From Flavobacterium sp. KACC 22763 (GTDB taxonomy: Bacteria > Bacteroidota > Bacteroidia > Flavobacteriales > Flavobacteriaceae), in NCBI RefSeq assembly GCF_028736155.1, contig NZ_CP117879.1, positions 1,860,001 through 1,924,000 on the forward strand: DNA of 64,000 nucleotides, in the 5' to 3' direction. Positions within the stretch are counted from its first letter, which is position 1; every line of letters starts with the position of its first letter. Under the pieces are notes generated by a model. It saw only the letters and a program-made list of their open reading frames with translations, searched no databases and was not told the origin of the DNA. Of the stretch, positions 1 to 64,000 are shown piece after piece. A program made the position numbers and the translations under genes.

Positions 1-733
1 GAATGGTAAATTTGCCAAAAGCAAAAACTTTTACAACCTGAGATTTATCAGGTATAACCAGCGAAGCTGAAGTTGCATACAGCGGCACCATTTCAATTTC
101 CTGTGAGGCTGTCCGTTTTGATTTCCTCTGGTCTCTTATAAAAAACCGAATCTGGTCGATGTCATAATTTATTTTCGATTTGTTCTCCAATGCTATCCTG
201 AAATACATAACATCCTGGCTTATAAAAATGCCATTGACTTCAAGGCTCATTTGAAACTTTAAACTTTTAATCCCGCTTGCTTTTTTCTTTTTGCCTAATG
301 CAAGCCAAGCCCCCTGTTCGATCTTTTTCTGATTCTCGTTCTCACGAGAGAAAAGGATATCTTTATTAACTGCGATGCCATCTTCCGCCTTAATATTTAA
401 ATCGGAGCAGCCGTCATCGTAATTCAGGACAAACACGTATAGCCTTCCATCTGAAGTTACAGCTGTTAGATTGGTCTGAAAAAAATACGGTTTGGCAGCC
501 TTAACCAGCAGTACATTCTCCACCCCTTTTGCTTTTTGCACCAGCACATCTGCGCTTCCCTTATCTATGCTTTTAATGGCATAGGGAAATACTATGCTTG
601 TGGTTTTAGAAAAACCAATTTGGAGATTTTTGTAATGATCTTCATAAAATGCAGTTTCTTTTCCTGATCCCTGAGGGTAAGCTGAAATACCGGCAAGACA
701 TGCAAGCAGCAGCAGATAGATTATTCTTTTCAT
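1..733 (-). CDS. traN: Conjugative transfer protein TraN (DUF4138), C-terminus cut by window edge
   Basis: Open from an ATG at 731-733 leftwards through base 1, so about 244 residues are visible and the C-terminus is missing. The N-terminus is a signal peptide (MKRIIYLLLLACLAGISAYP) followed by a beta-rich domain. TraN of Bacteroidetes conjugative transposons is the VirB9-like outer-membrane-side part of the secretion core. The visible part has the usual features: early 'GFSKTTSIVFPYAIKSID' and later 'IALENKSKINYDID'. It starts 12 bases after the traM stop, consistent with one operon. The family call rests on remembered sequence character plus position after TraM, which is the standard order. 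Confidence 0.85.
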   Translation of the reverse strand, partial: MKRIIYLLLLACLAGISAYPQGSGKETAFYEDHYKNLQIGFSKTTSIVFPYAIKSIDKGSADVLVQKAKGVENVLLVKAAKPYFFQTNLTAVTSDGRLYVFVLNYDDGCSDLNIKAEDGIAVNKDILFSRENENQKKIEQGAWLALGKKKKASGIKSLKFQMSLEVNGIFISQDVMYFRIALENKSKINYDIDQIRFFIRDQRKSKRTASQEIEMVPLYATSASLVIPDKSQVVKVFAFGKFTI

Positions 734-745
734 CTCTTCTTTCTT

Positions 746-2038
746 TTAAGGTTTTAAATTCTTTTGTTTTTCATCATATAATAGCACCCTATAACCTGCT
801 TTTACAAGCACTTTAATGAGTTTCACTTTTTTACTGAAAAGGCTTTTTGCCGCTTCAATTCCCATCTCTGCAGCCTGCGCGCCCCATGAATCCGAAATTC
901 CGGCAAGACCGAGACTCTGGATGGAACGGTCTGCGGATGATTTGGCAGCATCCCTGCTGATCGCCCCAGGAATATAGATGCCTTCAATCCCGTCAATATC
1001 GTAAACAGCCAGCTCGACAGGAAATATGGAATTACCATACTGTATGTTTGCAATCTTTACCTCAAGCCTCTCGCCTTTTAAAGCTGCAGTTCCGTACAGG
1101 AAAGTATTCTTGGGTATCGCTGTTCCCTGCAGGAAAACATCATGCGAAAGTCTTAATTTGACCATCGATCCGTTGACAATAGTCAGTGTCTGATGAATAA
1201 CTGCTTCAATGGAATTCTGCATCATTTCATAAGGCTGTTCTTCGTCCAGCGAATAAAATGCATTTGTTTTTACAGGATCCTGCGCATTGGCATTCCGCTC
1301 AAGGGAGCTCATGATGTTCTCCGGCAATTTTTTCTGCACTGGATATATTTTTCCCTTTTTACTGTCAGATGATTCTTTAAGCCTTTCCTGCACGCGCTGG
1401 GGGTGCTGTATATCCAAAATATTTTCCAGCATCCCTCCAAGCTGCTTCAGTTCAGGATCAGGTTCCTCAGAAGTGCCCATTTGCGAGATCATCTGCTCCA
1501 AATTTTTTATCGCATCCGGTTCGCTTTTTGATGCCCCATAGTTTTCAAACTCCCGCATATCCTGGCCATAAGCATTAGGGACAGCAGGCTGGCTGATTGC
1601 CTTTTCAAGAGCCCTAAGCTTCTCGTAAACTTTCTGCTCATTGCGGTCCTGAAAAGGCTGCGAATTAAAAGCCGATCTGCTTTTTGGAAGCATGCCGGAG
1701 TCAAAATCATCCGCGGAAAATGAATCTGCCTTAACTTCTTGAGCTTTACCATCAAAATAGTTGGGATCTTTTTTAATCTGCTCCCGCAGTTTTATAGAAT
1801 CAGCTGCCGCCTGATCGTAATAGCCCATCTTGTCAAGTGCTGAGTCTCCTTTAAATTTAGGCAGCGGCAGATTAAAATTAAATCCTTTCTTTTTATCATT
1901 CTCTGCTGTCTTGGCTTCCATTTGTCCCCCTCCTAGGCAATAGAATAGGAATGTTAGAAACGGAAGCGCTATAAGAGGCAGCATTAAAAGCATCTTTCTC
2001 TTTTTAGACTCCTTTAGCGATATTGTTTTCTCTTGCAT
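746..2038 (-). CDS. traM: Conjugative transposon protein TraM
   Basis: A 430-residue protein with one N-terminal transmembrane segment (about residues 16-36, 'MLLMLPLIALPFLTFLFYCL'), a long charged, proline-containing linker, and a C-terminal beta-rich domain from about residue 270 ('IEAVIHQTLTIVNGSMVKLR'). This is the layout of VirB10-like TraM proteins of Bacteroidetes conjugative elements, which span the periplasm and link inner and outer membrane parts of the channel. It lies 4 bases downstream of traL and 12 bases upstream of traN, with length normal for the family. The call combines sequence layout with conserved gene order. Confidence 0.9.
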   Translation of the reverse strand: MQEKTISLKESKKRKMLLMLPLIALPFLTFLFYCLGGGQMEAKTAENDKKKGFNFNLPLPKFKGDSALDKMGYYDQAAADSIKLREQIKKDPNYFDGKAQEVKADSFSADDFDSGMLPKSRSAFNSQPFQDRNEQKVYEKLRALEKAISQPAVPNAYGQDMREFENYGASKSEPDAIKNLEQMISQMGTSEEPDPELKQLGGMLENILDIQHPQRVQERLKESSDSKKGKIYPVQKKLPENIMSSLERNANAQDPVKTNAFYSLDEEQPYEMMQNSIEAVIHQTLTIVNGSMVKLRLSHDVFLQGTAIPKNTFLYGTAALKGERLEVKIANIQYGNSIFPVELAVYDIDGIEGIYIPGAISRDAAKSSADRSIQSLGLAGISDSWGAQAAEMGIEAAKSLFSKKVKLIKVLVKAGYRVLLYDEKQKNLKP

Positions 2039-2042
2039 AATT

Positions 2043-2294
2043 TTAGTTTTTTAAGTTGATTTTCTTAGTTTTTGAAACTTCTGGAACCCCAGCCTCTTTA
2101 TAAAATGCCCTGTACAGCTTGTAGATCAGAAGCCCTGATGTTAAAACCGTAAATAATAGCAGTGCCCATATGAGCTGTCTCTTTGAAAGGCCACCTGTGA
2201 ATCCTTTCATTTTTTCAGCCCATCTTTTCTGCGCCAGCAGATAAAACTTGTGATAAACCATTGGCTCAGTGCATTTTTTAAATAAAGATTTCAT
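2043..2294 (-). CDS. traL: Conjugative transposon protein TraL (DUF3989)
   Basis: A small protein of about 83 residues with one transmembrane segment ('LIWALLLFTVLTSGLLIYKL') after a basic N-terminus and a 'GGLSKRQ' turn, typical of TraL. The reading frame opens upstream at a TTG inside traK, but the ATG at about 2294 lies just after the traK stop and gives the family-like start MKSLFKKC; I chose it. TraL is a small inner-membrane component of unknown detail in the mating-pair apparatus. Position between traK and traM is the canonical one. Confidence 0.85.
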   Translation of the reverse strand: MKSLFKKCTEPMVYHKFYLLAQKRWAEKMKGFTGGLSKRQLIWALLLFTVLTSGLLIYKLYRAFYKEAGVPEVSKTKKINLKN

Positions 2295-2301
2295 ATGAAT
2301 T

Positions 2302-2922
2302 TTATTTTCTGGTTTCAGCCGAGATATCCTTATTTTCAACAGTATTAAAACGCTCGATCAGAAAACCGTGCGGATTATTATCGCTTCTTGATACATTTCG
2401 AAGCGCACCTTCAGTAATCAGACTTCTTTTTATAATGCTGGTAGTGCGGATAATGTTCTGTCTGGCATAACATCTAAAACGATAGGGATATTCTCGGATA
2501 TCAATGCTCACACTATCAATCAGGATGGTCTGGCTGATGTTCCCGGATATAATTCCTGAATAAAAATTATTTTCCTTCAGATCATCATAAATGCGCTTGG
2601 CGCTGCCGTCTGCCAGATACAGCGCTTTTGTGATATTGGCTTTAATCACTTTATCGTCAGGGTCAAGGGTAAAGAAAAACTTGTGAAAGGTTTTCACATG
2701 ATCCCTGGCTTCCACAGTCACATTATCCTTTCGATCTGACGCATAAGCTTCAAGCGCTTTGCCATTGGCCAGAATATACACTTTGTCCTGCATCATCCTT
2801 ACGGTCTGGAAACTTTTATACAGTGCATAACAGCACACTGCCATACACCCAACAATTACAAGCATTGTAAAACCTCTCACATATCTGAAAGCGGCATCTA
2901 TATTTTTCATTTTAGTAAACAT
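2302..2922 (-). CDS. traK: Conjugative transposon protein TraK
   Basis: 206 residues with one N-terminal transmembrane segment (about 18-36, 'FTMLVIVGCMAVCCYALYKS') followed by a soluble periplasmic domain containing 'HVKTFHKFFFTLDPDD', a signature of Bacteroidetes TraK. TraK is the VirB8-like inner-membrane assembly factor of the type IV secretion channel. Translation could start at M1 or at M5 (MKNIDAAF); the sequence does not decide. It follows traJ by 12 bases and precedes traL, as expected. Confidence 0.9.
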   Translation of the reverse strand: MFTKMKNIDAAFRYVRGFTMLVIVGCMAVCCYALYKSFQTVRMMQDKVYILANGKALEAYASDRKDNVTVEARDHVKTFHKFFFTLDPDDKVIKANITKALYLADGSAKRIYDDLKENNFYSGIISGNISQTILIDSVSIDIREYPYRFRCYARQNIIRTTSIIKRSLITEGALRNVSRSDNNPHGFLIERFNTVENKDISAETRK

Positions 2923-2934
2923 GGGATGTTGGTT

Positions 2935-4143
2935 TTAAGTCTGTTTGGAATTTCCTTTGAGCTTATCATTCATGTAATTTCCCTTCTCTTTAAAATAGGG
3001 AGCATTGCCAGCTGATGAAGACATGCTCTGCGACATTTGCCCAGCGGCATTTCCCATTGCATCCATTGCCATGCCAACCCCATGCGAGGTTTTGGCAATT
3101 ACTGAATTGGCAGAACTGCCAAGCATACTGGTAACTTTTTGGCCAAGAGCTCCGCCCCCGGCTGCATGGACAATATAATTGGCAACTGACGGAACAGTGA
3201 AATAGCCTATGATTCCAATAATCATAAAAATGAGGTAAGCCATATCGGTCCGGCTAAAAAAGGTGTCTCCACTTGCCTCCACCTGCGATAAATCCAGTTT
3301 GAGCATCAGTTCCTGAATTTTCCCAATGATGCTTCCAAAGATATTGGCAACGGGAAGCCATAAATAAATGTTTATGTATCTGGCAAGCCAGACGGTGAGG
3401 GTATGCTGAAACCCGTCAAATACAGCTATGCCAAATACAAGCGGCCCTAAAATGGAAAGCACTACAAGCTGGAATGTCCTAAGGGTATCAATGCACAAAG
3501 CCGCTGCTTCAAATAATACTCTGAGCACCTCGCTCATCCATTCCTTAACAGAATTCCGAAAATTATAGGATGCTTTCTCCATGGCAAATTTGACATCGTT
3601 TCCGATACCGGCAATCAAGCTCTCATCGGAAGGATCTTCATCATGAGTATATTTATACCACCTGTCACGGTCCCCAGCACCGGAAACCCCTACATACATC
3701 CGCCATGGATCCGTTTCTCTGATTGCTTTTTCCTTTTCTTTCAAAAGAACCGCCACAGCATTATTGGATCCCGTAACCATAGCGGCCGTAGCCGTGACAG
3801 TCGGTTTCATAACCCCGTTGATAAGAGCAAGAACAGATGGAAAAATCATGATGCAGAACCCGATCGCAAAAGGTCTGAACAGGGGATAAAAATCTATAGG
3901 TTCAGCGTTTGCAATATGGCGCCAGACTCGGGAAGCTATATACCAGATCGTCCCAAAACCAGCTATCCCCTGCCCTACAGCCAAAAGATTACTGCACAAG
4001 GGCATCATCTCATCATAAAGCTGGTCCAACACGGAGTGCAAACTCTGCATATCATCTCCGACGCCTTGAGCATGAATAGCAAAAGGCATAAACACAGCTG
4101 CATTTAAAAACAGAATTCTCTTTAAAGATTTATACAAATTCAT
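2935..4143 (-). CDS. traJ: Conjugative transposon protein TraJ
   Basis: 402 residues. A signal peptide (about 1-25, ending 'AIHAQ') is followed by several hydrophobic segments, including a pair around residues 57-105 and more around 215-330, and a glycine/serine/methionine-rich polar tail. The segment 'MMPLCSNLLAVGQGIAGFGT' is characteristic of TraJ. TraJ is the VirB6-like polytopic inner-membrane channel protein of Bacteroidetes conjugation systems. It lies 4 bases after the preceding TraI-like gene and 12 before traK, so it is presumably co-transcribed. Confidence 0.92.
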   Translation of the reverse strand: MNLYKSLKRILFLNAAVFMPFAIHAQGVGDDMQSLHSVLDQLYDEMMPLCSNLLAVGQGIAGFGTIWYIASRVWRHIANAEPIDFYPLFRPFAIGFCIMIFPSVLALINGVMKPTVTATAAMVTGSNNAVAVLLKEKEKAIRETDPWRMYVGVSGAGDRDRWYKYTHDEDPSDESLIAGIGNDVKFAMEKASYNFRNSVKEWMSEVLRVLFEAAALCIDTLRTFQLVVLSILGPLVFGIAVFDGFQHTLTVWLARYINIYLWLPVANIFGSIIGKIQELMLKLDLSQVEASGDTFFSRTDMAYLIFMIIGIIGYFTVPSVANYIVHAAGGGALGQKVTSMLGSSANSVIAKTSHGVGMAMDAMGNAAGQMSQSMSSSAGNAPYFKEKGNYMNDKLKGNSKQT

Positions 4144-4147
4144 CGCA

Positions 4148-4783
4148 TTAATTTTTTAAATCAAGAAGTTCTTTGGAAGCATAAACATCTTTCTTTTCCT
4201 TTGCTCTCTGCAGCACCAGCATGCTTGATGATTTATTAAAACCCCTCAAAAACAACAGTTTATCCTGCATCTCCATATAAATATCATCAATTGCCTGAAG
4301 CCTTTCATCGTCTGACATTCTCAGCTTATCAGCTGTAATTGCCATAGTGAGTTCATCAAGGTTTCTTAAACTCTGATTCAAAAGGTTTCCATAAACTTTC
4401 TCAAAATAATTGATCTCCTGCTGGCTGAAACTTTCACTTTTTATAAATCTGGAAAGTCCTTTTTTGCTTTCTTTTACCAACAATATCTGGAAGTTCACGA
4501 TATCTCCTATCTTTTTGTAATTCTTGACCGTTGGGCTTACCTGCATAAGGGCATCCAAGAATGTTTTATGAAGGCTGAAATTTCCTTCAGTCATATCTTT
4601 AACTGTTTTGTAGCCTCCTGAAAGCAGCTCATAACCCTTTTTCATATCGCTGAGAATCTTTTTGAACTGCGAGAGTTTTTCAATGTTTAAGATCAGCTGC
4701 TGGATTTCTGCCGACTGCGCATTTATGCTGCTTGGGATAAATCCAAAAAAGACCAGAAATACTAAAATCAATATCCTTTTCAT
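4148..4783 (-). CDS. TraI/TerB-like secreted protein, third tandem paralogue
   Basis: 211 residues from the ATG at 4781-4783; an upstream extension overlaps the previous gene and I do not use it. A signal peptide (MKRILILVFLVFFGFIPSSINAQ) precedes an all-helical domain. Landmarks 'INYFEKVYGNLLNQSLRNLDEL' (about residues 133-154) and a C-terminal 'MLVLQRAKEKKD' match in position those of the two genes upstream, so the three are paralogues. Proteins of this sort next to traJ in Bacteroidetes are often labelled TerB-family tellurite resistance proteins; nothing here supports tellurite resistance. A role in assembly of the conjugation apparatus is inferred from position. It starts 4 bases after its neighbour. 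Confidence 0.7.
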   Translation of the reverse strand: MKRILILVFLVFFGFIPSSINAQSAEIQQLILNIEKLSQFKKILSDMKKGYELLSGGYKTVKDMTEGNFSLHKTFLDALMQVSPTVKNYKKIGDIVNFQILLVKESKKGLSRFIKSESFSQQEINYFEKVYGNLLNQSLRNLDELTMAITADKLRMSDDERLQAIDDIYMEMQDKLLFLRGFNKSSSMLVLQRAKEKKDVYASKELLDLKN

Positions 4784-4787
4784 GGCG

Positions 4788-5408
4788 TCAATTTTTAAGT
4801 CCGTAAATGCTTTGTGCGGATTCAGCACTTCTTTTTTCATGAGATTTTGACAATGACAGTAACTTTGCTTCATTGCTAAAAGACAGACAGAAATCGTAAT
4901 TCTCAACCATCGTTTTATGCAGCCCATCAATACGCGCTATTCTTTGGTCATCTTTAAGCTCCAGTTCTGAATCAGTTGTAAGAACCAGAAGCTGGTCCAA
5001 AGTTTCATTGCAGCTTTCTAGCAGCCTTTCAAAAGAACGCGCAATATAATCGAGCTCATTTCCCTGAAATAAATCATCAGTCTTGAGTTTAGCATAAGTG
5101 CTTTTATACATTTTCACTATCTTAAACTGCAAGGAGATGATCTCTGCTGTTTTATAATAGTTTCTCACCCTCGGATTAATCTTCAATAACGATGTAAAAT
5201 AATCACCATGGAGATTAACTTCTCCCTTCTTTACATCACCAATGAAATTCAGACTTTTCGAAACAGCTGAATATCCTTTTTTAGCATAATCCATGTAAAC
5301 CTGAAGTGCAGCAATCTGCAGCAGCAGTTCCTTTCTCTGCCTGGCCTGCGCGTGAATTCCTTGACTTAAAAGAAATCCCGTGAAGAGCAGTATGATTACT
5401 TTTTTCAT
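4788..5408 (-). CDS. TraI/TerB-like secreted protein, second tandem paralogue
   Basis: 206 residues with a signal peptide (MKKVIILLFTGFLLSQGIHAQ) and a helical body. It contains 'LDYIARSFERLLESCNETLDQL', aligning with 'IQYMERVYSGILEESLKNIDQI' of the upstream traI and 'INYFEKVYGNLLNQSLRNLDEL' of the downstream gene, and a related 'RNYYKTAEIISLQFKIVK' segment shared with the downstream copy. Both flanking genes are within 4-12 bases, so the three are probably translated from one message. Function is unknown beyond membership of the transfer operon. TerB-like is the label such proteins usually get; I treat it as a description of fold only. Confidence 0.7.
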   Translation of the reverse strand: MKKVIILLFTGFLLSQGIHAQARQRKELLLQIAALQVYMDYAKKGYSAVSKSLNFIGDVKKGEVNLHGDYFTSLLKINPRVRNYYKTAEIISLQFKIVKMYKSTYAKLKTDDLFQGNELDYIARSFERLLESCNETLDQLLVLTTDSELELKDDQRIARIDGLHKTMVENYDFCLSFSNEAKLLSLSKSHEKRSAESAQSIYGLKN

Positions 5409-5419
5409 AATATTTAATT

Positions 5420-6106
5420 TTATTGCGGAATTCCGTAAAATTCTTTGACTTGATTTGCATCAGCTTCTGTTTTAGCCCTTTGAAGGCTAAGCATTATATT
5501 CTGCTGGTTAAACAGCATCAGGTCATCATAATTGGCGTTGATCTGGTCTGCAGCTCTATTGATAATTTCCAGCCTTTTCAAATCACTCATCTGCGTTGAG
5601 AAAGAATCCAGGATTAAAAAAATTTGGTCGATGTTCTTAAGGCTTTCTTCCAGAATTCCGGAATAAACGCGCTCCATATACTGTATCTCGCTTTCTTTAA
5701 AATGGGCATCCTTTTTAAAAAGATTCCATGCCCTTTCATATTCGTGAACCAGTCTGGTCTGTTTTTTAGTGACATCCTTTATCCTCTGATAATAGGTTAT
5801 GATTGATTTTACTTTGGCGAGTTCCTCGTAATAGCCTTTGTAAAGTTCTTTCTGCTTCTGGGTCCAGTCCGATATCTCATCGAGCTTTAATTTTGACAGG
5901 ACATTTTCAACTTTTTTCTGTGCATTCTGAAGCCATATGGTCTTATTCTGCAGCCTCTGGATCCTCAGATCAATTGCTTTTATAACTTTCTTTGTTACTG
6001 CCTTTACAATTTCCAGTATCGGCAGCACTGCAGCCGTTTCAGCAGGTCTCACAGGGGTGCTGATAAGCAGCAGGCAGACCGCACTGGCAATTAATCTCTT
6101 TTTCAT
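5420..6106 (-). CDS. traI: Conjugative transfer protein TraI-like
   Basis: 228 residues: signal peptide (MKKRLIASAVCLLLISTPVRPA), then a helical, likely coiled-coil region with 'LQNKTIWLQNAQKKVENVLSKL' and 'LDEISDWTQKQKELYKGYY', which I recognise as typical of TraI (DUF4141-like) in Flavobacteriia conjugative clusters. The start overlaps the traG stop by 4 bases, indicating coupled translation. This TraI is not the plasmid relaxase of the same name; it is a periplasmic or membrane-associated component of the mating apparatus with no known activity. Two shorter relatives follow directly. Confidence 0.8.
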   Translation of the reverse strand: MKKRLIASAVCLLLISTPVRPAETAAVLPILEIVKAVTKKVIKAIDLRIQRLQNKTIWLQNAQKKVENVLSKLKLDEISDWTQKQKELYKGYYEELAKVKSIITYYQRIKDVTKKQTRLVHEYERAWNLFKKDAHFKESEIQYMERVYSGILEESLKNIDQIFLILDSFSTQMSDLKRLEIINRAADQINANYDDLMLFNQQNIMLSLQRAKTEADANQVKEFYGIPQ

Positions 6107-8592
6107 TTTTCCTTTTCATTTAATTGTTTTCCTTCCCTCATATCCTGAGCCATTGCGGCTATTCCTTTTTTGATGTCCCCGCCAAACTTCTCGGCGTAGG
6201 CATTCATTTTCACTTTCTCGCTTTCTTCAGTAGTATATGCCAGATATTCCTCCAAGGATACCTCGGTTCTGTAAACTTTAGAAAGCATGCCACCAAGGGA
6301 GATAAAAACTTCTTTGTACTTCTTATTGGGATCATTGGCCTTGTTTACCGAAAGCACAAGCGCTTTTTCTTTCTCGGTCAGTCCCAGAAGCTCCTGAATC
6401 TGATCAAACTTGTTCTGGTATTTGCTCTGGTCCAAAAGGATCTTGCAGTCGCTGTTATTGATGATGGCCTGTTTTACTATGGGAGAAGAAATAATATCCT
6501 CCACTTCCTGCGTAACCACAACTGCCTCTCCAAAGAACTTCCTTACCGTTTTAAACAAATACTTAATGTATTCTGCCATTCCTTCCCTGGCAATTGCCTT
6601 CCACGCCTCTTCAATGAGTATCATCTTGCGGACACCTTTCAGTTTTCGCATCTTACTGATAAATACTTCCATAATAATGATGGTCACCACCGGAAAAAGA
6701 ATCGGATGGTCTTTGATATTATCCAACTCGAAGACAATAAGCCTTTCTTTCAGAAGATTCAGATTCTCTGTTGCATTTAACAGATAATCAAACTCACCTC
6801 CTTTATAATAGGGACGCAATACATATAGAAAGTTATTCACGTCAAAATCCTTCTCCTTTACCTTATCATCCGACAGAATCAAAACAAACTCCTCTTTCAG
6901 AAACTCATAAAAGCTGTCAAAGCATGGGAAAATATCCGAATCGGCATCCAGCGTTTCATAATACAGCTGTAGGGCATTTGAAAGCGCCACATACTCGCTT
7001 CGGTTAAAGGTTTCATCGTCTTTTTTCCACAGCGCCAAAAGCAGCGTTTTAATGCTTTCTTTTTTCTCGGTATCCAGAGAGTCCCCTTCTGAAATATAAA
7101 AAGGGTTAAAGCGTATCGGATTCTTTTCATCGTACGTGAAATAATAGCCGCCCACCATATCGCAGAGCCCTTTGTAGCTGTGCCCGACATCCACCAGCAC
7201 TATATGCGTTCCCTGCTCGTAGTAGCTTCTCACCATATGGTTGGTAAAAAAGGATTTTCCGCTGCCCGAAGGCCCGAGTATAAACTTATTGCGATTCGTG
7301 CAGATTCCCTTCCTAACAGGCTCATCGCTGATATCCACATGAACCGGTTTTCCGGTCAGCCTGTCTCCAAGCCTTAAACCGCAAGGACTCAGCGAAGATC
7401 TGCAGCCAGTCTCCATGTTCAGAAAACAGACCGCCTGCTCTGTGAAAGTGTCAAAAGTGTCATTCATCGGAAAATCCCCTTCATTGCCTGGAATTCCAGC
7501 CCAATAAATCTGGGGGGCTCCAACCGTTTCCAGCTTGGCGGCCGCATCCATCTGGGCAAGTGCTGATGACACCTTGTTCTTAATGTCCTTGAGCTCTTCT
7601 TTATCCGTGCTCCATGCCAGCACATTAAAATGGGCCTTTACGGGAAGCCTCTGCTCAGACACGGCTTCATTCAGGAAATCATTAGCGGCATCTCTGGCAA
7701 TCATATTTCCCCTGCTGTAAGCCGACAGCGACTGGAGCCGAAGCCTCTTGCTTTCCAGCTTCCTAATGGTTTTCTGAGCATCTTCAATAAAAATGTACTG
7801 GCTGTAGATATGATTGCACGACAAAAGCTGCCCTAAAGCTGATGCAAATCCTACGCTAAATTTGGTTCTATCAGTCGAATAGCGGTCAAAATTGATTCTA
7901 GATCCGCATAGGCCCGGCAGATCGGCCGCATCGCCGAGGGTAAAAAGCTGGCAGCGTTTATCGCCCACTTCCAAGCCTTCATCAAATCTGATATCGCTGA
8001 AAACAAATGAATCTTCCCGCTCCGATAAAAAACAATACTTTTCCACCAGCCCGATCCTTCTGCTCCCGCTTTTAAGCGATTCATTTTTCATACGCACCAG
8101 CTTTATGAATCCGCTGTCCTCCATGATCCTTTTAAACTGGCCGCAGACATCTGTAAAGTCCTGCAGCAGCTGCGGTTTTAAAGTTTCCTCGGGAACTATG
8201 GAACTCCTGAGCAGATTAGAAAACAGCGAGGTTGCATTTCTCCTTCCCTGCGGCTTTTGGGTCAGCATAATATAGCAGGAATGATCCAAAAAAGGCCTTT
8301 CGTTAAAAAAACGCTCGCTGCTTTGGGTCAGAAAACTGCTGTCCCCGCTTGAGAAATCAGCTTTATATTTCCTTTCTAAAAACCAGTCCTGCTTATGGAA
8401 AACGCAAAACTTCGGCAGCACCTTTATGGCTTTTATCCACGACTGGTGGAAAGCTTCATATTCCTGATCTGAAAGCGTAAAAATCTCAGGCAGATCCGCC
8501 TTAAAAACTAAGGTTATATCCCCTTGTTTTGACAATATGCAGTCATGCTCCACTGCCATAATCGGCAGGAGCTCTTCCATCCTCTTCTCCAT
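6103..8592 (-). CDS. traG: Conjugation system ATPase TraG (VirB4-like)
   Basis: 829 residues. An N-terminal DUF3875-like region ('MAVEHDCILSKQGDITLVFK') is followed by the ATPase domain with Walker A 'GPSGSGKS' at about residues 440-447 and a Walker B-type 'MILIEEAWKAIA' at about 655-666. TraG is the VirB4-like motor that energises pilus assembly and DNA transfer in Bacteroidetes conjugative transposons. Length and motif spacing are normal and the frame is intact, so the motor appears functional. It lies 27 bases after traF and overlaps traI by 4 bases. Long open frames on the opposite strand here are shadows. Confidence 0.95.
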   Translation of the reverse strand: MEKRMEELLPIMAVEHDCILSKQGDITLVFKADLPEIFTLSDQEYEAFHQSWIKAIKVLPKFCVFHKQDWFLERKYKADFSSGDSSFLTQSSERFFNERPFLDHSCYIMLTQKPQGRRNATSLFSNLLRSSIVPEETLKPQLLQDFTDVCGQFKRIMEDSGFIKLVRMKNESLKSGSRRIGLVEKYCFLSEREDSFVFSDIRFDEGLEVGDKRCQLFTLGDAADLPGLCGSRINFDRYSTDRTKFSVGFASALGQLLSCNHIYSQYIFIEDAQKTIRKLESKRLRLQSLSAYSRGNMIARDAANDFLNEAVSEQRLPVKAHFNVLAWSTDKEELKDIKNKVSSALAQMDAAAKLETVGAPQIYWAGIPGNEGDFPMNDTFDTFTEQAVCFLNMETGCRSSLSPCGLRLGDRLTGKPVHVDISDEPVRKGICTNRNKFILGPSGSGKSFFTNHMVRSYYEQGTHIVLVDVGHSYKGLCDMVGGYYFTYDEKNPIRFNPFYISEGDSLDTEKKESIKTLLLALWKKDDETFNRSEYVALSNALQLYYETLDADSDIFPCFDSFYEFLKEEFVLILSDDKVKEKDFDVNNFLYVLRPYYKGGEFDYLLNATENLNLLKERLIVFELDNIKDHPILFPVVTIIIMEVFISKMRKLKGVRKMILIEEAWKAIAREGMAEYIKYLFKTVRKFFGEAVVVTQEVEDIISSPIVKQAIINNSDCKILLDQSKYQNKFDQIQELLGLTEKEKALVLSVNKANDPNKKYKEVFISLGGMLSKVYRTEVSLEEYLAYTTEESEKVKMNAYAEKFGGDIKKGIAAMAQDMREGKQLNEKEK

Positions 8593-8619
8593 CCTTTCCT
8601 ATAAATTAACGTTCTATAG

Positions 8620-8934
8620 CTACAGCTTTATATAAACACCCCTGCTGCGCACCTTCACGCAGTTGGGAATGCGCTTTGAGGCTATGGCTTTCATCAAGCC
8701 ATGCTCTCCATATTTGGCGCTCATTCTATATATCTTAAAGACCAGAAAGGCCCCTGCAATTCCGATAAGCCCAACACATGCAAGGGAAGGCACGCCCGCA
8801 ATAAAAAGCACGGCAAAAAGTATCATAAGCGCCACTATTCCAAAACCTAAATACCAGATATACTGCGCTTTGAGGCCTTTAAATTCAATGCTTTGATTAA
8901 TGCCCTTATTGATCCTGTAAACGCTGTTTGCCAT
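8620..8934 (-). CDS. traF: Conjugative transfer protein TraF (DUF4133)
   Basis: 104 residues with two adjacent hydrophobic segments (about 28-67) and the typical start 'MANSVYRINKGINQSIEFKG'. Bacteroidetes TraF of this DUF4133 family is a VirB3-like inner-membrane protein working with the TraG ATPase; it is unrelated to F-plasmid TraF. The ATG shares a base with the traE stop, showing translational coupling, and traG follows 27 bases later. Order traE-traF-traG is the family standard. Confidence 0.93.
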   Translation of the reverse strand: MANSVYRINKGINQSIEFKGLKAQYIWYLGFGIVALMILFAVLFIAGVPSLACVGLIGIAGAFLVFKIYRMSAKYGEHGLMKAIASKRIPNCVKVRSRGVYIKL

Positions 8935-9278
8935 CAGACCCCAAAAAAGGATTTAATGACCGTAGCCACCACCACTAGAAACACGCAGCTGCCAAACCAT
9001 GCCGCGGCGACCTTTCCCGTATCGGGATCGCCCGCATTCCACTTCTGGTACACCTTCACCGCTCCGATAAGCCCCAATATGGCTCCCACAGCGTACATCA
9101 GTTCGGTGCCCGCATCAAAGTAGCTGCGCACCTTCTGGTTGGCCTCATTGATGCCCGCCACCCCATCCTGGCTGTAAAGAGCCCCTGAATAAAGCATCAG
9201 CAGGGACAGTGCTAAAGTGTCCGATATATTTTTAAGCCTTCTCCATAAGAATTTCAATCTCCAATTCCACCTTTTCAT
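8934..9278 (-). CDS. traE: Conjugative transfer protein TraE (DUF4134, pilin-like)
   Basis: 114 residues. A basic N-terminus leads into a signal-like hydrophobic stretch ending 'LYSQDG', then two transmembrane segments separated by the short loop 'YQKWNAGDPDTGKVAAAWFG'. The sequence 'AGINEANQKVRSYFDAGTEL' is diagnostic of DUF4134. TraE is the VirB2-like candidate pilus subunit. It opens the conserved traE-F-G block, preceded by a 130-base gap with a long-range inverted repeat that may influence read-through from the gene upstream. Confidence 0.92.
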   Translation of the reverse strand: MKRWNWRLKFLWRRLKNISDTLALSLLMLYSGALYSQDGVAGINEANQKVRSYFDAGTELMYAVGAILGLIGAVKVYQKWNAGDPDTGKVAAAWFGSCVFLVVVATVIKSFFGV

Positions 9279-9316
9279 CTCCCATCATTTAAATTAAACC
9301 ATCACTTGAAATAAAA

Positions 9317-9401
9317 GCAGAGAAATGCCGCTGCTACAGCTTCTATCTCCTTGTCACAAACCGCCATAACGCACTAGAGCGAACAGGGGAAATTTCTCTG
9401 C
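9317..9401. repeat. Long-range inverted repeat in the leader of traE
   Basis: GCAGAGAAAT at 9317-9326 is perfectly complementary to ATTTCTCTGC at 9392-9401. On the minus strand the second arm is followed by TTTTATTT. The element sits between the membrane-protein gene at 9409-9858 and traE, so it could act as a terminator or attenuator, or stabilise the tra message. No function is shown. Confidence 0.5.
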
Positions 9402-9408
9402 CTATTTT

Positions 9409-9858
9409 TTATCGCTGCTTTTCCCACAGACTGTCCATCTCCAGACTGCCCAAAACAAATTCCGGATACTTAAGACTCTCCGAAATGACAAGGGAGTTGA
9501 TTTTTTCACGCAAAGCGGACTGCTTCACAAAAGGGTATTCAGACAGCACAAACTGCAGATAATGTTTGAATTCCGTTTTGGATACCCCTCTAGCATCGCT
9601 TTCAGCAAATGCATCCAACAATTTGGAATACAGCTCTTCTGCATCTTCAAGCGTACTGAAAGATTCTTTAAACTTGGCAAATGGGCTATCGCTTTTCATG
9701 TCCTCTGCAGCCAAAGATCGGCGCCTAAAGCCCCCTTTCAAAATCGAAATGAAATTCTTCGGATAATACCGAAAAAACACATAGCCGTACCACAAAAAAA
9801 GAAAAGCAGTGGCTGCAATCACAAAAGCCTTCCATGAAACATCTCCAAGCATAACCAT
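9409..9858 (-). CDS. Hypothetical single-span membrane protein upstream of traE
   Basis: 149 residues. One N-terminal transmembrane helix (about 10-30, 'AFVIAATAFLFLWYGYVFFR') is followed by a cytosolic-looking helical domain ('STLEDAEELYSKLLDAFAES', 'KTEFKHYLQFVLSEYPFVKQ'). I do not recognise a family. Its orientation and position directly ahead of traE suggest an accessory gene of the conjugation operon, though a 130-base gap with an inverted repeat separates them. No signal peptide cleavage site, lipobox or catalytic motif is visible. Confidence 0.65.
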   Translation of the reverse strand: MVMLGDVSWKAFVIAATAFLFLWYGYVFFRYYPKNFISILKGGFRRRSLAAEDMKSDSPFAKFKESFSTLEDAEELYSKLLDAFAESDARGVSKTEFKHYLQFVLSEYPFVKQSALREKINSLVISESLKYPEFVLGSLEMDSLWEKQR

Positions 9859-10013
9859 CCCATTTAAACATTAGACATCCTTTCAGAAAACCGGAACCCA
9901 TTCCGATTTCATTGCAGGACAAAGGAACAATTACGCAAAGGCCCCTGCAAGTACAACTTTTTCTGTGCCTTTCAGTACCCCTCCGATTTCAACAGCCTGC
10001 TTTATTCCATGGC

Positions 10014-10046
10014 AAAAAAAAACTCCCGGAACATTCCAGGAGTTTC
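10014..10046 (-). terminator. Rho-independent terminator of the decayed DUF1275 gene
   Basis: On the minus strand AACTCC and GGAGTT arms (with inner GGAA/TTCC pairing) are followed by a long T run. It lies about 90 bases after the end of the DUF1275 pseudogene at 10137-10585. Confidence 0.65.
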
Positions 10047-10136
10047 TGCGTACATATGCTTTTAAATTTAATGGCCGAACTGCTTCCAAAATCAGAGCAG
10101 GCTCCCAACTATCGAAAGCAATGGCGGATTTACGGA

Positions 10137-10585
10137 TTACTTGCGCTTCTGCCTCTGTCTGCATCTTCTTCTGGCCAGCCTAATTTTCAGCCTAAGATTA
10201 TCATAAAGAATCCCTATGGCCAGAAGCAGCGCGGCGGACAATAGGGCCGCGATCCCAACTTTGGAATACAGCAGGCCTCCTGCAATGCCTCCCAGAAAGA
10301 AAAAGCCGATTATCGTAAAGCGGAGCCTAATGGAGGAAAACAGCCTGCGCCTTGATTGCGCATCCCTATAAAAAAACAGCTGGGAGAGCTCGATCCCTAG
10401 ATCCGTAAAGAGCCCTGTGAGATGGGTTGTCCTCACCACAGCATTGGAAATTCTGGTGACCAGCGAGTTCTGCAGCCCCATGGCAAAAAGCCGGCAGCAT
10501 TGACTGCTCCCGCAACAAAAGACAGCAGTGAGGCAATCTGGAGATTGTGCTTCGAATTTCTTTTTCTGCCCTGATGGATAAACAT
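10137..10585 (-). pseudogene. DUF1275 (YoaK-like) membrane protein gene with internal deletion
   Basis: The C-terminal part reads 'FAMGLQNSLVTRISNAVVRT' and continues through 'THLTGLFTDLGIELSQLFFY', nearly identical to the intact DUF1275 gene at 20624-21352. The N-terminal part is present in another frame as 'MFIHQGRKRNSKHNLQIASL' and 'LSFVAGAVNAAGF', matching the start of the intact protein. About 110 codons between the 'AAGF' and 'FAMGLQNS' regions are missing and the junction shifts the frame. The join lies in CTTTTTGC, similar to sequence at both edges in the intact copy, suggesting deletion across a short repeat. The encoded family is a multi-spanning membrane protein of unknown transport role. 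A continuous open frame of 178 codons spans the scar, but its first part is out of frame. Confidence 0.85.
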
Positions 10586-10649
10586 TTTTTATAAATCTTT
10601 TTTTCAGACGCAACAAGCAGGCACCCGATGCATTGAGAAACGGTGCGTT

Positions 10650-10745
10650 CCCTTTCCGGCAGCGCCTCCCCAAAAACTTTTATTATTTCCGAAGTTATGC
10701 CAATAACTGATTTTTGGGGATGCCGCAGGATTCAAAAATAGCTGG
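10650..10745. repeat. Duplicated hairpin element, copy A
   Basis: Inverted arms CCCCAAAAA and TTTTTGGGG flanked by GCAGCGCC / GCCGC. The same arrangement, including the string GGGGATGCCGCAGGATTC, recurs at 24775-24860. In both places it lies just beyond the candidate small-RNA terminator hairpin, so it belongs to the same duplicated block. Confidence 0.65.
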
Positions 10746-10779
10746 TTGTAGTTAATCTGAACAATGATTAGATCTTTTA

Positions 10780-10894
10780 AAAAGAAGCCAGAGATTAGAA
10801 AAGCTAATCTCCGGCGGCTATAATAACAAAAAAGTCCGATTTTAGTGCTCCTTGAAATTCTCCTAAAAATCGCCCTTAATCCCATGAACTTCAG
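10780..10894 (-). ncRNA. Candidate FNR-box-driven small RNA, copy A
   Basis: A unit of about 115 bases on the minus strand. Upstream, an FNR-type box is centred about 41 bases before the predicted start, with TATTTTCG at 31-38 bases from the box centre as the -7 element. It ends in a hairpin at 10788-10814 (CCGGAGATTAG / CTAATCTCTGG) followed by CTTCTTTTT. About 80 percent of the unit matches copy B at 24900-25017. A short frame starting MGLRAIFRRIS is shared at its beginning with copy B, but B stops after 13 codons, so a long product is not conserved. The call is inferred from promoter, terminator and recurrence; no RNA family is recognised. Confidence 0.55.
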
Positions 10895-10928
10895 ATACGA
10901 AAATAATATAAAAATCCGAACTATTTTT

Positions 10929-10942
10929 TTGATTTAAATCAA
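10929..10942 (-). promoter_or_regulatory. FNR-type operator TTGATTTAAATCAA, site 1
   Basis: An exact match to the FNR/Crp-family consensus TTGAT-N4-ATCAA. The TAnnTTTG-like element TATTTTCG lies at 31-38 bases from its centre on the minus strand, placing the box near -41.5, the class II activator position. It controls the candidate small RNA at 10780-10894 and possibly the former DUF1275 gene beyond. Confidence 0.75.
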
Positions 10943-11039
10943 GTTTAAGCCCAGTGGAAAAAAGGTTCGAATGGACTTAAAAGAAAACTGAAAAACAAAT
11001 TCCCATTGCTTTAAGCGATAAAAAAAGCCTTAAGCCCAT

Positions 11040-11792
11040 TTATCTTGATCGGATGATGTACAGCTCGTTTGGCCCGTAAGCTTTGCGCCTCACCAAAAAG
11101 CTTACGCAGGAGATTTTTTGAAATTCAACCGGCACCCGGTAAAGGCTTATGCCCAGTTCATAATCGTTTCTTTCATATCTATTCGAGAAAAAATTCCTGG
11201 CCGACACTTCCCCATCCTTAAGCTTCAGAACTTCCTTCTGCATCTTTAAACCAATATAGGCAGTGCCCTGCCAGGCCATATTTCTGCCCGGTCCGTTGGG
11301 GCTGCCAAGCCCCCTGAAAGGATTCAAGTTCAGGGTGCATTTCTCTTTCCGAAAATGCGCCACCGTGACCGCTTCATTTTTAGCGCCGAGCACGTCCTCC
11401 AATTTCACGCAATGGCCAAACTCGGTCTGCTGCCCCATTTCCTCTGCAGATTCTATTTTTGAAAGCAGGACGCCCTTCGCATCAAATATATAGGTGCAGT
11501 TCCTAATTATGGCCAGGCTCTTCTGCTCATCATAATACTGATGCTTTAAAGGGAGAATGAATTTATGGTTTACAGTGTCAAAATTTATCCTTTCAGACAA
11601 TAGGTCCTGGGGAACAGCTTTTGAGACGGGAACAAGGGCATAATTCTCCGCGCTGATGCCCATCCGGTAATCTTTATAGGCGGCATCATACCGCATTTTT
11701 CCATACAATGCCGATAGCCAGTAAACTGCAGCACACAGTATGAAAAGCGCAGCTCCCAATAAAAGCATGGTTATCCTTCTTCTTGCCATCAA
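11040..11792 (-). CDS. Hypothetical membrane-anchored protein
   Basis: 250 residues. A basic start (MMARRR) leads to one transmembrane helix (about 8-28, 'MLLLGAALFILCAAVYWLSA'), then a long extracytoplasmic domain without recognisable motifs; three to four cysteines are scattered through it. No family is recognised. It is separated by about 50 bases from the membrane protein upstream at 11842-12768, on the same strand, so the two are probably co-expressed. Pairs of unknown membrane proteins like this are common in mobile-element cargo; toxin-immunity or envelope roles are possible but not supported by any visible motif. Confidence 0.7.
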   Translation of the reverse strand: MMARRRITMLLLGAALFILCAAVYWLSALYGKMRYDAAYKDYRMGISAENYALVPVSKAVPQDLLSERINFDTVNHKFILPLKHQYYDEQKSLAIIRNCTYIFDAKGVLLSKIESAEEMGQQTEFGHCVKLEDVLGAKNEAVTVAHFRKEKCTLNLNPFRGLGSPNGPGRNMAWQGTAYIGLKMQKEVLKLKDGEVSARNFFSNRYERNDYELGISLYRVPVEFQKISCVSFLVRRKAYGPNELYIIRSR

Positions 11793-11841
11793 ATTGGCTG
11801 TTATGGTTATCTATTCTATAAGTTCCCTTTAGGGTAAATTC

Positions 11842-12768
11842 CTATCGGCAGCTCTTCCTGATCTCATCGAGGATCCTATTGGACCTGTTGAAAATAATCT
11901 CTTCCTCCCCGCCGCCGTTTGGCCTCCAATGCTCCGAGGTTATGGCTTTATTTCCGCTTTTATAGGTCCTTCTTGAGACCAATGCGCTTTTCATTGCGTC
12001 TTTGGTCTCGATATCCGCTTTCGTCCCTAAATATTTCGCCGCAACTTTTGGCATTTCCCAAAAGCATTCCGTCCCATCACCAATGTCTATTATTCTGCTT
12101 TGGGAATCTTTCGGAAACAGCCTGTTGAGCCAGAACTGCTTTTCATATTTCGCATAGATCGGAACGGCGTTCAAATAAAGCCGATACCCAGCATAATGTT
12201 CTGTAAAATCGCTGCCCGCAATATAATTGTAATAGGCAATGGCTTCAATGGACTGCCATGCCATAAAACAGCTCTTGTCAAACAGCGGCATTTCAACTGT
12301 GATTCCCCTATCATCGGCAGACAGCCTATTTCGCCTCTTCCGCATCAGTTTGAGCCGCTTTTCGGAAACCGCAGCCCCAAATATCAGACCATGGATTAAA
12401 GCCAGCGCAAAAAATGCAGATAGGCAGACGGCTATCCAGCCTGACAGGCCGATATCCCATTTTAATTGAGCAGCAAAAAATAACACCAAAAACCCTGCAC
12501 TGAAAAATATTGAAAGCGTCGCAATAAAAACGCCCAAAAATCCATATCGCGGTTTTGGCCTTAGAAGCGTCAGCATCGCTGTTTGAGAAAACCATCCTGA
12601 AATGCCCCTAAAAAGAATCGATAGCGCAACAATGATAAAAACAGCAGGAATTATAAGCGGACCTACTGTTCTGGCTCCGCTTTTCAGGTCAAAAAAGGCC
12701 ATTGCCAGACCCGCTGCCAGCATAAAAATCCCAGCAAGCTTCTTAACTTTTCTCTCATTCAAATCCAT
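11842..12768 (-). CDS. Hypothetical four-helix membrane protein with C-terminal soluble domain
   Basis: 308 residues. Hydrophobic helices lie at about 12-27, 35-55, 78-102 and 108-135, followed by a basic loop ('KRLKLMRKRRNRLSADD') and a soluble domain in which 'GITVEMPLFDKSCFMAWQSI' resembles the beta-strand pattern of bacterial PH-like domains following membrane helices. That resemblance is weak and is my inference. The gene after it at 11040-11792 is also an unknown membrane protein; both may act together. Orientation matches the tra operon, but distance and intervening decay make it cargo rather than transfer machinery. Confidence 0.65.
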   Translation of the reverse strand: MDLNERKVKKLAGIFMLAAGLAMAFFDLKSGARTVGPLIIPAVFIIVALSILFRGISGWFSQTAMLTLLRPKPRYGFLGVFIATLSIFFSAGFLVLFFAAQLKWDIGLSGWIAVCLSAFFALALIHGLIFGAAVSEKRLKLMRKRRNRLSADDRGITVEMPLFDKSCFMAWQSIEAIAYYNYIAGSDFTEHYAGYRLYLNAVPIYAKYEKQFWLNRLFPKDSQSRIIDIGDGTECFWEMPKVAAKYLGTKADIETKDAMKSALVSRRTYKSGNKAITSEHWRPNGGGEEEIIFNRSNRILDEIRKSCR

Positions 12769-13028
12769 ACAAGCTTTTCCATAACAGGCATTTTATTTTT
12801 AGGCGGCACACCATTCCAATTCTGCCACATTCTGCAGCAATCCAATTGCCGATCCCTCAAAACCGCCCTCAGTGCAATGCAAATTTCAGAAAAAAGACAA
12901 TCTGGATTCAGCCCGATATAAATCAGCCCGGAACAATCCGATATCCGTAAAGGTTTTAGATAGATTCGCGTCAATGGACCAGGGCATAGTAAAAAAAAGA
13001 TATTGGAAACAGAAGAAGTGCAGATCCG

Positions 13029-13325
13029 CTAAATCGGACTTTTTGCCGCTATGCGCTGCAGGCCTAAAATGGTGAGGCAGCTTTCATCGGTATCGGAATC
13101 TATGGCAGCAAGCCCAAAATTTTCCAATTCCAATAAGGCTTCCATGATTTTTGTCTCATTTTCAATACCGTTGGCCGATGAAAACCAAGAGGAAGAAGGG
13201 CTGCTAAGCGCTTCGGCCATCTCTTCAAAACTAAGGCTTCTGGGATAAGCGCTGCCAAGAACGATCAGCATCTGATCTAAAAACTCGCTCTTGTTCTGCT
13301 TCTTGCCTATATTCGTCTGATCCAT
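13029..13325 (-). CDS. Small winged-helix-like hypothetical protein, copy 1
   Basis: 98 residues from the ATG at 13325, chosen over one four codons upstream because the paralogue at 25304-25612 begins the same way (MDQxxIGK). Conserved blocks are 'EFLDQMLIVLGSAYP', 'SFEEMAEAL', 'IMEALLELENFGLAAIDSD' and 'LTILGLQRIA'. The pattern of helix, helix, helix and final two-stranded wing suggests a small DNA-binding winged helix, but no family is recognised. Upstream lie a decayed Crp/Fnr C-terminus and a hairpin, the same neighbours as the second copy, showing that the whole segment was duplicated. The reading frame is intact while its neighbours decayed, suggesting it is still selected. Confidence 0.65.
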   Translation of the reverse strand: MDQTNIGKKQNKSEFLDQMLIVLGSAYPRSLSFEEMAEALSSPSSSWFSSANGIENETKIMEALLELENFGLAAIDSDTDESCLTILGLQRIAAKSPI

Positions 13326-13396
13326 ATCTTTTTGCATTTAAAACCATAAGTGGCTAATATATAATTTATATTCCGATATCATCGGCTTTATCCGAA

Positions 13397-13537
13397 TTAA
13401 AAGTTGGCGACATTGGCCAGCTGCTGCAAATCCAGAAGCTATATCCTTCTGTCTTCCATCCAGCTAAGCCTCTCATCTTTAAAATCATAAAGCACCCTAG
13501 CCAGGGTTTCGTTAATGGTGCCCACCATATTGGCCAG
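13397..13537 (-). pseudogene. C-terminal remnant of a Crp/Fnr regulator, copy 1
   Basis: On the minus strand the frame reads 'LANMVGTINETLARVLYDFK', then 'DERLSWMEDRRI', an in-frame stop, and 'LLDLQQLANVANF'. The intact regulator at 21533-22216 reads 'LAKMVGTVNETLARVLHDFK', 'NENLIWMEGRKI', 'QLVNFQQLIRIANFY'. Only the helix-turn-helix end is left; the cyclic-nucleotide-binding-like part is gone. The DNA-recognition helix is unchanged. It sits between the small gene at 13029-13325 and the hairpin at 13655-13681. Confidence 0.85.
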
Positions 13538-13654
13538 ACTAAAATCATTTTTTTATCAGAAAATTAAGCCGTAAATTGTACTGGAATAATTGGGTGGCAG
13601 TTATTTTTGAGAACAGAAAAAAGAAAAATGTTTTTGGTACTCTACGCATTGGCT

Positions 13655-13681
13655 CCAGAGGTTAGCCGCTCTAATCTCTGG
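13655..13681. repeat. Fourth, solitary copy of the small-RNA terminator hairpin
   Basis: CCAGAGGTTAGCCGCTC...CTAATCTCTGG matches the hairpins at 10788, 24911 and 25915. Here no FNR box lies at the expected distance to the right and no T run follows on the minus strand, so this copy looks decayed. The position next to a Crp/Fnr remnant mirrors the copy at 25.7-26.0 kb. Confidence 0.6.
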
Positions 13682-13795
13682 TTTCTGCCCCCTAATTTAA
13701 TTCATCTGCAGCCAATTATCAGACCCTATATTGAACGCTTCAATGAGCCCAAAATCAAAAATAGACAAAGGGCGTTTGCTTTGCGAAGATTTAAA

Positions 13796-13827
13796 AAGCC
13801 CCTGAAAACATAAGTCTTCAGGGGCTT
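13796..13827 (-). terminator. Terminator of the phosphoesterase gene
   Basis: AAGCCCCTGAA and TTCAGGGGCTT form a perfect 11-base stem with a 10-base loop; on the minus strand it is followed by a T-rich tail. It lies 27 bases beyond the end of the phosphoesterase gene at 13854. Confidence 0.85.
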
Positions 13828-13853
13828 CATAAATTAAAGCATTCGGCAATTGG

Positions 13854-15401
13854 TCACTGGAACCTTTTTATAAATTCCATCATATCGCCAATGGTCTGTA
13901 TCTCTTCTTTTTGGGTATTGCCCAGCGCTCTGGCCTTCTCAATATGCAGCAGGCTGCTTAGCATGGCTTTCTGAAGCCCGTTTAAGGGATCCCCGCTGGT
14001 GTCCGGTTCAGGAAGCAGCTCCCTTAAGTCCATCCCTGATGGAATTTCAGGCCAATTTGCCCTTTTCTGATTAGAAAAGACTTCTGTAAAGGGCAAAACC
14101 TCAGGATCCCTGTCCCTATCGGTCAGCGGATCCATCTGCCATTTCTGGCAAACCGTCTTTATGAATGATGCATGCTCAAACTGTCCGCTGACTACCGTCT
14201 GCGGCTGGATATAGGAAGACACCATTATCATCGGAACGCGCACCCCTAGACGGTCAAAGCCGAAACCGCACTCCCCCTTCATGCCAGCAGCAGGCGGTAC
14301 CGTACCTGGCGGCGCCACATGGTCATAGCAGCCTCCGTGCTCGTCATGGGTGATGATGAAAAGTATCTTGTCCCTTTTGGGGCTTTTTCTGATGGCATTG
14401 TACACTTCGCCGATGAGCTCGTCTCCCAACTTCACCGTCCCGACAGCCAATTCATGGTTCACTGCCGACGGATGCTGGTCATTGTGCTTATGCAGAAACT
14501 GGGGTTCCACAAAGCAGTATTGCGGCAGGGTGCCAAACTCCAGATCAAAGAAAAAATCGAGATGCCCGTGCGTATTGTCTTTTCCCTCGCCGGTTCCATT
14601 GACTATATAGGTCAGGCTTAAAGGCGCAATAGGCGAATAGACCTTCCATGAAACATTATTATCGTTCATGCGGTCAAAGATGGTCGGCAGCGACCAGACA
14701 TCCTTTATCCATGAATCCATCCCATGCAGATCGCCATCAATGCCTGGAAAACCTGTTCCATCCTCGCCAAGGGGATTAATCACTTTTCCCCCTGAGCTTG
14801 CCGCATGCCAGAATGCCCGATTGCAGTAGGTCTGGCTCGGCACCGAACAGTACCAGTGGTCAAAAACCGCAAACTCTTTGGCTAAAGTGGCCATTGCAGG
14901 AATCTGGTCCGGCTCAAAGCACTGCATGATCACCTCATACTGTTCATAGGTAGGATTATCAATGCTGTAAGCTGACCTGAGCGTATTTTCGTAATCGTTG
15001 ACAAAGCCATTCATGCTGGGCTCGCCCGGGGAAGCCGGCAGATTATAAGGCGGTGCCATTTTATAGTCAGCCGCTCCTATATTGCTCTCAGGGATGATGG
15101 AATTGAAAAGCTGCGTATTGACATGGGGGTATTCCTCACCCGGATCCGGATAGGGCATCGAGTAGCTCACCGCCCGCGAAGGGGAAATGTCCGTTTTCTC
15201 TGGATAGCCCGCCGCTCTGGCGGGAATGGGGTTCGCATAGTCAATATTGGGATTATAAAGCCCTTCAAAAGGCTTTTCAGGCGGCAGTTCGCCATTTTTA
15301 TAGAGATAGCCTAACAGATTGTCAAATGAGCGGTTCTCCAGCATAAGCACCACAATATGCTCAAAAGTTTCCAGTCCGTCAAATTGGTTTGCATTTTCCA
15401 T
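13854..15401 (-). CDS. Phosphoesterase family protein (phospholipase C / acid phosphatase-like)
   Basis: 515 residues from the ATG at 15401 (MENANQFDGLETF); a longer start 22 codons upstream adds no conserved sequence. The N-terminal motif 'FEHIVVLMLENRSFDNLLGY' is the metal-binding signature of the PF04185 phosphoesterases, with the acidic and asparagine/serine residues of the active site. Later motifs are 'SQTYCNRAFWHAASSGGKV', 'ITHDEHGGCYDHVAPP' (metal ligands) and 'RVPMIMVSSYIQP'. Members hydrolyse phospholipids or phosphomonoesters. No signal peptide is evident, unusual for this largely exported family, so cytosolic action or another export route is possible. Flanked by a strong terminator; stands alone. 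Confidence 0.9.
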   Translation of the reverse strand: MENANQFDGLETFEHIVVLMLENRSFDNLLGYLYKNGELPPEKPFEGLYNPNIDYANPIPARAAGYPEKTDISPSRAVSYSMPYPDPGEEYPHVNTQLFNSIIPESNIGAADYKMAPPYNLPASPGEPSMNGFVNDYENTLRSAYSIDNPTYEQYEVIMQCFEPDQIPAMATLAKEFAVFDHWYCSVPSQTYCNRAFWHAASSGGKVINPLGEDGTGFPGIDGDLHGMDSWIKDVWSLPTIFDRMNDNNVSWKVYSPIAPLSLTYIVNGTGEGKDNTHGHLDFFFDLEFGTLPQYCFVEPQFLHKHNDQHPSAVNHELAVGTVKLGDELIGEVYNAIRKSPKRDKILFIITHDEHGGCYDHVAPPGTVPPAAGMKGECGFGFDRLGVRVPMIMVSSYIQPQTVVSGQFEHASFIKTVCQKWQMDPLTDRDRDPEVLPFTEVFSNQKRANWPEIPSGMDLRELLPEPDTSGDPLNGLQKAMLSSLLHIEKARALGNTQKEEIQTIGDMMEFIKRFQ

Positions 15402-15578
15402 ATTCCAGCTGTTTTTTAAGTTATTAAATATAAGTAAATTACGACAATTAAAGCCAAGCCTGCGCAAGTAGTTCTACCTGTTTTAAAAGCTGGCCCCAGA
15501 GGCGCACTTATCCTAGCTTGAAATTGCTTTAATCCTAAAAAAGAATGGCCGTTTTATCAGTCTTTAACCGCTTCAAAT

Positions 15579-16757
15579 TTAACTCTTGGGTGAATAGATC
15601 CAGCCATAAATCCAATCAAGCCTTTGGATCTGCCTGCCTATAAAAAAACCGATTAAGCGGTCACGAAACCATGCTCCCATTGGATTGCTCCTGGTTTTAG
15701 AATCGCCTGTTTTTCTGGCGCTTTTTATTATTTTTTCTACTCTGGGCTGGCGTTCAGACTGAAAAATCCGAAACGCAGTGCTGTAGTCGCCATGCAATTT
15801 TAATGACTCGGCAATTGCAATTGTGTCTTCTAGAGCCAATGATGCTCCCTGTCCAATATGAGGAGAAATGCCATGCGCCGCATCTCCAATAAGGCAGACC
15901 CTGCCTTTATGCCAATGCAGAAGCTTAGGCACATCGTAAATCGGATAGGCAATAATCTCATGGCTATTTTTTATTATTTTAGAGAACAGAGGATCATCAT
16001 TTTTATGTACATCTATTAAATGTTTCTGAATTTCGGCTTTTAGCGTTTTTTCCATTTCCTGCCGCTTTGGCTGCAGCTCTCTAAAGTAATTGTTGAACCA
16101 CCAGACTTCCCCCTTATCAGAAACCGAATAGGCAAAAAATCCCCTTTCGCCAAAAGTCATCTGTATTGAATCCAACGGCTCTGAAAGTTCAGGAATCTTC
16201 GCATAGCCGCCAGTTGAGATAAGTTTGGTGTATTTGAGAGCGGAAACTCCAGGAAACAGCTGTTTTCTAACCTCGGAAAACATTCCGTCACAGCCTATCA
16301 TAATATCGCCTACGGCTTCAGTTCCGTCAGCAAAATATGCGGTCACTTTTCTGTCTGCCTCACTATACCTTAGAAATTTTTTATTATAGTTTATTGTTAT
16401 ACCTGCAGCTTTTGCCGCCATCCGGACATATCGGTTCAGGTTTGCCCTTTTAATCTGAATGGTCTCAGCTCCATACTGCTGCTTCTGATAGGCCGTGCCC
16501 AGTTCTGCTATCTGTCTTCCTTTGGAATTAAAAAATTTCATCGAACCGGGAGTATAATCTTCTTTGAGCAGCTTCAAATCAACAAATTCTTTCAATACAT
16601 TAAGACCATTGGGAGTGACGCCTAAAAAGGCGCCCTCTTTTATATTCTCTTCTGATCTCGATTCAAATATTTCAGGCTCAAAGCCTATTTTTTTCAGCTG
16701 TAGAGCCAGTATTGGCCCTGCTGCGCCCGCGCCTATTATAATCGCTTTTTTATCCAT
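15579..16757 (-). CDS. FAD-dependent monooxygenase (TetX/PHBH-like)
   Basis: 392 residues from the ATG at 16757 (MDKKAIIIGAGAAGP); a start nine codons earlier is also possible. The N-terminal Rossmann motif GAGAAG binds FAD, 'GCDGMFSEVRKQLFPG' corresponds to the conserved DG motif, and 'CLIGDAAHGISPHIGQGASL' is the GD motif contacting the flavin ribityl chain. These define class A aromatic hydroxylases, which include antibiotic-modifying TetX. Substrate cannot be told from sequence. The divergent AraC-type gene at 17019 shares the intervening promoter region, so it is the likely regulator of this enzyme. Confidence 0.9.
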   Translation of the reverse strand: MDKKAIIIGAGAAGPILALQLKKIGFEPEIFESRSEENIKEGAFLGVTPNGLNVLKEFVDLKLLKEDYTPGSMKFFNSKGRQIAELGTAYQKQQYGAETIQIKRANLNRYVRMAAKAAGITINYNKKFLRYSEADRKVTAYFADGTEAVGDIMIGCDGMFSEVRKQLFPGVSALKYTKLISTGGYAKIPELSEPLDSIQMTFGERGFFAYSVSDKGEVWWFNNYFRELQPKRQEMEKTLKAEIQKHLIDVHKNDDPLFSKIIKNSHEIIAYPIYDVPKLLHWHKGRVCLIGDAAHGISPHIGQGASLALEDTIAIAESLKLHGDYSTAFRIFQSERQPRVEKIIKSARKTGDSKTRSNPMGAWFRDRLIGFFIGRQIQRLDWIYGWIYSPKS

Positions 16758-17018
16758 TGCTTTTCTATTTGATTTATAATCCATTTTATTCCTTAAATAA
16801 TTAGCGCAAAACACTGATCCAGCAATACCCTGAGTTTCCCCATTGTATCTCTTTTCCTGCAAGCCATAGTTTCAATAATCGTTCTGGAAAGCATCAGTCT
16901 GCGGAGTTTTTTCTAAATTTGTATTTGTCTGTTCCTTGCTTTGTCATTATGCAAAACTATCAAGCTTGCAGAAAACGGAGTTGCAAAAAAAGGAGTCAGG
17001 CTGGCAAATTAAGGAGCA

Positions 17019-17999
17019 ATGGGATTTGAATTAAAAAATGATAAAAAGGCGCTTGAAATAGCCTTTGATGAAAATGATTTTAGCAATCACGGCTTCAAAG
17101 AAGACGTTTTTGAAATGAACCTGCCTTTTGGGCAAGTAACGGGCAGGCAATGGCTTTTTGACGGCATCAAGATTCTATATTCTGAAACTAATCTTGACAG
17201 CCCTGTCGAACTGGACTGGAAAGGAGATACGGAATTGGTAGCCATGCATTTTAACCTTCAGGGAAGAACCTCCATCAAACAGGATGGAATGGACAATTCT
17301 TTTGAGCTGAATAAAAATCAGCACAATTTATTCTATGGCACCAATGCTGAAGGCAAAATGAAATTTGATGAATTGCGGATGAAGTCATTTATGATTCAAT
17401 TCGAAAAGAATTCTTTTTTGAGAATGTCCAAAGACGGGAATGAATCCCTTAAAAGGTTTGCCGGCAAAATAGCTTCGGGAACCCCTTCGGCTTTTTCAAA
17501 TTCCAATCTCAATATCAATCTGCCCATACAGACCTGCATCAATTCTATTTTGAATTGTGAGTACTCCAGCGGATTAAAAAGATTGTTTCTTCTATCCAAA
17601 ACAATTGAGCTGCTTGTTCTCCAGGCGGAATCATTCAATGCTTTTCAAAATTCAAAATCCCAATACATAAAACATGATTACGACAAAGAGCGGATCGTAT
17701 TTGCCCGCGATTATCTGGGTAAAAATGTTGAGTCGCCTCCCACACTGGCTGAATTGGCCAAAATAGCAGGAATAAACGAATACAAGCTGAAGCGGGGTTT
17801 TAAAGAAATGTTTAATCAGACAGCCTTCTCCTACCTGTCTGACTTGCGTTTAGAGCTGGCAAAAAACGATCTGCTTGACGGCAGAAAACTGGCTTCTGAA
17901 ATCGCATTTGAATTGGGCTACTATTCATTGCAGCACTTTAGCAATGCATTTAAAAAAAAGTTCGGCATTGCCCCAAGCCAGGTTAGACGCTCTAGATAA
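17019..17999 (+). CDS. AraC family transcriptional regulator
   Basis: 326 residues. The N-terminal two-thirds is an unclassified ligand or dimerisation domain with 'MHFNLQGRTSIKQ'. The last 100 residues carry two helix-turn-helix units: 'TLAELAKIAGINEYKLKRGF' and 'ASEIAFELGYYSLQHFSNAF', then 'KKKFGIAPSQVRR', the standard AraC ending. A good ribosome-binding-like AAGGAG lies seven bases before the ATG, unusual for this phylum. It is transcribed away from the FAD monooxygenase at 15579-16757, which suggests control of that gene in response to its substrate. Confidence 0.92.
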   Translation: MGFELKNDKKALEIAFDENDFSNHGFKEDVFEMNLPFGQVTGRQWLFDGIKILYSETNLDSPVELDWKGDTELVAMHFNLQGRTSIKQDGMDNSFELNKNQHNLFYGTNAEGKMKFDELRMKSFMIQFEKNSFLRMSKDGNESLKRFAGKIASGTPSAFSNSNLNINLPIQTCINSILNCEYSSGLKRLFLLSKTIELLVLQAESFNAFQNSKSQYIKHDYDKERIVFARDYLGKNVESPPTLAELAKIAGINEYKLKRGFKEMFNQTAFSYLSDLRLELAKNDLLDGRKLASEIAFELGYYSLQHFSNAFKKKFGIAPSQVRRSR

Positions 18000-18077
18000 G
18001 TCAGTATAGCTGTTTCTTTATTACATAAAAACACCTGTTCTCACTAACACTAACTGTTCTCAATCTGGGAAAACGCC

Positions 18078-18758
18078 TCATGAAAGCATATAATCCACGA
18101 TGGCCTGCGAATGTATTTTTGCGGTATCAAAAACCGGCACTGCAAAATCATCCTCGCTGATGAGCATTGGGATTTCCGTACAGCCCAGAATGATGCATTC
18201 TGCACCACGGACAACAAGATCATTGGCAATGGCAATATAGCTGGCTTTGGTTTCAGGATTGATAAGTCCAACACCCAGCTCTTCTTTTAGCGTATATTGG
18301 ATATAATCCCTTGTTTCTTCTTTTTCGGGTATCAGCATCTCCAGTCCATGCTCTTGCATCTTGCCGGCATAAAAATCCATCTCCATGGTAAACTTTGTGC
18401 CCAGCAATCCCACTTTTTTAAGCCCCTGCCTCTTCACGGCCTTTGCGGTCTCTTCCCCTATATGGATAATGGGCAGTCTCACGGTTTGCTGAAGCCTGTC
18501 TGCAAAAAGGTGCGCTGTATTGGCGCATAGGGCAATGCCTTCTGCCCCGCTTCTTTTAAGGCTTTCACAGGCCTCCAACAGTAATTCAAAGGAATTTTCC
18601 CAGCTTTTGGCCTGAACATCCCCAAAATTAAGGGAATAGATGATGCACTGGGCGGCATTCAGTCCGCCCAGCCTTGCATTTACACCTTCGTTGATAAACT
18701 TGTAATAATCCAATGTTGACACCCAGCTTATGCCGCCTACCAATCCTATTTTTCTCAT
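18078..18758 (-). CDS. Aspartate/glutamate racemase family protein
   Basis: 226 residues beginning MRKIGLVGGISWVSTLDYY, the usual start of the YgeA-like Asp/Glu racemase family. The first catalytic cysteine is in 'IALCANTAH' (about residue 78) and the second in 'ECIILGCTEIPML' (about 190); both are present, so a two-base cofactor-independent racemase is expected. Substrate (aspartate, glutamate or another amino acid) cannot be fixed. The gene converges with the AraC gene at 17999; the short gap between them has no obvious terminator. No operon partner is evident. Confidence 0.92.
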   Translation of the reverse strand: MRKIGLVGGISWVSTLDYYKFINEGVNARLGGLNAAQCIIYSLNFGDVQAKSWENSFELLLEACESLKRSGAEGIALCANTAHLFADRLQQTVRLPIIHIGEETAKAVKRQGLKKVGLLGTKFTMEMDFYAGKMQEHGLEMLIPEKEETRDYIQYTLKEELGVGLINPETKASYIAIANDLVVRGAECIILGCTEIPMLISEDDFAVPVFDTAKIHSQAIVDYMLS

Positions 18759-19216
18759 GTTTTCTTAATTTATGGCTGTTTAGCCTGCAACTGCCTGCCG
18801 ATTTCAGAGCCGATGCTCTCATTTTAAATGATCATTAAACACATCTCTTCCAAAAGACATAGATAACTTTGGCCGTTTTACGTCTGCTAATTTACACAAA
18901 ATACTGCCTTTTAACCTTGCCCGCAATTTCATCAATATTGTCACCGCGGTCTAGGCATTAGAGAAAATCCGATGGCACGGGGAAGAAAGCTCCAAAAAAA
19001 TATCATCATATAAAATTGATACACAGCTGGCCAAAAAAGATTCCTTCCCCAGTCCGCCATAGATCGGGTAAACCGAAAAGCGGAAAAAACTCCAAAAAAA
19101 AAAAAACAATCTCTCCATTTAAAGCATCCAATGCCGGCAATATTCCATTAATTTTGCACTATACAATCTACACTCTTAGAAAATTCCGAAACATTGCTTC
19201 ATTGGAATTCCTGAAG

Positions 19217-19456
19217 ATGCTGGAAAGCTTAAGAAAAATGAAGAAGTTTGAAATAAAAAAGACAGAGCAGAACCAATGGCTGGTATCCCACAACGAATTC
19301 CCCAGGTTCACCTGTCTTTTTGAAGATAAAAAATTCCATTGCTCAAGGACCATAACAGGGCTTTTGGACCCCACAGGCAGCCCTGAAGAAATACAGCCGC
19401 TCCAGAAAATGGAAAAATGGCTCTCGCGCTACCATATGGACAAAATAAACGGCTGA
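19217..19456 (+). CDS. Small hypothetical protein
   Basis: About 79 residues from the ATG at 19217; the frame stays open 67 codons further upstream, but that part is lysine- and proline-rich low-complexity sequence and unlikely to be translated. The protein is basic with aromatic residues ('NQWLVSHNEFPRFTCLFEDK', 'MEKWLSRYHMDK'). No family recognised. It is isolated between the racemase and HD-hydrolase genes. ATG at 19238 is another possible start. The flanks (18759-19216 and 19457-19688) hold nothing else I can support. Confidence 0.45.
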   Translation: MLESLRKMKKFEIKKTEQNQWLVSHNEFPRFTCLFEDKKFHCSRTITGLLDPTGSPEEIQPLQKMEKWLSRYHMDKING

Positions 19457-19688
19457 AAATTTTGCGCCAACCAATTTCGGCCCGGCACATTTGCCTGATC
19501 CGTGCCCAAAATAGTGCGCCGGAACTTGCTTCGCCAGTCCGCTAACGCTCACGTGCAGCGTATAGCGGGAAGAGCTCATAAAAAAGCATTGCATATGCCT
19601 AAAAAAATCTGAGCCATCGCTTCTCTGGATTTCCCTCCTTCCGATGATTTAACAGGCACTCTCCGATATGAATCTGCTAGTGAAGATT

Positions 19689-20456
19689 TTATGGAGCCAA
19701 TCTGTTATAGTGCTGCAGTTTCATTCTGCCAACCAGGCCATTGAGATAATCCAGCAGCACCAGCCCTTCTTTTTCAGTAATCCTGCCGGCCAAATAGCTG
19801 TTCAATTCATCATTTTCATCGGCATACAGCTTGATTTTTTCCTGATTATTGCCAATGATGCTGAATTCCAGATTCGCAATCCTATCAGCGAGTTTGATTA
19901 TGATTGCATTCTGGTTCAGGACTATTTTTTCATACATTGCCTGTTTCCTTTCTTTCCTGTTTTCCCCCTTGCCATCAGTCAGGGACCATACTATTTCAAA
20001 AATATGTATCCCAAACCTGTCAATTATTTCATCCCTGTCCGTATCTGTATCTTCCAGCACATCATGCAGCCAAGCGCTGCTCCATAAATCGATATTCATT
20101 TCAGTGTCAGGCAAAATGCCATTGCGCAGCAATACGCTAACTGCATTTACAAGGTGCACCTCATAGGGGTATTTTCCATATTTCTGGTTTCCATGCTTTT
20201 CAGCCGCAAAACTTCTGGCCTCATCCACTTTTTTTCCTAATGCCCTTATGGCTGTCTTATAATCCATGGCGTCGCCTTCATCGAGCCAGCCGGAAGCATA
20301 CCTGCTCATAAAAGATTTTAAGGAGCTCAAATCGCCATTCCACCGTCCATTTTGAAAAGATTCCAAAGTGCCTGCAGAATCTCCAATTCTGCCTTCTTTA
20401 ATTCTATAGAGCGTTTCGATGCCGTTGTGGCTGCTGATATAATATTTATACTCCAT
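19689..20456 (-). CDS. HD-domain hydrolase related to (p)ppGpp hydrolases
   Basis: 255 residues. An N-terminal segment of about 75 residues is unfamiliar; then 'ARSFAAEKHGNQKYGKYPYE' gives the first histidine region, 'SSAWLHDVLEDTDTD' the HDxxEDT motif, and 'IIIKLADRIANLE' the final aspartate. This order is that of the RelA/SpoT hydrolase domain and small Mesh1-like hydrolases. No synthetase domain follows, so it would be a stand-alone small alarmone or nucleotide hydrolase. Right before its start lies a 121-base five-base tandem repeat, which may alter its expression. Confidence 0.85.
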   Translation of the reverse strand: MEYKYYISSHNGIETLYRIKEGRIGDSAGTLESFQNGRWNGDLSSLKSFMSRYASGWLDEGDAMDYKTAIRALGKKVDEARSFAAEKHGNQKYGKYPYEVHLVNAVSVLLRNGILPDTEMNIDLWSSAWLHDVLEDTDTDRDEIIDRFGIHIFEIVWSLTDGKGENRKERKQAMYEKIVLNQNAIIIKLADRIANLEFSIIGNNQEKIKLYADENDELNSYLAGRITEKEGLVLLDYLNGLVGRMKLQHYNRLAP

Positions 20457-20484
20457 TTTGGTAAGATTTAATAGAACTTATATT

Positions 20485-20605
20485 TTAGATTAGATTAGAT
20501 TAGATTAGATTAGATTAGATTAGATTATATTAGATTAGATTAGATTAGATTAGATTAGATTATATTAGATTAGATTAGATTAGATTAGATTAGATTAGAT
20601 TAGAT
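20485..20605. repeat. Tandem TTAGA microsatellite upstream of the HD-hydrolase gene
   Basis: About 24 copies of a five-base unit (TTAGA on the plus strand, TCTAA on the coding strand of the HD gene), interrupted twice by TATAT at 20526-20530 and 20561-20565 and fading into TCGGATTGGAT. It begins 29 bases ahead of the ATG at 20456, in the region where its promoter must lie, between that gene and the end of DUF1275. A unit of five is not a multiple of three, but since it is outside the coding sequence, length change would alter promoter spacing or leader length. Confidence 0.95.
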
Positions 20606-20623
20606 CGGATTGGATTTGATCTG

Positions 20624-21352
20624 CTATTGTTTTCTTTTTAATTTGCGCGCAAGCAGGATTACATTTAGCTTAATATTGTCATAAATTAAGCCCGCAAACA
20701 ATATAAGTCCTCCAAGAAATAATGCCTGCAGCCCTATTTTTGAATAAAAAACGCCTCCTGTAATGCCTCCAATGAAAAAAAAGCTGATAATAATTATCCG
20801 CAGCTTAATTGAAGAGGAAAGTTCAGCTTTCCTATTTTGCTCCCTATAAAAGAAAAGCTGGGACAGCTCAATGCCCAAATCGGTAAATAGGCCGGTTAAA
20901 TGGGTGGTTCTCACTACGGAATTTGAGATTCTTGTAACAAAAGAATTCTGCATTCCCATTGCAAAAAGCAGAATAAAGGAAATTAAATTTGGAAAAACGG
21001 CCTTTAAGCCATCTCCAAAGAAGGCAATAAAAAATAAAATTGCAATCTCAATGCAGGCAGGAATAAGATGCACGATATTTTCTCTTTTGCGCACTACCAG
21101 CTCCATTAGAAGGCTCGATGTGAAAGAGCCCATAAAAAAGAAAAATATATAGCCAAAGCACGTCAATGCCGCTAAGAGATCAAGCTTGAAGATTTCATCT
21201 ACAAAAAACGCAAAATGGCCCGTCACATTGGTGGTAAGGGTCTGCACTGAAAAAAAACCTGCCACATTTACCATCCCGGCAACAGACGAGAGAAGGGCGG
21301 CAATTTTTAGATTGTGCCTCAAACTTCTTTTTTTTCCTCGGTGCTTAAACAT
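20624..21352 (-). CDS. DUF1275 (YoaK-like) membrane protein
   Basis: About 242 residues from the ATG at 21352 (MFKHRGKKRS), the start shared with the pseudogene at 10137-10585; the frame is open 43 codons further upstream. Five to six hydrophobic segments are visible, and conserved blocks 'AGMVNVAGFFSVQTLTTNVT' and 'GMQNSFVTRISNSVVRTTHL' with 'TGLFTDLGIELSQLFF' define DUF1275. Function is unknown; the family is thought to be small-molecule transporters. It lies downstream of the Crp/Fnr gene on the same strand and is probably transcribed with it from the palindrome promoter at 22251-22284. Confidence 0.92.
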   Translation of the reverse strand: MFKHRGKKRSLRHNLKIAALLSSVAGMVNVAGFFSVQTLTTNVTGHFAFFVDEIFKLDLLAALTCFGYIFFFFMGSFTSSLLMELVVRKRENIVHLIPACIEIAILFFIAFFGDGLKAVFPNLISFILLFAMGMQNSFVTRISNSVVRTTHLTGLFTDLGIELSQLFFYREQNRKAELSSSIKLRIIIISFFFIGGITGGVFYSKIGLQALFLGGLILFAGLIYDNIKLNVILLARKLKRKQ

Positions 21353-21532
21353 TTCCAGCAGTGCTTTTATAAGTTGGCGAAGCATTACTTTTAAAATGCC
21401 TTTCATTTGTAAATAGGGCAATTTTTCTTTTTGCCTCCTTAACATATTGCTGCAAAGAAGGGGCAGCTTTCCTCTCTTCAAACAAAATTCCGCCCAGCCT
21501 GGCCAGATCAGTTAACCTTCATAGCCTTGCCA

Positions 21533-22216
21533 TCAATAAAAATTGGCTATGCGGATCAATTGCTGGAAATTAACCAGCTGGATCTTGCGCCCTTCCATCC
21601 ATATAAGATTTTCATTCTTAAAATCATGGAGCACCCTTGCCAGAGTTTCATTTACAGTGCCTACCATTTTGGCCAGATCTCCCCTGGAAAGGGTAATAAA
21701 AACATTTTTCTGGCCATCATCTGTTTTATATTTATCATGCAGAATCAATAGGCTAAGCGCCACGCGCTCCCTTACGGTCCGCTGCGATAAAACAGCCATT
21801 AGATTTGCCACCACGCTAAACTCATGGCTGAGGCATTTTAAAAGCAGGCGCGAAAACACTGCAGAATTATTAAGAATATTAAAAAAATCCTCTTTGGATA
21901 TAAATGAAATGACTGAATTTTCAATGGCCACAGCGTTATCTCCATATGCCTTCTCGCTTAGTATGGCCGTATAGCCGAAAAACTCTCCTGAACTGTAGAT
22001 GTAAATAATCTGCTCCCTTCCATCATTATCGACCTTGTGCTTTTTGATCTTGCCTGTCTGAATATAAAAAATGCCTGTAGGCAGCGTCCCTTCGGTAAAT
22101 ACTGTCTGGTTTTTAGCATACTTTCTGCTTTGCATCACCTTTTCAAGCAGGTCCCTATCGCTTTGGGGCAGCTCATTTAAAATATACTGGTTATTGAAGA
22201 TGAATTTTGAAATCAT
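21533..22216 (-). CDS. Crp/Fnr family transcriptional regulator
   Basis: 227 residues: an N-terminal cyclic-nucleotide-binding-like beta roll ('FTEGTLPTGIFYIQTGKIKK', 'IYIYSSGEFFGYTAILSE'), a dimerisation helix, and a C-terminal winged helix with recognition helix 'GTVNETLARVLHDF'. The E..xR pattern matches the FNR helix contacting TTGAT, where FNR has E-x-x-S-R and this protein E-T-L-A-R. Only one cysteine (in 'LLLKCLSHEF') is present and there is no N-terminal cysteine cluster, so oxygen sensing by a 4Fe-4S cluster as in FNR is unlikely; redox, NO or another ligand is possible. Five matching boxes lie in this region, one in its own promoter. Confidence 0.92.
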   Translation of the reverse strand: MISKFIFNNQYILNELPQSDRDLLEKVMQSRKYAKNQTVFTEGTLPTGIFYIQTGKIKKHKVDNDGREQIIYIYSSGEFFGYTAILSEKAYGDNAVAIENSVISFISKEDFFNILNNSAVFSRLLLKCLSHEFSVVANLMAVLSQRTVRERVALSLLILHDKYKTDDGQKNVFITLSRGDLAKMVGTVNETLARVLHDFKNENLIWMEGRKIQLVNFQQLIRIANFY

Positions 22217-22250
22217 AGCTGTATCAAAGCTACAATATTTTTCCCTACTC

Positions 22251-22284
22251 CATATAAAACTTGATTTAAATCAAGTTTTATATG
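22251..22284 (-). promoter_or_regulatory. 34-base perfect palindrome with FNR-type box at the Crp/Fnr promoter
   Basis: Left half CATATAAAACTTGATTT is the exact reverse complement of the right half. The core TTGATTTAAATCAA (22261-22274) is the FNR-type box. On the minus strand TATTGTAG lies 31-38 bases from the centre, the register used by the other sites, and the better consensus TAGCTTTG overlaps it at 36-43. The predicted transcript start is only 5-10 bases before the ATG. Autoregulation by the gene at 21533-22216 is inferred. Confidence 0.85.
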
Positions 22285-22645
22285 CCGTTCCAATCAGCTG
22301 GATCGATTTCGAAACCTTTTGCTTTTGCAGCATTGCCCCCTGAAATGATAAGCCGGCATATGCCGTTGTGCCTTGCAGACCGCTCCGCCGCAAATTTTAA
22401 AAGCTTTAAAGAATCTGCCAATGAAGAAATCTCTAACGTCGCACCTATTGTCCAATGAAAGAGCCATAAGGGAATTTAAAGAAATCCTATCTAATCTGAA
22501 TGCTGGCCGATAAAAACACAGAAAAAACAGCCAGTGCAAGCGCTATAGCTATAAAACTTGGCAGCCGGCAATGCAAAATAAATGCGCTATCATAGCGCAT
22601 AAGGCGAAAGGCTGCCGCCACTGCCAATGCCATATCAGATAATCT

Positions 22646-22686
22646 AAAAAAAAAGGAAAAGCATCAGTTAAACGCTCTTCCTTTTT
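22646..22686 (-). terminator. Terminator of the DUF983 gene
   Basis: On the minus strand AAAAAGGAAGAGC pairs with GCTTTTCCTTTTT followed by a T run, about 20 bases after the end of the gene at 22707. The 360 bases between the palindrome and this terminator hold no supported gene. Confidence 0.75.
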
Positions 22687-22706
22687 CCGGTCAGGAGTTT
22701 TTTAAA

Positions 22707-23108
22707 TTATTCTTTTTTTATTGCCGCTTTCGGATCATAGCAGACAAACATATTGATATAAATATTTCGGGATAATCGCAGCAATATCGGAAACAAAATT
22801 ACCAGCACTGCAGTAATTGCAATAAACGATGTTTTTATTCCAGAATCAAAAATAAGATATGAGATGGCAAAAACAGCAATTCCAACACCGACATTCAACC
22901 CATAGCTTACATACATTGCGCCAAAAAAGAAAGAAGGCTCTATCTGATATCTTAGCCCGCAATGGCTGCACTTCTCATGCATTTTTAAAACAGAGCCCAA
23001 ATGCAGCAGGTTTTTATCCACGTACATATTCCCATTCTGGCATTTAGGGCAGCTTCCCGTTAAAATGCTATTTAATCTGCTTCCTTTCTTCATCTTCGAA
23101 ATATCCAT
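22707..23108 (-). CDS. DUF983 family zinc-ribbon membrane protein
   Basis: 133 residues. An N-terminal zinc ribbon is formed by 'GSCPKCQNGNMY' and 'KCSHCGLRYQIEPSFFFGAM' (two CxxC pairs), followed by two transmembrane helices (about 66-85 and 92-110). This is the standard DUF983 layout, common in Bacteroidota and Alphaproteobacteria, function unknown. The gene is 60 bases downstream of the phnA-like gene on the same strand, with its own terminator after it. Confidence 0.92.
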   Translation of the reverse strand: MDISKMKKGSRLNSILTGSCPKCQNGNMYVDKNLLHLGSVLKMHEKCSHCGLRYQIEPSFFFGAMYVSYGLNVGVGIAVFAISYLIFDSGIKTSFIAITAVLVILFPILLRLSRNIYINMFVCYDPKAAIKKE

Positions 23109-23167
23109 TTAAAGCTCCAAATCCATGAGCCACGGTTTAATTTTAAGTTTATAGATGCCCTGAGGGA

Positions 23168-23746
23168 CTATCTCTTTACAAATTTGGTTAAAATCACGAT
23201 AGCCTGCCCCTCTATTTTCCCTTCGATCTGCTCATGGTTGTCATGGACCAAACGGATGTTTCGAACTGCCGTGCCGACTTTCGCATTTAAAGACGAACCT
23301 TTTACATCCAAATCTTTGATAAGGGTCACCGTATCGCCATTTTGCAGGATATTGCCATTGCTGTCTTTGTGGAAATTAATGGCCCCGTCATCGGTATGGT
23401 CTCCGGCTGCTTTTGCCCATTGCAGATTTTCATCATCCAAATACATCATATCCAGCGCATCGGCTGCCCAGCTTTCATTGCGAAACCGGTTAAGCATGCG
23501 CCATGATACCACCTGCACGGCCGGCACTTCGCTCCACATTGATATTGGCAGAAAATTTTTCCAGAAAGCATCATCCAATTCCTCTTTTTTTTCAATTTGG
23601 CGAAGGCATTTCTCATTGATTAAAATCCAACCGTCCGCCCCTTTATTTTGGGCTGGCGGAACTTCATAAGCAACTAGATTTTTATTGATGTCGCTCAATT
23701 CGCAGACATTTCCGCTTCTCTTTTTTAATAATTCCTCTAATTTCAT
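23168..23746 (-). CDS. PhnA-like protein (YjdM family)
   Basis: 192 residues. The C-terminal 70 residues, from 'GAINFHKDSNGNILQNGDTV' through 'TLIKDLDVKGSSLNAKVGTA' to 'IEGQAIVILTKFVKR', are the PhnA/YjdM domain, an SH3-like fold once linked to phosphonate use but not a proven enzyme of that pathway. The N-terminal part starts MKLEELLKKRSGNVCELSD; the usual paired zinc-ribbon cysteines of YjdM are reduced here, with only C15 and C47 in that region. Same strand as DUF983; possible two-gene unit. Confidence 0.88.
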   Translation of the reverse strand: MKLEELLKKRSGNVCELSDINKNLVAYEVPPAQNKGADGWILINEKCLRQIEKKEELDDAFWKNFLPISMWSEVPAVQVVSWRMLNRFRNESWAADALDMMYLDDENLQWAKAAGDHTDDGAINFHKDSNGNILQNGDTVTLIKDLDVKGSSLNAKVGTAVRNIRLVHDNHEQIEGKIEGQAIVILTKFVKR

Positions 23747-23868
23747 TTTATTTTATTTGGAAATAAAGATTACAGGCTTCTCAGAACATATTCTAAATCC
23801 ATATATCCTTCACAGTCCCTATTTTAATTGATTTTATTTGGCAGCGTTTATAGATTTCATGCCCCAAT

Positions 23869-24465
23869 TTAAGCCGTTTTTCTCCAGAAGCTTAATACCC
23901 CGCCGTGCGAAACGGATTCTAGGCTGAAACTCTTTGGAACCTCTCTGCAATTGCTCCAGTAGGTAACCAGTTTTGTGCCAATGGGAGTTTTCTCCAGCTG
24001 GCCTTTAAGATAAGCCGTATATAGATTATACAGTTCCTCACTTGGATCAATTGATTTGTCAATGCGGGCCGTCAGATCTATATTTTCCTGAAATGAATTG
24101 AAAAAATAGAAAGCGTCATAATCCAAAAAAGATATCTCCATAATATTTGAGTGTATGAATTCTGCATTATCAATCTTATATTTTTCGGCAATTTTCCGCG
24201 ATAATTTTATAAGCGATTCCCTTTGCTCGACCCCATAAAAAATCCCATTGGTTAAAGCGGCCCCCACAAGGCAGAATTTTCCAGCCCCCGAGCCTATATC
24301 CAATACCCTTTTACCAGGTTTGTCCACCAAAAAACCAGCCGCTTTTCTGGCTATTTTTACAGGTGTCCAATGGCGGGCAGCCAGCTTCTTTATCCTAATA
24401 GGGTACACTTGGTTAAACTCGTTATCATCAATAGATCTATTTTGCTTGAGCTGTTCAAAAATCAT
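23869..24465 (-). CDS. Class I SAM-dependent methyltransferase
   Basis: 198 residues. Motif I 'KRVLDIGSGAGKFCLVGAAL' binds S-adenosylmethionine, an acidic residue ending strand two is in 'IFYGVEQRESLI', and 'AEFIHSNIMEI' supplies motif III. An aromatic 'YDAFYFFNSFQENI' takes the place of the usual catalytic motif IV, so the substrate class is not clear. An exact FNR-type box lies about 124 bases upstream with a TATTTTTG -7 element 53-60 bases from its centre, suggesting class I activation by the local Crp/Fnr protein. Confidence 0.88.
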   Translation of the reverse strand: MIFEQLKQNRSIDDNEFNQVYPIRIKKLAARHWTPVKIARKAAGFLVDKPGKRVLDIGSGAGKFCLVGAALTNGIFYGVEQRESLIKLSRKIAEKYKIDNAEFIHSNIMEISFLDYDAFYFFNSFQENIDLTARIDKSIDPSEELYNLYTAYLKGQLEKTPIGTKLVTYWSNCREVPKSFSLESVSHGGVLSFWRKTA

Positions 24466-24588
24466 TTTATAAATACTTTTGCATTTGCTGCAGTTGGCTT
24501 AATTTTCCCTGCTAAATGGAATAATTTGACAAGTGGCAAAAATATAGAGAGTCCCAATATATTTAGCTGATTAATATCTTTATAAAAT

Positions 24589-24602
24589 TTGATTTAAATC
24601 AA
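24589..24602 (-). promoter_or_regulatory. FNR-type operator TTGATTTAAATCAA, upstream of the methyltransferase
   Basis: Exact copy of the box. On the minus strand a perfect TAnnTTTG element (TATTTTTG) starts 53 bases from the box centre, which would place the box near -62, a class I activator position; a weaker TAAATATA sits at the 31-38 register used at the other sites. Confidence 0.7.
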
Positions 24603-24774
24603 AAAAAAGAAGGGGCAGAAAATGTAATTTTAACAGATAATTATAACAGGCCGCTTTGGCAGCCGAATATTATCCATTAGAGATAAATAAATAACCAATG
24701 GCATAAATAGAGGGCGGGATATTTTTAGAATCTGCCCTTATCCCTTAAAGCCGGAAAAGTGCCATCTTCTTTCC

Positions 24775-24860
24775 AGCAGCGCTTCCCCAAAAAGCTTTTC
24801 CAATTAAAGCAAAAGCAGCAAACAGCTTTTTTTTTGGGGATGCCGCAGGATTCAAAAATA
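24775..24860. repeat. Duplicated hairpin element, copy B
   Basis: CCCCAAAAAGC / GCTTTTTTTTTGGGG inverted arms with flanking GCAGCGCTT and GGGGATGCCGCAGGATTC, the counterpart of the element at 10650-10745. With the adjacent small-RNA unit it makes a duplicated block of about 290 bases. Confidence 0.65.
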
Positions 24861-24899
24861 GTTGGCTATAGTTAAAAATGAATTAATAGTAAGATCCCT

Positions 24900-25017
24900 T
24901 GCAAAGAAAACCAGAGATTAAAGAAGCTAAATCTCTGGCGGCAATAATAACAAAAAAGTCTGATTTTTAGCTGTCTGAAATTCTCCTAAAAATCATTCTC
25001 ATTCCCATGAACTTGAG
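24900..25017 (-). ncRNA. Candidate FNR-box-driven small RNA, copy B
   Basis: About 117 bases on the minus strand. The predicted start is 41 bases from the centre of the FNR box at 25052-25065, with TATTTTCG as -7 element in the same register as copy A. The terminator hairpin CCAGAGATT / AATCTCTGG (24911-24938) is followed by TTTTCTTT. TTTGTTATTAT just before the hairpin is shared with copy A, and TTTGTTAT with copy C. A 13-codon frame MGMRMIFRRISDS opens near the start, similar to copy A, so a dual peptide/RNA role is possible. Confidence 0.6.
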
Positions 25018-25051
25018 AAGCGAAAATAGCATAAATATCCGAACTATTTTT

Positions 25052-25065
25052 TTGATTTAAATCAA
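25052..25065 (-). promoter_or_regulatory. FNR-type operator TTGATTTAAATCAA, small-RNA copy B
   Basis: Exact copy of the box, 31 bases from the centre to the first base of TATTTTCG on the minus strand, as for copy A. The box is followed on the minus strand by AAAAATAGTTCGGAT, identical in copy A. Confidence 0.75.
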
Positions 25066-25303
25066 GAATTCCGTCAAAGGATTCCGATTTCAATTATAAA
25101 TCAGCAGCGATATAAGAGCTGCCCTAAATTAAGGCTCCAAAACGCAAAGCCCTTTATTAAGCCCACGGCATTGCCACACTCCTTTCGTTTTATCTTTATA
25201 TTGCACGCATTCTTCGCGTATGCATCTTGATTGAACCGCATTATATTTCCCATTCTCCATTTCAGAAAGGCATTGCAGATGGAAATGCAGACCAATAAAA
25301 AAA

Positions 25304-25612
25304 TCATACAAGCCGCAAAAAAAATCTTTTTCCGGCAATCCGCTCCAATCCTAAAACGCTGAGAGAGCTTTCATCGCTATTAGAATCTATAGCCACAAGG
25401 CCTAAACTTTCCAATTCCAATAAGGCCTCCATGACTCTTGACTCAATTTCGATGCTGCTGCCCGATAAGGATGCGCCGCTGCCAGGGCCGCAAAACATTT
25501 CGGCCATTTCTTCAAAAGCCACGCTGCAGGGATACGCATGCCCTAGAACGATCAAAATCTGATCTAAAAACTCGCACCTGCCTTTCTCCTTCCCAATATC
25601 CATTTGATCCAT
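25304..25612 (-). CDS. Small winged-helix-like hypothetical protein, copy 2
   Basis: 102 residues, paralogue of 13029-13325: 'CEFLDQILIVLGHAYP', 'AFEEMAEMFCG', 'VMEALLELESLGLVAIDSNS' and 'LSVLGLERIAGKR' align block by block. The C-terminus (FFLRLV) differs. Secondary-structure pattern suggests a small winged helix, not assigned to a family. Upstream come a Crp/Fnr remnant, a small-RNA unit and an FNR box in the same order as around copy 1, except that copy 1 has lost the box. Retention of both frames while neighbours decayed hints at function. Confidence 0.65.
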   Translation of the reverse strand: MDQMDIGKEKGRCEFLDQILIVLGHAYPCSVAFEEMAEMFCGPGSGASLSGSSIEIESRVMEALLELESLGLVAIDSNSDESSLSVLGLERIAGKRFFLRLV

Positions 25613-25684
25613 ATATTTCTAAAATTCAAAACCGTTATAGGCTTATATATAACTTACATTCTGATATCTTCCGCTTTATTCGGA

Positions 25685-25797
25685 CTAAAAGTTAGCGGCA
25701 TCGCCCAGCTGTGAAAAATTGAACAACCTTATTCCAGATCAGCCTATCATCATTAAAATGGTGGCCATCTTTGATCTGTCTAATGCCGGCAGACAGT
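25685..25797 (-). pseudogene. C-terminal remnant of a Crp/Fnr regulator, copy 2
   Basis: Minus-strand reading gives 'HHFNDDRLIWN', matching 'HDFKNENLIWM' of the intact regulator, and after a frame change 'QLGDAANF' and a stop, matching 'QLIRIANFY'. More decayed than the copy at 13397-13537. It lies in the same order relative to the small winged-helix-like gene and the hairpin. Confidence 0.65.
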
Positions 25798-25904
25798 ACT
25801 CAAATAGCTTGCCGAAACCGAGAAAAACCCTTCTGGGGAAATTGGCAATGAGCTGAATTAAAATAGCCGGGTCATGTCAAAAAACTAATATCATAATTTG
25901 CCTA

Positions 25905-26014
25905 AATAATAAAACCAGAGATTTAGCGGCTAATCTCTGGCCCTATAGTTCCATAACAAATAAATCCTACTAAAATCCTGATAATAGCCGCTGCTCAATT
26001 CTAGGAGTCTCCAA
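25905..26014 (-). ncRNA. Candidate FNR-box-driven small RNA, copy C
   Basis: About 110 bases on the minus strand. TATTTTAG lies 31-38 bases from the centre of the FNR box at 26049-26062, the same register as copies A and B. The terminator hairpin CCAGAGATTAG / CTAAATCTCTGG at 25915-25940 is followed by TTTTATTATTT. The segment TTTGTTAT before the hairpin is shared. The rest differs from A and B, so only promoter and 3' end are conserved. No initiator ATG like that of A and B is seen, favouring a non-coding product. Confidence 0.55.
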
Positions 26015-26048
26015 AGACTAAAATACAATTAAATGCTTTGCAAAAAAT

Positions 26049-26062
26049 TTGATTTAAATCAA
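26049..26062 (-). promoter_or_regulatory. FNR-type operator TTGATTTAAATCAA, small-RNA copy C
   Basis: Exact copy of the box. The spacing to the TATTTTAG -7 element equals that of copies A and B although the intervening sequence differs, which argues for selection on the promoter. Confidence 0.75.
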
Positions 26063-26393
26063 GTAAATATTTTTCAAGACAAACGTATCGGCAACATTTT
26101 TAATATTTTAAAAAAATCGCGAGACAAATCGGCAAACCAATAAAAAAAGTGAATTCGAGATCTTCCCATTAAAATTGCGAATCTTTCTAGCCCCTTCTAC
26201 GCCACTGGCCAAAACCAAAACTTAGAAAAAAGGAAAAAACGCATAACCAACTAAATGGGGATGCAAACTGTAACTGGAAATAAAACAAATTAGAGCAATT
26301 ATCCGAAACAAAAATTTATTCTGGTTTCCCTTTCTTGAAGACATCCTCTAACAAAGGCTCTCTTAAGGCGGCAGAAAGATGCCTCTGCTTATT

Positions 26394-27377
26394 TTAAAGA
26401 TTAAGTTTGGTTACGGGAAATTTAACCACAAAAAGATTTCTTACGTCCTCATCGTGTTCCCAGACCTTAACGACAATGCCTTCAGATATTCCTATAAGCG
26501 AATCGTTTTTAAAAACTTCCAGTTTTGCTCTTATCGGATAAACTTTAATGCGGTAATCATATTCTGTCAGTTCGATCTTTTGCTTATTAGTTACCTTGTA
26601 TAAGGCAAGAAAATCATCAAATGTTACAGGAAAATCCAGACTATCACTGCCTCTCTTTAAGCTATCAAGCCATTTATTAGTTTCCACAACCTGCATTAGC
26701 CCCTCAAAACTTGATTTAGCCCACTTTTTATTATCTTTTAAACTATTGATTTTTCCTTTAAAATCCCTATAATTCCTTATCAATTCAATAGAGCTTAAGT
26801 CCACGCTCTGGATCAATTTTCTGTCAAACAGCTGGGTGCTGGATATTATATCTAATGAATTCCCCGAGATAAAAAAACCATTCTTCCATCCCTGTACATT
26901 AAGAGAATCTAGATCTTTATCCTCGATTATCCTTAATTCCAATTCTGCTGTGTTCTTAAAGAAGTCAGGCGCTCTTTCATCAGCATTGTCTATGTGAAAT
27001 GTAACTCTTGCCGTAATATCTTTAATTTTAATAGCGGATAATTCCATTACAGCCTCTTTTGTTTCTTTATCAGCTGAAATTGGCGGTGATACCATCCACC
27101 AGATCAAAACAAGAATAAAAACAGCAATACCGGAACCAGCCTGCATAGTAATTTTTCCAAATTTAGTTTCCGGAGACTGCCCAGTCAGCCTAACCGAACC
27201 TGAAAGAAAAAATGCAAATAGGCCAGCCAGTAAAGATGAGGCAAATGCCATCATTCTTTGCTTGTAAAATGGAAGAGTATCAGGAGAAAATAAAAAAATA
27301 TAAATAAAAAAAACTAAAAGCACCGAACCAAAAATGTAGGTTCCCATTTTCTTGTCATTATAACTCTTCGTTGCCAT
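26394..27377 (-). CDS. Hypothetical membrane protein
   Basis: 327 residues from the ATG at 27377 (MATKSYNDKKMG); a start 21 codons earlier is open but lacks support. Three hydrophobic helices lie in the first 100 residues ('YIFGSVLLVFFIYIFLF', 'FASSLLAGLFAFFLSG', 'SGIAVFILVLIWWMVS'), then a large soluble C-terminal domain of beta and helix without known motifs. It stands alone, with gene-free DNA of 330 bases on the left (26063-26393, nothing seen) and 740 bases on the right. No family recognised. Confidence 0.65.
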   Translation of the reverse strand: MATKSYNDKKMGTYIFGSVLLVFFIYIFLFSPDTLPFYKQRMMAFASSLLAGLFAFFLSGSVRLTGQSPETKFGKITMQAGSGIAVFILVLIWWMVSPPISADKETKEAVMELSAIKIKDITARVTFHIDNADERAPDFFKNTAELELRIIEDKDLDSLNVQGWKNGFFISGNSLDIISSTQLFDRKLIQSVDLSSIELIRNYRDFKGKINSLKDNKKWAKSSFEGLMQVVETNKWLDSLKRGSDSLDFPVTFDDFLALYKVTNKQKIELTEYDYRIKVYPIRAKLEVFKNDSLIGISEGIVVKVWEHDEDVRNLFVVKFPVTKLNL

Positions 27378-27440
27378 ACATTGCATCGTTTTACATTGGA
27401 TATATCTTTGCTGTCCAATTCTGTTACACGCTGCTATCAA

Positions 27441-28132
27441 AATTAAGAAAAAGATAGATATAAAAAATCAGTATAAATACGTATTGCATTATATTTCTTC
27501 ATTTCATGGTTCCAAAGCAATATAATAAGATTCTGCCGCATCTCTCAAATAAATCTAGAAGCAATCTTGAATCCAAAAATTATACGGCCAATTTGCAAAA
27601 CGAACGCTTGTTATGGACTTTGATAACGGCAGTATCCGAACCGCTTTTATCGATGTTTATTATTCTTGGCCGGCCAAAAGAAAGCCGCTGCATTGCCTTA
27701 TTTACCCGCTAATCTGTATAAATAGCACCTAACTCCTTTTACTTATATATTAGTCTCACCCAATCTCCAGCTCATCCCTACTCCTCCGAAATTTATAAAA
27801 ACTGCGAAAATTTCCGTGTCAAAATCGGGGTGCAGGTTTTGGCTTTGGATGCAACCTCCAAAATTAAATGCTAAAATAATATCTCTCATTTCAAATTCAC
27901 TTACTTTTAGGTAACTGCTTTTAAAATGGAAGAATCCTGCCTTACTAAATTAAAAATAAAAGATGTCCTTAGTCAAACCTAAATAAAACGGTAAAAACCA
28001 ATTACTTAAATATTTTCCATTGATTAATTTAATCCGTTCAAAAACAAACAGAATTAAAAAATAAGGAGCTAGAATTAGTTCGCGGAGATTGCCCCTTGTT
28101 TAACAAATGGCTTCTAATATTTAAATTATTTG
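27441..28132. other. Gene-free region before the siderophore receptor
   Basis: About 690 bases with no open frame I can support on either strand. A 68-codon frame at 27506-27712 shows no family likeness. The right end holds the receptor promoter described separately. Local composition is AT-rich and unremarkable; no repeat was recognised. Confidence 0.6.
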
Positions 28133-28160
28133 TATTTAGTCTAAATAAATAATAAGTTTG
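28129..28160 (+). promoter_or_regulatory. Promoter with Fur-like operator before the siderophore receptor
   Basis: TTTG at 28129-28132 and TAAGTTTG at 28153-28160 are separated by 20 bases, close to the Bacteroidetes TTTG-N19-TAnnTTTG consensus. Between them TATTTAG-T-CTAAATA (28133-28147) is a perfect 7-1-7 inverted repeat of the kind bound by Fur or DtxR-type iron repressors. A repressor there would block the promoter. The operator identity is inferred. Confidence 0.7.
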
Positions 28161-28183
28161 CGGACGAAAAATAAATAACCGCC

Positions 28184-30631
28184 ATGAAATTAACTTTCTC
28201 TTTCTTATTACTGCTCGCCTTTCTGCATATTGGTTCGGCGCAAAATGCTAAAATTACCGGAAAAATTATTTCCGAAAATAACGAAGCCGTCTCTTACGCT
28301 TCCATATCAATTAAAAGTCCTAAAAAGAATGCTGTTTCTGATGACAAGGGAAATTTTGAAATTGCAAATCTTGCTGCCGGAAACTATACAGTCTATTTCT
28401 CTGCGATGGGATTCACAGCAGAACAAAAAAACGTTGAACTGCATGAAAATGAAAATCTCGATATTTCCATTACTTTAAAAGAAAACATCAATGCGCTGCA
28501 GACTGTAGAAATTACCGGACGCAAAGAAAAATCATATCGAAATACCAAATCTTTTATCGGTGCCAAAACAGAAATCGCTTTAAAGGATTTGCCGCAGGCT
28601 GTTTCATATGCCACAAAAGAGTTAATTGCCGATCAGGGAGCAATTCGCGTGGGCGACGTAGTAAAAAATTTCAGCGGTGTAAGCCAGTTTACTTTTTACG
28701 ACGATATCTCCATTAGAGGTTTTAGAATAAACGGAGGAAGCAATACGCAATTGCTAAATGGCATGCGAACCTCTACCGGATTTTGGAAACAGCCTCTGGC
28801 AAACTATCTGGAGCGTGTGGAAGTTTTAAAAGGACCATCATCGGCACTGTTTGGAAATGCTTCTCCTGGAGGAGTTTTAAATCGTGTGACCAAAAAACCT
28901 TTGGATCAGGCAGCAAACAGTGTGAGTTTTTCTACGGGAAGTTTCAACACTTTAAGAGCTTTAGCCGATTTCACAGGCCCTTTAACCGAAGATAAATCGC
29001 TTTTATACCGTCTGAATCTAGGTTACGAAAATGCCAACTCATTCAGAGATCTGCAATACGATAAGAATATTGTTGTAGCTCCTTCCCTATCTTTTCTTCC
29101 GAATGATAAAACAAGCGTAAATTTTGATTTGATCTACAGCAGTTCGAATGGAAATCTGGACCGCGGACAATCCACTTACGAAAACAGCCTCTACTCTACA
29201 AAAATTTCAAATTCGTTAAACTCAACAAACGATTATTTAAAAGAGGAAACCTATATCGTTACAACTTCCTTAAATCACCAGTTTTCAGATCGCTTATCGT
29301 TTTCAGGATCTTATATCAGAACGGGATACAACGAGGATCTTTTAGAGCATCGCGGTGCCAATAAATATGCTTCTGCCGCAGACGGATCTACAATCCCAAC
29401 AGCAATTGAAATGCAGGTTTTCCAACGCAAGCGCAAGCGTTATATCGACAATCTTTCCACTTTCTTTAAATACGAAGCTAAAACAGCCGCTTTAGGCCAT
29501 AATCTGATAGCTGGTTTTGATTATGCTCAGGAAGAGGTTCCCGCAGGCGGTTCGCAATTGACTGCAAGCGGTTACCGAAATGCCGCCAACAATGGCTTTA
29601 TTGCCACTTATAACCCTGCAAACAAATCCAATTATTTGTTGGATTCTAAAGGAAATCCAGTGCCAAACGTAGCTCATTTTGATTTGAGCAATCCATTTGC
29701 ATCGCAGCAGCTAAAAGATATGAGCAAATATTTTTATGCGGCGCGCCAGGTTGACCCAACCTATTATTCATTGTATGGAATCTATATTCAGGACCATATT
29801 AAATTTGGCGCTTTTCAGGCCTTAATCGGTATTCGCTACGATGAATATTCAGATAAAGTAAATTACAAAAAAGCTACAGAAACAAAAGTAAAACAGCATT
29901 CGTTTTTACCGCGTTTTGGCCTTACTTATACCCTTAATCCAAATATTAACCTATACGGAACTTATGTTCAGGGCTATAATCCTCAAACGGCGTCAACTCT
30001 GGCAAATCCAAATGCGGGAGGGCCATTTAATCCGTTAGAAAGCAATATGGTTGAATTTGGAGGAAAATCATCCTGGTTCAACGAAAAACTTTTTGTGACG
30101 GTTGCTTTATTCAAAATACAGCAGAAAAACACATTGTATCCTGCAAATGATCCGTCGAATCCAGATTTAATGAGATCTATTGGTGAGGAGGAATCTAAAG
30201 GGATCGAAATTGATCTTAATGGAAATATCACCCGCAATTGGAGCATTTCTGCCGCTTACAGCTATAATGAAGCTTTTATTACAGAAAGCCCCATTGAAGT
30301 CGAAATTGGAAGACAAAAACCAAATACGCCTCGACAGCAGGGCAATATCTGGACTCGCTACAATTTTACGGATGGCGCTTTAAAAGATTTTGGAATCGCA
30401 ATGGGATCTAATTTTGCAACAACACGCACCATGAGCCAGACCACTACGGAAACGCTTCCTGGATATACCTTATTCAATGCCGCTTTTTACTATAATATCA
30501 ATAAGTTTAAAATTCAGCTGAATGCTAATAACATTCTAAACAAAACCTATTGGGTTGGAGGATACGACTATATCCGCTTATTCCCTGGAGCACCTTCAAA
30601 CTGGCTTTTGACCCTTGGCTATTCTTTCTAA
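28184..30631 (+). CDS. TonB-dependent siderophore receptor
   Basis: 815 residues: signal peptide (MKLTFSFLLLLAFLHIGSAQ), a CarboxypepD_reg-like beta-sandwich (about 22-100), a plug domain with 'VEVLKGPSSALFGNASPGGV' (about 208-230), and a 22-stranded barrel ending in the terminal 'LLTLGYSF' with a final phenylalanine. The plug sequence and overall form resemble FhuE/FpvA-like siderophore receptors. Outer membrane. The Fur-like operator at 28133 supports iron control, and a PepSY membrane protein follows after 45 bases, typical for siderophore reduction and release. The exact siderophore cannot be told. Confidence 0.93.
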   Translation: MKLTFSFLLLLAFLHIGSAQNAKITGKIISENNEAVSYASISIKSPKKNAVSDDKGNFEIANLAAGNYTVYFSAMGFTAEQKNVELHENENLDISITLKENINALQTVEITGRKEKSYRNTKSFIGAKTEIALKDLPQAVSYATKELIADQGAIRVGDVVKNFSGVSQFTFYDDISIRGFRINGGSNTQLLNGMRTSTGFWKQPLANYLERVEVLKGPSSALFGNASPGGVLNRVTKKPLDQAANSVSFSTGSFNTLRALADFTGPLTEDKSLLYRLNLGYENANSFRDLQYDKNIVVAPSLSFLPNDKTSVNFDLIYSSSNGNLDRGQSTYENSLYSTKISNSLNSTNDYLKEETYIVTTSLNHQFSDRLSFSGSYIRTGYNEDLLEHRGANKYASAADGSTIPTAIEMQVFQRKRKRYIDNLSTFFKYEAKTAALGHNLIAGFDYAQEEVPAGGSQLTASGYRNAANNGFIATYNPANKSNYLLDSKGNPVPNVAHFDLSNPFASQQLKDMSKYFYAARQVDPTYYSLYGIYIQDHIKFGAFQALIGIRYDEYSDKVNYKKATETKVKQHSFLPRFGLTYTLNPNINLYGTYVQGYNPQTASTLANPNAGGPFNPLESNMVEFGGKSSWFNEKLFVTVALFKIQQKNTLYPANDPSNPDLMRSIGEEESKGIEIDLNGNITRNWSISAAYSYNEAFITESPIEVEIGRQKPNTPRQQGNIWTRYNFTDGALKDFGIAMGSNFATTRTMSQTTTETLPGYTLFNAAFYYNINKFKIQLNANNILNKTYWVGGYDYIRLFPGAPSNWLLTLGYSF

Positions 30632-30676
30632 ATAGCTTTAACTGCATTTAAAAAATATTTTTCATCTCCTATCTGC

Positions 30677-31798
30677 ATGAATAAAACATTTAAAAAAAAT
30701 ATTGGGTATTTACATTTATGGCTCGGACTAGCGTCCGGGCTTATTGTATTTATTGCAGCCCTTACCGGAAGCATTCTGGTTTTTGAAGAAGAAATTGATT
30801 CTTTTATACATCCTGAATTCTATAAAGTTTCTGCCATCGGAACAAAAAAAATGCCTGTCGATCTTTACCTTGCTTCCATTGAAAAACAATACAGAATTAC
30901 AGCATTAGACCGAATCCAAACTTATCAGGATCCGGCGAGAACCGCAATTATTTCCGGAACAGATGCCGATAAAAAGGATCAGGTTTTCTCAGTAGATCCG
31001 TATACGGGAAAAGTATTGGCTGCAATTCCAGAAAAAAGCAGGTTTTTCTCTATCATTTTAGATCTGCATCGCCATTTAATTCTAGGAGAAGTTGGAAAGT
31101 TTATCACAGGCTGCAGCTGCCTTATTTTTGTTTTCATGCCGCTTTCGGGGCTAATTTTATGGTGGCCAAAAAAAACAAAAAACCTAAAGCAGAGATTGAC
31201 CGTAAAATGGAACGCTTCTTTTAAAAGGGTTAATTGGGATTTTCATTCCAATTTTGGCTTCTACAGTTTTCTATTCCTTCTGATAATCTCTTTGACTGGA
31301 TTAACGTGGTCTTTCAAATGGTTTGAAAGCGGCATTTATCTATTAGCAGATGGAACAGGTAAAAAACCTTCGGCTAAAGTTGAAAATCCGACGAAAACAG
31401 ATCCAAAAATGGACAAAACTTATTTCTATCAAAACATACTTTCTAAAACAGAAAACATCTATAAATACAAAGGCGATACACAGATTAGAATTCCATCTGA
31501 TACCATAAACAGCATTATGGCTATTAAATTGAATCTTGAAAAATCCATTCCCAATATTTCAAGCATGGCTTATTTTGACAAATATACAGGCAAGCTTTTG
31601 AAAATTAGGCCATATGAATCCCTGAGCAGCGGAGATAAAGTGCGACGCCTAATTTATCCGATCCATACGGGAAGCATTTATGGCTATCCAACAAAAATCT
31701 TAGCTTTTCTGGTTTGCCTATTTGCGGCAACATTACCCGTAACAGGATTTCTTATCTGGTTGGGAAGAAAGAAAAAGAACCGTTACTGTTTCTTCTGA
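30677..31798 (+). CDS. PepSY-associated transmembrane protein (siderophore/iron reductase-like)
   Basis: 373 residues with four transmembrane helices (about 12-36, 144-165, 195-216, 339-360) and PepSY-type periplasmic domains. 'IGYLHLWLGLASGLIVFIAA' contains the first conserved histidine, and 'LHRHLILGEVGKFI' and 'VNWDFHSNFGFYSFLFLLII' add others that probably bind haem. Proteins of this family, encoded beside TonB siderophore receptors, are thought to reduce ferric siderophores in the inner membrane. It is 45 bases after the receptor stop, presumably one operon. The 3' end overlaps the convergent lipoprotein gene by 16 bases. Confidence 0.9.
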   Translation: MNKTFKKNIGYLHLWLGLASGLIVFIAALTGSILVFEEEIDSFIHPEFYKVSAIGTKKMPVDLYLASIEKQYRITALDRIQTYQDPARTAIISGTDADKKDQVFSVDPYTGKVLAAIPEKSRFFSIILDLHRHLILGEVGKFITGCSCLIFVFMPLSGLILWWPKKTKNLKQRLTVKWNASFKRVNWDFHSNFGFYSFLFLLIISLTGLTWSFKWFESGIYLLADGTGKKPSAKVENPTKTDPKMDKTYFYQNILSKTENIYKYKGDTQIRIPSDTINSIMAIKLNLEKSIPNISSMAYFDKYTGKLLKIRPYESLSSGDKVRRLIYPIHTGSIYGYPTKILAFLVCLFAATLPVTGFLIWLGRKKKNRYCFF

Positions 31799-32808
31799 AA
31801 ATAAAGATAATTAGTCGTTGCGCCTGCGTCTCGCAATCGTATCTGAGAATTATTAAACTCAAACAATTTCCAGTTAAAATTCAATTTAGAAAGCACTCCA
31901 GTGCTAAAACTTATATTTACTGCCGTAATCCCGTTTTGGACTGAACTCTCCCACTGCCCGGTTTCTGAAACTCCTGCTTTGCTGGCAACTACCGATTTAT
32001 CTGTTTTAAATACAAATGAATAATCGCTGTAATTTGAAGTCTTAACAGTGCCATCATAAAAATAGGGTATTTCCCAAGAACCTTTTGTGATGGCTGCTGT
32101 AAAATCCAACTGCGCAAGATTATTTTCAGGACAATAGTCTATGGCATATTTAATGGCATTTTCAAACTCGAGATTATTTGAAATCGATTTTATCTGACTA
32201 TTATAATCCGTAATTGCGATAGGGTACTTTAAAGATATGTACTGGCTTTCATTTAAATTTTTAATGAAATTGAAAAAGGCCTCGTCGCTTACTATCGATT
32301 GAGAACCCGCTGCTTGATTGGTGCTGTTGTAGCTATTAATGGTTATCGGATAATTGATATTCAGACCGTTGATTTTGGATAAAAGATCCGGATAGAGATT
32401 CCAATAATCAATCAAAGAATCAAAATCTGCCTGATTTGGAATCAGTTTTTCGATGTAATTGTAGTAGACCATCGTTACCGGAAAATCTATTCTTACAATA
32501 TCCTCATCATAATTGCTGGCGTTGATGTTATCCAAAACTTTCTGATAATCGGCTGTGGCATTAACCGCAATCTTCTCATTGTTTACCGTAACGGCATAAG
32601 GGAGTTTTATGGTGCAATAACTCGACCCGTCAATCATATTGTCCTGTACGGTTTTAACCATCGCAACCCTCTGCAGATAAGCTGTAAGCGGAGAAACAGC
32701 AGTAATTGTCCCCTGCGAAGTAGTGTTTTGTTCGTCTATTTCACTTTGGCAGGAAAACAGCAAGAACAGGAAAGCTGCAATTGATAAATATTTTTTCAAA
32801 AGGAACAT
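31783..32808 (-). CDS. Lipoprotein with four internal repeats
   Basis: 341 residues from the ATG at 32808 (MFLLKKYLSI); the lipobox is 'LFLLFSC', so it is a lipoprotein. The body carries four repeats opening with a hydrophobic-proline core: 'CTIKLPYAVTVNNEKI', 'VRIDFPVTMVYYN', 'LNINYPITINSYNS' and 'ISLKYPIAITDYNS', each followed by a helical 30-50 residue part such as 'ADYQKVLDNI' or 'ADFDSLIDYW'. A weaker fifth is 'AQLDFTAAITKGSW'. The family is not recognised. It converges with the PepSY gene and lies behind the ECF sigma gene, so it may belong to the iron/haem response, but that is inference from place. Confidence 0.75.
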   Translation of the reverse strand: MFLLKKYLSIAAFLFLLFSCQSEIDEQNTTSQGTITAVSPLTAYLQRVAMVKTVQDNMIDGSSYCTIKLPYAVTVNNEKIAVNATADYQKVLDNINASNYDEDIVRIDFPVTMVYYNYIEKLIPNQADFDSLIDYWNLYPDLLSKINGLNINYPITINSYNSTNQAAGSQSIVSDEAFFNFIKNLNESQYISLKYPIAITDYNSQIKSISNNLEFENAIKYAIDYCPENNLAQLDFTAAITKGSWEIPYFYDGTVKTSNYSDYSFVFKTDKSVVASKAGVSETGQWESSVQNGITAVNISFSTGVLSKLNFNWKLFEFNNSQIRLRDAGATTNYLYFQKKQ

Positions 32809-33006
32809 ATTTATGTTTTTACAAAGGTAAATAAATTTTGAAAGAAACTGTTTTTTAATACACTGAATCAAGGCTTTCATAATTTTCATCTATGCTAAAT
32901 TATCAAAAACCAATAGCATTTTATTCCTCAATAAAACAATCATCTCTACTTTTACCCTACTTAAATTAAAAACAAATACTTTTACGCTGAAAAATTGAAA
33001 CTCTAC

Positions 33007-33522
33007 ATGCCAGACCAAAACCAATCCAATACTTGTGATGAAATCATTTTTTCGTCTTTCTTCAAAAGCCATGCAAAAGCGCTTCGAAATTTTCTATTCT
33101 ACAAATTCGGAAACGCAGAACAGGCAGAAGACATAACTCAGGAAGCATTTGTTAAGCTTTGGCAGAACTGCGCTTCTGTGCCTTTAGAAAAAGCAAAATC
33201 ATACCTTTACACTATTGCAAACAACAGCAGCCTCAACCAGATTTCGCACCAGAAAGTGGTTTTGAAATATGAAAAAAACTTTACCGGTTTGGATAAAACA
33301 AATGAAAGTCCGGAATATCTTCTGGAAGAAAAACAGTTTCAGGCAAAACTTTTAAAAGCCATCGAAAACTTAAACGAAAAACAGCGCACAGCTTTTTTGA
33401 TGCACAGAATTGACGGAAAAAAATACAGCGAAATCGCCGCGGAGCTAGACATCAGCGTAAAGGCCGTGGAAAAACGCATTCATTTGGCCCTGTTAAGCTT
33501 ACGCAAAGAAATTGATTTATAA
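33007..33522 (+). CDS. RNA polymerase ECF sigma factor (FecI-like)
   Basis: 171 residues from the ATG at 33007; an in-frame TTG four codons before is less likely. Region 2 includes 'GNAEQAEDITQEAFVKLWQN' and region 4 'LNEKQRTAFLMHRIDGKKYS' with the helix 'EIAAELDISVKAVEKRIHLA'. It is followed 50 bases later by a FecR-type anti-sigma gene and then a TonB receptor with an STN domain, the complete cell-surface signalling set of Bacteroidota. It would direct transcription of the receptor cluster when the ligand is bound outside. Confidence 0.95.
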   Translation: MPDQNQSNTCDEIIFSSFFKSHAKALRNFLFYKFGNAEQAEDITQEAFVKLWQNCASVPLEKAKSYLYTIANNSSLNQISHQKVVLKYEKNFTGLDKTNESPEYLLEEKQFQAKLLKAIENLNEKQRTAFLMHRIDGKKYSEIAAELDISVKAVEKRIHLALLSLRKEIDL

Positions 33523-33571
33523 AAAGTAGGGTAAATTCAGTTCTAATTGTTTTAATTAAATATACGATAAA

Positions 33572-34471
33572 ATGAAAAAAGATCGCTTATTGGCAAAATG
33601 GCTCAACGACGAATTATCTCCTGATGAATTGGCAGCATTTGAGGCAAGTCCCGATTTTGAAAAATATCAAAAGATAAAAAAATACACCAATCATCTCGAA
33701 GCAGGTGATTTGGATGAGAATGCTATGCTATCGAATATTTTAAGCCAGAAAAAAACAGCTCCAAAAACGGTTCCATTATACAAAAAATGGATCTTTAGAG
33801 CTGCCGCTATTTTTGTCCTGGCTCTTGGAATTGCCTTTGCAATGAAAGTTTTTATCCCTCAAACAGAAACTGCCGATCTTGGAAAAAAGACTGCTTTTTC
33901 ATTACCCGATAATTCTGAAGTGGTTTTAAATTCAGGTTCTGAAATACACTATAAAAAATGGAATTGGAACAGCAACCGGCATTTGGAACTAAAAGGAGAA
34001 GCCTATTTCAAAGTGGCAAAAGGCAGAAAATTTGAAGTGCAGACCAATCTTGGAAAAGTAACAGTTTTAGGAACGCAATTTAATGTTAAAGCCAGAAAAA
34101 ATAAGTTTGATGTTGCGTGTTACCAAGGCCGTGTCAAAGTAACTTATGGCAACGCTGAAATTCTATTAACTCATGGACAAAGCGTTCGCTTTGAGAGTGG
34201 AAAACAGATAAAAATGACTGTAAGTTCATTACAGCCAGAATGGATGGATAACCAGATCTGTTTTTATAAAGAAAACATACGGACTATTTTAGATGAAGTT
34301 GAAAGGCAATACAATATTAAAATCGATCTGAATGCCAAAGACACCATCTCCCTGTTTACAGGAAAATTGCCTGCAAAAGATCTCAATACAGCTTTGCAGA
34401 TTATTGGCACGACTTATCATTTAGAAGCTAGAAAAGTTTCAAACAGCAAAATAATTTTTGACGAAAAATAA
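33572..34471 (+). CDS. FecR family anti-sigma factor
   Basis: 299 residues. The cytosolic N-terminal part ('LAKWLNDELSPDELAAFEAS') binds sigma, one membrane helix lies at about 71-91 ('IFRAAAIFVLALGIAFAMKV'), and the periplasmic FecR domain contains 'GKKTAFSLPDNSEVVLNSGS' and 'HLELKGEAYFKVAKGRKFEV', followed by a DUF4974-like C-terminal domain ('VERQYNIKIDL'). It transmits the receptor signal to the ECF sigma factor encoded upstream. Its stop codon is directly followed by the ATG of the receptor gene. Confidence 0.95.
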   Translation: MKKDRLLAKWLNDELSPDELAAFEASPDFEKYQKIKKYTNHLEAGDLDENAMLSNILSQKKTAPKTVPLYKKWIFRAAAIFVLALGIAFAMKVFIPQTETADLGKKTAFSLPDNSEVVLNSGSEIHYKKWNWNSNRHLELKGEAYFKVAKGRKFEVQTNLGKVTVLGTQFNVKARKNKFDVACYQGRVKVTYGNAEILLTHGQSVRFESGKQIKMTVSSLQPEWMDNQICFYKENIRTILDEVERQYNIKIDLNAKDTISLFTGKLPAKDLNTALQIIGTTYHLEARKVSNSKIIFDEK

Positions 34472-37006
34472 ATGTTCCGCCCCAAAGAATTCCATTTTTT
34501 GTTTTTTCTCTTTTTTCTTGTCCTGAATCTTTCTGCTCAGGACAAAGGAAAGGTTATGCCTTTTAAAAAAATAATAATTGATATTGAAAAACAGTATGGC
34601 GTGAGCTTTAATTATACCGAAGACAATATTGAAGGCCTCGAATTAAATCCTCCCAAGAAATCATTTTCATTAGACCAAAAACTGGAATATCTTGGAAAAA
34701 GAACCAATTTATCTTTTGAAAATATAGGCAACAAATTCATCAACATCTATAAAAAGGATGCTGTTTTAAAAACGATTTGCGGCTATGTCTTATCTTCGAT
34801 AGATAAAAAGCCCATTGAAAATGCCAACATCAGTTTAAACAATAAAAATCATTTTACAACTGATTCAGAAGGCTATTTTGAGTTTAGTGAAGAAAGCAGA
34901 AATACTTTTGCAATCAGCCATGTCGGTTTTGCATCAAAGAGAATTACGGCAGGCAATACAGGGGATAAAGACTGCATTCAAATCCTACTGGAACCTGAAA
35001 TAACAGAATTGCACGAAATTAAAACCAATGCTATCCTGGCTTCGGGCATTTCAAAAAACACTGATGGATCTTTTGAAATTAAACCCAAAAAATTTGGTAT
35101 TCTTCCCGGTTTAATTGAACCTGATGCCTTGCAGACCATGCAGCAGATTCCGGGCGTAAACAGTCTCGATGAAAGCGTATCAAGCATCAATGTTCGAGGC
35201 GGTACGCACGATCAGAATTTATTTTTGTGGAATGGGATACGAATGTTTCAAACGGGACATTTTTTTGGTTTAATATCTGTTTTCAATCCAAATCTTGCGC
35301 ATACTATTTCCATCTATAAAAACGGAAGTTCTGCCTTTTACGGAGAAAGCGTTTCAAGTGTAGTTGCGATTTCTTCCACTCCGGAAAAAGCAGAAAAAAA
35401 TTCATTCAGCGCAGGAATCAATATGATTAATGCTGATGTGTACGGAAAGTATAATTTTTCTAAAAAAAGCTACATCGAAATTTCGGCGCGTAAATCGATT
35501 ACAGATTTTATAGAAACCCCTACCTATCGGGAGTACTTCAATAAAGTATTTCAAAATACTACAATCACAGATTTTTCGCAGAACCAAAATCTCAATTATA
35601 AAAGCGATAAAAAATTTGGCTTTTATGATGCTACGATAAAATATGCTCAAAAAATAGGGATCAAAGATCAAATAATATTGGATTTAATAACCATAAAAGA
35701 TAATCTAGAGGTTGTTAAAAGTGCCGCTTCATACAGTATCAATAAATCGCAAAACAATAATTTGCGCCAGCAGAATTACGGCGCAAATCTCTCATGGAGA
35801 AGAAACTGGAACAGCTTCAACACCACCAAGATTAATATCTATAATTCTTCGTACGAGCTTTTGGCCAATCAAAACACAGCTTACGAAAACCAGACTGTTA
35901 TTCAGGAAAACACAGTCAATAATAATGGCGTGAATTTAGAGAACAATCATATCCTAAACTCTAAATTTAGCTTCAGCGACGGCTATCAGTTTAATGAAAT
36001 TGGCATTACAAATTTAGAGCAGGTAACCAATCCCGATTTTTATCGTAATGTAAAAGAGGTTTTAAGAACTCATGCTTTAATTCTGGAAGGAAAATATAGC
36101 GATACCATTTCCCGAGTATATGCAAAGGGCGGAATGCGGCTTAATTATATTGAAAAATTCAAAAAATATATTGCAGAGCCCAGAATTCAATTGGGTTACG
36201 GAATCAGCAAAAGTGTGACTTTAGAATTACTTGGCGAGCTAAAAAGCCAAAACTCCCAGCAGATTATTGATCTGCAGAAAGATTATTTCGGCATCGAAAA
36301 AAGACGCTGGATTGTTTCCAATAACGGCACAATTCCAATACAAAGAAGCAGACAGCTTTCATTAAACCTATTCTTCCAAAAAAACAGCTGGCTTCTGGAT
36401 ATCGAAAACTTTTACAAAAAAGTAACCGGAATAACGACCTCCAGCCAGGGTTTTCAGAATCAGCTGGAATTTGTCAGAACTACCGGCGATTATGAAATAT
36501 GGGGAACAGAAATGCTGATCCAAAAAAAAATAAACCGCTTTCTTACGTGGTTAAGCTATACTTACAATGAAAACAATTATCATTTTATCAATTACGAATA
36601 TCCCCGTTTTCCAAACAACTTTGAGCTGACGCACACTTTATCGTGGGCAGGAATTTATGAGAAAAATAATTTCAAGATTGCTCTTGGCACAAAATGGTCT
36701 TCAGGAAGGCCAAAAACATCTCCAGACTTATCTCAAATTGATCTTTCTGATCCTGTACTGGTTTACAATAAACCAAACAACAGCAATCTTCATATGTTTT
36801 GGCAGGTTAACCTTTCTTCAACCTACAAGTGGGAAACCGCAGAGGGAATTCAATATAAAATTGGCGTATCAATCTTAAATATCCTAAACAGAAGAAATGA
36901 AATCAGCGAATATTACAGAATAAATACTTTAACCAATTCTATAGAAGAAGTGGACACTTTTTCGCTGCAAAGAACTCCAAATCTGAGTTTTAGAGTTTCA
37001 TTCTAA
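34472..37006 (+). CDS. TonB-dependent receptor with STN signalling domain
   Basis: 844 residues: signal peptide (to about residue 22, ending 'LNLSAQ'), an STN domain at about 30-90 ('IIIDIEKQYGVSFNYTEDNI'), a CarboxypepD_reg-like domain ('ICGYVLSSIDKKPIENANIS'), a plug ('MQQIPGVNSLDESVSSINVR'), and a barrel ending 'TPNLSFRVSF'. The STN domain contacts the FecR protein encoded directly upstream (adjacent stop and start codons). The ligand is unknown; proximity to the siderophore gene set suggests iron or haem compounds. Confidence 0.93.
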   Translation: MFRPKEFHFLFFLFFLVLNLSAQDKGKVMPFKKIIIDIEKQYGVSFNYTEDNIEGLELNPPKKSFSLDQKLEYLGKRTNLSFENIGNKFINIYKKDAVLKTICGYVLSSIDKKPIENANISLNNKNHFTTDSEGYFEFSEESRNTFAISHVGFASKRITAGNTGDKDCIQILLEPEITELHEIKTNAILASGISKNTDGSFEIKPKKFGILPGLIEPDALQTMQQIPGVNSLDESVSSINVRGGTHDQNLFLWNGIRMFQTGHFFGLISVFNPNLAHTISIYKNGSSAFYGESVSSVVAISSTPEKAEKNSFSAGINMINADVYGKYNFSKKSYIEISARKSITDFIETPTYREYFNKVFQNTTITDFSQNQNLNYKSDKKFGFYDATIKYAQKIGIKDQIILDLITIKDNLEVVKSAASYSINKSQNNNLRQQNYGANLSWRRNWNSFNTTKINIYNSSYELLANQNTAYENQTVIQENTVNNNGVNLENNHILNSKFSFSDGYQFNEIGITNLEQVTNPDFYRNVKEVLRTHALILEGKYSDTISRVYAKGGMRLNYIEKFKKYIAEPRIQLGYGISKSVTLELLGELKSQNSQQIIDLQKDYFGIEKRRWIVSNNGTIPIQRSRQLSLNLFFQKNSWLLDIENFYKKVTGITTSSQGFQNQLEFVRTTGDYEIWGTEMLIQKKINRFLTWLSYTYNENNYHFINYEYPRFPNNFELTHTLSWAGIYEKNNFKIALGTKWSSGRPKTSPDLSQIDLSDPVLVYNKPNNSNLHMFWQVNLSSTYKWETAEGIQYKIGVSILNILNRRNEISEYYRINTLTNSIEEVDTFSLQRTPNLSFRVSF

Positions 37007-37146
37007 CATCTTTCCGCAAGAGTTTTTTAAAACTCTTATTCTATATTTTATTCTTTTTTCAAAAAATCGCAATTCTTTGGTAGGGTAATCTTTACTAAGG
37101 CTGTTTCACTATAGAATCATCATTTGATTTGAGACAGTTTTAAAGC

Positions 37147-37551
37147 ATGGATACACAAGAAAATTCAACATCCAATAAACGGCAGATCAGATTTGCATCA
37201 CAATGCAAGTCTGAAATAGCATCCATTATGGACGCCATTTACATGATCGGCGGAAAATGGAGAATTCCGATAATCCTGACCCTTATGCAAGGCAGCAAAC
37301 GGTTTTCTGAAATTCAGAAAGAAGTGCACAAAATTGCTTCCAAAGTTTTGGCCCATGAACTGAAAGAAATGGAACTAAACGGATTTGTTGAAAAGAAAAC
37401 AGATGATCAAAGCCGCGCTAAAACCGAGTACCAATTAACCGATTACAGTTCTTCGCTGGAACCTATTATCAAATCATTACGGGATTTTGGCCTACAGCAT
37501 CGAAAAAAAATGCGCGATGAAAGCCATCAAGTAAAAAAGAGCGCTGGCTGA
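37147..37551 (+). CDS. HxlR family transcriptional regulator
   Basis: 134 residues with the HxlR winged helix: 'IMDAIYMIGGKWRIPIILTL', 'GSKRFSEIQKEVHKIASKVL', 'AHELKEMELNGFVEKKT' and 'TEYQLTDYSSSLEPII'. The cysteine often found before the helix is at about residue 19 ('RFASQCKSEI'), so redox response is possible. It precedes by 30 bases a run of four envelope genes on the same strand and probably regulates them. Confidence 0.95.
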   Translation: MDTQENSTSNKRQIRFASQCKSEIASIMDAIYMIGGKWRIPIILTLMQGSKRFSEIQKEVHKIASKVLAHELKEMELNGFVEKKTDDQSRAKTEYQLTDYSSSLEPIIKSLRDFGLQHRKKMRDESHQVKKSAG

Positions 37552-37580
37552 TTATTATTTATCACTAATACAAACCAAAT

Positions 37581-37973
37581 ATGAAAAGAAAAAAAACAGC
37601 AATTCTAGCCGCAATATTACTGCTAATAATTTCTGGGGGCATCTACTTTTATTATGGAGTCATCTTTAAAGAAGCCCGCAATATAGAATCAGAAGCTCCA
37701 GATTTTAGTTTAACGGCAAAAAAACTTCTTGAAGACTATACCGCAGATCCTAAAAAAGCAGATGCATTATATCTCAACAAAACTATTGAAATAACAGGAG
37801 CTGCAACCAAAGAAACCGATTCTGCAATTGTACTTGAAAATAGCGTTTTCTGCCTTTTCAAAGAAAAGCTAAAAGACAAAATGATCGATAAAAAAACTAC
37901 GATTAAAGGCAAATGCATTGGATATGACGAACTGTTTATGGAAGTCAAAATTGACCAATGCAGCATTAAATAA
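37581..37973 (+). CDS. OB-fold (tRNA_anti-like) exported protein
   Basis: 130 residues: one N-terminal membrane anchor or signal segment ('AILAAILLLIISGGIYFYYG') and an OB-fold domain with 'LYLNKTIEITGAATKETDSA' and 'KKTTIKGKCIGYDELFMEVK', typical of the PF12869 tRNA_anti-like family; no nucleic-acid role is shown for such exported members. It is the first of four genes (with DUF5777, a c-type haem lipoprotein and YceI) often found together in Bacteroidota. Confidence 0.85.
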   Translation: MKRKKTAILAAILLLIISGGIYFYYGVIFKEARNIESEAPDFSLTAKKLLEDYTADPKKADALYLNKTIEITGAATKETDSAIVLENSVFCLFKEKLKDKMIDKKTTIKGKCIGYDELFMEVKIDQCSIK

Positions 37974-37996
37974 CCCAAACCAATACTAATTAATTT

Positions 37997-38839
37997 ATGA
38001 AGAAAATTCTAGTTCCGTTCTGCCTGTTTTTAGCAACACTGGCCTATTCTCAGGATGATTTACTAAAGAGTCTTGATTCTACTCAGACAGAAGAAAGCTA
38101 TTCTACAGCAACCTTTAAAGCTTTACAGCTGGTAACGCTGCAGACCACAAAAATGCCGGCTAAAAAAGAGTTTTATTTTGTGGTTTCACACCGTTTCGGC
38201 TCTGTAAAAGATGGCTTTGACAGTTTTTTCGGCCTTGACAATGCCACCACAAAACTTGGGGGAATTTATGGCATTACAGATTGGCTATCAGCGAGCCTTT
38301 CCAGACATACTTTAAACAAAATGTATGAAATCGGATTAAAGTATCGAATGGCAAGACAAAACGATAGTTTCCCTCTCGACATTGTTGGATACAGTGTGGC
38401 AGACATCAATACTTTTTTGGAAAAAGACCAGTACCCGGGCTTAGAATCCAAACATCGCATGACCTATGTGCAGCAGGTTTTAATTTCCAGAAAAGTGAGT
38501 AAAAAATTCTCATTAGAATTAGTGCCATCCTTTATACACAAGAACCTTTACAATCCTGATATAGAAAGGGACAATCAGTTTTCTTTTGGCGGCGGGGGAC
38601 GCTATAAGATCACGAAGAGGCTGTCTGTCAATTTAGAATACATGCACAATTTTGATAAGCCGGACTTTTATAAAAATCCGCTGTCTGTGGGCCTTGATAT
38701 AGAAACTGGCGGACACATATTTCAATTAATATTTACCAATTCACAATCTATGAGCGAGAGCGGATATCTTACCAATGCCTCTGGCGACTGGGGCAAAGGA
38801 GATTTCTTCTTTGGCTTTAACCTTTACCGAGTTTTCTAA
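37997..38839 (+). CDS. DUF5777 family beta-barrel protein
   Basis: 280 residues: signal peptide (MKKILVPFCLFLATLAYSQ) and alternating beta-strand pattern with 'FKALQLVTLQTTKMPAKKEF' and 'YFVVSHRFGSVKDGFDSFFG', the opening signature of DUF5777, ending 'GFNLYRVF' with a terminal phenylalanine as in outer-membrane barrels. Function unknown. Tight spacing (23 bases before, 18 after) suggests an operon with its neighbours. Confidence 0.88.
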   Translation: MKKILVPFCLFLATLAYSQDDLLKSLDSTQTEESYSTATFKALQLVTLQTTKMPAKKEFYFVVSHRFGSVKDGFDSFFGLDNATTKLGGIYGITDWLSASLSRHTLNKMYEIGLKYRMARQNDSFPLDIVGYSVADINTFLEKDQYPGLESKHRMTYVQQVLISRKVSKKFSLELVPSFIHKNLYNPDIERDNQFSFGGGGRYKITKRLSVNLEYMHNFDKPDFYKNPLSVGLDIETGGHIFQLIFTNSQSMSESGYLTNASGDWGKGDFFFGFNLYRVF

Positions 38840-38857
38840 CAATTAAAACAATAAATC

Positions 38858-39271
38858 ATGAAAAAAACAATCGCACTTACAATTTTACTCGCTGCATTGG
38901 CAAGCTGCAGTGATTCTGATACAACTCAGGAGATCGAAACGCCAACAAGTCCAACGAACCCGACAAACCCGACAAACCCGACAAACCCGACGGATCCCAC
39001 AAATCCAACAACTGCTATTACCTACAATAAAGATGTAAAATCTATTATTGATGCCAATTGCATAAGCTGCCACTCAAGCGGAAGATCGGCATCTTTCAGA
39101 CCATTAACTACTTATGCGCAGGTAAAAGCTGCTGTAGAAAATGCTGGTCTATTAGGCAGAATTCAATTGCAAAGCGGCCAGCAGGGACTTATGCCTCAAG
39201 GCGGCAGAATGGCTCAGGCTAATATTGATCTAATTGTAAAATGGAACACCGATGGGCTAAAAGAAAACTAA
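38858..39271 (+). CDS. c-type haem lipoprotein with Thr-Asn-Pro linker
   Basis: 137 residues. Lipobox 'AALASC' at about residues 12-17 makes it a lipoprotein. A spacer of repeated 'NPT' units follows, encoded by near-identical 9-base repeats around 38960-38998, then a domain with a single haem-binding CxxCH motif in 'DANCISCHSSG' and a distal methionine in 'GLMPQGGRM'. This is the small cytochrome usually encoded with DUF5777 and YceI genes; an electron-transfer role is inferred. The NPT repeat may vary in length between strains. Confidence 0.88.
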   Translation: MKKTIALTILLAALASCSDSDTTQEIETPTSPTNPTNPTNPTNPTDPTNPTTAITYNKDVKSIIDANCISCHSSGRSASFRPLTTYAQVKAAVENAGLLGRIQLQSGQQGLMPQGGRMAQANIDLIVKWNTDGLKEN

Positions 39272-39276
39272 TTTTT

Positions 39277-39831
39277 ATGAAAAAGCCATATCTAATTTTC
39301 TTAGCGCTACTGGTAGCTATAGCAGCACATACTCAGGGAACTGCGCAAAAACTAATTACAAAAACAGGCAATATAAAATTTCAGGCATCCATGCCATCTT
39401 ACGAAGAAGTTGCCGCCGAAAGCAAATCAGCATCGGCTGTTCTGGATCAGACAACGGGGGATTTTGCCAGTCTGGTGCTTATAAAGGGATTTCGTTTTAA
39501 AGTGGCGCTGATGGAAGAGCACTTTAATGAAAATTACATGGAATCTGAAAAATTTCCAAAAGCAACTTTCAAAGGTAAAGTTGAAGATTTTGACAGTTCA
39601 AAAATTACAGCTTCACCCAAAAATTTCACATTAAAAGGAGATCTCACCATTCACGGAAAAACAAAACCGGTCTCAGTGATTGTAAAAATCTCCAAAGCTC
39701 AAAATGGAGTTAAAGCCATTGGCTCATTTGAAGTAAAACCTGAAGACTTTGCTATTGAAATACCTAGTCTTGTGAGAAAGAAAATTGCCGACAAAATCGA
39801 GATTGATTATAATTTTTCATTAATTAAATAA
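39277..39831 (+). CDS. YceI family exported protein
   Basis: 184 residues from the ATG at 39277; an earlier in-frame ATG overlaps the haem lipoprotein gene and would precede the signal peptide (MKKPYLIFLALLVAIAAHTQ). YceI features are 'TKTGNIKFQASMP', 'FNENYMESEKFPKATFKGKV' and 'LKGDLTIHGKTKPVSV'. The family is a lipocalin-like barrel that binds polyisoprenoids or similar lipids in the periplasm. It closes the four-gene cluster. Confidence 0.92.
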   Translation: MKKPYLIFLALLVAIAAHTQGTAQKLITKTGNIKFQASMPSYEEVAAESKSASAVLDQTTGDFASLVLIKGFRFKVALMEEHFNENYMESEKFPKATFKGKVEDFDSSKITASPKNFTLKGDLTIHGKTKPVSVIVKISKAQNGVKAIGSFEVKPEDFAIEIPSLVRKKIADKIEIDYNFSLIK

Positions 39832-39950
39832 TCTCTTTTAATAATCAGCCCTATCCAGATTTGAAAGAGCATTAAACATGACAAATGTTCTGTAGGCCGG
39901 TGTGAATTTATAGCGCCGGTCTCTTTTTTTAACCTTAAAATTAAACTAAA

Positions 39951-40397
39951 ATGATCTGCAGAAATTACATTGTTACCGGAGAAGATGTAAATGATTATAT
40001 GGTTATGGAAGATGCCGCATACATTTCATATGCCCTTCGACTGTTATATCACTTTTTATTCAATAACGGATTTTCAAAAGAAAAACTCAATTCCATGCAT
40101 TTAGGCTTACAGGAAGGAAATCATGAATTAATCTGCCATAAAGCTTTGATGTTTACCCAATCCTTTTCAGTTGAAATGAAATATTGCCATATAGGGGACA
40201 CTATCAATTTCAAGAGCTGCTTTTCTAACTCAAACAATGAATGCTGTGCAGAAGTTATAAAAGAAGTAAAATGGTTTGATCCAATCAGCAGAGAAGTTGT
40301 TAAAACGCCTAAACAGGTTTTGTCGCATCTGCCAAAGACTAAAATGCAATTAAATGCGGCGCTAAGAAATCAGATCAGCACCAATTCCCAAACTTGA
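39951..40397 (+). CDS. Putative hotdog-fold thioesterase-like protein
   Basis: 148 residues with 'YIVTGEDVNDYMVMEDAAYI', a long central helix region 'LRLLYHFLFNNGFSKEK', then beta strands 'MKYCHIGDTINFKSCFSN' and 'CCAEVIKEVKWFDPISREVV', a pattern like acyl-CoA thioesterases of the 4HBT type. The family call is tentative. Near its end 'PKTKMQLNAA' is encoded by a 26-base stretch that recurs with one change at about 26012-26037, where only a short 3' remnant remains. TTGATTAAAATCAT, one mismatch from the FNR-type box, overlaps its stop codon. Confidence 0.55.
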   Translation: MICRNYIVTGEDVNDYMVMEDAAYISYALRLLYHFLFNNGFSKEKLNSMHLGLQEGNHELICHKALMFTQSFSVEMKYCHIGDTINFKSCFSNSNNECCAEVIKEVKWFDPISREVVKTPKQVLSHLPKTKMQLNAALRNQISTNSQT

Positions 40398-40602
40398 TTA
40401 AAATCATTTTTTTTCTTAAAAATTCTGCCGCAAATTAGGGAATATAATGCGGATTTTAAAACCTTCGGCCATGGCAAATTTTTAGCCCAAATCATCCTGC
40501 AGACCCAATAGGCCTCCTAAAAGCCAAAGCCATCAGATCGATTGCCAAAAACCTTAAAAAGGCGCTAACTCAGATTGATGGATCACCAGCTATTGGCCGT
40601 TC

Positions 40603-40803
40603 CTACTTTGCCTTCATTGCCCTTATCACTTTACCGGCCCTTCTATCTGCTCGTGCATTCTGAAGCGACACTACAGCCCATATGGCCGCGGGAATCCAAC
40701 CGATAAGCGTGATCTGAAGGATAAGGCATAAAAGAGCTGTGAGAAGCTTTCCTCGCAGAAGAAAAGACAGCGAGGGAAAAAATATGGCAATTAAGGTCAT
40801 CAT
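40603..40803 (-). CDS. YqaE/Pmp3 family small membrane protein
   Basis: 66 residues forming two membrane helices ('MMTLIAIFFPSLSFLLRGKL' and 'ALLCLILQITLIGWIPAAIW') with a basic tail ('ADRRAGKVIRAMKAK'). The 'FFPSL' and 'IGWIPAAIWA' pattern is the Pmp3/YqaE signature. Such proteolipids are stress-induced and influence membrane potential in other organisms. The gene stands alone; the short flanks (40398-40602 and 40804-40914) hold nothing else. Confidence 0.9.
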   Translation of the reverse strand: MMTLIAIFFPSLSFLLRGKLLTALLCLILQITLIGWIPAAIWAVVSLQNARADRRAGKVIRAMKAK

Positions 40804-40914
40804 AGTTTTTTGGTTTTAATGATACGGTAAAAGAAAAGAATTCAGAGCTAAAACAAGTAAGACGCCTCTCAACAGATTTTGTTTCAAAAGAAAATCAGAT
40901 AATCAAATAGGCAT

Positions 40915-42102
40915 TCAATACGACCTGATTTTCCTGATCATCTTCTCCAGAGTGAGTATGGCAATATTCTTGTCGTTCTCCTCCGCATTATAGGATTTGC
41001 TGCGCACCGACTGGTAGGACAGATCCCTTTTAAAGGCGGTGGACAGATGGGGCACTATCCTTTGGAAGACCAGGCTCATTGATCTGGACTTCACCACGCG
41101 AGCCTCATCGGCAGCTCTGAGAATAATCCCGATCTGATCTGCCGAGAGATCGCATTCGAGTTTATTCTCATGCTTCTGGGCCAAACCGGCAAGACCTTGT
41201 CCCCCGGCAAACTCTATCTGTTTTTCCAGATACTCAAGCTCGCGTCTGAACCAGTTCTCCAATACTGTTTTTACAGGCTCAAGACCAGCATTGAAAAACA
41301 GCTTTCCGCCCGAAGGGATCTGACTGACCTCTTTAAGCAAATAGGATAAAAAAGCGAGCTTTTCAGAAAGGCTTTCCCGCTCTTCCAATCCGGACATAAA
41401 ACGGCTTATCAGCAGATTGATATAAACGGCGCTGTTGAAATTCAAACTGACCAGCTTTTGGTCCAAAAGCGCAATCATCGCTTCGTCTTGAGAATAGTCA
41501 ATCTGCAAAAGCTCATTTAAAAGGGTCCGTTCATAGATCGCCTGGCGGAAAGTTGCTCTGCTGCTGCCCTGCATCGAAAGAGATTGGGCCAGTTCCTCCA
41601 CAACCGCTCCTAAAGCCTGCTGCATCTGCCCGCTTCCTGTTTGAAGCTTCTGAAGCCGTTTCAGCTTGAGCCGCGCCTCTTTTCTGCAGACCAGCAGATA
41701 CACAATGGGCATCCTTTCATCCAAACTCAAATAGCCCGAATACCGCTGCTCCAAAAATGACAGCAGACCATCAAGGCATCTTATGATATCCTCACCACAC
41801 CTTGACAAGGCAGCATTCTGAAAGGCACCCTCTTTCTGCCTGTCCGCCATCGCATCCAATAGGAAAATCAATGTCGAATGGTACTTTCTGACCAGAAGGC
41901 GGATCTGCTTTCTGCGCCTCAGGGCAAATATTTCGTTTTTGATCCTCACCCGGATCCTCACCGACTCTTTTGCCGCATCTTCTGAAATCGCAGCCAGCTG
42001 CTCTTTGGTCAATTGGCCCGCATCCATTCCATTGGAGCCAAAACGTTCCAATATCAGATCATCCAGCCATTCTAAAGGATATCTATTGTTCATCATTTTC
42101 AT
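40915..42102 (-). CDS. RteC-like mobile-element regulator
   Basis: 395 residues, almost entirely helical and rich in arginine and leucine. The C-terminal part, with 'LECDLSADQIGIILRAADEA' and 'SYQSVRSKSYNAEENDKNIA' then 'ILTLEKMIRKIRSY', resembles the end of RteC, the regulator that activates excision of Bacteroides conjugative transposons, and of the related flavobacterial proteins. The N-terminal part is less similar. The match is from memory and moderate. It lies beside an AraC-type gene on the same strand, and its presence fits a conjugative element. Confidence 0.55.
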   Translation of the reverse strand: MKMMNNRYPLEWLDDLILERFGSNGMDAGQLTKEQLAAISEDAAKESVRIRVRIKNEIFALRRRKQIRLLVRKYHSTLIFLLDAMADRQKEGAFQNAALSRCGEDIIRCLDGLLSFLEQRYSGYLSLDERMPIVYLLVCRKEARLKLKRLQKLQTGSGQMQQALGAVVEELAQSLSMQGSSRATFRQAIYERTLLNELLQIDYSQDEAMIALLDQKLVSLNFNSAVYINLLISRFMSGLEERESLSEKLAFLSYLLKEVSQIPSGGKLFFNAGLEPVKTVLENWFRRELEYLEKQIEFAGGQGLAGLAQKHENKLECDLSADQIGIILRAADEARVVKSRSMSLVFQRIVPHLSTAFKRDLSYQSVRSKSYNAEENDKNIAILTLEKMIRKIRSY

Positions 42103-42146
42103 GTTTCAATTGCAGTTAATACTAAAAACTAACGACTCTTAAATCT

Positions 42147-43013
42147 CTAGGGGCATTTCGAACGGTATTCAGACGGGGTGCAGAACATCAATTTCTTAAA
42201 GAAAATGTCAAATGCGGAAAGGGAGCTGAACTCCAGCTCTTCCGCTATTTCAGCAATGGTGAAATTGGAATCTTGGAGCAGGTTTACTGCTTGGACAAGC
42301 ACAGCCTCAATTATTGTCTTCTTGGCAGATTTTCCTGTTATTTCCTTCACCACCCTATTCAGATAGCCTGAAGTGACATACAGCGCACCGGCATAAAACT
42401 TCACGCTGTGATGCTTTCGGCAGTGAATGGCAAGAACAGCCAAAAACTGCAGTGAAAGCCTTTCTCCTCTCGAAGCATGCAATGCAGCAAGGCTAAAGTA
42501 CTTGGAATGGATGAGCTTCATTTCAAAAAAAAGCAGATCAGCACTCATGCGGCATAATTCCCTATCAAAATCAGCAGGTTCAGTTCTATCCCCTTCTTTA
42601 TAAAGCAGCCTGCATATCAGCGACAGCACTTTATAGTCTTTCACATCTAGGCCTATTTTTATGGCTTCCCTCACTGACCTGTAAAACAGAGAATCTGTGT
42701 AATGGAAATTAGAGCCTCGGTTCATCCTGCTGGCAGATAGCCCAATCACATAAAATTGCGGCCCATCCTCCCATTCAACTGCTCTGCAGCTGATTTTCGG
42801 CGGGAGCATCAGCAGATCATGCTTTTTTAGATCCTGAATGCTTTCTCCAGTGCGCATTTTAAATCTGCCTGACTTCATTAAGAGCATAACGGGATGATGA
42901 AGAACAAATGATTCTTCTGAAGAAAGCTTAGCCGCATATTCCTTAACCAAATCAATGGCAACGCCTGAAAAAGACAGCTGATTCATTTTGCCGCCAATCA
43001 AATCTTTCAGCAT
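42147..43013 (-). CDS. AraC family transcriptional regulator
   Basis: 288 residues. An N-terminal cupin-like sensor ('ESFVLHHPVMLLMKSGRFKM', 'HDLLMLPPKISCRAVEW') is followed by a C-terminal AraC double helix-turn-helix: 'HSVKFYAGALYVTSGYLNRV' then 'NFTIAEIAEELEFSSLSAFD' and 'IFFKKLMFCTPSEYRSKCP'. It lies 45 bases upstream of the RteC-like gene on the same strand, so both may be one regulatory unit of the mobile element. Confidence 0.92.
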   Translation of the reverse strand: MLKDLIGGKMNQLSFSGVAIDLVKEYAAKLSSEESFVLHHPVMLLMKSGRFKMRTGESIQDLKKHDLLMLPPKISCRAVEWEDGPQFYVIGLSASRMNRGSNFHYTDSLFYRSVREAIKIGLDVKDYKVLSLICRLLYKEGDRTEPADFDRELCRMSADLLFFEMKLIHSKYFSLAALHASRGERLSLQFLAVLAIHCRKHHSVKFYAGALYVTSGYLNRVVKEITGKSAKKTIIEAVLVQAVNLLQDSNFTIAEIAEELEFSSLSAFDIFFKKLMFCTPSEYRSKCP

Positions 43014-43036
43014 AATGGAATCTGATATGAGACAGC

Positions 43037-43729
43037 CTAAATCAGCCTGCCTAAAAGGCTGATTATTCTGACAAGCGGCGCTTCATTAGCTTCAAAGAAA
43101 GGTCTGCATGATCTGTTTCCCACAAGAATGTCCCAATCCTTATCCTTGCGCTCTTCCTCAGAATAGAGCGAATACCTTGAAATGGAGGCTACGGTCAAAA
43201 TGGTCTCTGCTTCCTCTGAAGTAAAATCGGCATCATCGAGCACTTGGGCCTCATATCCTATAATATAGCTGTTGGTGACACTAAATACCTCCTGCCTTTT
43301 AACAATAAGCTCCTGAAGAAAAATAATGAGGCTTTCCTTTGCATAGGACTGCAGAACGCTATTTTGTACAATTAAGATCATGCTGTTATCAGGATCGTCC
43401 ATAATGGACTGCACAAGGTCATCAGTAAAAGGTATAAGTCTGCCGCTTTTTCCCGATCCGCCGTTTACCCCTTCCATAAGGAACCTAATTTGGCGGGCAA
43501 GCTCTGACACTGAATTGGGAGACGCATTCTTTTGATGGTAAAGATCCAGCAGGCGGTAAATCTCTCTTCCCTGCTGATCGAAAGGATTCTCGGGATTGCT
43601 TGGATACTGGATCTGGGCAGTACCCTTTCCGGCAATGCCGGATTGTTTCTCCTGAGCCTGAAAATCAGAATCGGCAGAACATGAAATAAAAAAAATTGAT
43701 GTGATGATGCATAATAAAATGGTTTTCAT
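43037..43729 (-). CDS. Hypothetical lipoprotein
   Basis: 230 residues from the ATG at 43729 (MKTILLCIITSIFFISCSAD), with lipobox 'FFISC'; a longer frame upstream has no signal peptide and is not used. The mature part is acidic, largely helical, with 'IYRLLDLYHQKN' and 'SYAKESLIIFLQELIVKRQE'. No family recognised. It is 23 bases upstream of the AraC gene and could be co-expressed. It is divergent from the TPR-AraC regulator at 44052. Confidence 0.7.
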   Translation of the reverse strand: MKTILLCIITSIFFISCSADSDFQAQEKQSGIAGKGTAQIQYPSNPENPFDQQGREIYRLLDLYHQKNASPNSVSELARQIRFLMEGVNGGSGKSGRLIPFTDDLVQSIMDDPDNSMILIVQNSVLQSYAKESLIIFLQELIVKRQEVFSVTNSYIIGYEAQVLDDADFTSEEAETILTVASISRYSLYSEEERKDKDWDILVGNRSCRPFFEANEAPLVRIISLLGRLI

Positions 43730-44051
43730 AATAAGTGGTTTGAATATGAATGGGAACTTCTCCCAGTCCTTTTCATCCGGATAAGCAGAACTTCTGCCCG
43801 GCACCCTGCCCAGCATTTTGCTTTTTGAATTCAAGGCAAAGCTATTCCGCCTAAAAATGCCCCGCAACCTTTTATCTTCGGGTTTTCATTATTTCCACTT
43901 CGGATTTTCGCGAAATCCATAGTGCATTTCCCACAAATAATCTGCTATTATCCAATTGTTTATGCTACATTTATATTGTAAAGTAAAATTATTCTCACAT
44001 CAAAGAGGCAATGCCCAATATTTCCATAATCAGTACCCCCCCTTAAATCGC

Positions 44052-45755
44052 ATGCTTATGAATAGACCGAACCTGCTTTTATTATTCCTGCTGTTCTTTT
44101 ATCTGGCCTCAGCCCAGAAAAACAGCTGGAAGATTCCCGATTCCCTAAAGGAAAAGAACTACGAATATCTGGACAGCAGATTCTACGCTCTTAAAAAAGA
44201 CAGCGCAAGTGCGGCACTTTATGCCTTTGCCTATCTGTATAAAGCCCAGAATGAGAAAAACTGCAAGGAGATTATCGGCGGCTACCAGAATCTGGCACTA
44301 ATCTCCCCTGCAAAACAGCGCCTGATGTATGCGGACAGCATGATATATGCAGCGAAAAAATCCAATGACAGCAGGCTGATTGGTGGCGCCTATCTGAGCA
44401 GGGGAACCGTCTACTACGGAATGAAAAAGCAGCAGGAAGCCCTGGACAATTATCTGACAGCCAACAGCTACATCTCCAAAACCAATGACCAGTATCTTAT
44501 CCATAAGGTAAAATACTGCATCGCCCTGACCAAATTCTATATCGGCTTTTATGGGGAAGCAGCTTCACTGATGCAGCAATGCGCCGGCTATTATAAAAGT
44601 CAGCAGCCCAGACCCTACCTTAATTCACTGCACATGCTGGGGCTCTGCTATAACAAACTGGGAGATTACGGACGGTGCTCTGAAATTAACAGGCTCGGTA
44701 TCGAAGAAAGCCAAAGGCTCGGCATCAAAGAAATGATTCCATACTTCAGGCATTCTGAAGGAATCAACGAATACTTCAAAAAGAACTACGGCGCCTCCAT
44801 AAGAAATATCGAATCCTCCCTTGAAGCCATCAAAGAGAACAATGACTTCGGCAATGAAGCCGTCGGATACTTTTACATCGGCAAAAGCTACTGGTCTTTG
44901 GGCCAGAAGGCAAAAGCTGCAGGCTATTTTGCGCTAGTGGATAAAATCTTCAATGAAAAGAAATACCTGCGCCCGGATTTAAGGCAGGCCTTTGAACTCT
45001 TGATCAGCTATTCCAAAAGCGCAAAAGATTTAAACAGGCAAAGCTACTACATCGACCAGCTGCTTAAAGCTGACACCCTGCTGACAGAAAACAGCAGATA
45101 CATATTGGGAAAGATCCACAAGCAGTATGACACCAAAGAGCTTCTCTCGGAAAAGGAAAAGATAGCGGCAGAAAACAAGACCATCAGACAGAAGCTTTCC
45201 TGGAAAAAAGAGCATGAACGCATTTTCATAGCCTGCACCATTTTAATGTCCATCAGCATCATTGCGCTGATTTGCCGCCACTATAGGCTCAGAAACATAT
45301 ATAAAAAGAATTATCGGCTGCTTATGCAGGAGCTTGATGCAAAGAAAAACAGTTCAAAAATTAAAACGGATACAGTTCCCTTAAAAAATATCAGCATTGA
45401 AACAGCTTCCCTACTTCTCAAACAGCTTGAAAATTTCGAAAACAAAAAGCGGTTTCTCGAAAAAGACTGGAAGCTAGGAAGCCTTGCGGCCGACTTTAAC
45501 ACCAATGCCAAATATCTGGCAAACATACTGGAGCACTACAGACATAAAGGAATCAACGAATACATAAACGGACTGCGCATCGATTATATTATACCGCTGC
45601 TCCAGACAGAGAGCAAATTGAAATACTACACCTACGCCGCACTGGCTCAGGAAGCCGGCTTCAGCACCACAGAGCGCTTCACCAAAGCCTTTATGGCAAA
45701 AACGGGCATAGCCCCCTCCTATTTCATCGGGCAGCTAAAAAAAGAAAAGCCCTGA
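44052..45755 (+). CDS. TPR-containing membrane regulator with AraC-type helix-turn-helix
   Basis: 567 residues from the ATG at 44052 (MLMNRPNLLLLFLLFFYLAS); ATG at 44058 is equivalent. Signal peptide, then tetratricopeptide-like repeats over residues 60-370 ('LIGGAYLSRGTVYYGMKKQQ', 'LHMLGLCYNKLGDYGRCSEI'), a coiled-coil, one membrane helix ('IFIACTILMSISIIALICRH'), and a cytosolic AraC-like domain ('LGSLAADFNTNAKYLANILE', 'TYAALAQEAGFSTTERFTKA'). This sensor-regulator architecture is common in Bacteroidota. It may control the nearby SusCD-type locus, an inference from place. Confidence 0.9.
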   Translation: MLMNRPNLLLLFLLFFYLASAQKNSWKIPDSLKEKNYEYLDSRFYALKKDSASAALYAFAYLYKAQNEKNCKEIIGGYQNLALISPAKQRLMYADSMIYAAKKSNDSRLIGGAYLSRGTVYYGMKKQQEALDNYLTANSYISKTNDQYLIHKVKYCIALTKFYIGFYGEAASLMQQCAGYYKSQQPRPYLNSLHMLGLCYNKLGDYGRCSEINRLGIEESQRLGIKEMIPYFRHSEGINEYFKKNYGASIRNIESSLEAIKENNDFGNEAVGYFYIGKSYWSLGQKAKAAGYFALVDKIFNEKKYLRPDLRQAFELLISYSKSAKDLNRQSYYIDQLLKADTLLTENSRYILGKIHKQYDTKELLSEKEKIAAENKTIRQKLSWKKEHERIFIACTILMSISIIALICRHYRLRNIYKKNYRLLMQELDAKKNSSKIKTDTVPLKNISIETASLLLKQLENFENKKRFLEKDWKLGSLAADFNTNAKYLANILEHYRHKGINEYINGLRIDYIIPLLQTESKLKYYTYAALAQEAGFSTTERFTKAFMAKTGIAPSYFIGQLKKEKP

Positions 45756-45832
45756 AATTTTATTTGATAGAGATTGGGATATCCTATTTAACTTCATATT
45801 TTTGCTACTGTAATTTAAAAAAAAGAAATACC

Positions 45833-46009
45833 ATGACAGATCTATTGGCAAAAATCAATGCTGAAATCGAAACATTCAAAACAGAATCGGATGCATTAGC
45901 TGAAAAAGGAGTAAAAGCTGCCGGAGCGAGAGCCCGCAAATCATCTTTAGAAATTGAAAAGCTTTTAAAAGAATTCAGAAAAGTTTCTATTGAAGAATCT
46001 AAGAAATAA
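45833..46009 (+). CDS. Histone H1-like (Hc1) protein
   Basis: 58 residues from the ATG at 45833; the upstream open frame is not conserved in character. 'INAEIETFKTESDALAEKGV', 'KAAGARARKSSLEIEKLLKE' and 'FRKVSIEESKK' match the short Hc1/histone H1-like proteins of Flavobacteriia and Cytophagia. Presumed DNA-binding chromosomal protein. A strong terminator follows at 46033. Confidence 0.9.
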   Translation: MTDLLAKINAEIETFKTESDALAEKGVKAAGARARKSSLEIEKLLKEFRKVSIEESKK

Positions 46010-46032
46010 TTATCTTTTATCTTACTTTATTT

Positions 46033-46060
46033 AAAAAGCCTTTCAATTGAAAGGCTTTTT
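46033..46060. terminator. Bidirectional terminator between histone H1-like and XRE genes
   Basis: AAAAAGCCTTTC / GAAAGGCTTTTT with a four-base AATT loop and T runs on both strands, between two convergent genes. Confidence 0.9.
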
Positions 46061-46067
46061 TTTAAGA

Positions 46068-46460
46068 TTAATTGGATTTACTTCTAGATTGCTTTTTATT
46101 ATACTCTTCTATTTCTGAATCAGTACAAGAAGTGATCTTTACACTTTTAAATCTAGAATTTCGATCTTTATTTTTTGAATCAAAAAGTTCAATTTTAATT
46201 TTAACAATATCATTAGATAATACTTTATCAGGAAACAGGTCAAAATAGGATTTGAGTTTTAATGCATTTGCAATTCTATTCAACATTCTAATATTATACT
46301 TATGATTTTGTTTAGGGTTTTCGACAAGACCTATAAAACCTTCAGATACCCCAATCTTTTGAGCCAATTGCACTTGTGAGATATTCTCTTTTTTTCGTAA
46401 TTCTCTAACTTTTTCAATTAAATAAAAATCTAATTCCGAAATAATAAGTTCTACTATCAT
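46068..46460 (-). CDS. XRE family helix-turn-helix regulator
   Basis: 130 residues. The helix-turn-helix covers about residues 15-70: 'IEKVRELRKKENISQVQLAQ', 'KIGVSEGFIGLVENPKQNHK', 'YNIRMLNRIANALKLKSYFD'. The tail is charged and lysine/serine-rich. A perfect inverted repeat CACATAC-TTATAT-GTATGTG lies about 46-65 bases upstream of its start and may be its own operator. It is AT-rich relative to its neighbours. Possible antitoxin-like or phage-type repressor; no toxin partner is visible. Confidence 0.88.
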   Translation of the reverse strand: MIVELIISELDFYLIEKVRELRKKENISQVQLAQKIGVSEGFIGLVENPKQNHKYNIRMLNRIANALKLKSYFDLFPDKVLSNDIVKIKIELFDSKNKDRNSRFKSVKITSCTDSEIEEYNKKQSRSKSN

Positions 46461-46505
46461 GTCATTTTATTAATTCAGAAATAACGGGATTAAATAAAAG
46501 TTTAA

Positions 46506-46525
46506 CACATACTTATATGTATGTG
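46506..46525. promoter_or_regulatory. Inverted-repeat operator candidate for the XRE regulator
   Basis: CACATAC and GTATGTG, perfect 7-base arms around TTATAT, in the space between the XRE gene and a plus-strand TATATTTG (46539-46546, matching TAnnTTTG). Its position allows control of the XRE gene and of rightward transcription into the hairpin element. Confidence 0.6.
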
Positions 46526-46620
46526 AATATTTTTTAGGTATATTTGCTCTTTATTCAATTTTTGAATATTAACTTTGCGATTCTTCACATAAAAATATTT
46601 GAAGCATTCGCTTTGAATCT

Positions 46621-46737
46621 CGTTATCGAAAACTGGCGTTTAAAATAACCACGAGATGATAAGTGTCAATGCTCACGCCTTAATATGGGCGTGGGCTCAC
46701 TTATTCGTGGTAGGGTACCGCCAGTGCCTCGATAACG
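46621..46737. repeat. Nested hairpin element upstream of the SusC gene
   Basis: Four pairs of complementary arms nest around one centre: CGTTATCGA / TCGATAACG, ACTGGCG / CGCCAGT, CCACGA...ATAAGTG / CACTTAT-TCGTGG, and CACGCC / GGGCGTG. The 117 bases would form one long imperfect hairpin or cruciform. GTTTAAA occurs both just inside the left arm and just outside the right arm. Codons on either strand here are a by-product. Could be a small non-autonomous mobile element, a folded integration site or a structured RNA; not resolved. Confidence 0.75.
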
Positions 46738-46962
46738 TTTAAAGTGAGTACCTGCCCTTTTTTTGTACCTCTCTTCTTCAGATTCTAGCGCTACTTTAAA
46801 TTTTGGAATTTTCGCTTTTAAAAATTTAAAACTTTGATCAATGCATAGAAACACTATTTAATTACCATAATAAACAAAAAATGGCCCTCAGCTGCAGCGA
46901 CCAAACTAGAGCAGAGGACCTTAGCTAATCAAATATCCATTTAACTAACCAATCCCAATATT

Positions 46963-49900
46963 ATGAATTATTTTTCATTTTCCAAGGATGGAAAGGCTCT
47001 TTATTGCCTTTTTTTTACAGCAATGCTCCTTTCATTCTCCGCCGTTTCAGCCAAAAATTCCCGGCACTTCTTCCAAAAATCAGAACCCTATATGCTCACC
47101 GGAACCGTCTCCGACGGAACTAGTCCCATTCCAGGCGTCACCATAGCGGTCAAGGGACGAGCCAAGACCAGCACGGTATCCGATTTTACAGGCCAGTATG
47201 CCATTTTGGTTTCCGTCCAAGACACCTTGTCGGTTTCCTTTATTGGATTCAAAACGGCCATAATTCCCGTAAAAGGAAAACCTGTTATGGATATTGTCAT
47301 GCAGTCGTCCACCACTGAACTGCAGGAAGTCCGGGTCAATGCTGGCTACTACTCGGTCAAACAGAGCGAGCGCACGGGAAGCATCGCGCGGATCACCTCA
47401 AAAGACATTGAAACGCAGCCCGTCACCAACGTGCTTGCCACCATGCAGGGCCGTATGGCAGGCGTCGAGATAACCCAGACAACAGGAGTTCCGGGCGGAG
47501 GATTCGATATTAAAATACGGGGCCAGAACAGCATAAGGCCCGATGCCAACAATCCCCTTTACATCATAGACGGCGTTCCCTATGCCACAGACCCCATAGG
47601 CTACGAACAGACCTCAACCATCTTCCCCACCTTCAATACCAGCCCCCTTAACAGCATCAACCCGGCAGCAATCGAAAGCATAGAGGTGCTCAAAGATGCC
47701 GATGCAACCGCCATCTATGGCTCAAGAGGGGCAAATGGCGTAGTGCTGATCACCACAAAAAAGGGAAAAGAAGGGAAAACCAGCTTTAATTTCAGCGCAT
47801 CATCAGGAGCTGGAAGAGTCACCCGTTTCATGAAGCTCATGAATACCGAACAGTACCTCTCTATGCGCCGTCAGGCATTCATAAATGACGGCAGAACCAA
47901 ATACCCTAAACGGGACTATGATATTAACGGAACTTGGGATCAGGGCAGATACACCGACTGGCAGAAGGAACTTATTGGCGGTACCGCCGCTATCACGGAC
48001 ATAAAGGGAACCTTGAGCGGAGGCTCCAAAAACACCCAATTTCTGCTAAGCGGCAGCTACCATACCGAAACCACAGTATTTCCGGGAGATTTTATGTATA
48101 AAAAGGGCGGGGTGCAATTCAATTTAAACCACCAGTCAGCCGACAATAAATTCCGTCTGGTCATTTCAGCAGGCTACAATTCGCAAAACAATGACCAGCC
48201 GGCAAACGACTTCACTTTCGATTCCCGCACGCTGGCCCCGAATGCTCCCGCCCTGTTTGATTCCAAAGGCAATCTAAACTGGGAAAATGGCACTTGGGAA
48301 AATCCGTTGCGCCTTCTGGCATCGCAATATGTCTCAAAGACCAGCGATCTGCTGGCCAATGGCGTGCTTTCTTATGAGATCATTCCCAATCTTATCATAA
48401 GAGGCAGTTTTGGCTATACAGACCTGCAGCATACCGAAAGCCGCATTAATCCCTCGACCATATACAACCCATCCTATGGCTATACCAGTGCGGTTTCAAA
48501 TATAATACTCAATAATACCGATCGCAGTTCTTGGATTATAGAACCGCAGATCAACTGGAAAAAAGAAATCGGCGGGAGCAGACTGGAAATTCTATTAGGG
48601 GGGACTTTCCAAGAGCAAAATACCACCCGCCTTTTCCAGTCTGGAACAGGCTTCAGCTCCAACAGCCTTATTTACAATCTTGCCTCTGCCGCCTACCAGC
48701 AGGTGCTCTTGAGCGATGGGCTGCTGTACCGTTATCAGGCATTTTTCGGCAGAGCCAACTACAATTGGAAGGACCGCTATATTTTAAATCTTACCGCTCG
48801 CCGTGACGGGTCAAGCCGGTTCGGCCCCGGCAATCAATTTGCAAACTTCGGCGCCGTGGGTCTGGCATGGCTGTTCTCCAATGAAAGCTTCCTTTCTGAA
48901 AATTCATGGCTCAGCTTCGGAAAGCTAAGGGCGAGCTTCGGTACTACGGGAAGCGATCAGATTGGCGATTACCAGTATCTCAATACCTATGTCTCTTCAG
49001 GCGCCACTTATGGCAATATAATCGGATTGCAGCCCAGCCGTCTCTACAATCCAAACTTCGGATGGGAAGTCAACAGGAAATTAGAGGCCGCGGCAGAACT
49101 TGGATTCTTCGGCGACCGCATTTTTCTGACCGCAGCATGGTATCAGAACCGATCATCCAACCAGCTGGTGGGAATTCCTCTGCCCGGCACCACGGGGTTC
49201 TCCCAGATTCAGGCGAATCTGGCGGCAACAGTGCAGAACAGGGGATTGGAATTCACGCTCCGCACAGCTAATTTCAGCAGGAAAAATTTCAATTGGACCA
49301 GCAATATCAACATCAGCTTTTCCAGAAACAGGCTCTTGGCATTCCCAAACCTCAACGGCTCCACCTACCAGAACAGATACCGCATCGGAGAACCGCTGAA
49401 TATCCAGTTGCGGTACAGCTATGCAGGACTCGATCCCCTAACGGGCATCTACCAGTTCCAAGACCAGAACCATGACGGCATAATCTCTTCTCCCGATGAC
49501 AGGCAGACTGTAGTCAATCTTAATCCGGATTATTTTGGAGGTTTCCAGAACCAGTTCCGATACAAGCAGTGGAGACTGGATTTTCTCTTTCAGTTTGTCA
49601 AACAGCGCAACCAAAGCTTTGACAATGGCTTAGCGGGATATATTGGTAATCAGCCTGAAAGGATGACCAAAAGCTGGACCAGCGCGGGAGATGCAGGCCC
49701 CTATCAGATCTATTCTGCCGGGTATAATCCAGCGGCAGTCTTAGCCCAATCCCGTTTTGCGATGAGCGATGGCTCAATTGTCGATGCGTCATACGTAAGG
49801 CTAAAGACCGTAGCGCTGTTTTACGATGTCCCGCTTAACGCAAAAGAGCTCAAATGCACCGTTTCGCTGCAGGGGCAGAACCTTCTGACCATTACTCCAT

Positions 49901-49986
49901 ACAAGGATGGAGATCCTGAATTCAGCATGTCAGGCTATCTGCCGCCCTTAAAAATCTTTACAGCAGGAATTATGCTAACCTTTTAA
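46963..49986 (+). CDS. SusC-like TonB-dependent outer-membrane transporter
   Basis: 1007 residues: signal peptide (to about residue 30, 'LSFSAVSAKN'), CarboxypepD_reg-like domain ('LTGTVSDGTSPIPGVTIAVK'), plug with 'PLYIIDGVPYATDP' and 'IESIEVLKDADATAIYGSRG' followed by 'ANGVVLITTKKGK', and a long barrel ending 'LKIFTAGIMLTF'. These are SusC/RagA signatures. It is followed 10 bases later by its SusD partner; together they import oligosaccharides or peptides across the outer membrane. A peptidase follows, favouring peptide import. Confidence 0.96.
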   Translation: MNYFSFSKDGKALYCLFFTAMLLSFSAVSAKNSRHFFQKSEPYMLTGTVSDGTSPIPGVTIAVKGRAKTSTVSDFTGQYAILVSVQDTLSVSFIGFKTAIIPVKGKPVMDIVMQSSTTELQEVRVNAGYYSVKQSERTGSIARITSKDIETQPVTNVLATMQGRMAGVEITQTTGVPGGGFDIKIRGQNSIRPDANNPLYIIDGVPYATDPIGYEQTSTIFPTFNTSPLNSINPAAIESIEVLKDADATAIYGSRGANGVVLITTKKGKEGKTSFNFSASSGAGRVTRFMKLMNTEQYLSMRRQAFINDGRTKYPKRDYDINGTWDQGRYTDWQKELIGGTAAITDIKGTLSGGSKNTQFLLSGSYHTETTVFPGDFMYKKGGVQFNLNHQSADNKFRLVISAGYNSQNNDQPANDFTFDSRTLAPNAPALFDSKGNLNWENGTWENPLRLLASQYVSKTSDLLANGVLSYEIIPNLIIRGSFGYTDLQHTESRINPSTIYNPSYGYTSAVSNIILNNTDRSSWIIEPQINWKKEIGGSRLEILLGGTFQEQNTTRLFQSGTGFSSNSLIYNLASAAYQQVLLSDGLLYRYQAFFGRANYNWKDRYILNLTARRDGSSRFGPGNQFANFGAVGLAWLFSNESFLSENSWLSFGKLRASFGTTGSDQIGDYQYLNTYVSSGATYGNIIGLQPSRLYNPNFGWEVNRKLEAAAELGFFGDRIFLTAAWYQNRSSNQLVGIPLPGTTGFSQIQANLAATVQNRGLEFTLRTANFSRKNFNWTSNINISFSRNRLLAFPNLNGSTYQNRYRIGEPLNIQLRYSYAGLDPLTGIYQFQDQNHDGIISSPDDRQTVVNLNPDYFGGFQNQFRYKQWRLDFLFQFVKQRNQSFDNGLAGYIGNQPERMTKSWTSAGDAGPYQIYSAGYNPAAVLAQSRFAMSDGSIVDASYVRLKTVALFYDVPLNAKELKCTVSLQGQNLLTITPYKDGDPEFSMSGYLPPLKIFTAGIMLTF

Positions 49987-49996
49987 AATCTGTCCT

Positions 49997-51400
49997 ATGA
50001 AACCAATGTATAACAGCAAGCCGAACCTTTGGTTCATTCGTAAAAAAATATTCTTTCTCGCTCTGCTTTTTTCTGCCGCAGCCTGCGATTCTTTTGTGGA
50101 TGCCGGTTTTCCAAAATCACAGCTCTCAAGCCAGGCTGTCTTTGAAGACTACACGACAGCCAATGCCGCTATGGCGGATGTCTACGCTAAAATGCGCGAC
50201 TCAAGCATACTCACAGGCACACAATTCGGATTATCGGTCCAATTGGGATGCTACACCGACGAATTGGACTGGTATGATGCCTCAAGCGATGCTTCCTTTG
50301 CTTTCTACACCAATACGGTCTCACCTTCCAACAGCAATATCGCTCTGTTCTGGAACAGCTCCTACAGCCAGATTTATGCCTGCAATGCCATTCTTGAAGG
50401 CCTCAAGTCTGCCAATTTTGATGAGCAGCAGAAAAGACAGCTGCAGGGTGAGTCTCTATTTGTAAGGGGGCTTCTCCATTTCTATCTGCTCCAGCTCTTT
50501 GGCGGCATTCCCTATATTGAGACAACCCAATACATGCATAACAGCACAGTGGCCAGAATGCCCGAAAGTGAAGCTTATGTGCGCGTTATAGCAGATTTAG
50601 AAGCCGCGGCTCTGATGCTCCCTCCCTCTTACCTGACTTCAGATCGAGTGCGTCCAAATTCATTTGCGGCACAGGCGCTTTTAGCCCGGGTGCATCTTTA
50701 TAAAGCGGACTGGGAAGAGTCTGAAGCCATGGCCACGGCAGTGCTGCAGCAGAAATCCCTCTATCATCTGGAAACAGATCTGGATCAGGTGTTTCTAAAA
50801 AATTCAAGCGAAGCTATCTGGCAGTTCATGCCATCACTGACCGGAAAAAACACGGATGAGGCCAGCATCTTTATTTTCAGTTCCGGCGCTCCTCCTCTAG
50901 CCGCATTGAATGAATCTCTGGTTAATTCATTTGAGATGGAGGATCTTCGAAAAACGCATTGGATAGCTGAAGTTTCAAACGAAACGGGAATATGGCATCA
51001 TGCCTTTAAATACAGAGAATCGCAATCTACCGGCGCTTCAAAAGAATATTCTATGGTTCTGCGTCTGGCGGAACAGTATCTCATAAGAGCAGAAGCGCGC
51101 GCGCAGCTTGGAAATCTTCACGGAGCGCTGGAAGACCTCAACATGATAAGAAGCCGAGCGGGGCTCGGCAGCCTGCAGGCAGAATCCAAAGATCAGATTA
51201 TCGAGGCCGTCATAGTAGAGAGAAGAAAAGAGCTCTTCACCGAGTATGGACACCGCTTCTTTGACCTGAAGCGCACAGGCAGAATAAACGCTGCTCTGCA
51301 GTCCAAAACAGGCTGGAACGATACCGACAGGCTGCTGCCTCTGCCTGAGAGCGAGCTCAATCTCAATCCAAATCTTCAGCCTCAAAATCCAGGCTACTAA
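49997..51400 (+). CDS. SusD/RagB family nutrient-binding lipoprotein
   Basis: 467 residues. Lipobox 'FSAAACDSF' (cysteine at about 30). The SusD-like N-terminal region includes 'YTTANAAMADVYAKMRDSSI', and the C-terminal RagB part 'LAEQYLIRAEARAQLGNLHG', 'ALEDLNMIRSRAGL' and 'VIVERRKELFTEYGHRFFDL' with 'KRTGRI'. It forms the lid over the SusC transporter encoded upstream. No glycan-degrading enzyme follows; instead an S9 peptidase gene does. Confidence 0.96.
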   Translation: MKPMYNSKPNLWFIRKKIFFLALLFSAAACDSFVDAGFPKSQLSSQAVFEDYTTANAAMADVYAKMRDSSILTGTQFGLSVQLGCYTDELDWYDASSDASFAFYTNTVSPSNSNIALFWNSSYSQIYACNAILEGLKSANFDEQQKRQLQGESLFVRGLLHFYLLQLFGGIPYIETTQYMHNSTVARMPESEAYVRVIADLEAAALMLPPSYLTSDRVRPNSFAAQALLARVHLYKADWEESEAMATAVLQQKSLYHLETDLDQVFLKNSSEAIWQFMPSLTGKNTDEASIFIFSSGAPPLAALNESLVNSFEMEDLRKTHWIAEVSNETGIWHHAFKYRESQSTGASKEYSMVLRLAEQYLIRAEARAQLGNLHGALEDLNMIRSRAGLGSLQAESKDQIIEAVIVERRKELFTEYGHRFFDLKRTGRINAALQSKTGWNDTDRLLPLPESELNLNPNLQPQNPGY

Positions 51401-51422
51401 CCTTAATACTGATCCAGCCATA

Positions 51423-54059
51423 ATGAAAAAACATATCAAAATGCCGTTACCCTGTCGCAAGGCAGTCTTTTTTTTAGTTTTAGTTTTGCAATTAGTCACC
51501 TGCCCTTTAACGGGGCAGGCATTGCAGAAAAAGCATCTGACTCCGGCCGACTATAAAAAATGGGAAGAACTGTATCCTGAAAAAATCAGTCCAGACGGGA
51601 ACTGGGTAAGCTATACTGTATATCGGCAAGACGGAGCCGATACGCTTTTTTTAAAAAGCACGGCATCTTCCAAAAAATATTCTTTTGCTCTGGGCCAAAG
51701 GGGCAATTTCATTTCTTCAGACTGGTTTGCTTATAAAACAGAAAAATGCCTTCATCAAATAGATCTAAAGACCGGCCGGCAAAAGGAAGTAGAAGGAGTC
51801 ATAAAACACTCATACCTCCCTTCAATTTGTAAAATTGCAATTCTAAAAGAAGAAATTACAAAAGAAAAAACGCTTTCCATTCAATCTCCGGACGGCAAGG
51901 GGGAATATCATATTTCAGGCGTCGAAGACTTTGTCTCCGACCCGGCAAAACGTCTGCTGCTCTACACCGCAAAAAATGGTGGCCAATACTCAATAAACCT
52001 GCTGGATCCTGCAACGGAGCGAAATACGGTTATATGCACCACTGCTGGCACATTTGACAATCTAACCTGGCACAGGGAAGGAGATGCTTTGGCATTTACG
52101 GAAAAAACAGATGCTGAATCCGGCTGCCAGCTGTTCCTATATGATATCCCCAATGCCAAGCTGCATCGTTCCAATATCCAGACGCAGCAGATATTCCTCG
52201 GAGATACGCTCGCTATCCCAAAAGCCAGCTATAAAGTGCAGATTTCAAAAGACATGAAAAGCGTATTTTTCGGCCTGCAGCAAAAAGAGAAATCTGATGG
52301 CGCGAATAAAAGCAGAAATGTGCAGCTTTGGAATGCAAATGCCAAATGGATCTACCCAACGGAAGAAAAGCAAAAAAAGTTTGAGGGAGTCTATCTTGGA
52401 TTATGGCATCCGCAGGAAGACCGCTACAGGCTTGTTTCAAACGATTCACTGCCTCAGGCCATGCTCACCGGAGATCAGAAGCATGCCGTAATTTCCAATA
52501 CCAGACAGTATGAACCCCAATATATGAGGGAAGGCCCAAAGGATTATTATTTCCTTGATCTGGCCAGCGGCAAAAAAGAGCTGATGCTAAAGAAACATTC
52601 CGATTTTTTCCTCTATACCATCCCTTCCCCAACAGGGAAATACATAGCGTATTTTCAAGAAGGAGGCTGGTGGATCTATGACATCCAAAAAAAGACCCGC
52701 ACCCATATCACAAAGAATATCGGAGAATCCTTTTCACATAATAAAAGCGAACATCCTAATGCAGAAGAATCCTATCCTTTTTTAGGATTCACGCCCCTCG
52801 ATCATGAAATAGTCCTGTGCGATGAATATGATATCTGGGCTGTAACCCCGGATGGAATTTCTGCAAGGCGCCTGACCCATGGCCGGGAAACCAAAACCAG
52901 ATTCCGTCTGGCAGGCTACTCCAGAATCATAGCCGGCAGATTGAATTACGACGGCTGGATACTGGATCCCATAAATCTTGATAAGGAATTACTGCTGGAA
53001 GCCTCAGACAAAGATGGCGGTTCAGGCTACTACTCTTGGTCGGGTGGATCAATGGAAAAACTGGCATACTCCCATAATTCAAACCTGAGCCTTATGGCAA
53101 AGGCATCGTCTGCTAACGCATATATGTATATGGAGCAGAATTACGAGCTGCCTCCCCGTCTGATGGTGAAAAAGAACAGAAAACAGGGGCCTAAACTTAT
53201 TTTCCAAAGCAATTTGCAGCAGGAGTCTTTCTATTGGGGGAAGGCAAAAATTATGCATTACAAAAATAGCGCTGGAGATTCCTTGAAAGGCATTTTATAT
53301 TATCCCGCAGATTTTGATCCGCAGAAGAAATACCCCATGATCGTACATGTTTACGAGAAGTTTTCAGACAAAATCCATACTTATGTCAGCCCTTCAGAAT
53401 CGGATGCGGAAGGATTCAACATATCAGCGTATACAACACAGGGATACTTCGTGCTTCTTCCCGATATTACGTATCAGAAAGGCAATCCGGGATTATCCGC
53501 AGCGGACTGCGTGATCGCTGCAACACAGGAAGTGATGAAAAGCGGCCTTATCCAAGAAAATAAAATCGGACTGATCGGCCATTCCTTCGGAGGCTATGAG
53601 GCCAATTTCATCATTACCCAGACCCCTCTTTTTGCGGCCGCTGTTTCCGGTTCGGGAATTTCGGATCTTACAAGCCATTATCTCTCAGTAGGGCTGTTCG
53701 GCAAGCCTCTGATGTGGCTCTTTGAAAACCACCAGTTCCGCATGGGAAGCTCGCTATTTGAAAACCGCGAGGGCTACAGGAAAAATTCACCGATAGAATA
53801 TGCCGAAAACTGCACCACTCCACTGCTCTCTTGGACAGGAGACGCTGATGAAAACGTCAGCTGGAACCAAAGCAGAGAATACTATCTGGCATTGCGCCGT
53901 CTTGGAAAACCGAACATCATGCTTGTATATTCAGGAGAAGGGCACGATCTGGCGTCCTCTGAGAATCAGCTGGATCTCTCAGAAAGGATCCGCCAGTGGT
54001 TTGACTTCCATTTAAAAAACATCCCTCCAGCCGATTGGATAAAAAATGGCCTTCAATAA
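51423..54059 (+). CDS. S9 family prolyl oligopeptidase-like peptidase
   Basis: 878 residues: signal peptide (MKKHIKMPLPCRKAVFFLVL...), a seven-bladed propeller-like N-terminal domain, and a C-terminal alpha/beta hydrolase. The nucleophile serine lies in 'LIGHSFGGYEANF' (about residue 720), the aspartate in 'LLSWTGDADENVSW' (about 806) and the histidine in 'YSGEGHDLASSEN' (about 839). A periplasmic or surface peptidase acting on peptides brought in by the SusC/SusD pair encoded just upstream is inferred. Confidence 0.93.
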   Translation: MKKHIKMPLPCRKAVFFLVLVLQLVTCPLTGQALQKKHLTPADYKKWEELYPEKISPDGNWVSYTVYRQDGADTLFLKSTASSKKYSFALGQRGNFISSDWFAYKTEKCLHQIDLKTGRQKEVEGVIKHSYLPSICKIAILKEEITKEKTLSIQSPDGKGEYHISGVEDFVSDPAKRLLLYTAKNGGQYSINLLDPATERNTVICTTAGTFDNLTWHREGDALAFTEKTDAESGCQLFLYDIPNAKLHRSNIQTQQIFLGDTLAIPKASYKVQISKDMKSVFFGLQQKEKSDGANKSRNVQLWNANAKWIYPTEEKQKKFEGVYLGLWHPQEDRYRLVSNDSLPQAMLTGDQKHAVISNTRQYEPQYMREGPKDYYFLDLASGKKELMLKKHSDFFLYTIPSPTGKYIAYFQEGGWWIYDIQKKTRTHITKNIGESFSHNKSEHPNAEESYPFLGFTPLDHEIVLCDEYDIWAVTPDGISARRLTHGRETKTRFRLAGYSRIIAGRLNYDGWILDPINLDKELLLEASDKDGGSGYYSWSGGSMEKLAYSHNSNLSLMAKASSANAYMYMEQNYELPPRLMVKKNRKQGPKLIFQSNLQQESFYWGKAKIMHYKNSAGDSLKGILYYPADFDPQKKYPMIVHVYEKFSDKIHTYVSPSESDAEGFNISAYTTQGYFVLLPDITYQKGNPGLSAADCVIAATQEVMKSGLIQENKIGLIGHSFGGYEANFIITQTPLFAAAVSGSGISDLTSHYLSVGLFGKPLMWLFENHQFRMGSSLFENREGYRKNSPIEYAENCTTPLLSWTGDADENVSWNQSREYYLALRRLGKPNIMLVYSGEGHDLASSENQLDLSERIRQWFDFHLKNIPPADWIKNGLQ

Positions 54060-54121
54060 TTTAAACAGCAAATGCAGCTCTAAAAGAGCTGCATTTGCCT
54101 TTTAAGGATTGTTCCTAATTT

Positions 54122-54394
54122 TTACTGCGGACGGAACACTACCCTGTTGCAGGTTGTGGGACTGTCCATTGCTTTAGCCTGCGGGCCTGTTGCTCCAAAA
54201 AGACGGCAAAGCTGTCCTTGGGCGGTATCACAGGAAACAGGAATATCGCAAGGGTCATCCTCGCTTGGCACAAAGCCGATGATCGGAACCACGTCCTCTG
54301 CAGCGCTCTGCATTGACATAGTGAAAAACGCTCCCGAGATGCCCAGCATAAAAACTGCCGCAGGCATCATCTTTTTCAAAACGATTGATTTCAT
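54122..54394 (-). CDS. DUF6520 family small exported protein
   Basis: 90 residues beginning MKSIVLKKMMPAAVFMLGIS, with a signal peptide cut near 'MSMQSAAE' and a short mature part with four cysteines ('EDDPCDIPVSCDTAQGQLCR' and 'PTTCNRVVF'). This matches the DUF6520 family of short exported proteins found beside MauE/DoxX-like genes in Flavobacteriia; possibly a modified peptide or a substrate of the neighbouring redox membrane protein. It converges with the S9 peptidase gene and follows the MauE-like gene by about 100 bases. Confidence 0.8.
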   Translation of the reverse strand: MKSIVLKKMMPAAVFMLGISGAFFTMSMQSAAEDVVPIIGFVPSEDDPCDIPVSCDTAQGQLCRLFGATGPQAKAMDSPTTCNRVVFRPQ

Positions 54395-54498
54395 AATACT
54401 ATAATTTAAGGTTAAAACATGATCTACTTTTTTCTACAGGTGTTCGATCTGATTCCTGACACTCAGCGCTGGTATATTGTCTAATGTTAGTTTTCATT

Positions 54499-56010
54499 TC
54501 AGTTAAGCTTCATTTCTTGGCGTATCTGCCCGCCAAGCCTGTAGACCGCCAATTGGCTGCCGATAAGAGCATAGACATGCGTTGGGGTCACCATAAAGCT
54601 TCGAAGCTTTTGATCTCCGATTCCATAGATATGAAAGCTGTGCAGATAGGTTTTTCTTCTAAGGTCGTAAACGTCAATGACCGATGCCTGCTCCCAGACT
54701 TCTTTCTGCTCATAGCGCCCGGGAACATTTGAATTTACAAATAACAGATGCCCGCAGACGCTGCTGCTTTTATTGACATTAAGAGCAGGTATTGACATTG
54801 TCCGTTCAGTCCGGTCTTTAAGATATGCGACTTTTATCTGCGCTTTTGAAATAGTATCAATAGTATTGCCTCTATAGTCTAACCTGCCGCTCTGATCTGC
54901 AACAATGTACTGATTTCTGTAGGCATAGAGATATACTATCCTTTTCATTTCCTCACTGTAATGAAGCATGCCTTCAGTATCAAACACTCCATCAACCTGC
55001 TTTTGTAGAAGTTCAGGCGACATATGTACCTTTGAATGGTTCCCGAAACGGAATATCCCCAGCGTATTGTCACCCGTCTTGCTGCTTATTCCATTAAATG
55101 TTACAGCTGAACTGTCTATTGGAATCGCATTTGTAAAGTAAGGCGGTCGTGTCTGCTGCAGTTCAGCCCTCCAATTATCTACCCTGCCTTTAAAAATAGC
55201 AGGCGTTCTGCCATCAGCCAAGTAAAAAAATGGAGGATTTACATTTATTTTAATCTCTTTGAAAGAAAAACTGCTTTTATCCAGCGTCATTCTTATTTTC
55301 TGCTGATGCATGAGACTGTCAATAGATAATAGATATAGAGGGACTGTCAGATTACCGAGATAAACATTGCCATTGCCTGAACCAGCAAAATAATATGAAT
55401 TGTATTTTAAATCCAGTGTATCGATAAGAGTTGCCGGATGATGGGGATAACGGCGTATAAAAGGATTCTGATGCTGCATTATTTCCTCTGAGCTGAAAAA
55501 TAAAACCACCACTATAACTGTGCTGACAAGGGCACTCAAAAATAAGCAGATAGCATAAGAAAATCCAAGCTTTCGATTTATAGAATTATTATTATCGTTA
55601 TGCAGCCAGAGCGCCCATGCTCCAATCAGTACAAAGAAAACATTGAATAAGAAATGCTGCTTCCAGGTCATATTTTCTAATATTCCACCGCAGGAACAGG
55701 GAAGAAAAGAACTAAAATTCAGCATTATAAAAATATACGCGGTAAACATGGACATCAGGCAAAATCCTGCATAAAGTGCTTTAGTCCGCGTCTTAGGAAA
55801 TAAAAGAAAAAAGACTATTGTAAACTCTATTATCAGCACCAGCCAGGACATCCAGTCAGCAAAAGCACTTAATAACGGTGACTGCCCCATCTCTACTTTG
55901 AATTTTTCAAAATCAAGCGCTTTATTCATAGCGGCATAAACCAGCAGAAAAATATATAGCAAACATGTGGTTTCAAAAATGGCAGCCTTAGTATTTGAGT
56001 TTAATTTCAT
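54499..56010 (-). CDS. MauE/DoxX-like redox membrane protein with C-terminal propeller-like domain
   Basis: 503 residues. The first 190 residues form a MauE-type membrane domain with four to five helices and the motif 'FSSFLPCSCGGILENMTW' whose cysteines may exchange disulphides. The rest is beta-rich and exported, with 'MLHYSEEMKRIVYLYAYRNQ', similar in feel to a six-bladed propeller-like domain seen in Bacteroidota relatives. It probably works with the small DUF6520 protein encoded next, whose cysteines could be its target. No thioredoxin gene is in view. Confidence 0.85.
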   Translation of the reverse strand: MKLNSNTKAAIFETTCLLYIFLLVYAAMNKALDFEKFKVEMGQSPLLSAFADWMSWLVLIIEFTIVFFLLFPKTRTKALYAGFCLMSMFTAYIFIMLNFSSFLPCSCGGILENMTWKQHFLFNVFFVLIGAWALWLHNDNNNSINRKLGFSYAICLFLSALVSTVIVVVLFFSSEEIMQHQNPFIRRYPHHPATLIDTLDLKYNSYYFAGSGNGNVYLGNLTVPLYLLSIDSLMHQQKIRMTLDKSSFSFKEIKINVNPPFFYLADGRTPAIFKGRVDNWRAELQQTRPPYFTNAIPIDSSAVTFNGISSKTGDNTLGIFRFGNHSKVHMSPELLQKQVDGVFDTEGMLHYSEEMKRIVYLYAYRNQYIVADQSGRLDYRGNTIDTISKAQIKVAYLKDRTERTMSIPALNVNKSSSVCGHLLFVNSNVPGRYEQKEVWEQASVIDVYDLRRKTYLHSFHIYGIGDQKLRSFMVTPTHVYALIGSQLAVYRLGGQIRQEMKLN

Positions 56011-56322
56011 GTCTAATTTTCTTTGGTTAAAACTTATTACGCAAACATTTAGATTAGAAAAATAATTTCTATAAAAATGATTACTTCAAAAGTATAAACA
56101 GACCATAAACAAGAGATTATAAAAACGGAGCCAAAATTTTTAAAAAACACCTCTTTTTTCCTCGTAAAGATTTTTTTAAAGAACTTTTGTTTTGTAAGTC
56201 CTGATTTTCATTCCCTTCAAATAAAATTAAATATGGAATCGGCTTCAAACAAACCTCATCTTAACATATCTTCAGAATAAAAGCGCTGTAAATCATAAGA
56301 TTTGCAGCGACGCCGGCATAAG

Positions 56323-56352
56323 AATACAGGCCGTTTTTACAGCCTGTATTCC
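56323..56352 (-). terminator. Terminator-like hairpin after the DUF932 gene
   Basis: GAATACAGGC / GCCTGTATTC, a perfect ten-base stem with a ten-base loop, 14 bases beyond the end of the DUF932 frame; the T tail is weak. The 300 bases between it and the MauE-like gene (56011-56322) hold no other supported feature. Confidence 0.6.
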
Positions 56353-56365
56353 AATTTAAACAAAC

Positions 56366-57268
56366 TCAATTCTGTACCATATAGGAACTAAAGCCTTTAA
56401 CAGCAAAATCAAGGCATAAATTAAATGCTGCTTGACCACGGAGCTGTGCCGTTCCTCCCATCAGGATAGAACAAAGTTTTGCTTCCTCATTTTTGTATTT
56501 TTTCACATTCTGAAAATATCCTGTTACAGCGTTGTAAGCGCAAAAGACTGTTCCTTTAGTTGTGGCTGTCTGCTGTGTAGGATGTGCCATGGCATATTCA
56601 AAAACATTATCGACCATATTATTAAAACAGGCGGATAATTCCTCGTCTCTTCCCTCCTGAAGTTTTTTAAGCACTTCCGTGCTGGGTGCCATAGCATGCT
56701 GGATTAGGTTTTTAATCTCTTTATCTGATATGCCGGTTTTACTCCAGTAATTAAAAACTGCTTCCAGACTGCTGGACAAGGTATCTGAAATCCCCATCAC
56801 TTTATGTGCCTGCGCAAGACGGTCGTTAGCATTTGAAGTGTGGCGAATGCGCACCGTATTGGTTTTAGACTGCATGGCTGCATTGAGTGTATTAGCGCAT
56901 ACAATACGTATCGACGTAAAGGCAGCCGTTATGCTCCCGCTTCCGTCATGCAAGATGGTAAGGAAAAGGTATTTTTCAATGAGATCCTCCTTTCCCACAT
57001 GGATATAGTTAGGGAGTTTTGCAGTGATAAAGATTTTCTCGCCCCTCCCCAAAGCACCAGCGATCTCATACATTATGCCATCTCCAGAAAAAAAGAAAGC
57101 ACAGATCAATGCAGTTAAAGGATGCGGAGTGCTATAAGTCCCAAAGGGTAGACGAAGTAAAACGGAGTCTATTATGCGCATGCAGCAAACGGCTGGATCT
57201 ATCTTGGCTGCCCTTTTTATCTGTTTCGAATGAAGACAGCATACTTCAGTTTTACTTTTCTTCTTCAA
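56366..57268 (-). pseudogene. DUF932 family protein gene, apparently 5'-truncated
   Basis: The recognisable part begins near 57090 with 'SGDGIMYEIAGALGRGEKIF' and 'ITAKLPNYIHVGKEDLIEKY', followed by 'VCANTLNAAMQSKTNTVRIR' and the C-terminal 'FNLCLDFAVKG'. This is the central and C-terminal part of DUF932 proteins, which occur on phages and mobile elements. The usual N-terminus, about 100 residues, is absent; the frame runs on for some 60 codons of unrelated, cysteine-rich sequence. A shorter protein from ATG 57073 might still be made. Confidence 0.75.
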
Positions 57269-57389
57269 AAATAACCAACTTGAAAATCAACAACTTAATA
57301 ATCAATGGTACAAATAAGGTACAAAACAAATAAAATTTATCTCTATTAGATATTGAGTAAATATTTTATTGAGAAAGAAAAACGTGAAT

Positions 57390-57521
57390 TTAACACATTC
57401 TTGCCATTTCTTTAAACCACTGTTTAGCGGTGTTAGCATTAAATTTATAAGCCAAATTTTGCTTAGTTTTAATAACTTTAGCCAATCGCCCAAACCTCTT
57501 GTAGTTAATTTTACCCGCAGC
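57390..57521 (-). other. In-frame sense extension after the nuclease-like gene's double stop
   Basis: Directly beyond the TAA TAG that ends the gene at 57525, the same frame continues for 43 codons with protein-like composition ('GKINYKRFGRLAKVIKTKQN', 'LAYKFNANTAKQWFKEM') to a further stop. It could be a fragment of a lost gene or a coincidence. Not recognised. Confidence 0.35.
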
Positions 57522-57524
57522 CTA

Positions 57525-59363
57525 TTATTTGTTTATAAAGTCATTTCCACTAACTATATCAAATTCCCACTTCTTTTGATAAGGTCTAACTTTTCTATGT
57601 CTCTTAATTTCTATGTCAATTTCATTCTCAAATCCTAATCCATTATAATATTCTGCATCAAATAATTCAGACATTCTTGGGTCAGCATTAAAAGTTTCCT
57701 CGATAGTTGAAAATTTCTCAAAGTCATTTGGTGAATTTATAAAGTATCCACATAATTCCAATTCATCTCCACATATTAAGTGCTCGTTGTAGGCCTCTCT
57801 GTGTCTTAAATAGTTTATAAACTGTGTTCTTGCCATACCTTTTTTTAGTTTTTTTAAAGCAAGAACAAAAGCTTCTAAATCATCTATACAAACAGACCAA
57901 GGATATAGTGCTTCTTCATCTTTTGTTAATAGGTTTTCAAGATTTGTTTGAATATTCCCATATTTGAATTGAGTAACAACTATAGAAAAATAATCTTTGA
58001 TTTTGTTTGGTTTTATTTGGAATATGCTTTTGTGAGTTTTGCTGTCAAAAATCTCAAAAGATTTTCCTTCCGCGAATTTATTTTCGATTCTGACACATTG
58101 GTCATATCCATATTGAATTGATTTTTTGAAATCAGATTTTATCTTATCAAATGCTTTTATTGGATCACGCATTGGCGCTCTGAAAAGAGTGTCCTTAATT
58201 TCTACTATGAAGAAAAAACCTTTAAACATAATAAGTAAGTCTTGTTCAGACCTTTTTTTATCGACATAGTAAGAATCAAATATTAGAGCTTCTTTACCAA
58301 ATAACTTTCTAAAAACTTCTTCCACTTTTTTCTCAAGTTTCAGGTTTCTAAATTGGGTATATTTCTCTTTTTTTATTTCAGATAATTTAGAATTGATTCT
58401 ATTATAAAAGCTCTCAATTAAAAATTTGTATTGAGGACACAAAAACTCAGCTTCATTAAGTTTTATTAATGGTGTATCAAAAAAAGGATTTTTGTCTGCA
58501 TAATATAATATTTCTCCTTTTTTTTGATTTTCATCATAAGTTAAAAACTCAATTAATAGTTTAGTAGTATTGGCTGGTAAGTTTACTTCATAAATGTCAC
58601 TCACATTTTGAATAAATATAAAACCTGGCTTATGCACAAAATCTTTCATAAGCTTTAGTTCGGGCTCATCTATCCATTCCCGTGGGTCAATTATTCCCCT
58701 TTCAACGAATCTCTTCGTTAGTTTTGGCCATTCTTCCTGATTCAAAAAATAGTAATTGCAATCTGTATATTTTTTATTTATGAGATCTTTAATATGACTG
58801 CAAAAAGTAATTGACTCTGTTACTGAAAAACCGAGAATTTCTTTCACTTCTTCATTAAACTCGCCACAGTTTCTTTGTAATCTTTCTAATGTTTGCTCAT
58901 CATAGGATAATTGTGCATTCCCAAAGTAATTTAGAAAAGTTTGTAATGAAACCGAAACTTTATCTATATTTGGACTATCTTTTATGTTTTCGTCATTAAA
59001 GCCAATATCCACGAAATAGGTCATTTCAATTTCATTCAACAAGCGAGTAATTTTATCCCATTCTTCTTTCGAAATACCTACTTTAGTTCCACCAGTCTCG
59101 ACTGAAAAATATAGATCTGTTAAATATACAAATTGCTTCATCGGAGACATCAGGTTTTTAAAGACTTCTGAAGTTTCCCTTTGGTCAATACGGCTCGTCA
59201 TTTGAGTTAGATAAGGTAGAAATGAACCTTTTTGAAAACCGCTAATTAATAATGAAAGCTCATTGATTATTTCTTCCTGTGTTCTTCGTGACTTACGAAT
59301 AGCCTGCATTTCTTCCCAACGCTTCCTTAATTCTTCAAGTGCTTCGGGACTTGGTTTGTTCAT
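57525..59363 (-). CDS. PD-(D/E)XK nuclease-like protein, candidate defence gene
   Basis: 612 residues, no signal peptide or membrane helix. Helical N-terminal 340 residues with no known motif. Residues about 346-392 carry 'KKVEEVFRKLFG', then 'RSEQDLLIMFKGFFFIVEIK', giving glutamates near 348, D375, E388 and K390, the order and spacing of a PD-(D/E)XK nuclease core (E...D...ExK). A helical and charged C-terminal part follows. Codon use is AT-rich compared with the genes at 46-56 kb. The nuclease call is motif-based. Nearby HEPN and MBL-fold genes suggest a defence island. Confidence 0.6.
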   Translation of the reverse strand: MNKPSPEALEELRKRWEEMQAIRKSRRTQEEIINELSLLISGFQKGSFLPYLTQMTSRIDQRETSEVFKNLMSPMKQFVYLTDLYFSVETGGTKVGISKEEWDKITRLLNEIEMTYFVDIGFNDENIKDSPNIDKVSVSLQTFLNYFGNAQLSYDEQTLERLQRNCGEFNEEVKEILGFSVTESITFCSHIKDLINKKYTDCNYYFLNQEEWPKLTKRFVERGIIDPREWIDEPELKLMKDFVHKPGFIFIQNVSDIYEVNLPANTTKLLIEFLTYDENQKKGEILYYADKNPFFDTPLIKLNEAEFLCPQYKFLIESFYNRINSKLSEIKKEKYTQFRNLKLEKKVEEVFRKLFGKEALIFDSYYVDKKRSEQDLLIMFKGFFFIVEIKDTLFRAPMRDPIKAFDKIKSDFKKSIQYGYDQCVRIENKFAEGKSFEIFDSKTHKSIFQIKPNKIKDYFSIVVTQFKYGNIQTNLENLLTKDEEALYPWSVCIDDLEAFVLALKKLKKGMARTQFINYLRHREAYNEHLICGDELELCGYFINSPNDFEKFSTIEETFNADPRMSELFDAEYYNGLGFENEIDIEIKRHRKVRPYQKKWEFDIVSGNDFINK

Positions 59364-59406
59364 TTATTCTAAAATTTTGAGGTTAGGTATTTTTAGATGT
59401 TTTTAA

Positions 59407-60075
59407 TTAGAATTCACTCTTTTTTATTTCTTTCTCAACTTCAATACTAGGACTTATCTTCAACCATAAATACGTATTATAATAGTCATCGCCATGTTTT
59501 AACCAAGTATTAAATTCCTCTTTTTTAAAATGTCTTATTTCAAAGCTTGCCCAACTTCTTTTGCTCTCGTAAGATATTTTTACTCCATCGCCATTAAGTC
59601 GATTTAATTCTGTTTGGATCAAATTTATGGTTTCGTCGTCAATCTTTCCTTCTTTTAGTTTTTTATCTGCATCTCCCCTAGTACCAGTGATTCTCCAACC
59701 TAAAAAAAAAGGAGTCATCTGTTTCTTGATTAATGCTTCAAATATAAATTTAACTTTATTAATTTTATATGAAATGGGAACGTTATGTTCCGGAGTTACT
59801 CTTGAATTATTATCTTTTGGACCATACACTACATAAGTAAGTTGCGATAATCTACCATTTGAGAAATAATAAATTAATCTGCAAGTTATGTCTTCATTAA
59901 GTTCAATATTACTATAAACTAATTCATTATTTTGTTCACTAGAAGGAGTTAAATATTTTTCGGAATCTTTAACTTCTTTAATCGACATTCCCCAATTAAC
60001 ATTTCTTACATCAAAATTTACTTGCGCTAAAATAAAATTTGGGATTAGAATTATAAATAATAAGATTTTTTTCAT
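59407..60075 (-). CDS. Hypothetical exported protein
   Basis: 222 residues. Signal peptide (MKKILLFIILIPNFILAQ), then 'FDVRNVNWGMSIKEVKDSEK', a pattern seen in small exported bacterial proteins where 'WGMS..EV' opens a conserved domain of unknown function. The rest is mixed alpha/beta with 'SYESKRSWASFEIRHFKKEE'. It lies 43 bases upstream of the nuclease-like gene on the same strand. An exported protein in this neighbourhood is unexpected for intracellular defence. Confidence 0.7.
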   Translation of the reverse strand: MKKILLFIILIPNFILAQVNFDVRNVNWGMSIKEVKDSEKYLTPSSEQNNELVYSNIELNEDITCRLIYYFSNGRLSQLTYVVYGPKDNNSRVTPEHNVPISYKINKVKFIFEALIKKQMTPFFLGWRITGTRGDADKKLKEGKIDDETINLIQTELNRLNGDGVKISYESKRSWASFEIRHFKKEEFNTWLKHGDDYYNTYLWLKISPSIEVEKEIKKSEF

Positions 60076-60265
60076 TTTAAATTATGATAAAGTTTTCGTT
60101 TCCCCAGCATTTTTTTTAGTAATTTATAGAGTGCCCCTTAAATCTCTTTCGGAAGATTAATCCATTTTAATTGTCAAAGAAATGCAGTCACAACCTTATT
60201 ACAATTTAAATTGGAAAGTCTTTCAAATATATTTATTTTAATTAATCAATAAAAAATTATCCTGC

Positions 60266-61672
60266 TTATATATGCCGGAACAATTCTTCATCCACTTCGT
60301 CAATACAATTTGTTAGATCCAGATATTTGAGAAAGTTTTTGACAACACCATTAAATCCGACATATTTCAGGATTAAGCAGCAGGTAAGAAAATGAGCGCT
60401 CAGACTTATTTTGGTAAGCTCTTTCATTCTTATCACTTCATTTTTGTCATCATAAGGCATATTGCCGTGCAGAAATCGGTTTCTCATGCTTATGCATTTC
60501 AAGTCACTTTTGCTTAATTCAAATCCTAACAATTCAAAAGCCAGCTTGAAGCTTTCGTTGTTTCCGACTTGATTTAGGCTGTCTAATTTATTTATAACAG
60601 ACTTTTTACTGTTGAAGTTACTGTCATCAAAAGAATCAATTTTAATCTTAAATTCTTTTAGTATCTGATCTGCAAATTTTGGATCCTTGAAAGGTGCAAT
60701 TTTTTCGCTATTTTCCTTTATCACAATACCTTTTACAGTTTCTAGTGCTACAAAAATAGCAGCTGCTTCAATTTCTACCGAAAGATTTCTTGACTGGCAA
60801 ATGATCCTTACTGCACGCAGCAAAATATCATCATTACGGCAGGATTGCGCTAAATTTGAAAATATATTTTTTGGAAAAAAAAACAACCCATCGGCTCCAG
60901 AATATGCCTTATACTCCCTGTAATTGTATAGTTCTCTGTTTGTGATAACACTTTCATTGCTTTTTTTAAATGAAAATCCTTCAACTCTGCTGAAATCAGG
61001 ATCCTGAAATTTCAGAATATATTGGGCATCCTTGACCAAACATCCGCTTACTAATGCAAATGAATATAGAATACTTTCAAGCAGTTTTTCAAATTCAATC
61101 CTGCTTGTTTCGCAGTGACATTCAAGAATTAAATAATTTTGATTGTCTATCATATAATCAAACAAGCCCAAACTGTAATTACCAATATTTATTTCCAGAT
61201 ATCCTGCGGCTCTTATATTCTGTTTTATTTTGAACGATTTTGTCCAAAAGTAATTACTGGGTATTTTTGTAAAGCCGTCAATCGAGAGTATTGCCCTGTA
61301 GTAGCCTTTGCTGTCCGAAAAATTAGATTCAATTTCTTTTATCTTTCCATTCATTTCAAGTCCAGACAGCTTAAATCTTGCGGACTTTGCACCTTTAAGC
61401 AATTGGAATCTTCTATCGCCGATTAAAATCTCAAAAGGATCAAGCATACCAAAGCCGATAGATTCAATGTTTTGATCTATTTTTTTTAGTGAAGAGGTTT
61501 TATATTCAATATAGTCTCTGGTATTAAAAAACTCAATATCAACGTTATTGATAGTCTCGTATTTTGAAAGTATTTTTCCATTCTTTATTTTTTTGAATTC
61601 AGAAAGAAAATCAATTACAGCAGTTAGATTAACCGCAATTGGTTCCTCTTTTATATTTTCATATTTTTCCAT
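60266..61672 (-). CDS. HEPN-domain protein, ApeA-like, first of a tandem pair (downstream gene)
   Basis: 468 residues, soluble. The N-terminal 270 residues are beta-rich ('YYRAILSIDGFTKIP', 'AAGYLEINIGNYSLGLFDYM'), the C-terminal 190 helical. 'ISMRNRFLHGNMPYDD' contains R397 and H402, the Rx4H motif of HEPN ribonucleases, preceded by the expected helix ('FELLGFELSKSDLKC'). ApeA-type anti-phage proteins have this plan: a beta-rich sensor-like part followed by HEPN. It lies 62 bases after the second HEPN gene. An RNA-cleaving abortive infection role is inferred. Confidence 0.65.
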   Translation of the reverse strand: MEKYENIKEEPIAVNLTAVIDFLSEFKKIKNGKILSKYETINNVDIEFFNTRDYIEYKTSSLKKIDQNIESIGFGMLDPFEILIGDRRFQLLKGAKSARFKLSGLEMNGKIKEIESNFSDSKGYYRAILSIDGFTKIPSNYFWTKSFKIKQNIRAAGYLEINIGNYSLGLFDYMIDNQNYLILECHCETSRIEFEKLLESILYSFALVSGCLVKDAQYILKFQDPDFSRVEGFSFKKSNESVITNRELYNYREYKAYSGADGLFFFPKNIFSNLAQSCRNDDILLRAVRIICQSRNLSVEIEAAAIFVALETVKGIVIKENSEKIAPFKDPKFADQILKEFKIKIDSFDDSNFNSKKSVINKLDSLNQVGNNESFKLAFELLGFELSKSDLKCISMRNRFLHGNMPYDDKNEVIRMKELTKISLSAHFLTCCLILKYVGFNGVVKNFLKYLDLTNCIDEVDEELFRHI

Positions 61673-61734
61673 AAGCTAATGATGATAGGAAGCATAATTT
61701 CTAATTTATAAATAGCCTTCGAATATTGTATAGT

Positions 61735-63171
61735 CTACGGTTTTATTATAATATTTGATACTCTGTTATTATATTTTGGATTCGCCTGTTCAAATTCATC
61801 AATTGTGGCATAAAGCCCCTTCCTGTTTCTAGATCCAAAATATCCTATTAGATTTAAAATAACATCCCTTAAGATATGATCAAGTTTTAAATAATTTTTC
61901 CACATTTCTTCGTTGCTATTTCCAATATTTCCTTCATGAACGGCTGAATTCCTTTCTTTTTTGATCATTTTTTTAACACTTGTGCTAATTGGAATTTTTG
62001 CAAAAATTAAAAAATCCAATAAGTTTTTAGATGAACTGTTGTTTTTGTTTAAATTTGAAAGAATAGAATTCATTCGATTCCAGGCATTTTTATCAATCTC
62101 TTTTACTGGTAGAATTGAATCTAAAAGTTTGGCTTTAATATGTTTCTCGAAGAACTCATTATCTATAAAATTACCTGGCTGCTGATTTATACTCTCAGAA
62201 TACTTTTTGGCAATTTTTTCCAAAGCTGTGATGAGTATAAAATATCTTTCTTTTAAACCCATCGTTTGAGTTGATACATTCAGTGAAAAAATTAATGAGC
62301 TGAAATCCAGCATCTCATTAAAATGCCTGAATCTGTTAAAGCAATTACTAAAAATCTCCCAAAAAATCCTGTTGGAGTATGAATGGTGATAATTTATCTG
62401 CAGATAATTATTATGGCTGTCATCGTATTTATTTAAAAACGAGTAATTTATTTCTGCCCGTGAAAAGTAGCCTGTATTGCTTTGTCCATAAAATTCTCCT
62501 ATGTACTCCTTTCTAATTTTTACAACTGCACCATTCATAAAAGATAACAGGGAAATTAGATCTTTCTTAATACTAAGATAATCATCATAATACAATCTAC
62601 AGTGTCCTTCACTTTCTCTAAAATCCAGCAGCAAATTTTGAGAATTTATCTTTTGAATGATCCTGACTTTAAAATAATTGCCATTATCTTTCAAATTATC
62701 AATTACCAAAGTTGTTTCAGTATGATCCGGAATAGTATTGGTAAAAAAATCGTCAACATCACTAAACCCCCTCTTCCTTGTAGTATGTGTAAAATTTGCA
62801 AATGTTGTCTTAAAGTTTTCCAGTTCAACAAACCATATCCGCTCTCTGAAATCCTCTTCGTCATTGGAAAGTTTTTTAGAATTGGGTTTGACAAGTTTAA
62901 CATCCCCATCCAGTCTAAACTCAATTTTGTTATTATAGCTATTATGTTTGGTCAACAACAAACCGGCACATTCGATTTCATATTTTTTCTCAGTTATGCC
63001 AACTAGTTTGTAATAATAAGCAAACTCATATTTCTTATGCAGGGAATGATCTTCAAGATTTATTTCAAGCCTGTAAATTCCGTCTTCTAAAAACACTAAA
63101 GCAAAAGGAATATCTACCTTCTCATCCTGGCATTCTAAATATCCTGATGTAATTGTATAAACTAGACTCAT
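61735..63171 (-). CDS. HEPN-domain protein, ApeA-like, second of a tandem pair (upstream gene)
   Basis: 478 residues, soluble. The beta-rich N-terminal half ('YRLEINLEDHSLHKKYEFAY', 'FRLDGDVKLV') is followed by helical sequence with 'ERYFILITALEKIAKKYSES', a common HEPN opening, and 'MIKKERNSAVHEGNIG', where R407 and H412 make the Rx4H catalytic motif. Same length and plan as the gene downstream at 60266, yet low direct identity. This match to ApeA-like HEPN proteins is by architecture and motif. Confidence 0.65.
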   Translation of the reverse strand: MSLVYTITSGYLECQDEKVDIPFALVFLEDGIYRLEINLEDHSLHKKYEFAYYYKLVGITEKKYEIECAGLLLTKHNSYNNKIEFRLDGDVKLVKPNSKKLSNDEEDFRERIWFVELENFKTTFANFTHTTRKRGFSDVDDFFTNTIPDHTETTLVIDNLKDNGNYFKVRIIQKINSQNLLLDFRESEGHCRLYYDDYLSIKKDLISLLSFMNGAVVKIRKEYIGEFYGQSNTGYFSRAEINYSFLNKYDDSHNNYLQINYHHSYSNRIFWEIFSNCFNRFRHFNEMLDFSSLIFSLNVSTQTMGLKERYFILITALEKIAKKYSESINQQPGNFIDNEFFEKHIKAKLLDSILPVKEIDKNAWNRMNSILSNLNKNNSSSKNLLDFLIFAKIPISTSVKKMIKKERNSAVHEGNIGNSNEEMWKNYLKLDHILRDVILNLIGYFGSRNRKGLYATIDEFEQANPKYNNRVSNIIIKP

Positions 63172-63325
63172 AATTCATTTTGATTTTAAAGGCCGTAAAT
63201 ATTTAGATTCTTCTTCGCTTTCTCAAATCATCAGAATATTGTAAAGCTGGATCATCTTTTCTTTTATTCTAAAACTGATTTGATTTTTTAAACATTTACT
63301 GCTGATTACGATTCAAAATAACAGC

Positions 63326-63351
63326 TATTCTGCGCAGTTATTCTGCGCAGT
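63326..63351. repeat. Tandem 13-base direct repeat between HEPN and MBL genes
   Basis: TATTCTGCGCAGT occurs twice head to tail with no mismatch; each unit includes the palindrome CTGCGCAG. It lies 155 bases upstream of the HEPN gene and 220 bases after the MBL gene. A regulator binding site is possible. The rest of 63172-63571 holds nothing I can support. Confidence 0.75.
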
Positions 63352-63571
63352 TTCAAAATAAAAAACATAACGCCAATATCCGATTATTCAAGCATTCCAC
63401 ATCCAATGGCTTTGTTTGTTTGTTTCTTTCTTTTTTTATTTCATCCAAATATCTGATGGTAGACATTTTCCTGCGCCATCACATATCTTTCAATTCCATC
63501 CTGCAGATCCATAACTTATTTTTTCAAAATACTTAGTGATACGTGTGAAAGTAGAAATTGGAGATTTTCTT

Positions 63572-64000
63572 TTAATCATTAGGAAATAATTCTGTCAAGC
63601 TATTGCAGCCGTTTTCAGAATATATTGCTTTATAATTATGTTTATCTTTCAAAATCTTGCTGTCCCACATTGAATTAAACTCAGTTTTATAATTAAAAAT
63701 AATTTCCTTATGATTTTTATCCGAAACAATAATCTGTGCGATAGCTTCTGCATGGGGATGTTTGTATCTGCTGCCATTAGTCGAGACAAGGAATCTGGCA
63801 CTGGAAATCTTTTTTAGAAAATCCGGACCAGTATTGCTATGGCTTCCATGGTGCGAAACTTTTACCAAATCAAATTCATGAACTTCCTTTCCTAATTTAT
63901 CTAATGATTCGATTAATACTGAAGGGTGCGCATCTGCACAGAAGAGTACTGATTTTCCGCAATATTCAGCTTTAAAGGCAATGCTGCTTCCATTGCCTTC
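63572..64000 (-). CDS. Metallo-beta-lactamase-fold hydrolase (ComEC/Rec2-like domain), N-terminus beyond window
   Basis: The minus strand is open from the right edge, so the N-terminus is missing; 142 residues remain. 'EGNGSSIAFKAEYCGKSVLF' with 'CADAHPSVL' and 'LVKVSHHGSHSNTGPDFL' are the C-terminal metal-binding motifs of ComEC/Rec2-type MBL-fold proteins (the D of CADAH, the HH of SHHGS). No membrane helix is visible, so it is likely a soluble stand-alone hydrolase as found in several anti-phage gene sets. It lies upstream of the HEPN pair on the same strand. Confidence 0.85.
   Translation of the reverse strand, partial: EGNGSSIAFKAEYCGKSVLFCADAHPSVLIESLDKLGKEVHEFDLVKVSHHGSHSNTGPDFLKKISSARFLVSTNGSRYKHPHAEAIAQIIVSDKNHKEIIFNYKTEFNSMWDSKILKDKHNYKAIYSENGCNSLTELFPND

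Follow-up and report, generated by a model that had tools for sequence, protein, structure and literature searches.

A predicted family of small-RNA genes beside a Crp/Fnr-type regulator gene in Flavobacterium

What is encoded by three short, similar promoter-terminator arrangements that lie on one strand of a Flavobacterium genome, close to the gene of a Crp/Fnr-family regulator? The window, i.e. the whole stretch of 64,000 nucleotides from Flavobacterium sp. KACC 22763 that was analysed (NZ_CP117879.1, positions 1,860,001 to 1,924,000), carries on its minus strand the units A, B and C, each consisting of the palindrome TTGATTTAAATCAA, 23 bases, a -7 element (TATTTTCG or TATTTTAG) and a hairpin of the form CCRGAGATT...AATCTCTGG with a T-rich tail. 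The original prediction had described three units with fixed spacing on this strand, and the exact box with its 23 bases is indeed found in all three. Starts of the predicted RNAs were placed by the -7 rule of F. johnsoniae (PMC6847099) and the end of RNA A by its T-rich tail.

10929..10942, minus: unit A, Crp/Fnr-type operator, exact TTGATTTAAATCAA
10898..10905, minus: unit A, -7 element TATTTTCG, 23 bases past the box
10780..10893, minus: predicted small RNA A
10788..10814, minus: unit A, terminator hairpin
25052..25065, minus: unit B, operator, exact TTGATTTAAATCAA
25021..25028, minus: unit B, -7 element TATTTTCG, 23 bases past the box
24902..25016, minus: predicted small RNA B
24911..24938, minus: unit B, terminator hairpin
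26049..26062, minus: unit C, operator, exact TTGATTTAAATCAA
26018..26025, minus: unit C, -7 element TATTTTAG, 23 bases past the box
25904..26013, minus: predicted small RNA C
25915..25940, minus: unit C, terminator hairpin

An intrinsic terminator closes each of these short non-coding units. The 110-117 bases given earlier as the distance to the hairpin hold when measured from the box (114, 113 and 108 bases in A, B and C), but not from the start of the -7 element (91, 90 and 85). As had been described, A and B are near-duplicates (83% alike over 233 aligned bases), C is unlike them between the promoter and the 3' end, and TTTGTTAT precedes the hairpin in all three.

The boxes are strongly clustered. 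Seven copies of the exact 14-mer exist in the genome of 5,561,005 bases, five of them between 10929 and 26062 of the window (about 15 kb), and the remaining two sit in stretches that we judged by eye to be protein-coding. With up to two mismatches allowed, the window holds seven matches, a number matched by none of 100 shuffles. Two of the five clustered boxes lie upstream of the regulator gene and of a methyltransferase gene in the same stretch, and a decayed fourth unit, D, is present on the opposite strand; 'three units' was thus correct for A, B and C, but understated the system.

21533..22216, minus: regulator of the Crp/Fnr family, proposed to activate the units
22261..22274, minus: operator, exact box, 28 bases upstream of the -7 element of the regulator gene
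23869..24465, minus: SAM methyltransferase-like gene, predicted to be co-regulated
24589..24602, minus: operator, exact box, 44 bases upstream of the -7 element of the methyltransferase gene
about 13561..13688, plus: decayed unit D, box lost, hairpin 13655-13681 retained

Because the exact boxes cluster with its gene and all five unit-bearing genomes carry it (89-100% identical), the regulator beside the units is their likely activator. A regulator match of at least 70% identity occurs in only 6 of 299 genus genomes, and among plasmids seven records matched, every one below 60% identity. The protein passes the Pfam cut-offs for a cNMP-binding domain (PF00027) and a Crp-type helix-turn-helix (PF13545). 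An iron-sulphur cluster of the FNR type takes four cysteine ligands; the window regulator has one cysteine, the two copies in the genome G307 have two and one, and by eye the number ranges from zero to two across six aligned sequences, the window one included. We therefore reject an iron-sulphur FNR; the original description of the units as FNR-driven is not supported in the sense of an oxygen-sensing FNR. The curated Fnr model was likewise not reached (best NCBIfam match PRK11161, 81.7 bits, cut-off 228). No unit was seen in the 18-34 kb inspected of four regulator-bearing genus genomes (G136, G004, G235, G218), nor in 38 kb each of four genomes from other genera; the units appear dispensable for the regulator, since regulator-bearing genomes go without a unit at the inspected loci.

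The distance between box and TAnnTTTG differs with the type of promoter: it is 23 in seven of the eight units with an intact box (the exception is D of Root186), 44-45 in front of genes predicted to be co-regulated (for the methyltransferase, a GcvH-like protein or PEP carboxykinase; 15 promoters) and 27-28 at all nine regulator promoters among those listed. The Crp/Fnr operator stands at what we infer to be an activating, rather than a repressing, distance from the unit promoters. The kinds of genes nearby, for PEP carboxykinase, a GcvH-like protein and the methyltransferase, suggest a connection with central carbon and one-carbon metabolism.

Relatives of the units are present in four further Flavobacterium genomes: F. 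nitrogenifigens, F. tistrianum, Flavobacterium sp. Root186 and G307, the last with two divergent units, one of AB type and one termed E. The pairing of box and hairpin hence extends beyond recent duplicates in a single genome. An RNA model (R1) built with G307 left out found its AB unit with 88 bits (E 3e-14) and its E unit with 31 bits (E 0.001). In this search of genus genomes, six of 398 matched at E <=0.1, three of them real (the window genome G000, G202 and G307); the matches in G096 (two), G341 and G353 were discarded, as their loci contain nothing that resembles the box with two mismatches or fewer. At the family level six of 397 genomes matched, namely the window's own and five weak ones (E 0.01-0.08); these five were discarded, as none has an intact box nearby (in L183 a box with one mismatch is present, but the distance is different). 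Extra matches of a model R2 in L208 (E 0.16) and L177 (E 0.59) are weak and taken as chance. BLASTN with unit B at E <=0.01 hit 84 of the 299 Flavobacterium genomes, of which only G000 and G202 are real, and in genome contigs 89 stretches combined a box with a hairpin, three of which were kept (L068, L077, L125); family sequence was not evident in the others. No plasmid matched the B and C regions in blastn.

Rfam gave nothing at gathering level in the window; sub-threshold matches at E <=5 over 24750-26150 (B and C) were to mir-2131 and BsrF, neither of them FnrS, and were taken as chance. The claim of an undescribed Bacteroidota family stands as far as the missing Rfam match and the relatives are concerned, but its range is so far Flavobacterium only: no unit relative was found outside the genus among the genomes searched. 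Unit C is near-identical in the window genome and F. tistrianum, which is weak proof by itself because the neighbouring coding stretches are nearly identical too (95.6%).

Conservation within the units is uneven. In an alignment of A, B and the G307 unit, with segments of our own choosing and with stem 1 and the second repeat excluded, the box, the -7 element, the linker and the hairpin together have 62 invariant columns out of 71, whereas the spacer, the 5' part and the stretch after the terminator have 56 out of 97 (Fisher p 3e-5), in agreement with the earlier suggestion that promoter and 3' end are selected; beyond the module only 2 of 18 columns upstream and 2 of 34 after it are invariant. 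Across eight distinct hairpin sequences 95% of cells are paired, compared with at most 54% in slid versions, and three pairs have changed on both sides, all in one sequence (E of G307); the C hairpin of Root186 has lost two pairs. The A/B-type alignment contains one compensatory pair in the 5' stem, and shuffles reach its covariation score in 80 of 500 cases and its pair count in 419 of 500. The predicted folds of A, B and C do not stand out clearly from those of shuffled sequences (z -1.0 to -1.3; -0.7 for C of F. tistrianum), and the G307 AB unit alone folds clearly below them (z -4.1). The hairpin core by itself is not special, since GAGATT-N4-14-AATCTC occurs eight times in the genome (three of these being the hairpins of A, B and C) and the reversed control 11 times.

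Each A/B-type unit forms a module of about 300 bp with a conserved second inverted repeat at its end:

10664..10723, minus: second inverted repeat (CCCCAAAAA/TTTTTGGGG) ending module A
24781..24843, minus: second inverted repeat ending module B

TraG-type conjugation genes lie near the units in the window genome and in F. tistrianum, and a TraG-family ATPase was identified; we read the units of the window genome as carried by a conjugative element.

We consider it probable, at about 0.7, that the units are small-RNA genes of roughly 110-115 nt and that the Crp/Fnr-family protein of 21533-22216 activates them. Such an architecture could also be left behind by recombination that copies promoter-terminator fragments, i.e. 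start-stop relics or miniature cassettes that are perhaps transcribed, their RNA being functionless. The duplication of A and B, the sharp module borders and the absence of units from some regulator-bearing genomes would fit such relics, as would the state of D, which lacks its box in the window and, in Root186, has the box and no -7 element at 23. The same holds for unit B, which is missing from Root186, where a box-to-box junction stands instead; a module B query matched neither the Root186 nor the F. tistrianum genome. Relics should not, however, be constrained so unevenly: the spacer and the 5' part vary, in contrast to the box, the 23-bp spacing, the -7 element, the linker and the hairpin, and compensatory changes preserve the hairpin in E. 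This explanation therefore seems rather improbable to us.

That the units are mRNAs for very small proteins is a good deal less credible. An open frame of 93 codons (10604-10885) does span A, but it reads across the terminator; by eye, B and the G307 AB unit have a 13-codon frame in common and C has a TTG frame of 22 codons, yet no frame common to AB, C and E was seen, and around the boxes of B, of all C units and of the G307 AB unit no ATG frame of at least 60 codons begins at a distance of 260 bases or less. Moreover, codon changes from B to G307 mostly alter the amino acid, yet the adjacent TTTTTAGGAGAATTTC is identical. Equally hard to credit is the idea that the palindromes serve the regulator as decoys or as a switch at the DNA level, the RNAs being by-products: one regulator gene does have five identical sites within 15 kb, but the -7 element at fixed spacing and the covarying terminator hairpin would be superfluous for a decoy.

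Under the small-RNA reading, a dimer of the regulator would bind TTGATTTAAATCAA. Its centre would fall near -42.5 at the RNA promoters (with the T of TAnnTTTG at -12), a class-II position, and at the co-regulated protein genes it would be shifted upstream by 21-22 bp, or two helical turns, to near -63.5, which would be class-I-like; at the regulator's own promoter it would lie about half a turn off, near -47, an arrangement that may be self-limiting. The RNA would begin with a 5' half that varies between units, followed by U-rich sequence up to and including UUUGUYAU and by the terminator hairpin; in it, the constant 3' part might serve as a stabilising or chaperone-binding scaffold and the variable 5' part might pair with targets. 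A broader scheme, which we offer as tentative and on balance doubtful, is a self-contained regulon on a conjugative element, in which operator phase (23, 44-45 or 27-28 bp) would set small-RNA activation, metabolic-gene activation or self-limitation, respectively, and in which the shared 3' scaffold (U-rich UUUGUYAU stretch plus hairpin) would work independently of Hfq and the 5' halves would be swapped, with copying of the ~300-bp modules giving rise to new small-RNA functions.

Duplex scanning of the 56 window ORFs revealed no shared or convincing target: z fell below -3 for one ORF with A, for another with B and for none with C. A generic seed, in which UUUGUUAU would pair with A-rich start regions, was rejected, as its complement occurs at 0 of 244 local crude ORF starts versus 2.0 expected. 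The complement of the conserved AB loop, with at most one mismatch, occurs 17 times in the whole genome versus 11 in the reversed control, and the two exact complements are simply A and B read on the other strand. Hfq (PF17209) had no match in the window genome, with the control positive in 5 of 14 known genomes; Bacteroides has been reported to be without an obvious Hfq homologue.

This is a predicted new small-RNA family of FnrS-like kind. FnrS of E. coli and Salmonella is an FNR-activated small RNA with a TTGAT-N4-ATCAA-type operator and an intrinsic terminator, and the predicted RNAs resemble it in short length, operator type and terminator. Unlike FnrS, the units have no Rfam match, a regulator that is not an iron-sulphur FNR, an adjacent activator gene, several siblings per locus and a genome without an Hfq match. 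AniS and NmsR of Neisseria, said to be sibling small RNAs, Hfq-dependent and in the case of AniS FNR-dependent, share the occurrence as siblings but belong to another phylum; their sequences were compared through Rfam only. A small RNA of the same phylum is likewise carried on a conjugative element, but acts on the tra operon and is not known to have a Crp/Fnr operator. The Rfp small RNAs of Flavobacterium psychrophilum belong to the same genus; Rfp18 is reported as widely conserved there (PMC9723704), whereas the units occur in few genomes and go together with a regulator, and the words FNR and Crp are absent from the main text of that paper.

With operator, promoter, terminator and likely activator all readable from sequence, the locus offers a ready system in which to look for a signal, a regulon and an RNA scaffold that does without Hfq, and the family would be an example of small-RNA genes that multiply and diverge in the form of modules.

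The original prediction placed three candidate small-RNA units on the minus strand, each consisting of a Crp/Fnr-type palindrome (the box), a -7 element (TAnnTTTG) and a terminator hairpin, and all three are present in the window. Their predicted starts assume that the T of TAnnTTTG lies at -12, the position given for F. johnsoniae in PMC6847099.

Units and the genes bearing on them
~10893 to 10780, minus strand: predicted RNA A
~25016 to 24902, minus strand: predicted RNA B
~26013 to 25904, minus strand: predicted RNA C
21533-22216: gene of the Crp/Fnr-family regulator (PF00027 and PF13545 matches)
23869-24465: methyltransferase-like gene, preceded by an exact box

The exact box occurs seven times in the 5.56-Mb genome, five times within the stretch that holds the units, and we read the remaining two as falling inside coding sequence. 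Two of the exact boxes, before the regulator gene and before the methyltransferase-like gene, had been overlooked.

Relatives of the units are few. A scan of a genome collection (84,980 species) for the box-plus-hairpin pattern returned 89 stretches, among which three are real loci: units B and C in F. nitrogenifigens (L077), unit C with the box TTGATTTTAATCAA in F. tistrianum (L125), and unit C together with a D unit, a relative of the window's decayed fourth unit, in Flavobacterium sp. Root186 (L068). A covariance-model search, proposed as a check of the family, was run with a model built on five units against 398 genomes of the genus; it found the window's genome, G202 (on the same contig as L077) and, newly, G307 (88 bits, E 3e-14). 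Weak matches in three further genus genomes, without a box, were rejected, and among 397 genomes of the family (237 genera) nothing convincing was found except the window's own genome. G307 carries an A/B-type (AB) unit. A second unit, E, lies 3 kb upstream of it and is more divergent, with the box TTGACTTAAATCAA, TAATTTAG at 23, a TTTTTTTGTCAT stretch and the hairpin GCCGGAG...CTCCGGC followed by a T-run.

The distance between box and TAnnTTTG (at least five of six fixed positions matching) separates these units from protein-gene promoters. Leaving out the near-identical F. nitrogenifigens copies, and counting orthologous promoters that are not independent, it is 23 in seven of eight units (A, B, C, Root186 C, F. 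tistrianum C, G307 AB and G307 E), the spacers of AB, C and E being mutually dissimilar; the exception, Root186 D, has no TAnnTTTG at 23. Protein genes show 44-45 in 15 promoters (8 + 5 + 2). The eight, initially grouped as methyltransferase promoters, all have 44: the methyltransferase is the first gene in five, while in G004, G235 and G218 a 123-126-codon gene comes first and the methyltransferase second, with a GCV_H domain in the first gene of G004 and G218, the two scanned. The five, at 44 or 45 on the far side of the regulator box, precede PEP carboxykinase (PF01293) in Root186, G307, G463 and G695, and in G136 a related shorter frame of 183 codons (likeness by N-terminal letters). In the last two, G611 and G602, a spacing of 44 on that same far side precedes two genes, one small and one methyltransferase-like (domain scanned in G611). 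On the far side of the regulator box no TAnnTTTG at 44-45 was found in the window, which has TGCTTTTG at 45, in F. tistrianum or in one G307 copy. Regulator promoters have 27 or 28 in nine of nine, and in all three evaluated in other genera (excluding G611, whose box lies at the edge of its stretch). The step from 23 to 44 is 21 bp, equal to two helical turns, and 28 falls roughly half a turn out of phase; some promoters hold further TAnnTTTG-like matches, among them one at 27 in methyltransferase promoters and one at 45 in C. The box between regulator and divergent PEP carboxykinase, with its -7 element at 44-45, is seen in Root186 and G307 as well as in two other genera (L177 9295-10995, L176 4695-6429, L204 19280-19900, L209 363-2058); elsewhere a GcvH-like and methyltransferase pair occupies that place.

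All five genomes with units possess the regulator: the window's genome and F. nitrogenifigens at 100% identity, F. tistrianum at 99%, Root186 at 90% and G307 at 89%, with a second G307 copy at 68%. It occurs at 70% identity or more in six of 299 genus genomes (in G218 in two pieces), and three further ones give matches of E 1e-40 or better at 37% only. No unit lies within the 18-34 kb fetched around it in the genus genomes G136, G004, G235 and G218. Among 396 other genomes drawn from the family, four of other genera have it at 69-72% with the box standing at it, and no unit in the 38 kb examined in each; the regulator and its box are therefore more widespread than the RNAs. Relatives occur in Chryseobacterium, Cellulophaga and others among the best 120 of 279 protein matches.

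The original prediction's "FNR-driven" is not supported in the sense of an oxygen-sensing FNR. The regulator is not a strict FNR: it has one cysteine in the window and none to two elsewhere, and scores far below the curated Fnr cut-off. Its HTH holds ...NETLARVL..., which resembles the E-x-x-x-R contact pattern known from helices of FNR-type proteins, and 2gau is the solved structure closest in sequence. PEP carboxykinase in Bacteroidota also serves fermentation, and for this reason an oxygen-related signal is possible.

Conservation along the A/B-type units is uneven.

Invariant columns in three sequences (A, B and the G307 AB unit)
Upstream of box 2/18; box 13/14; spacer 12/23
-7 element 7/8; the 25 columns after it 17/25
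Stem 1 arm and loop 17/19; remainder of the loop with the 3' arm 9/18
Linker 19/21; hairpin 23/28; gap 27/49
Second-repeat arms 24/26 and 23/26, loop 18/43; beyond 2/34

From this profile, the A/B-type unit is a module of about 300 bp that runs from the box through a second inverted repeat. The latter is an imperfect palindrome about 70-80 bases past the hairpin of A, B, G307 AB and E, its arms kept and its loop free (window 10664-10723 and 24781-24843; L175 ~14118-14184), with CCCCAAAA/TTTTGGGG within the outer stem, E included. A comparable repeat, CCCCAGAA/TTTCTGGGG, accompanies F. tistrianum C; none was found at C of the window, C of Root186 or either D unit. The conserved palindrome may represent a recombination end, a terminator working in both directions or another RNA. 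Module B is missing from Root186, where the methyltransferase box is joined to the sequence upstream of the window's B box (L178 6464-6477 against window 24589-25065), as if by recombination from box to box. Unit C is near-identical from -7 element to hairpin in the window's genome, Root186 and F. tistrianum, and its flanks diverge more. Over eight distinct hairpin sequences 95% of cells are paired, against at most 54% for slid structures; three pairs, each of them in E, carry changes in both partners, and 7 of 500 shuffles reach as high on this measure. Covariation support for the A/B 5' stem is weak, and the folding energies of A, B and C are ordinary.

In the window's genome and F. tistrianum, the two genomes looked at for this, the units look like cargo of a conjugative element, because a TraG-family gene (6103-8592, TIGR03783) lies close to them and window 1-9981 has an 84% counterpart in F. 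tistrianum, roughly 6 kb away from the C unit of that genome. Remnants of the Crp/Fnr gene's C-terminal part (13422-13538 and, by eye, ~25690-25730) each lie just upstream of one of two paralogous 102-aa genes (13029-13337, 25304-25612), whose resemblance to a winged-helix domain is weak and below the Pfam cut-off. Since the stretch of this gene is common to unit neighbourhoods at 74% (L178 6892-7351, window 13026-13485), units, regulator pieces and 102-aa gene may have been copied together. A DUF1275 gene (20624-21481) adjoins the regulator, and an incomplete further copy (10137-10673) adjoins unit A. Between the units lie a phospholipase C/acid phosphatase-like (13854-15467) and a FAD-dependent monooxygenase-like protein (15579-16862), whose best NCBIfam matches are well below curated cut-offs.

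In the mechanism we propose, the regulator would, upon some signal, activate the RNAs from a -42.5 site and metabolic genes from a -63.5 site, and would probably limit its own promoter. The class-II and class-I labels, taken from E. coli rules for Crp/Fnr promoter positions, and the self-limiting role are what we infer from these positions. FnrS is a known Crp/Fnr-activated small RNA, the same kind as the units, whose activation is predicted. Hfq was not found in the window's genome, so the RNAs are expected to work with another partner or with none; its absence is likewise reported for Bacteroides. A search of 56 window ORFs for targets gave none shared by the units. The simplest seed-pairing idea failed as well.

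The RNAs have a constant 3' part (U-rich stretch and hairpin) and a 5' half that varies among AB, C and E, the arrangement expected if a common scaffold carried distinct pairing regions. No paper on such a family in Flavobacteria was found by title among open-licence full texts; flavobacterial small RNAs already known include the Rfp set, as described in PMC9723704. We file the units as an unlisted candidate small-RNA family tied to its own activator, for which the partners PEP carboxykinase, the GcvH-like protein and the methyltransferase make a connection with central carbon and one-carbon metabolism plausible.
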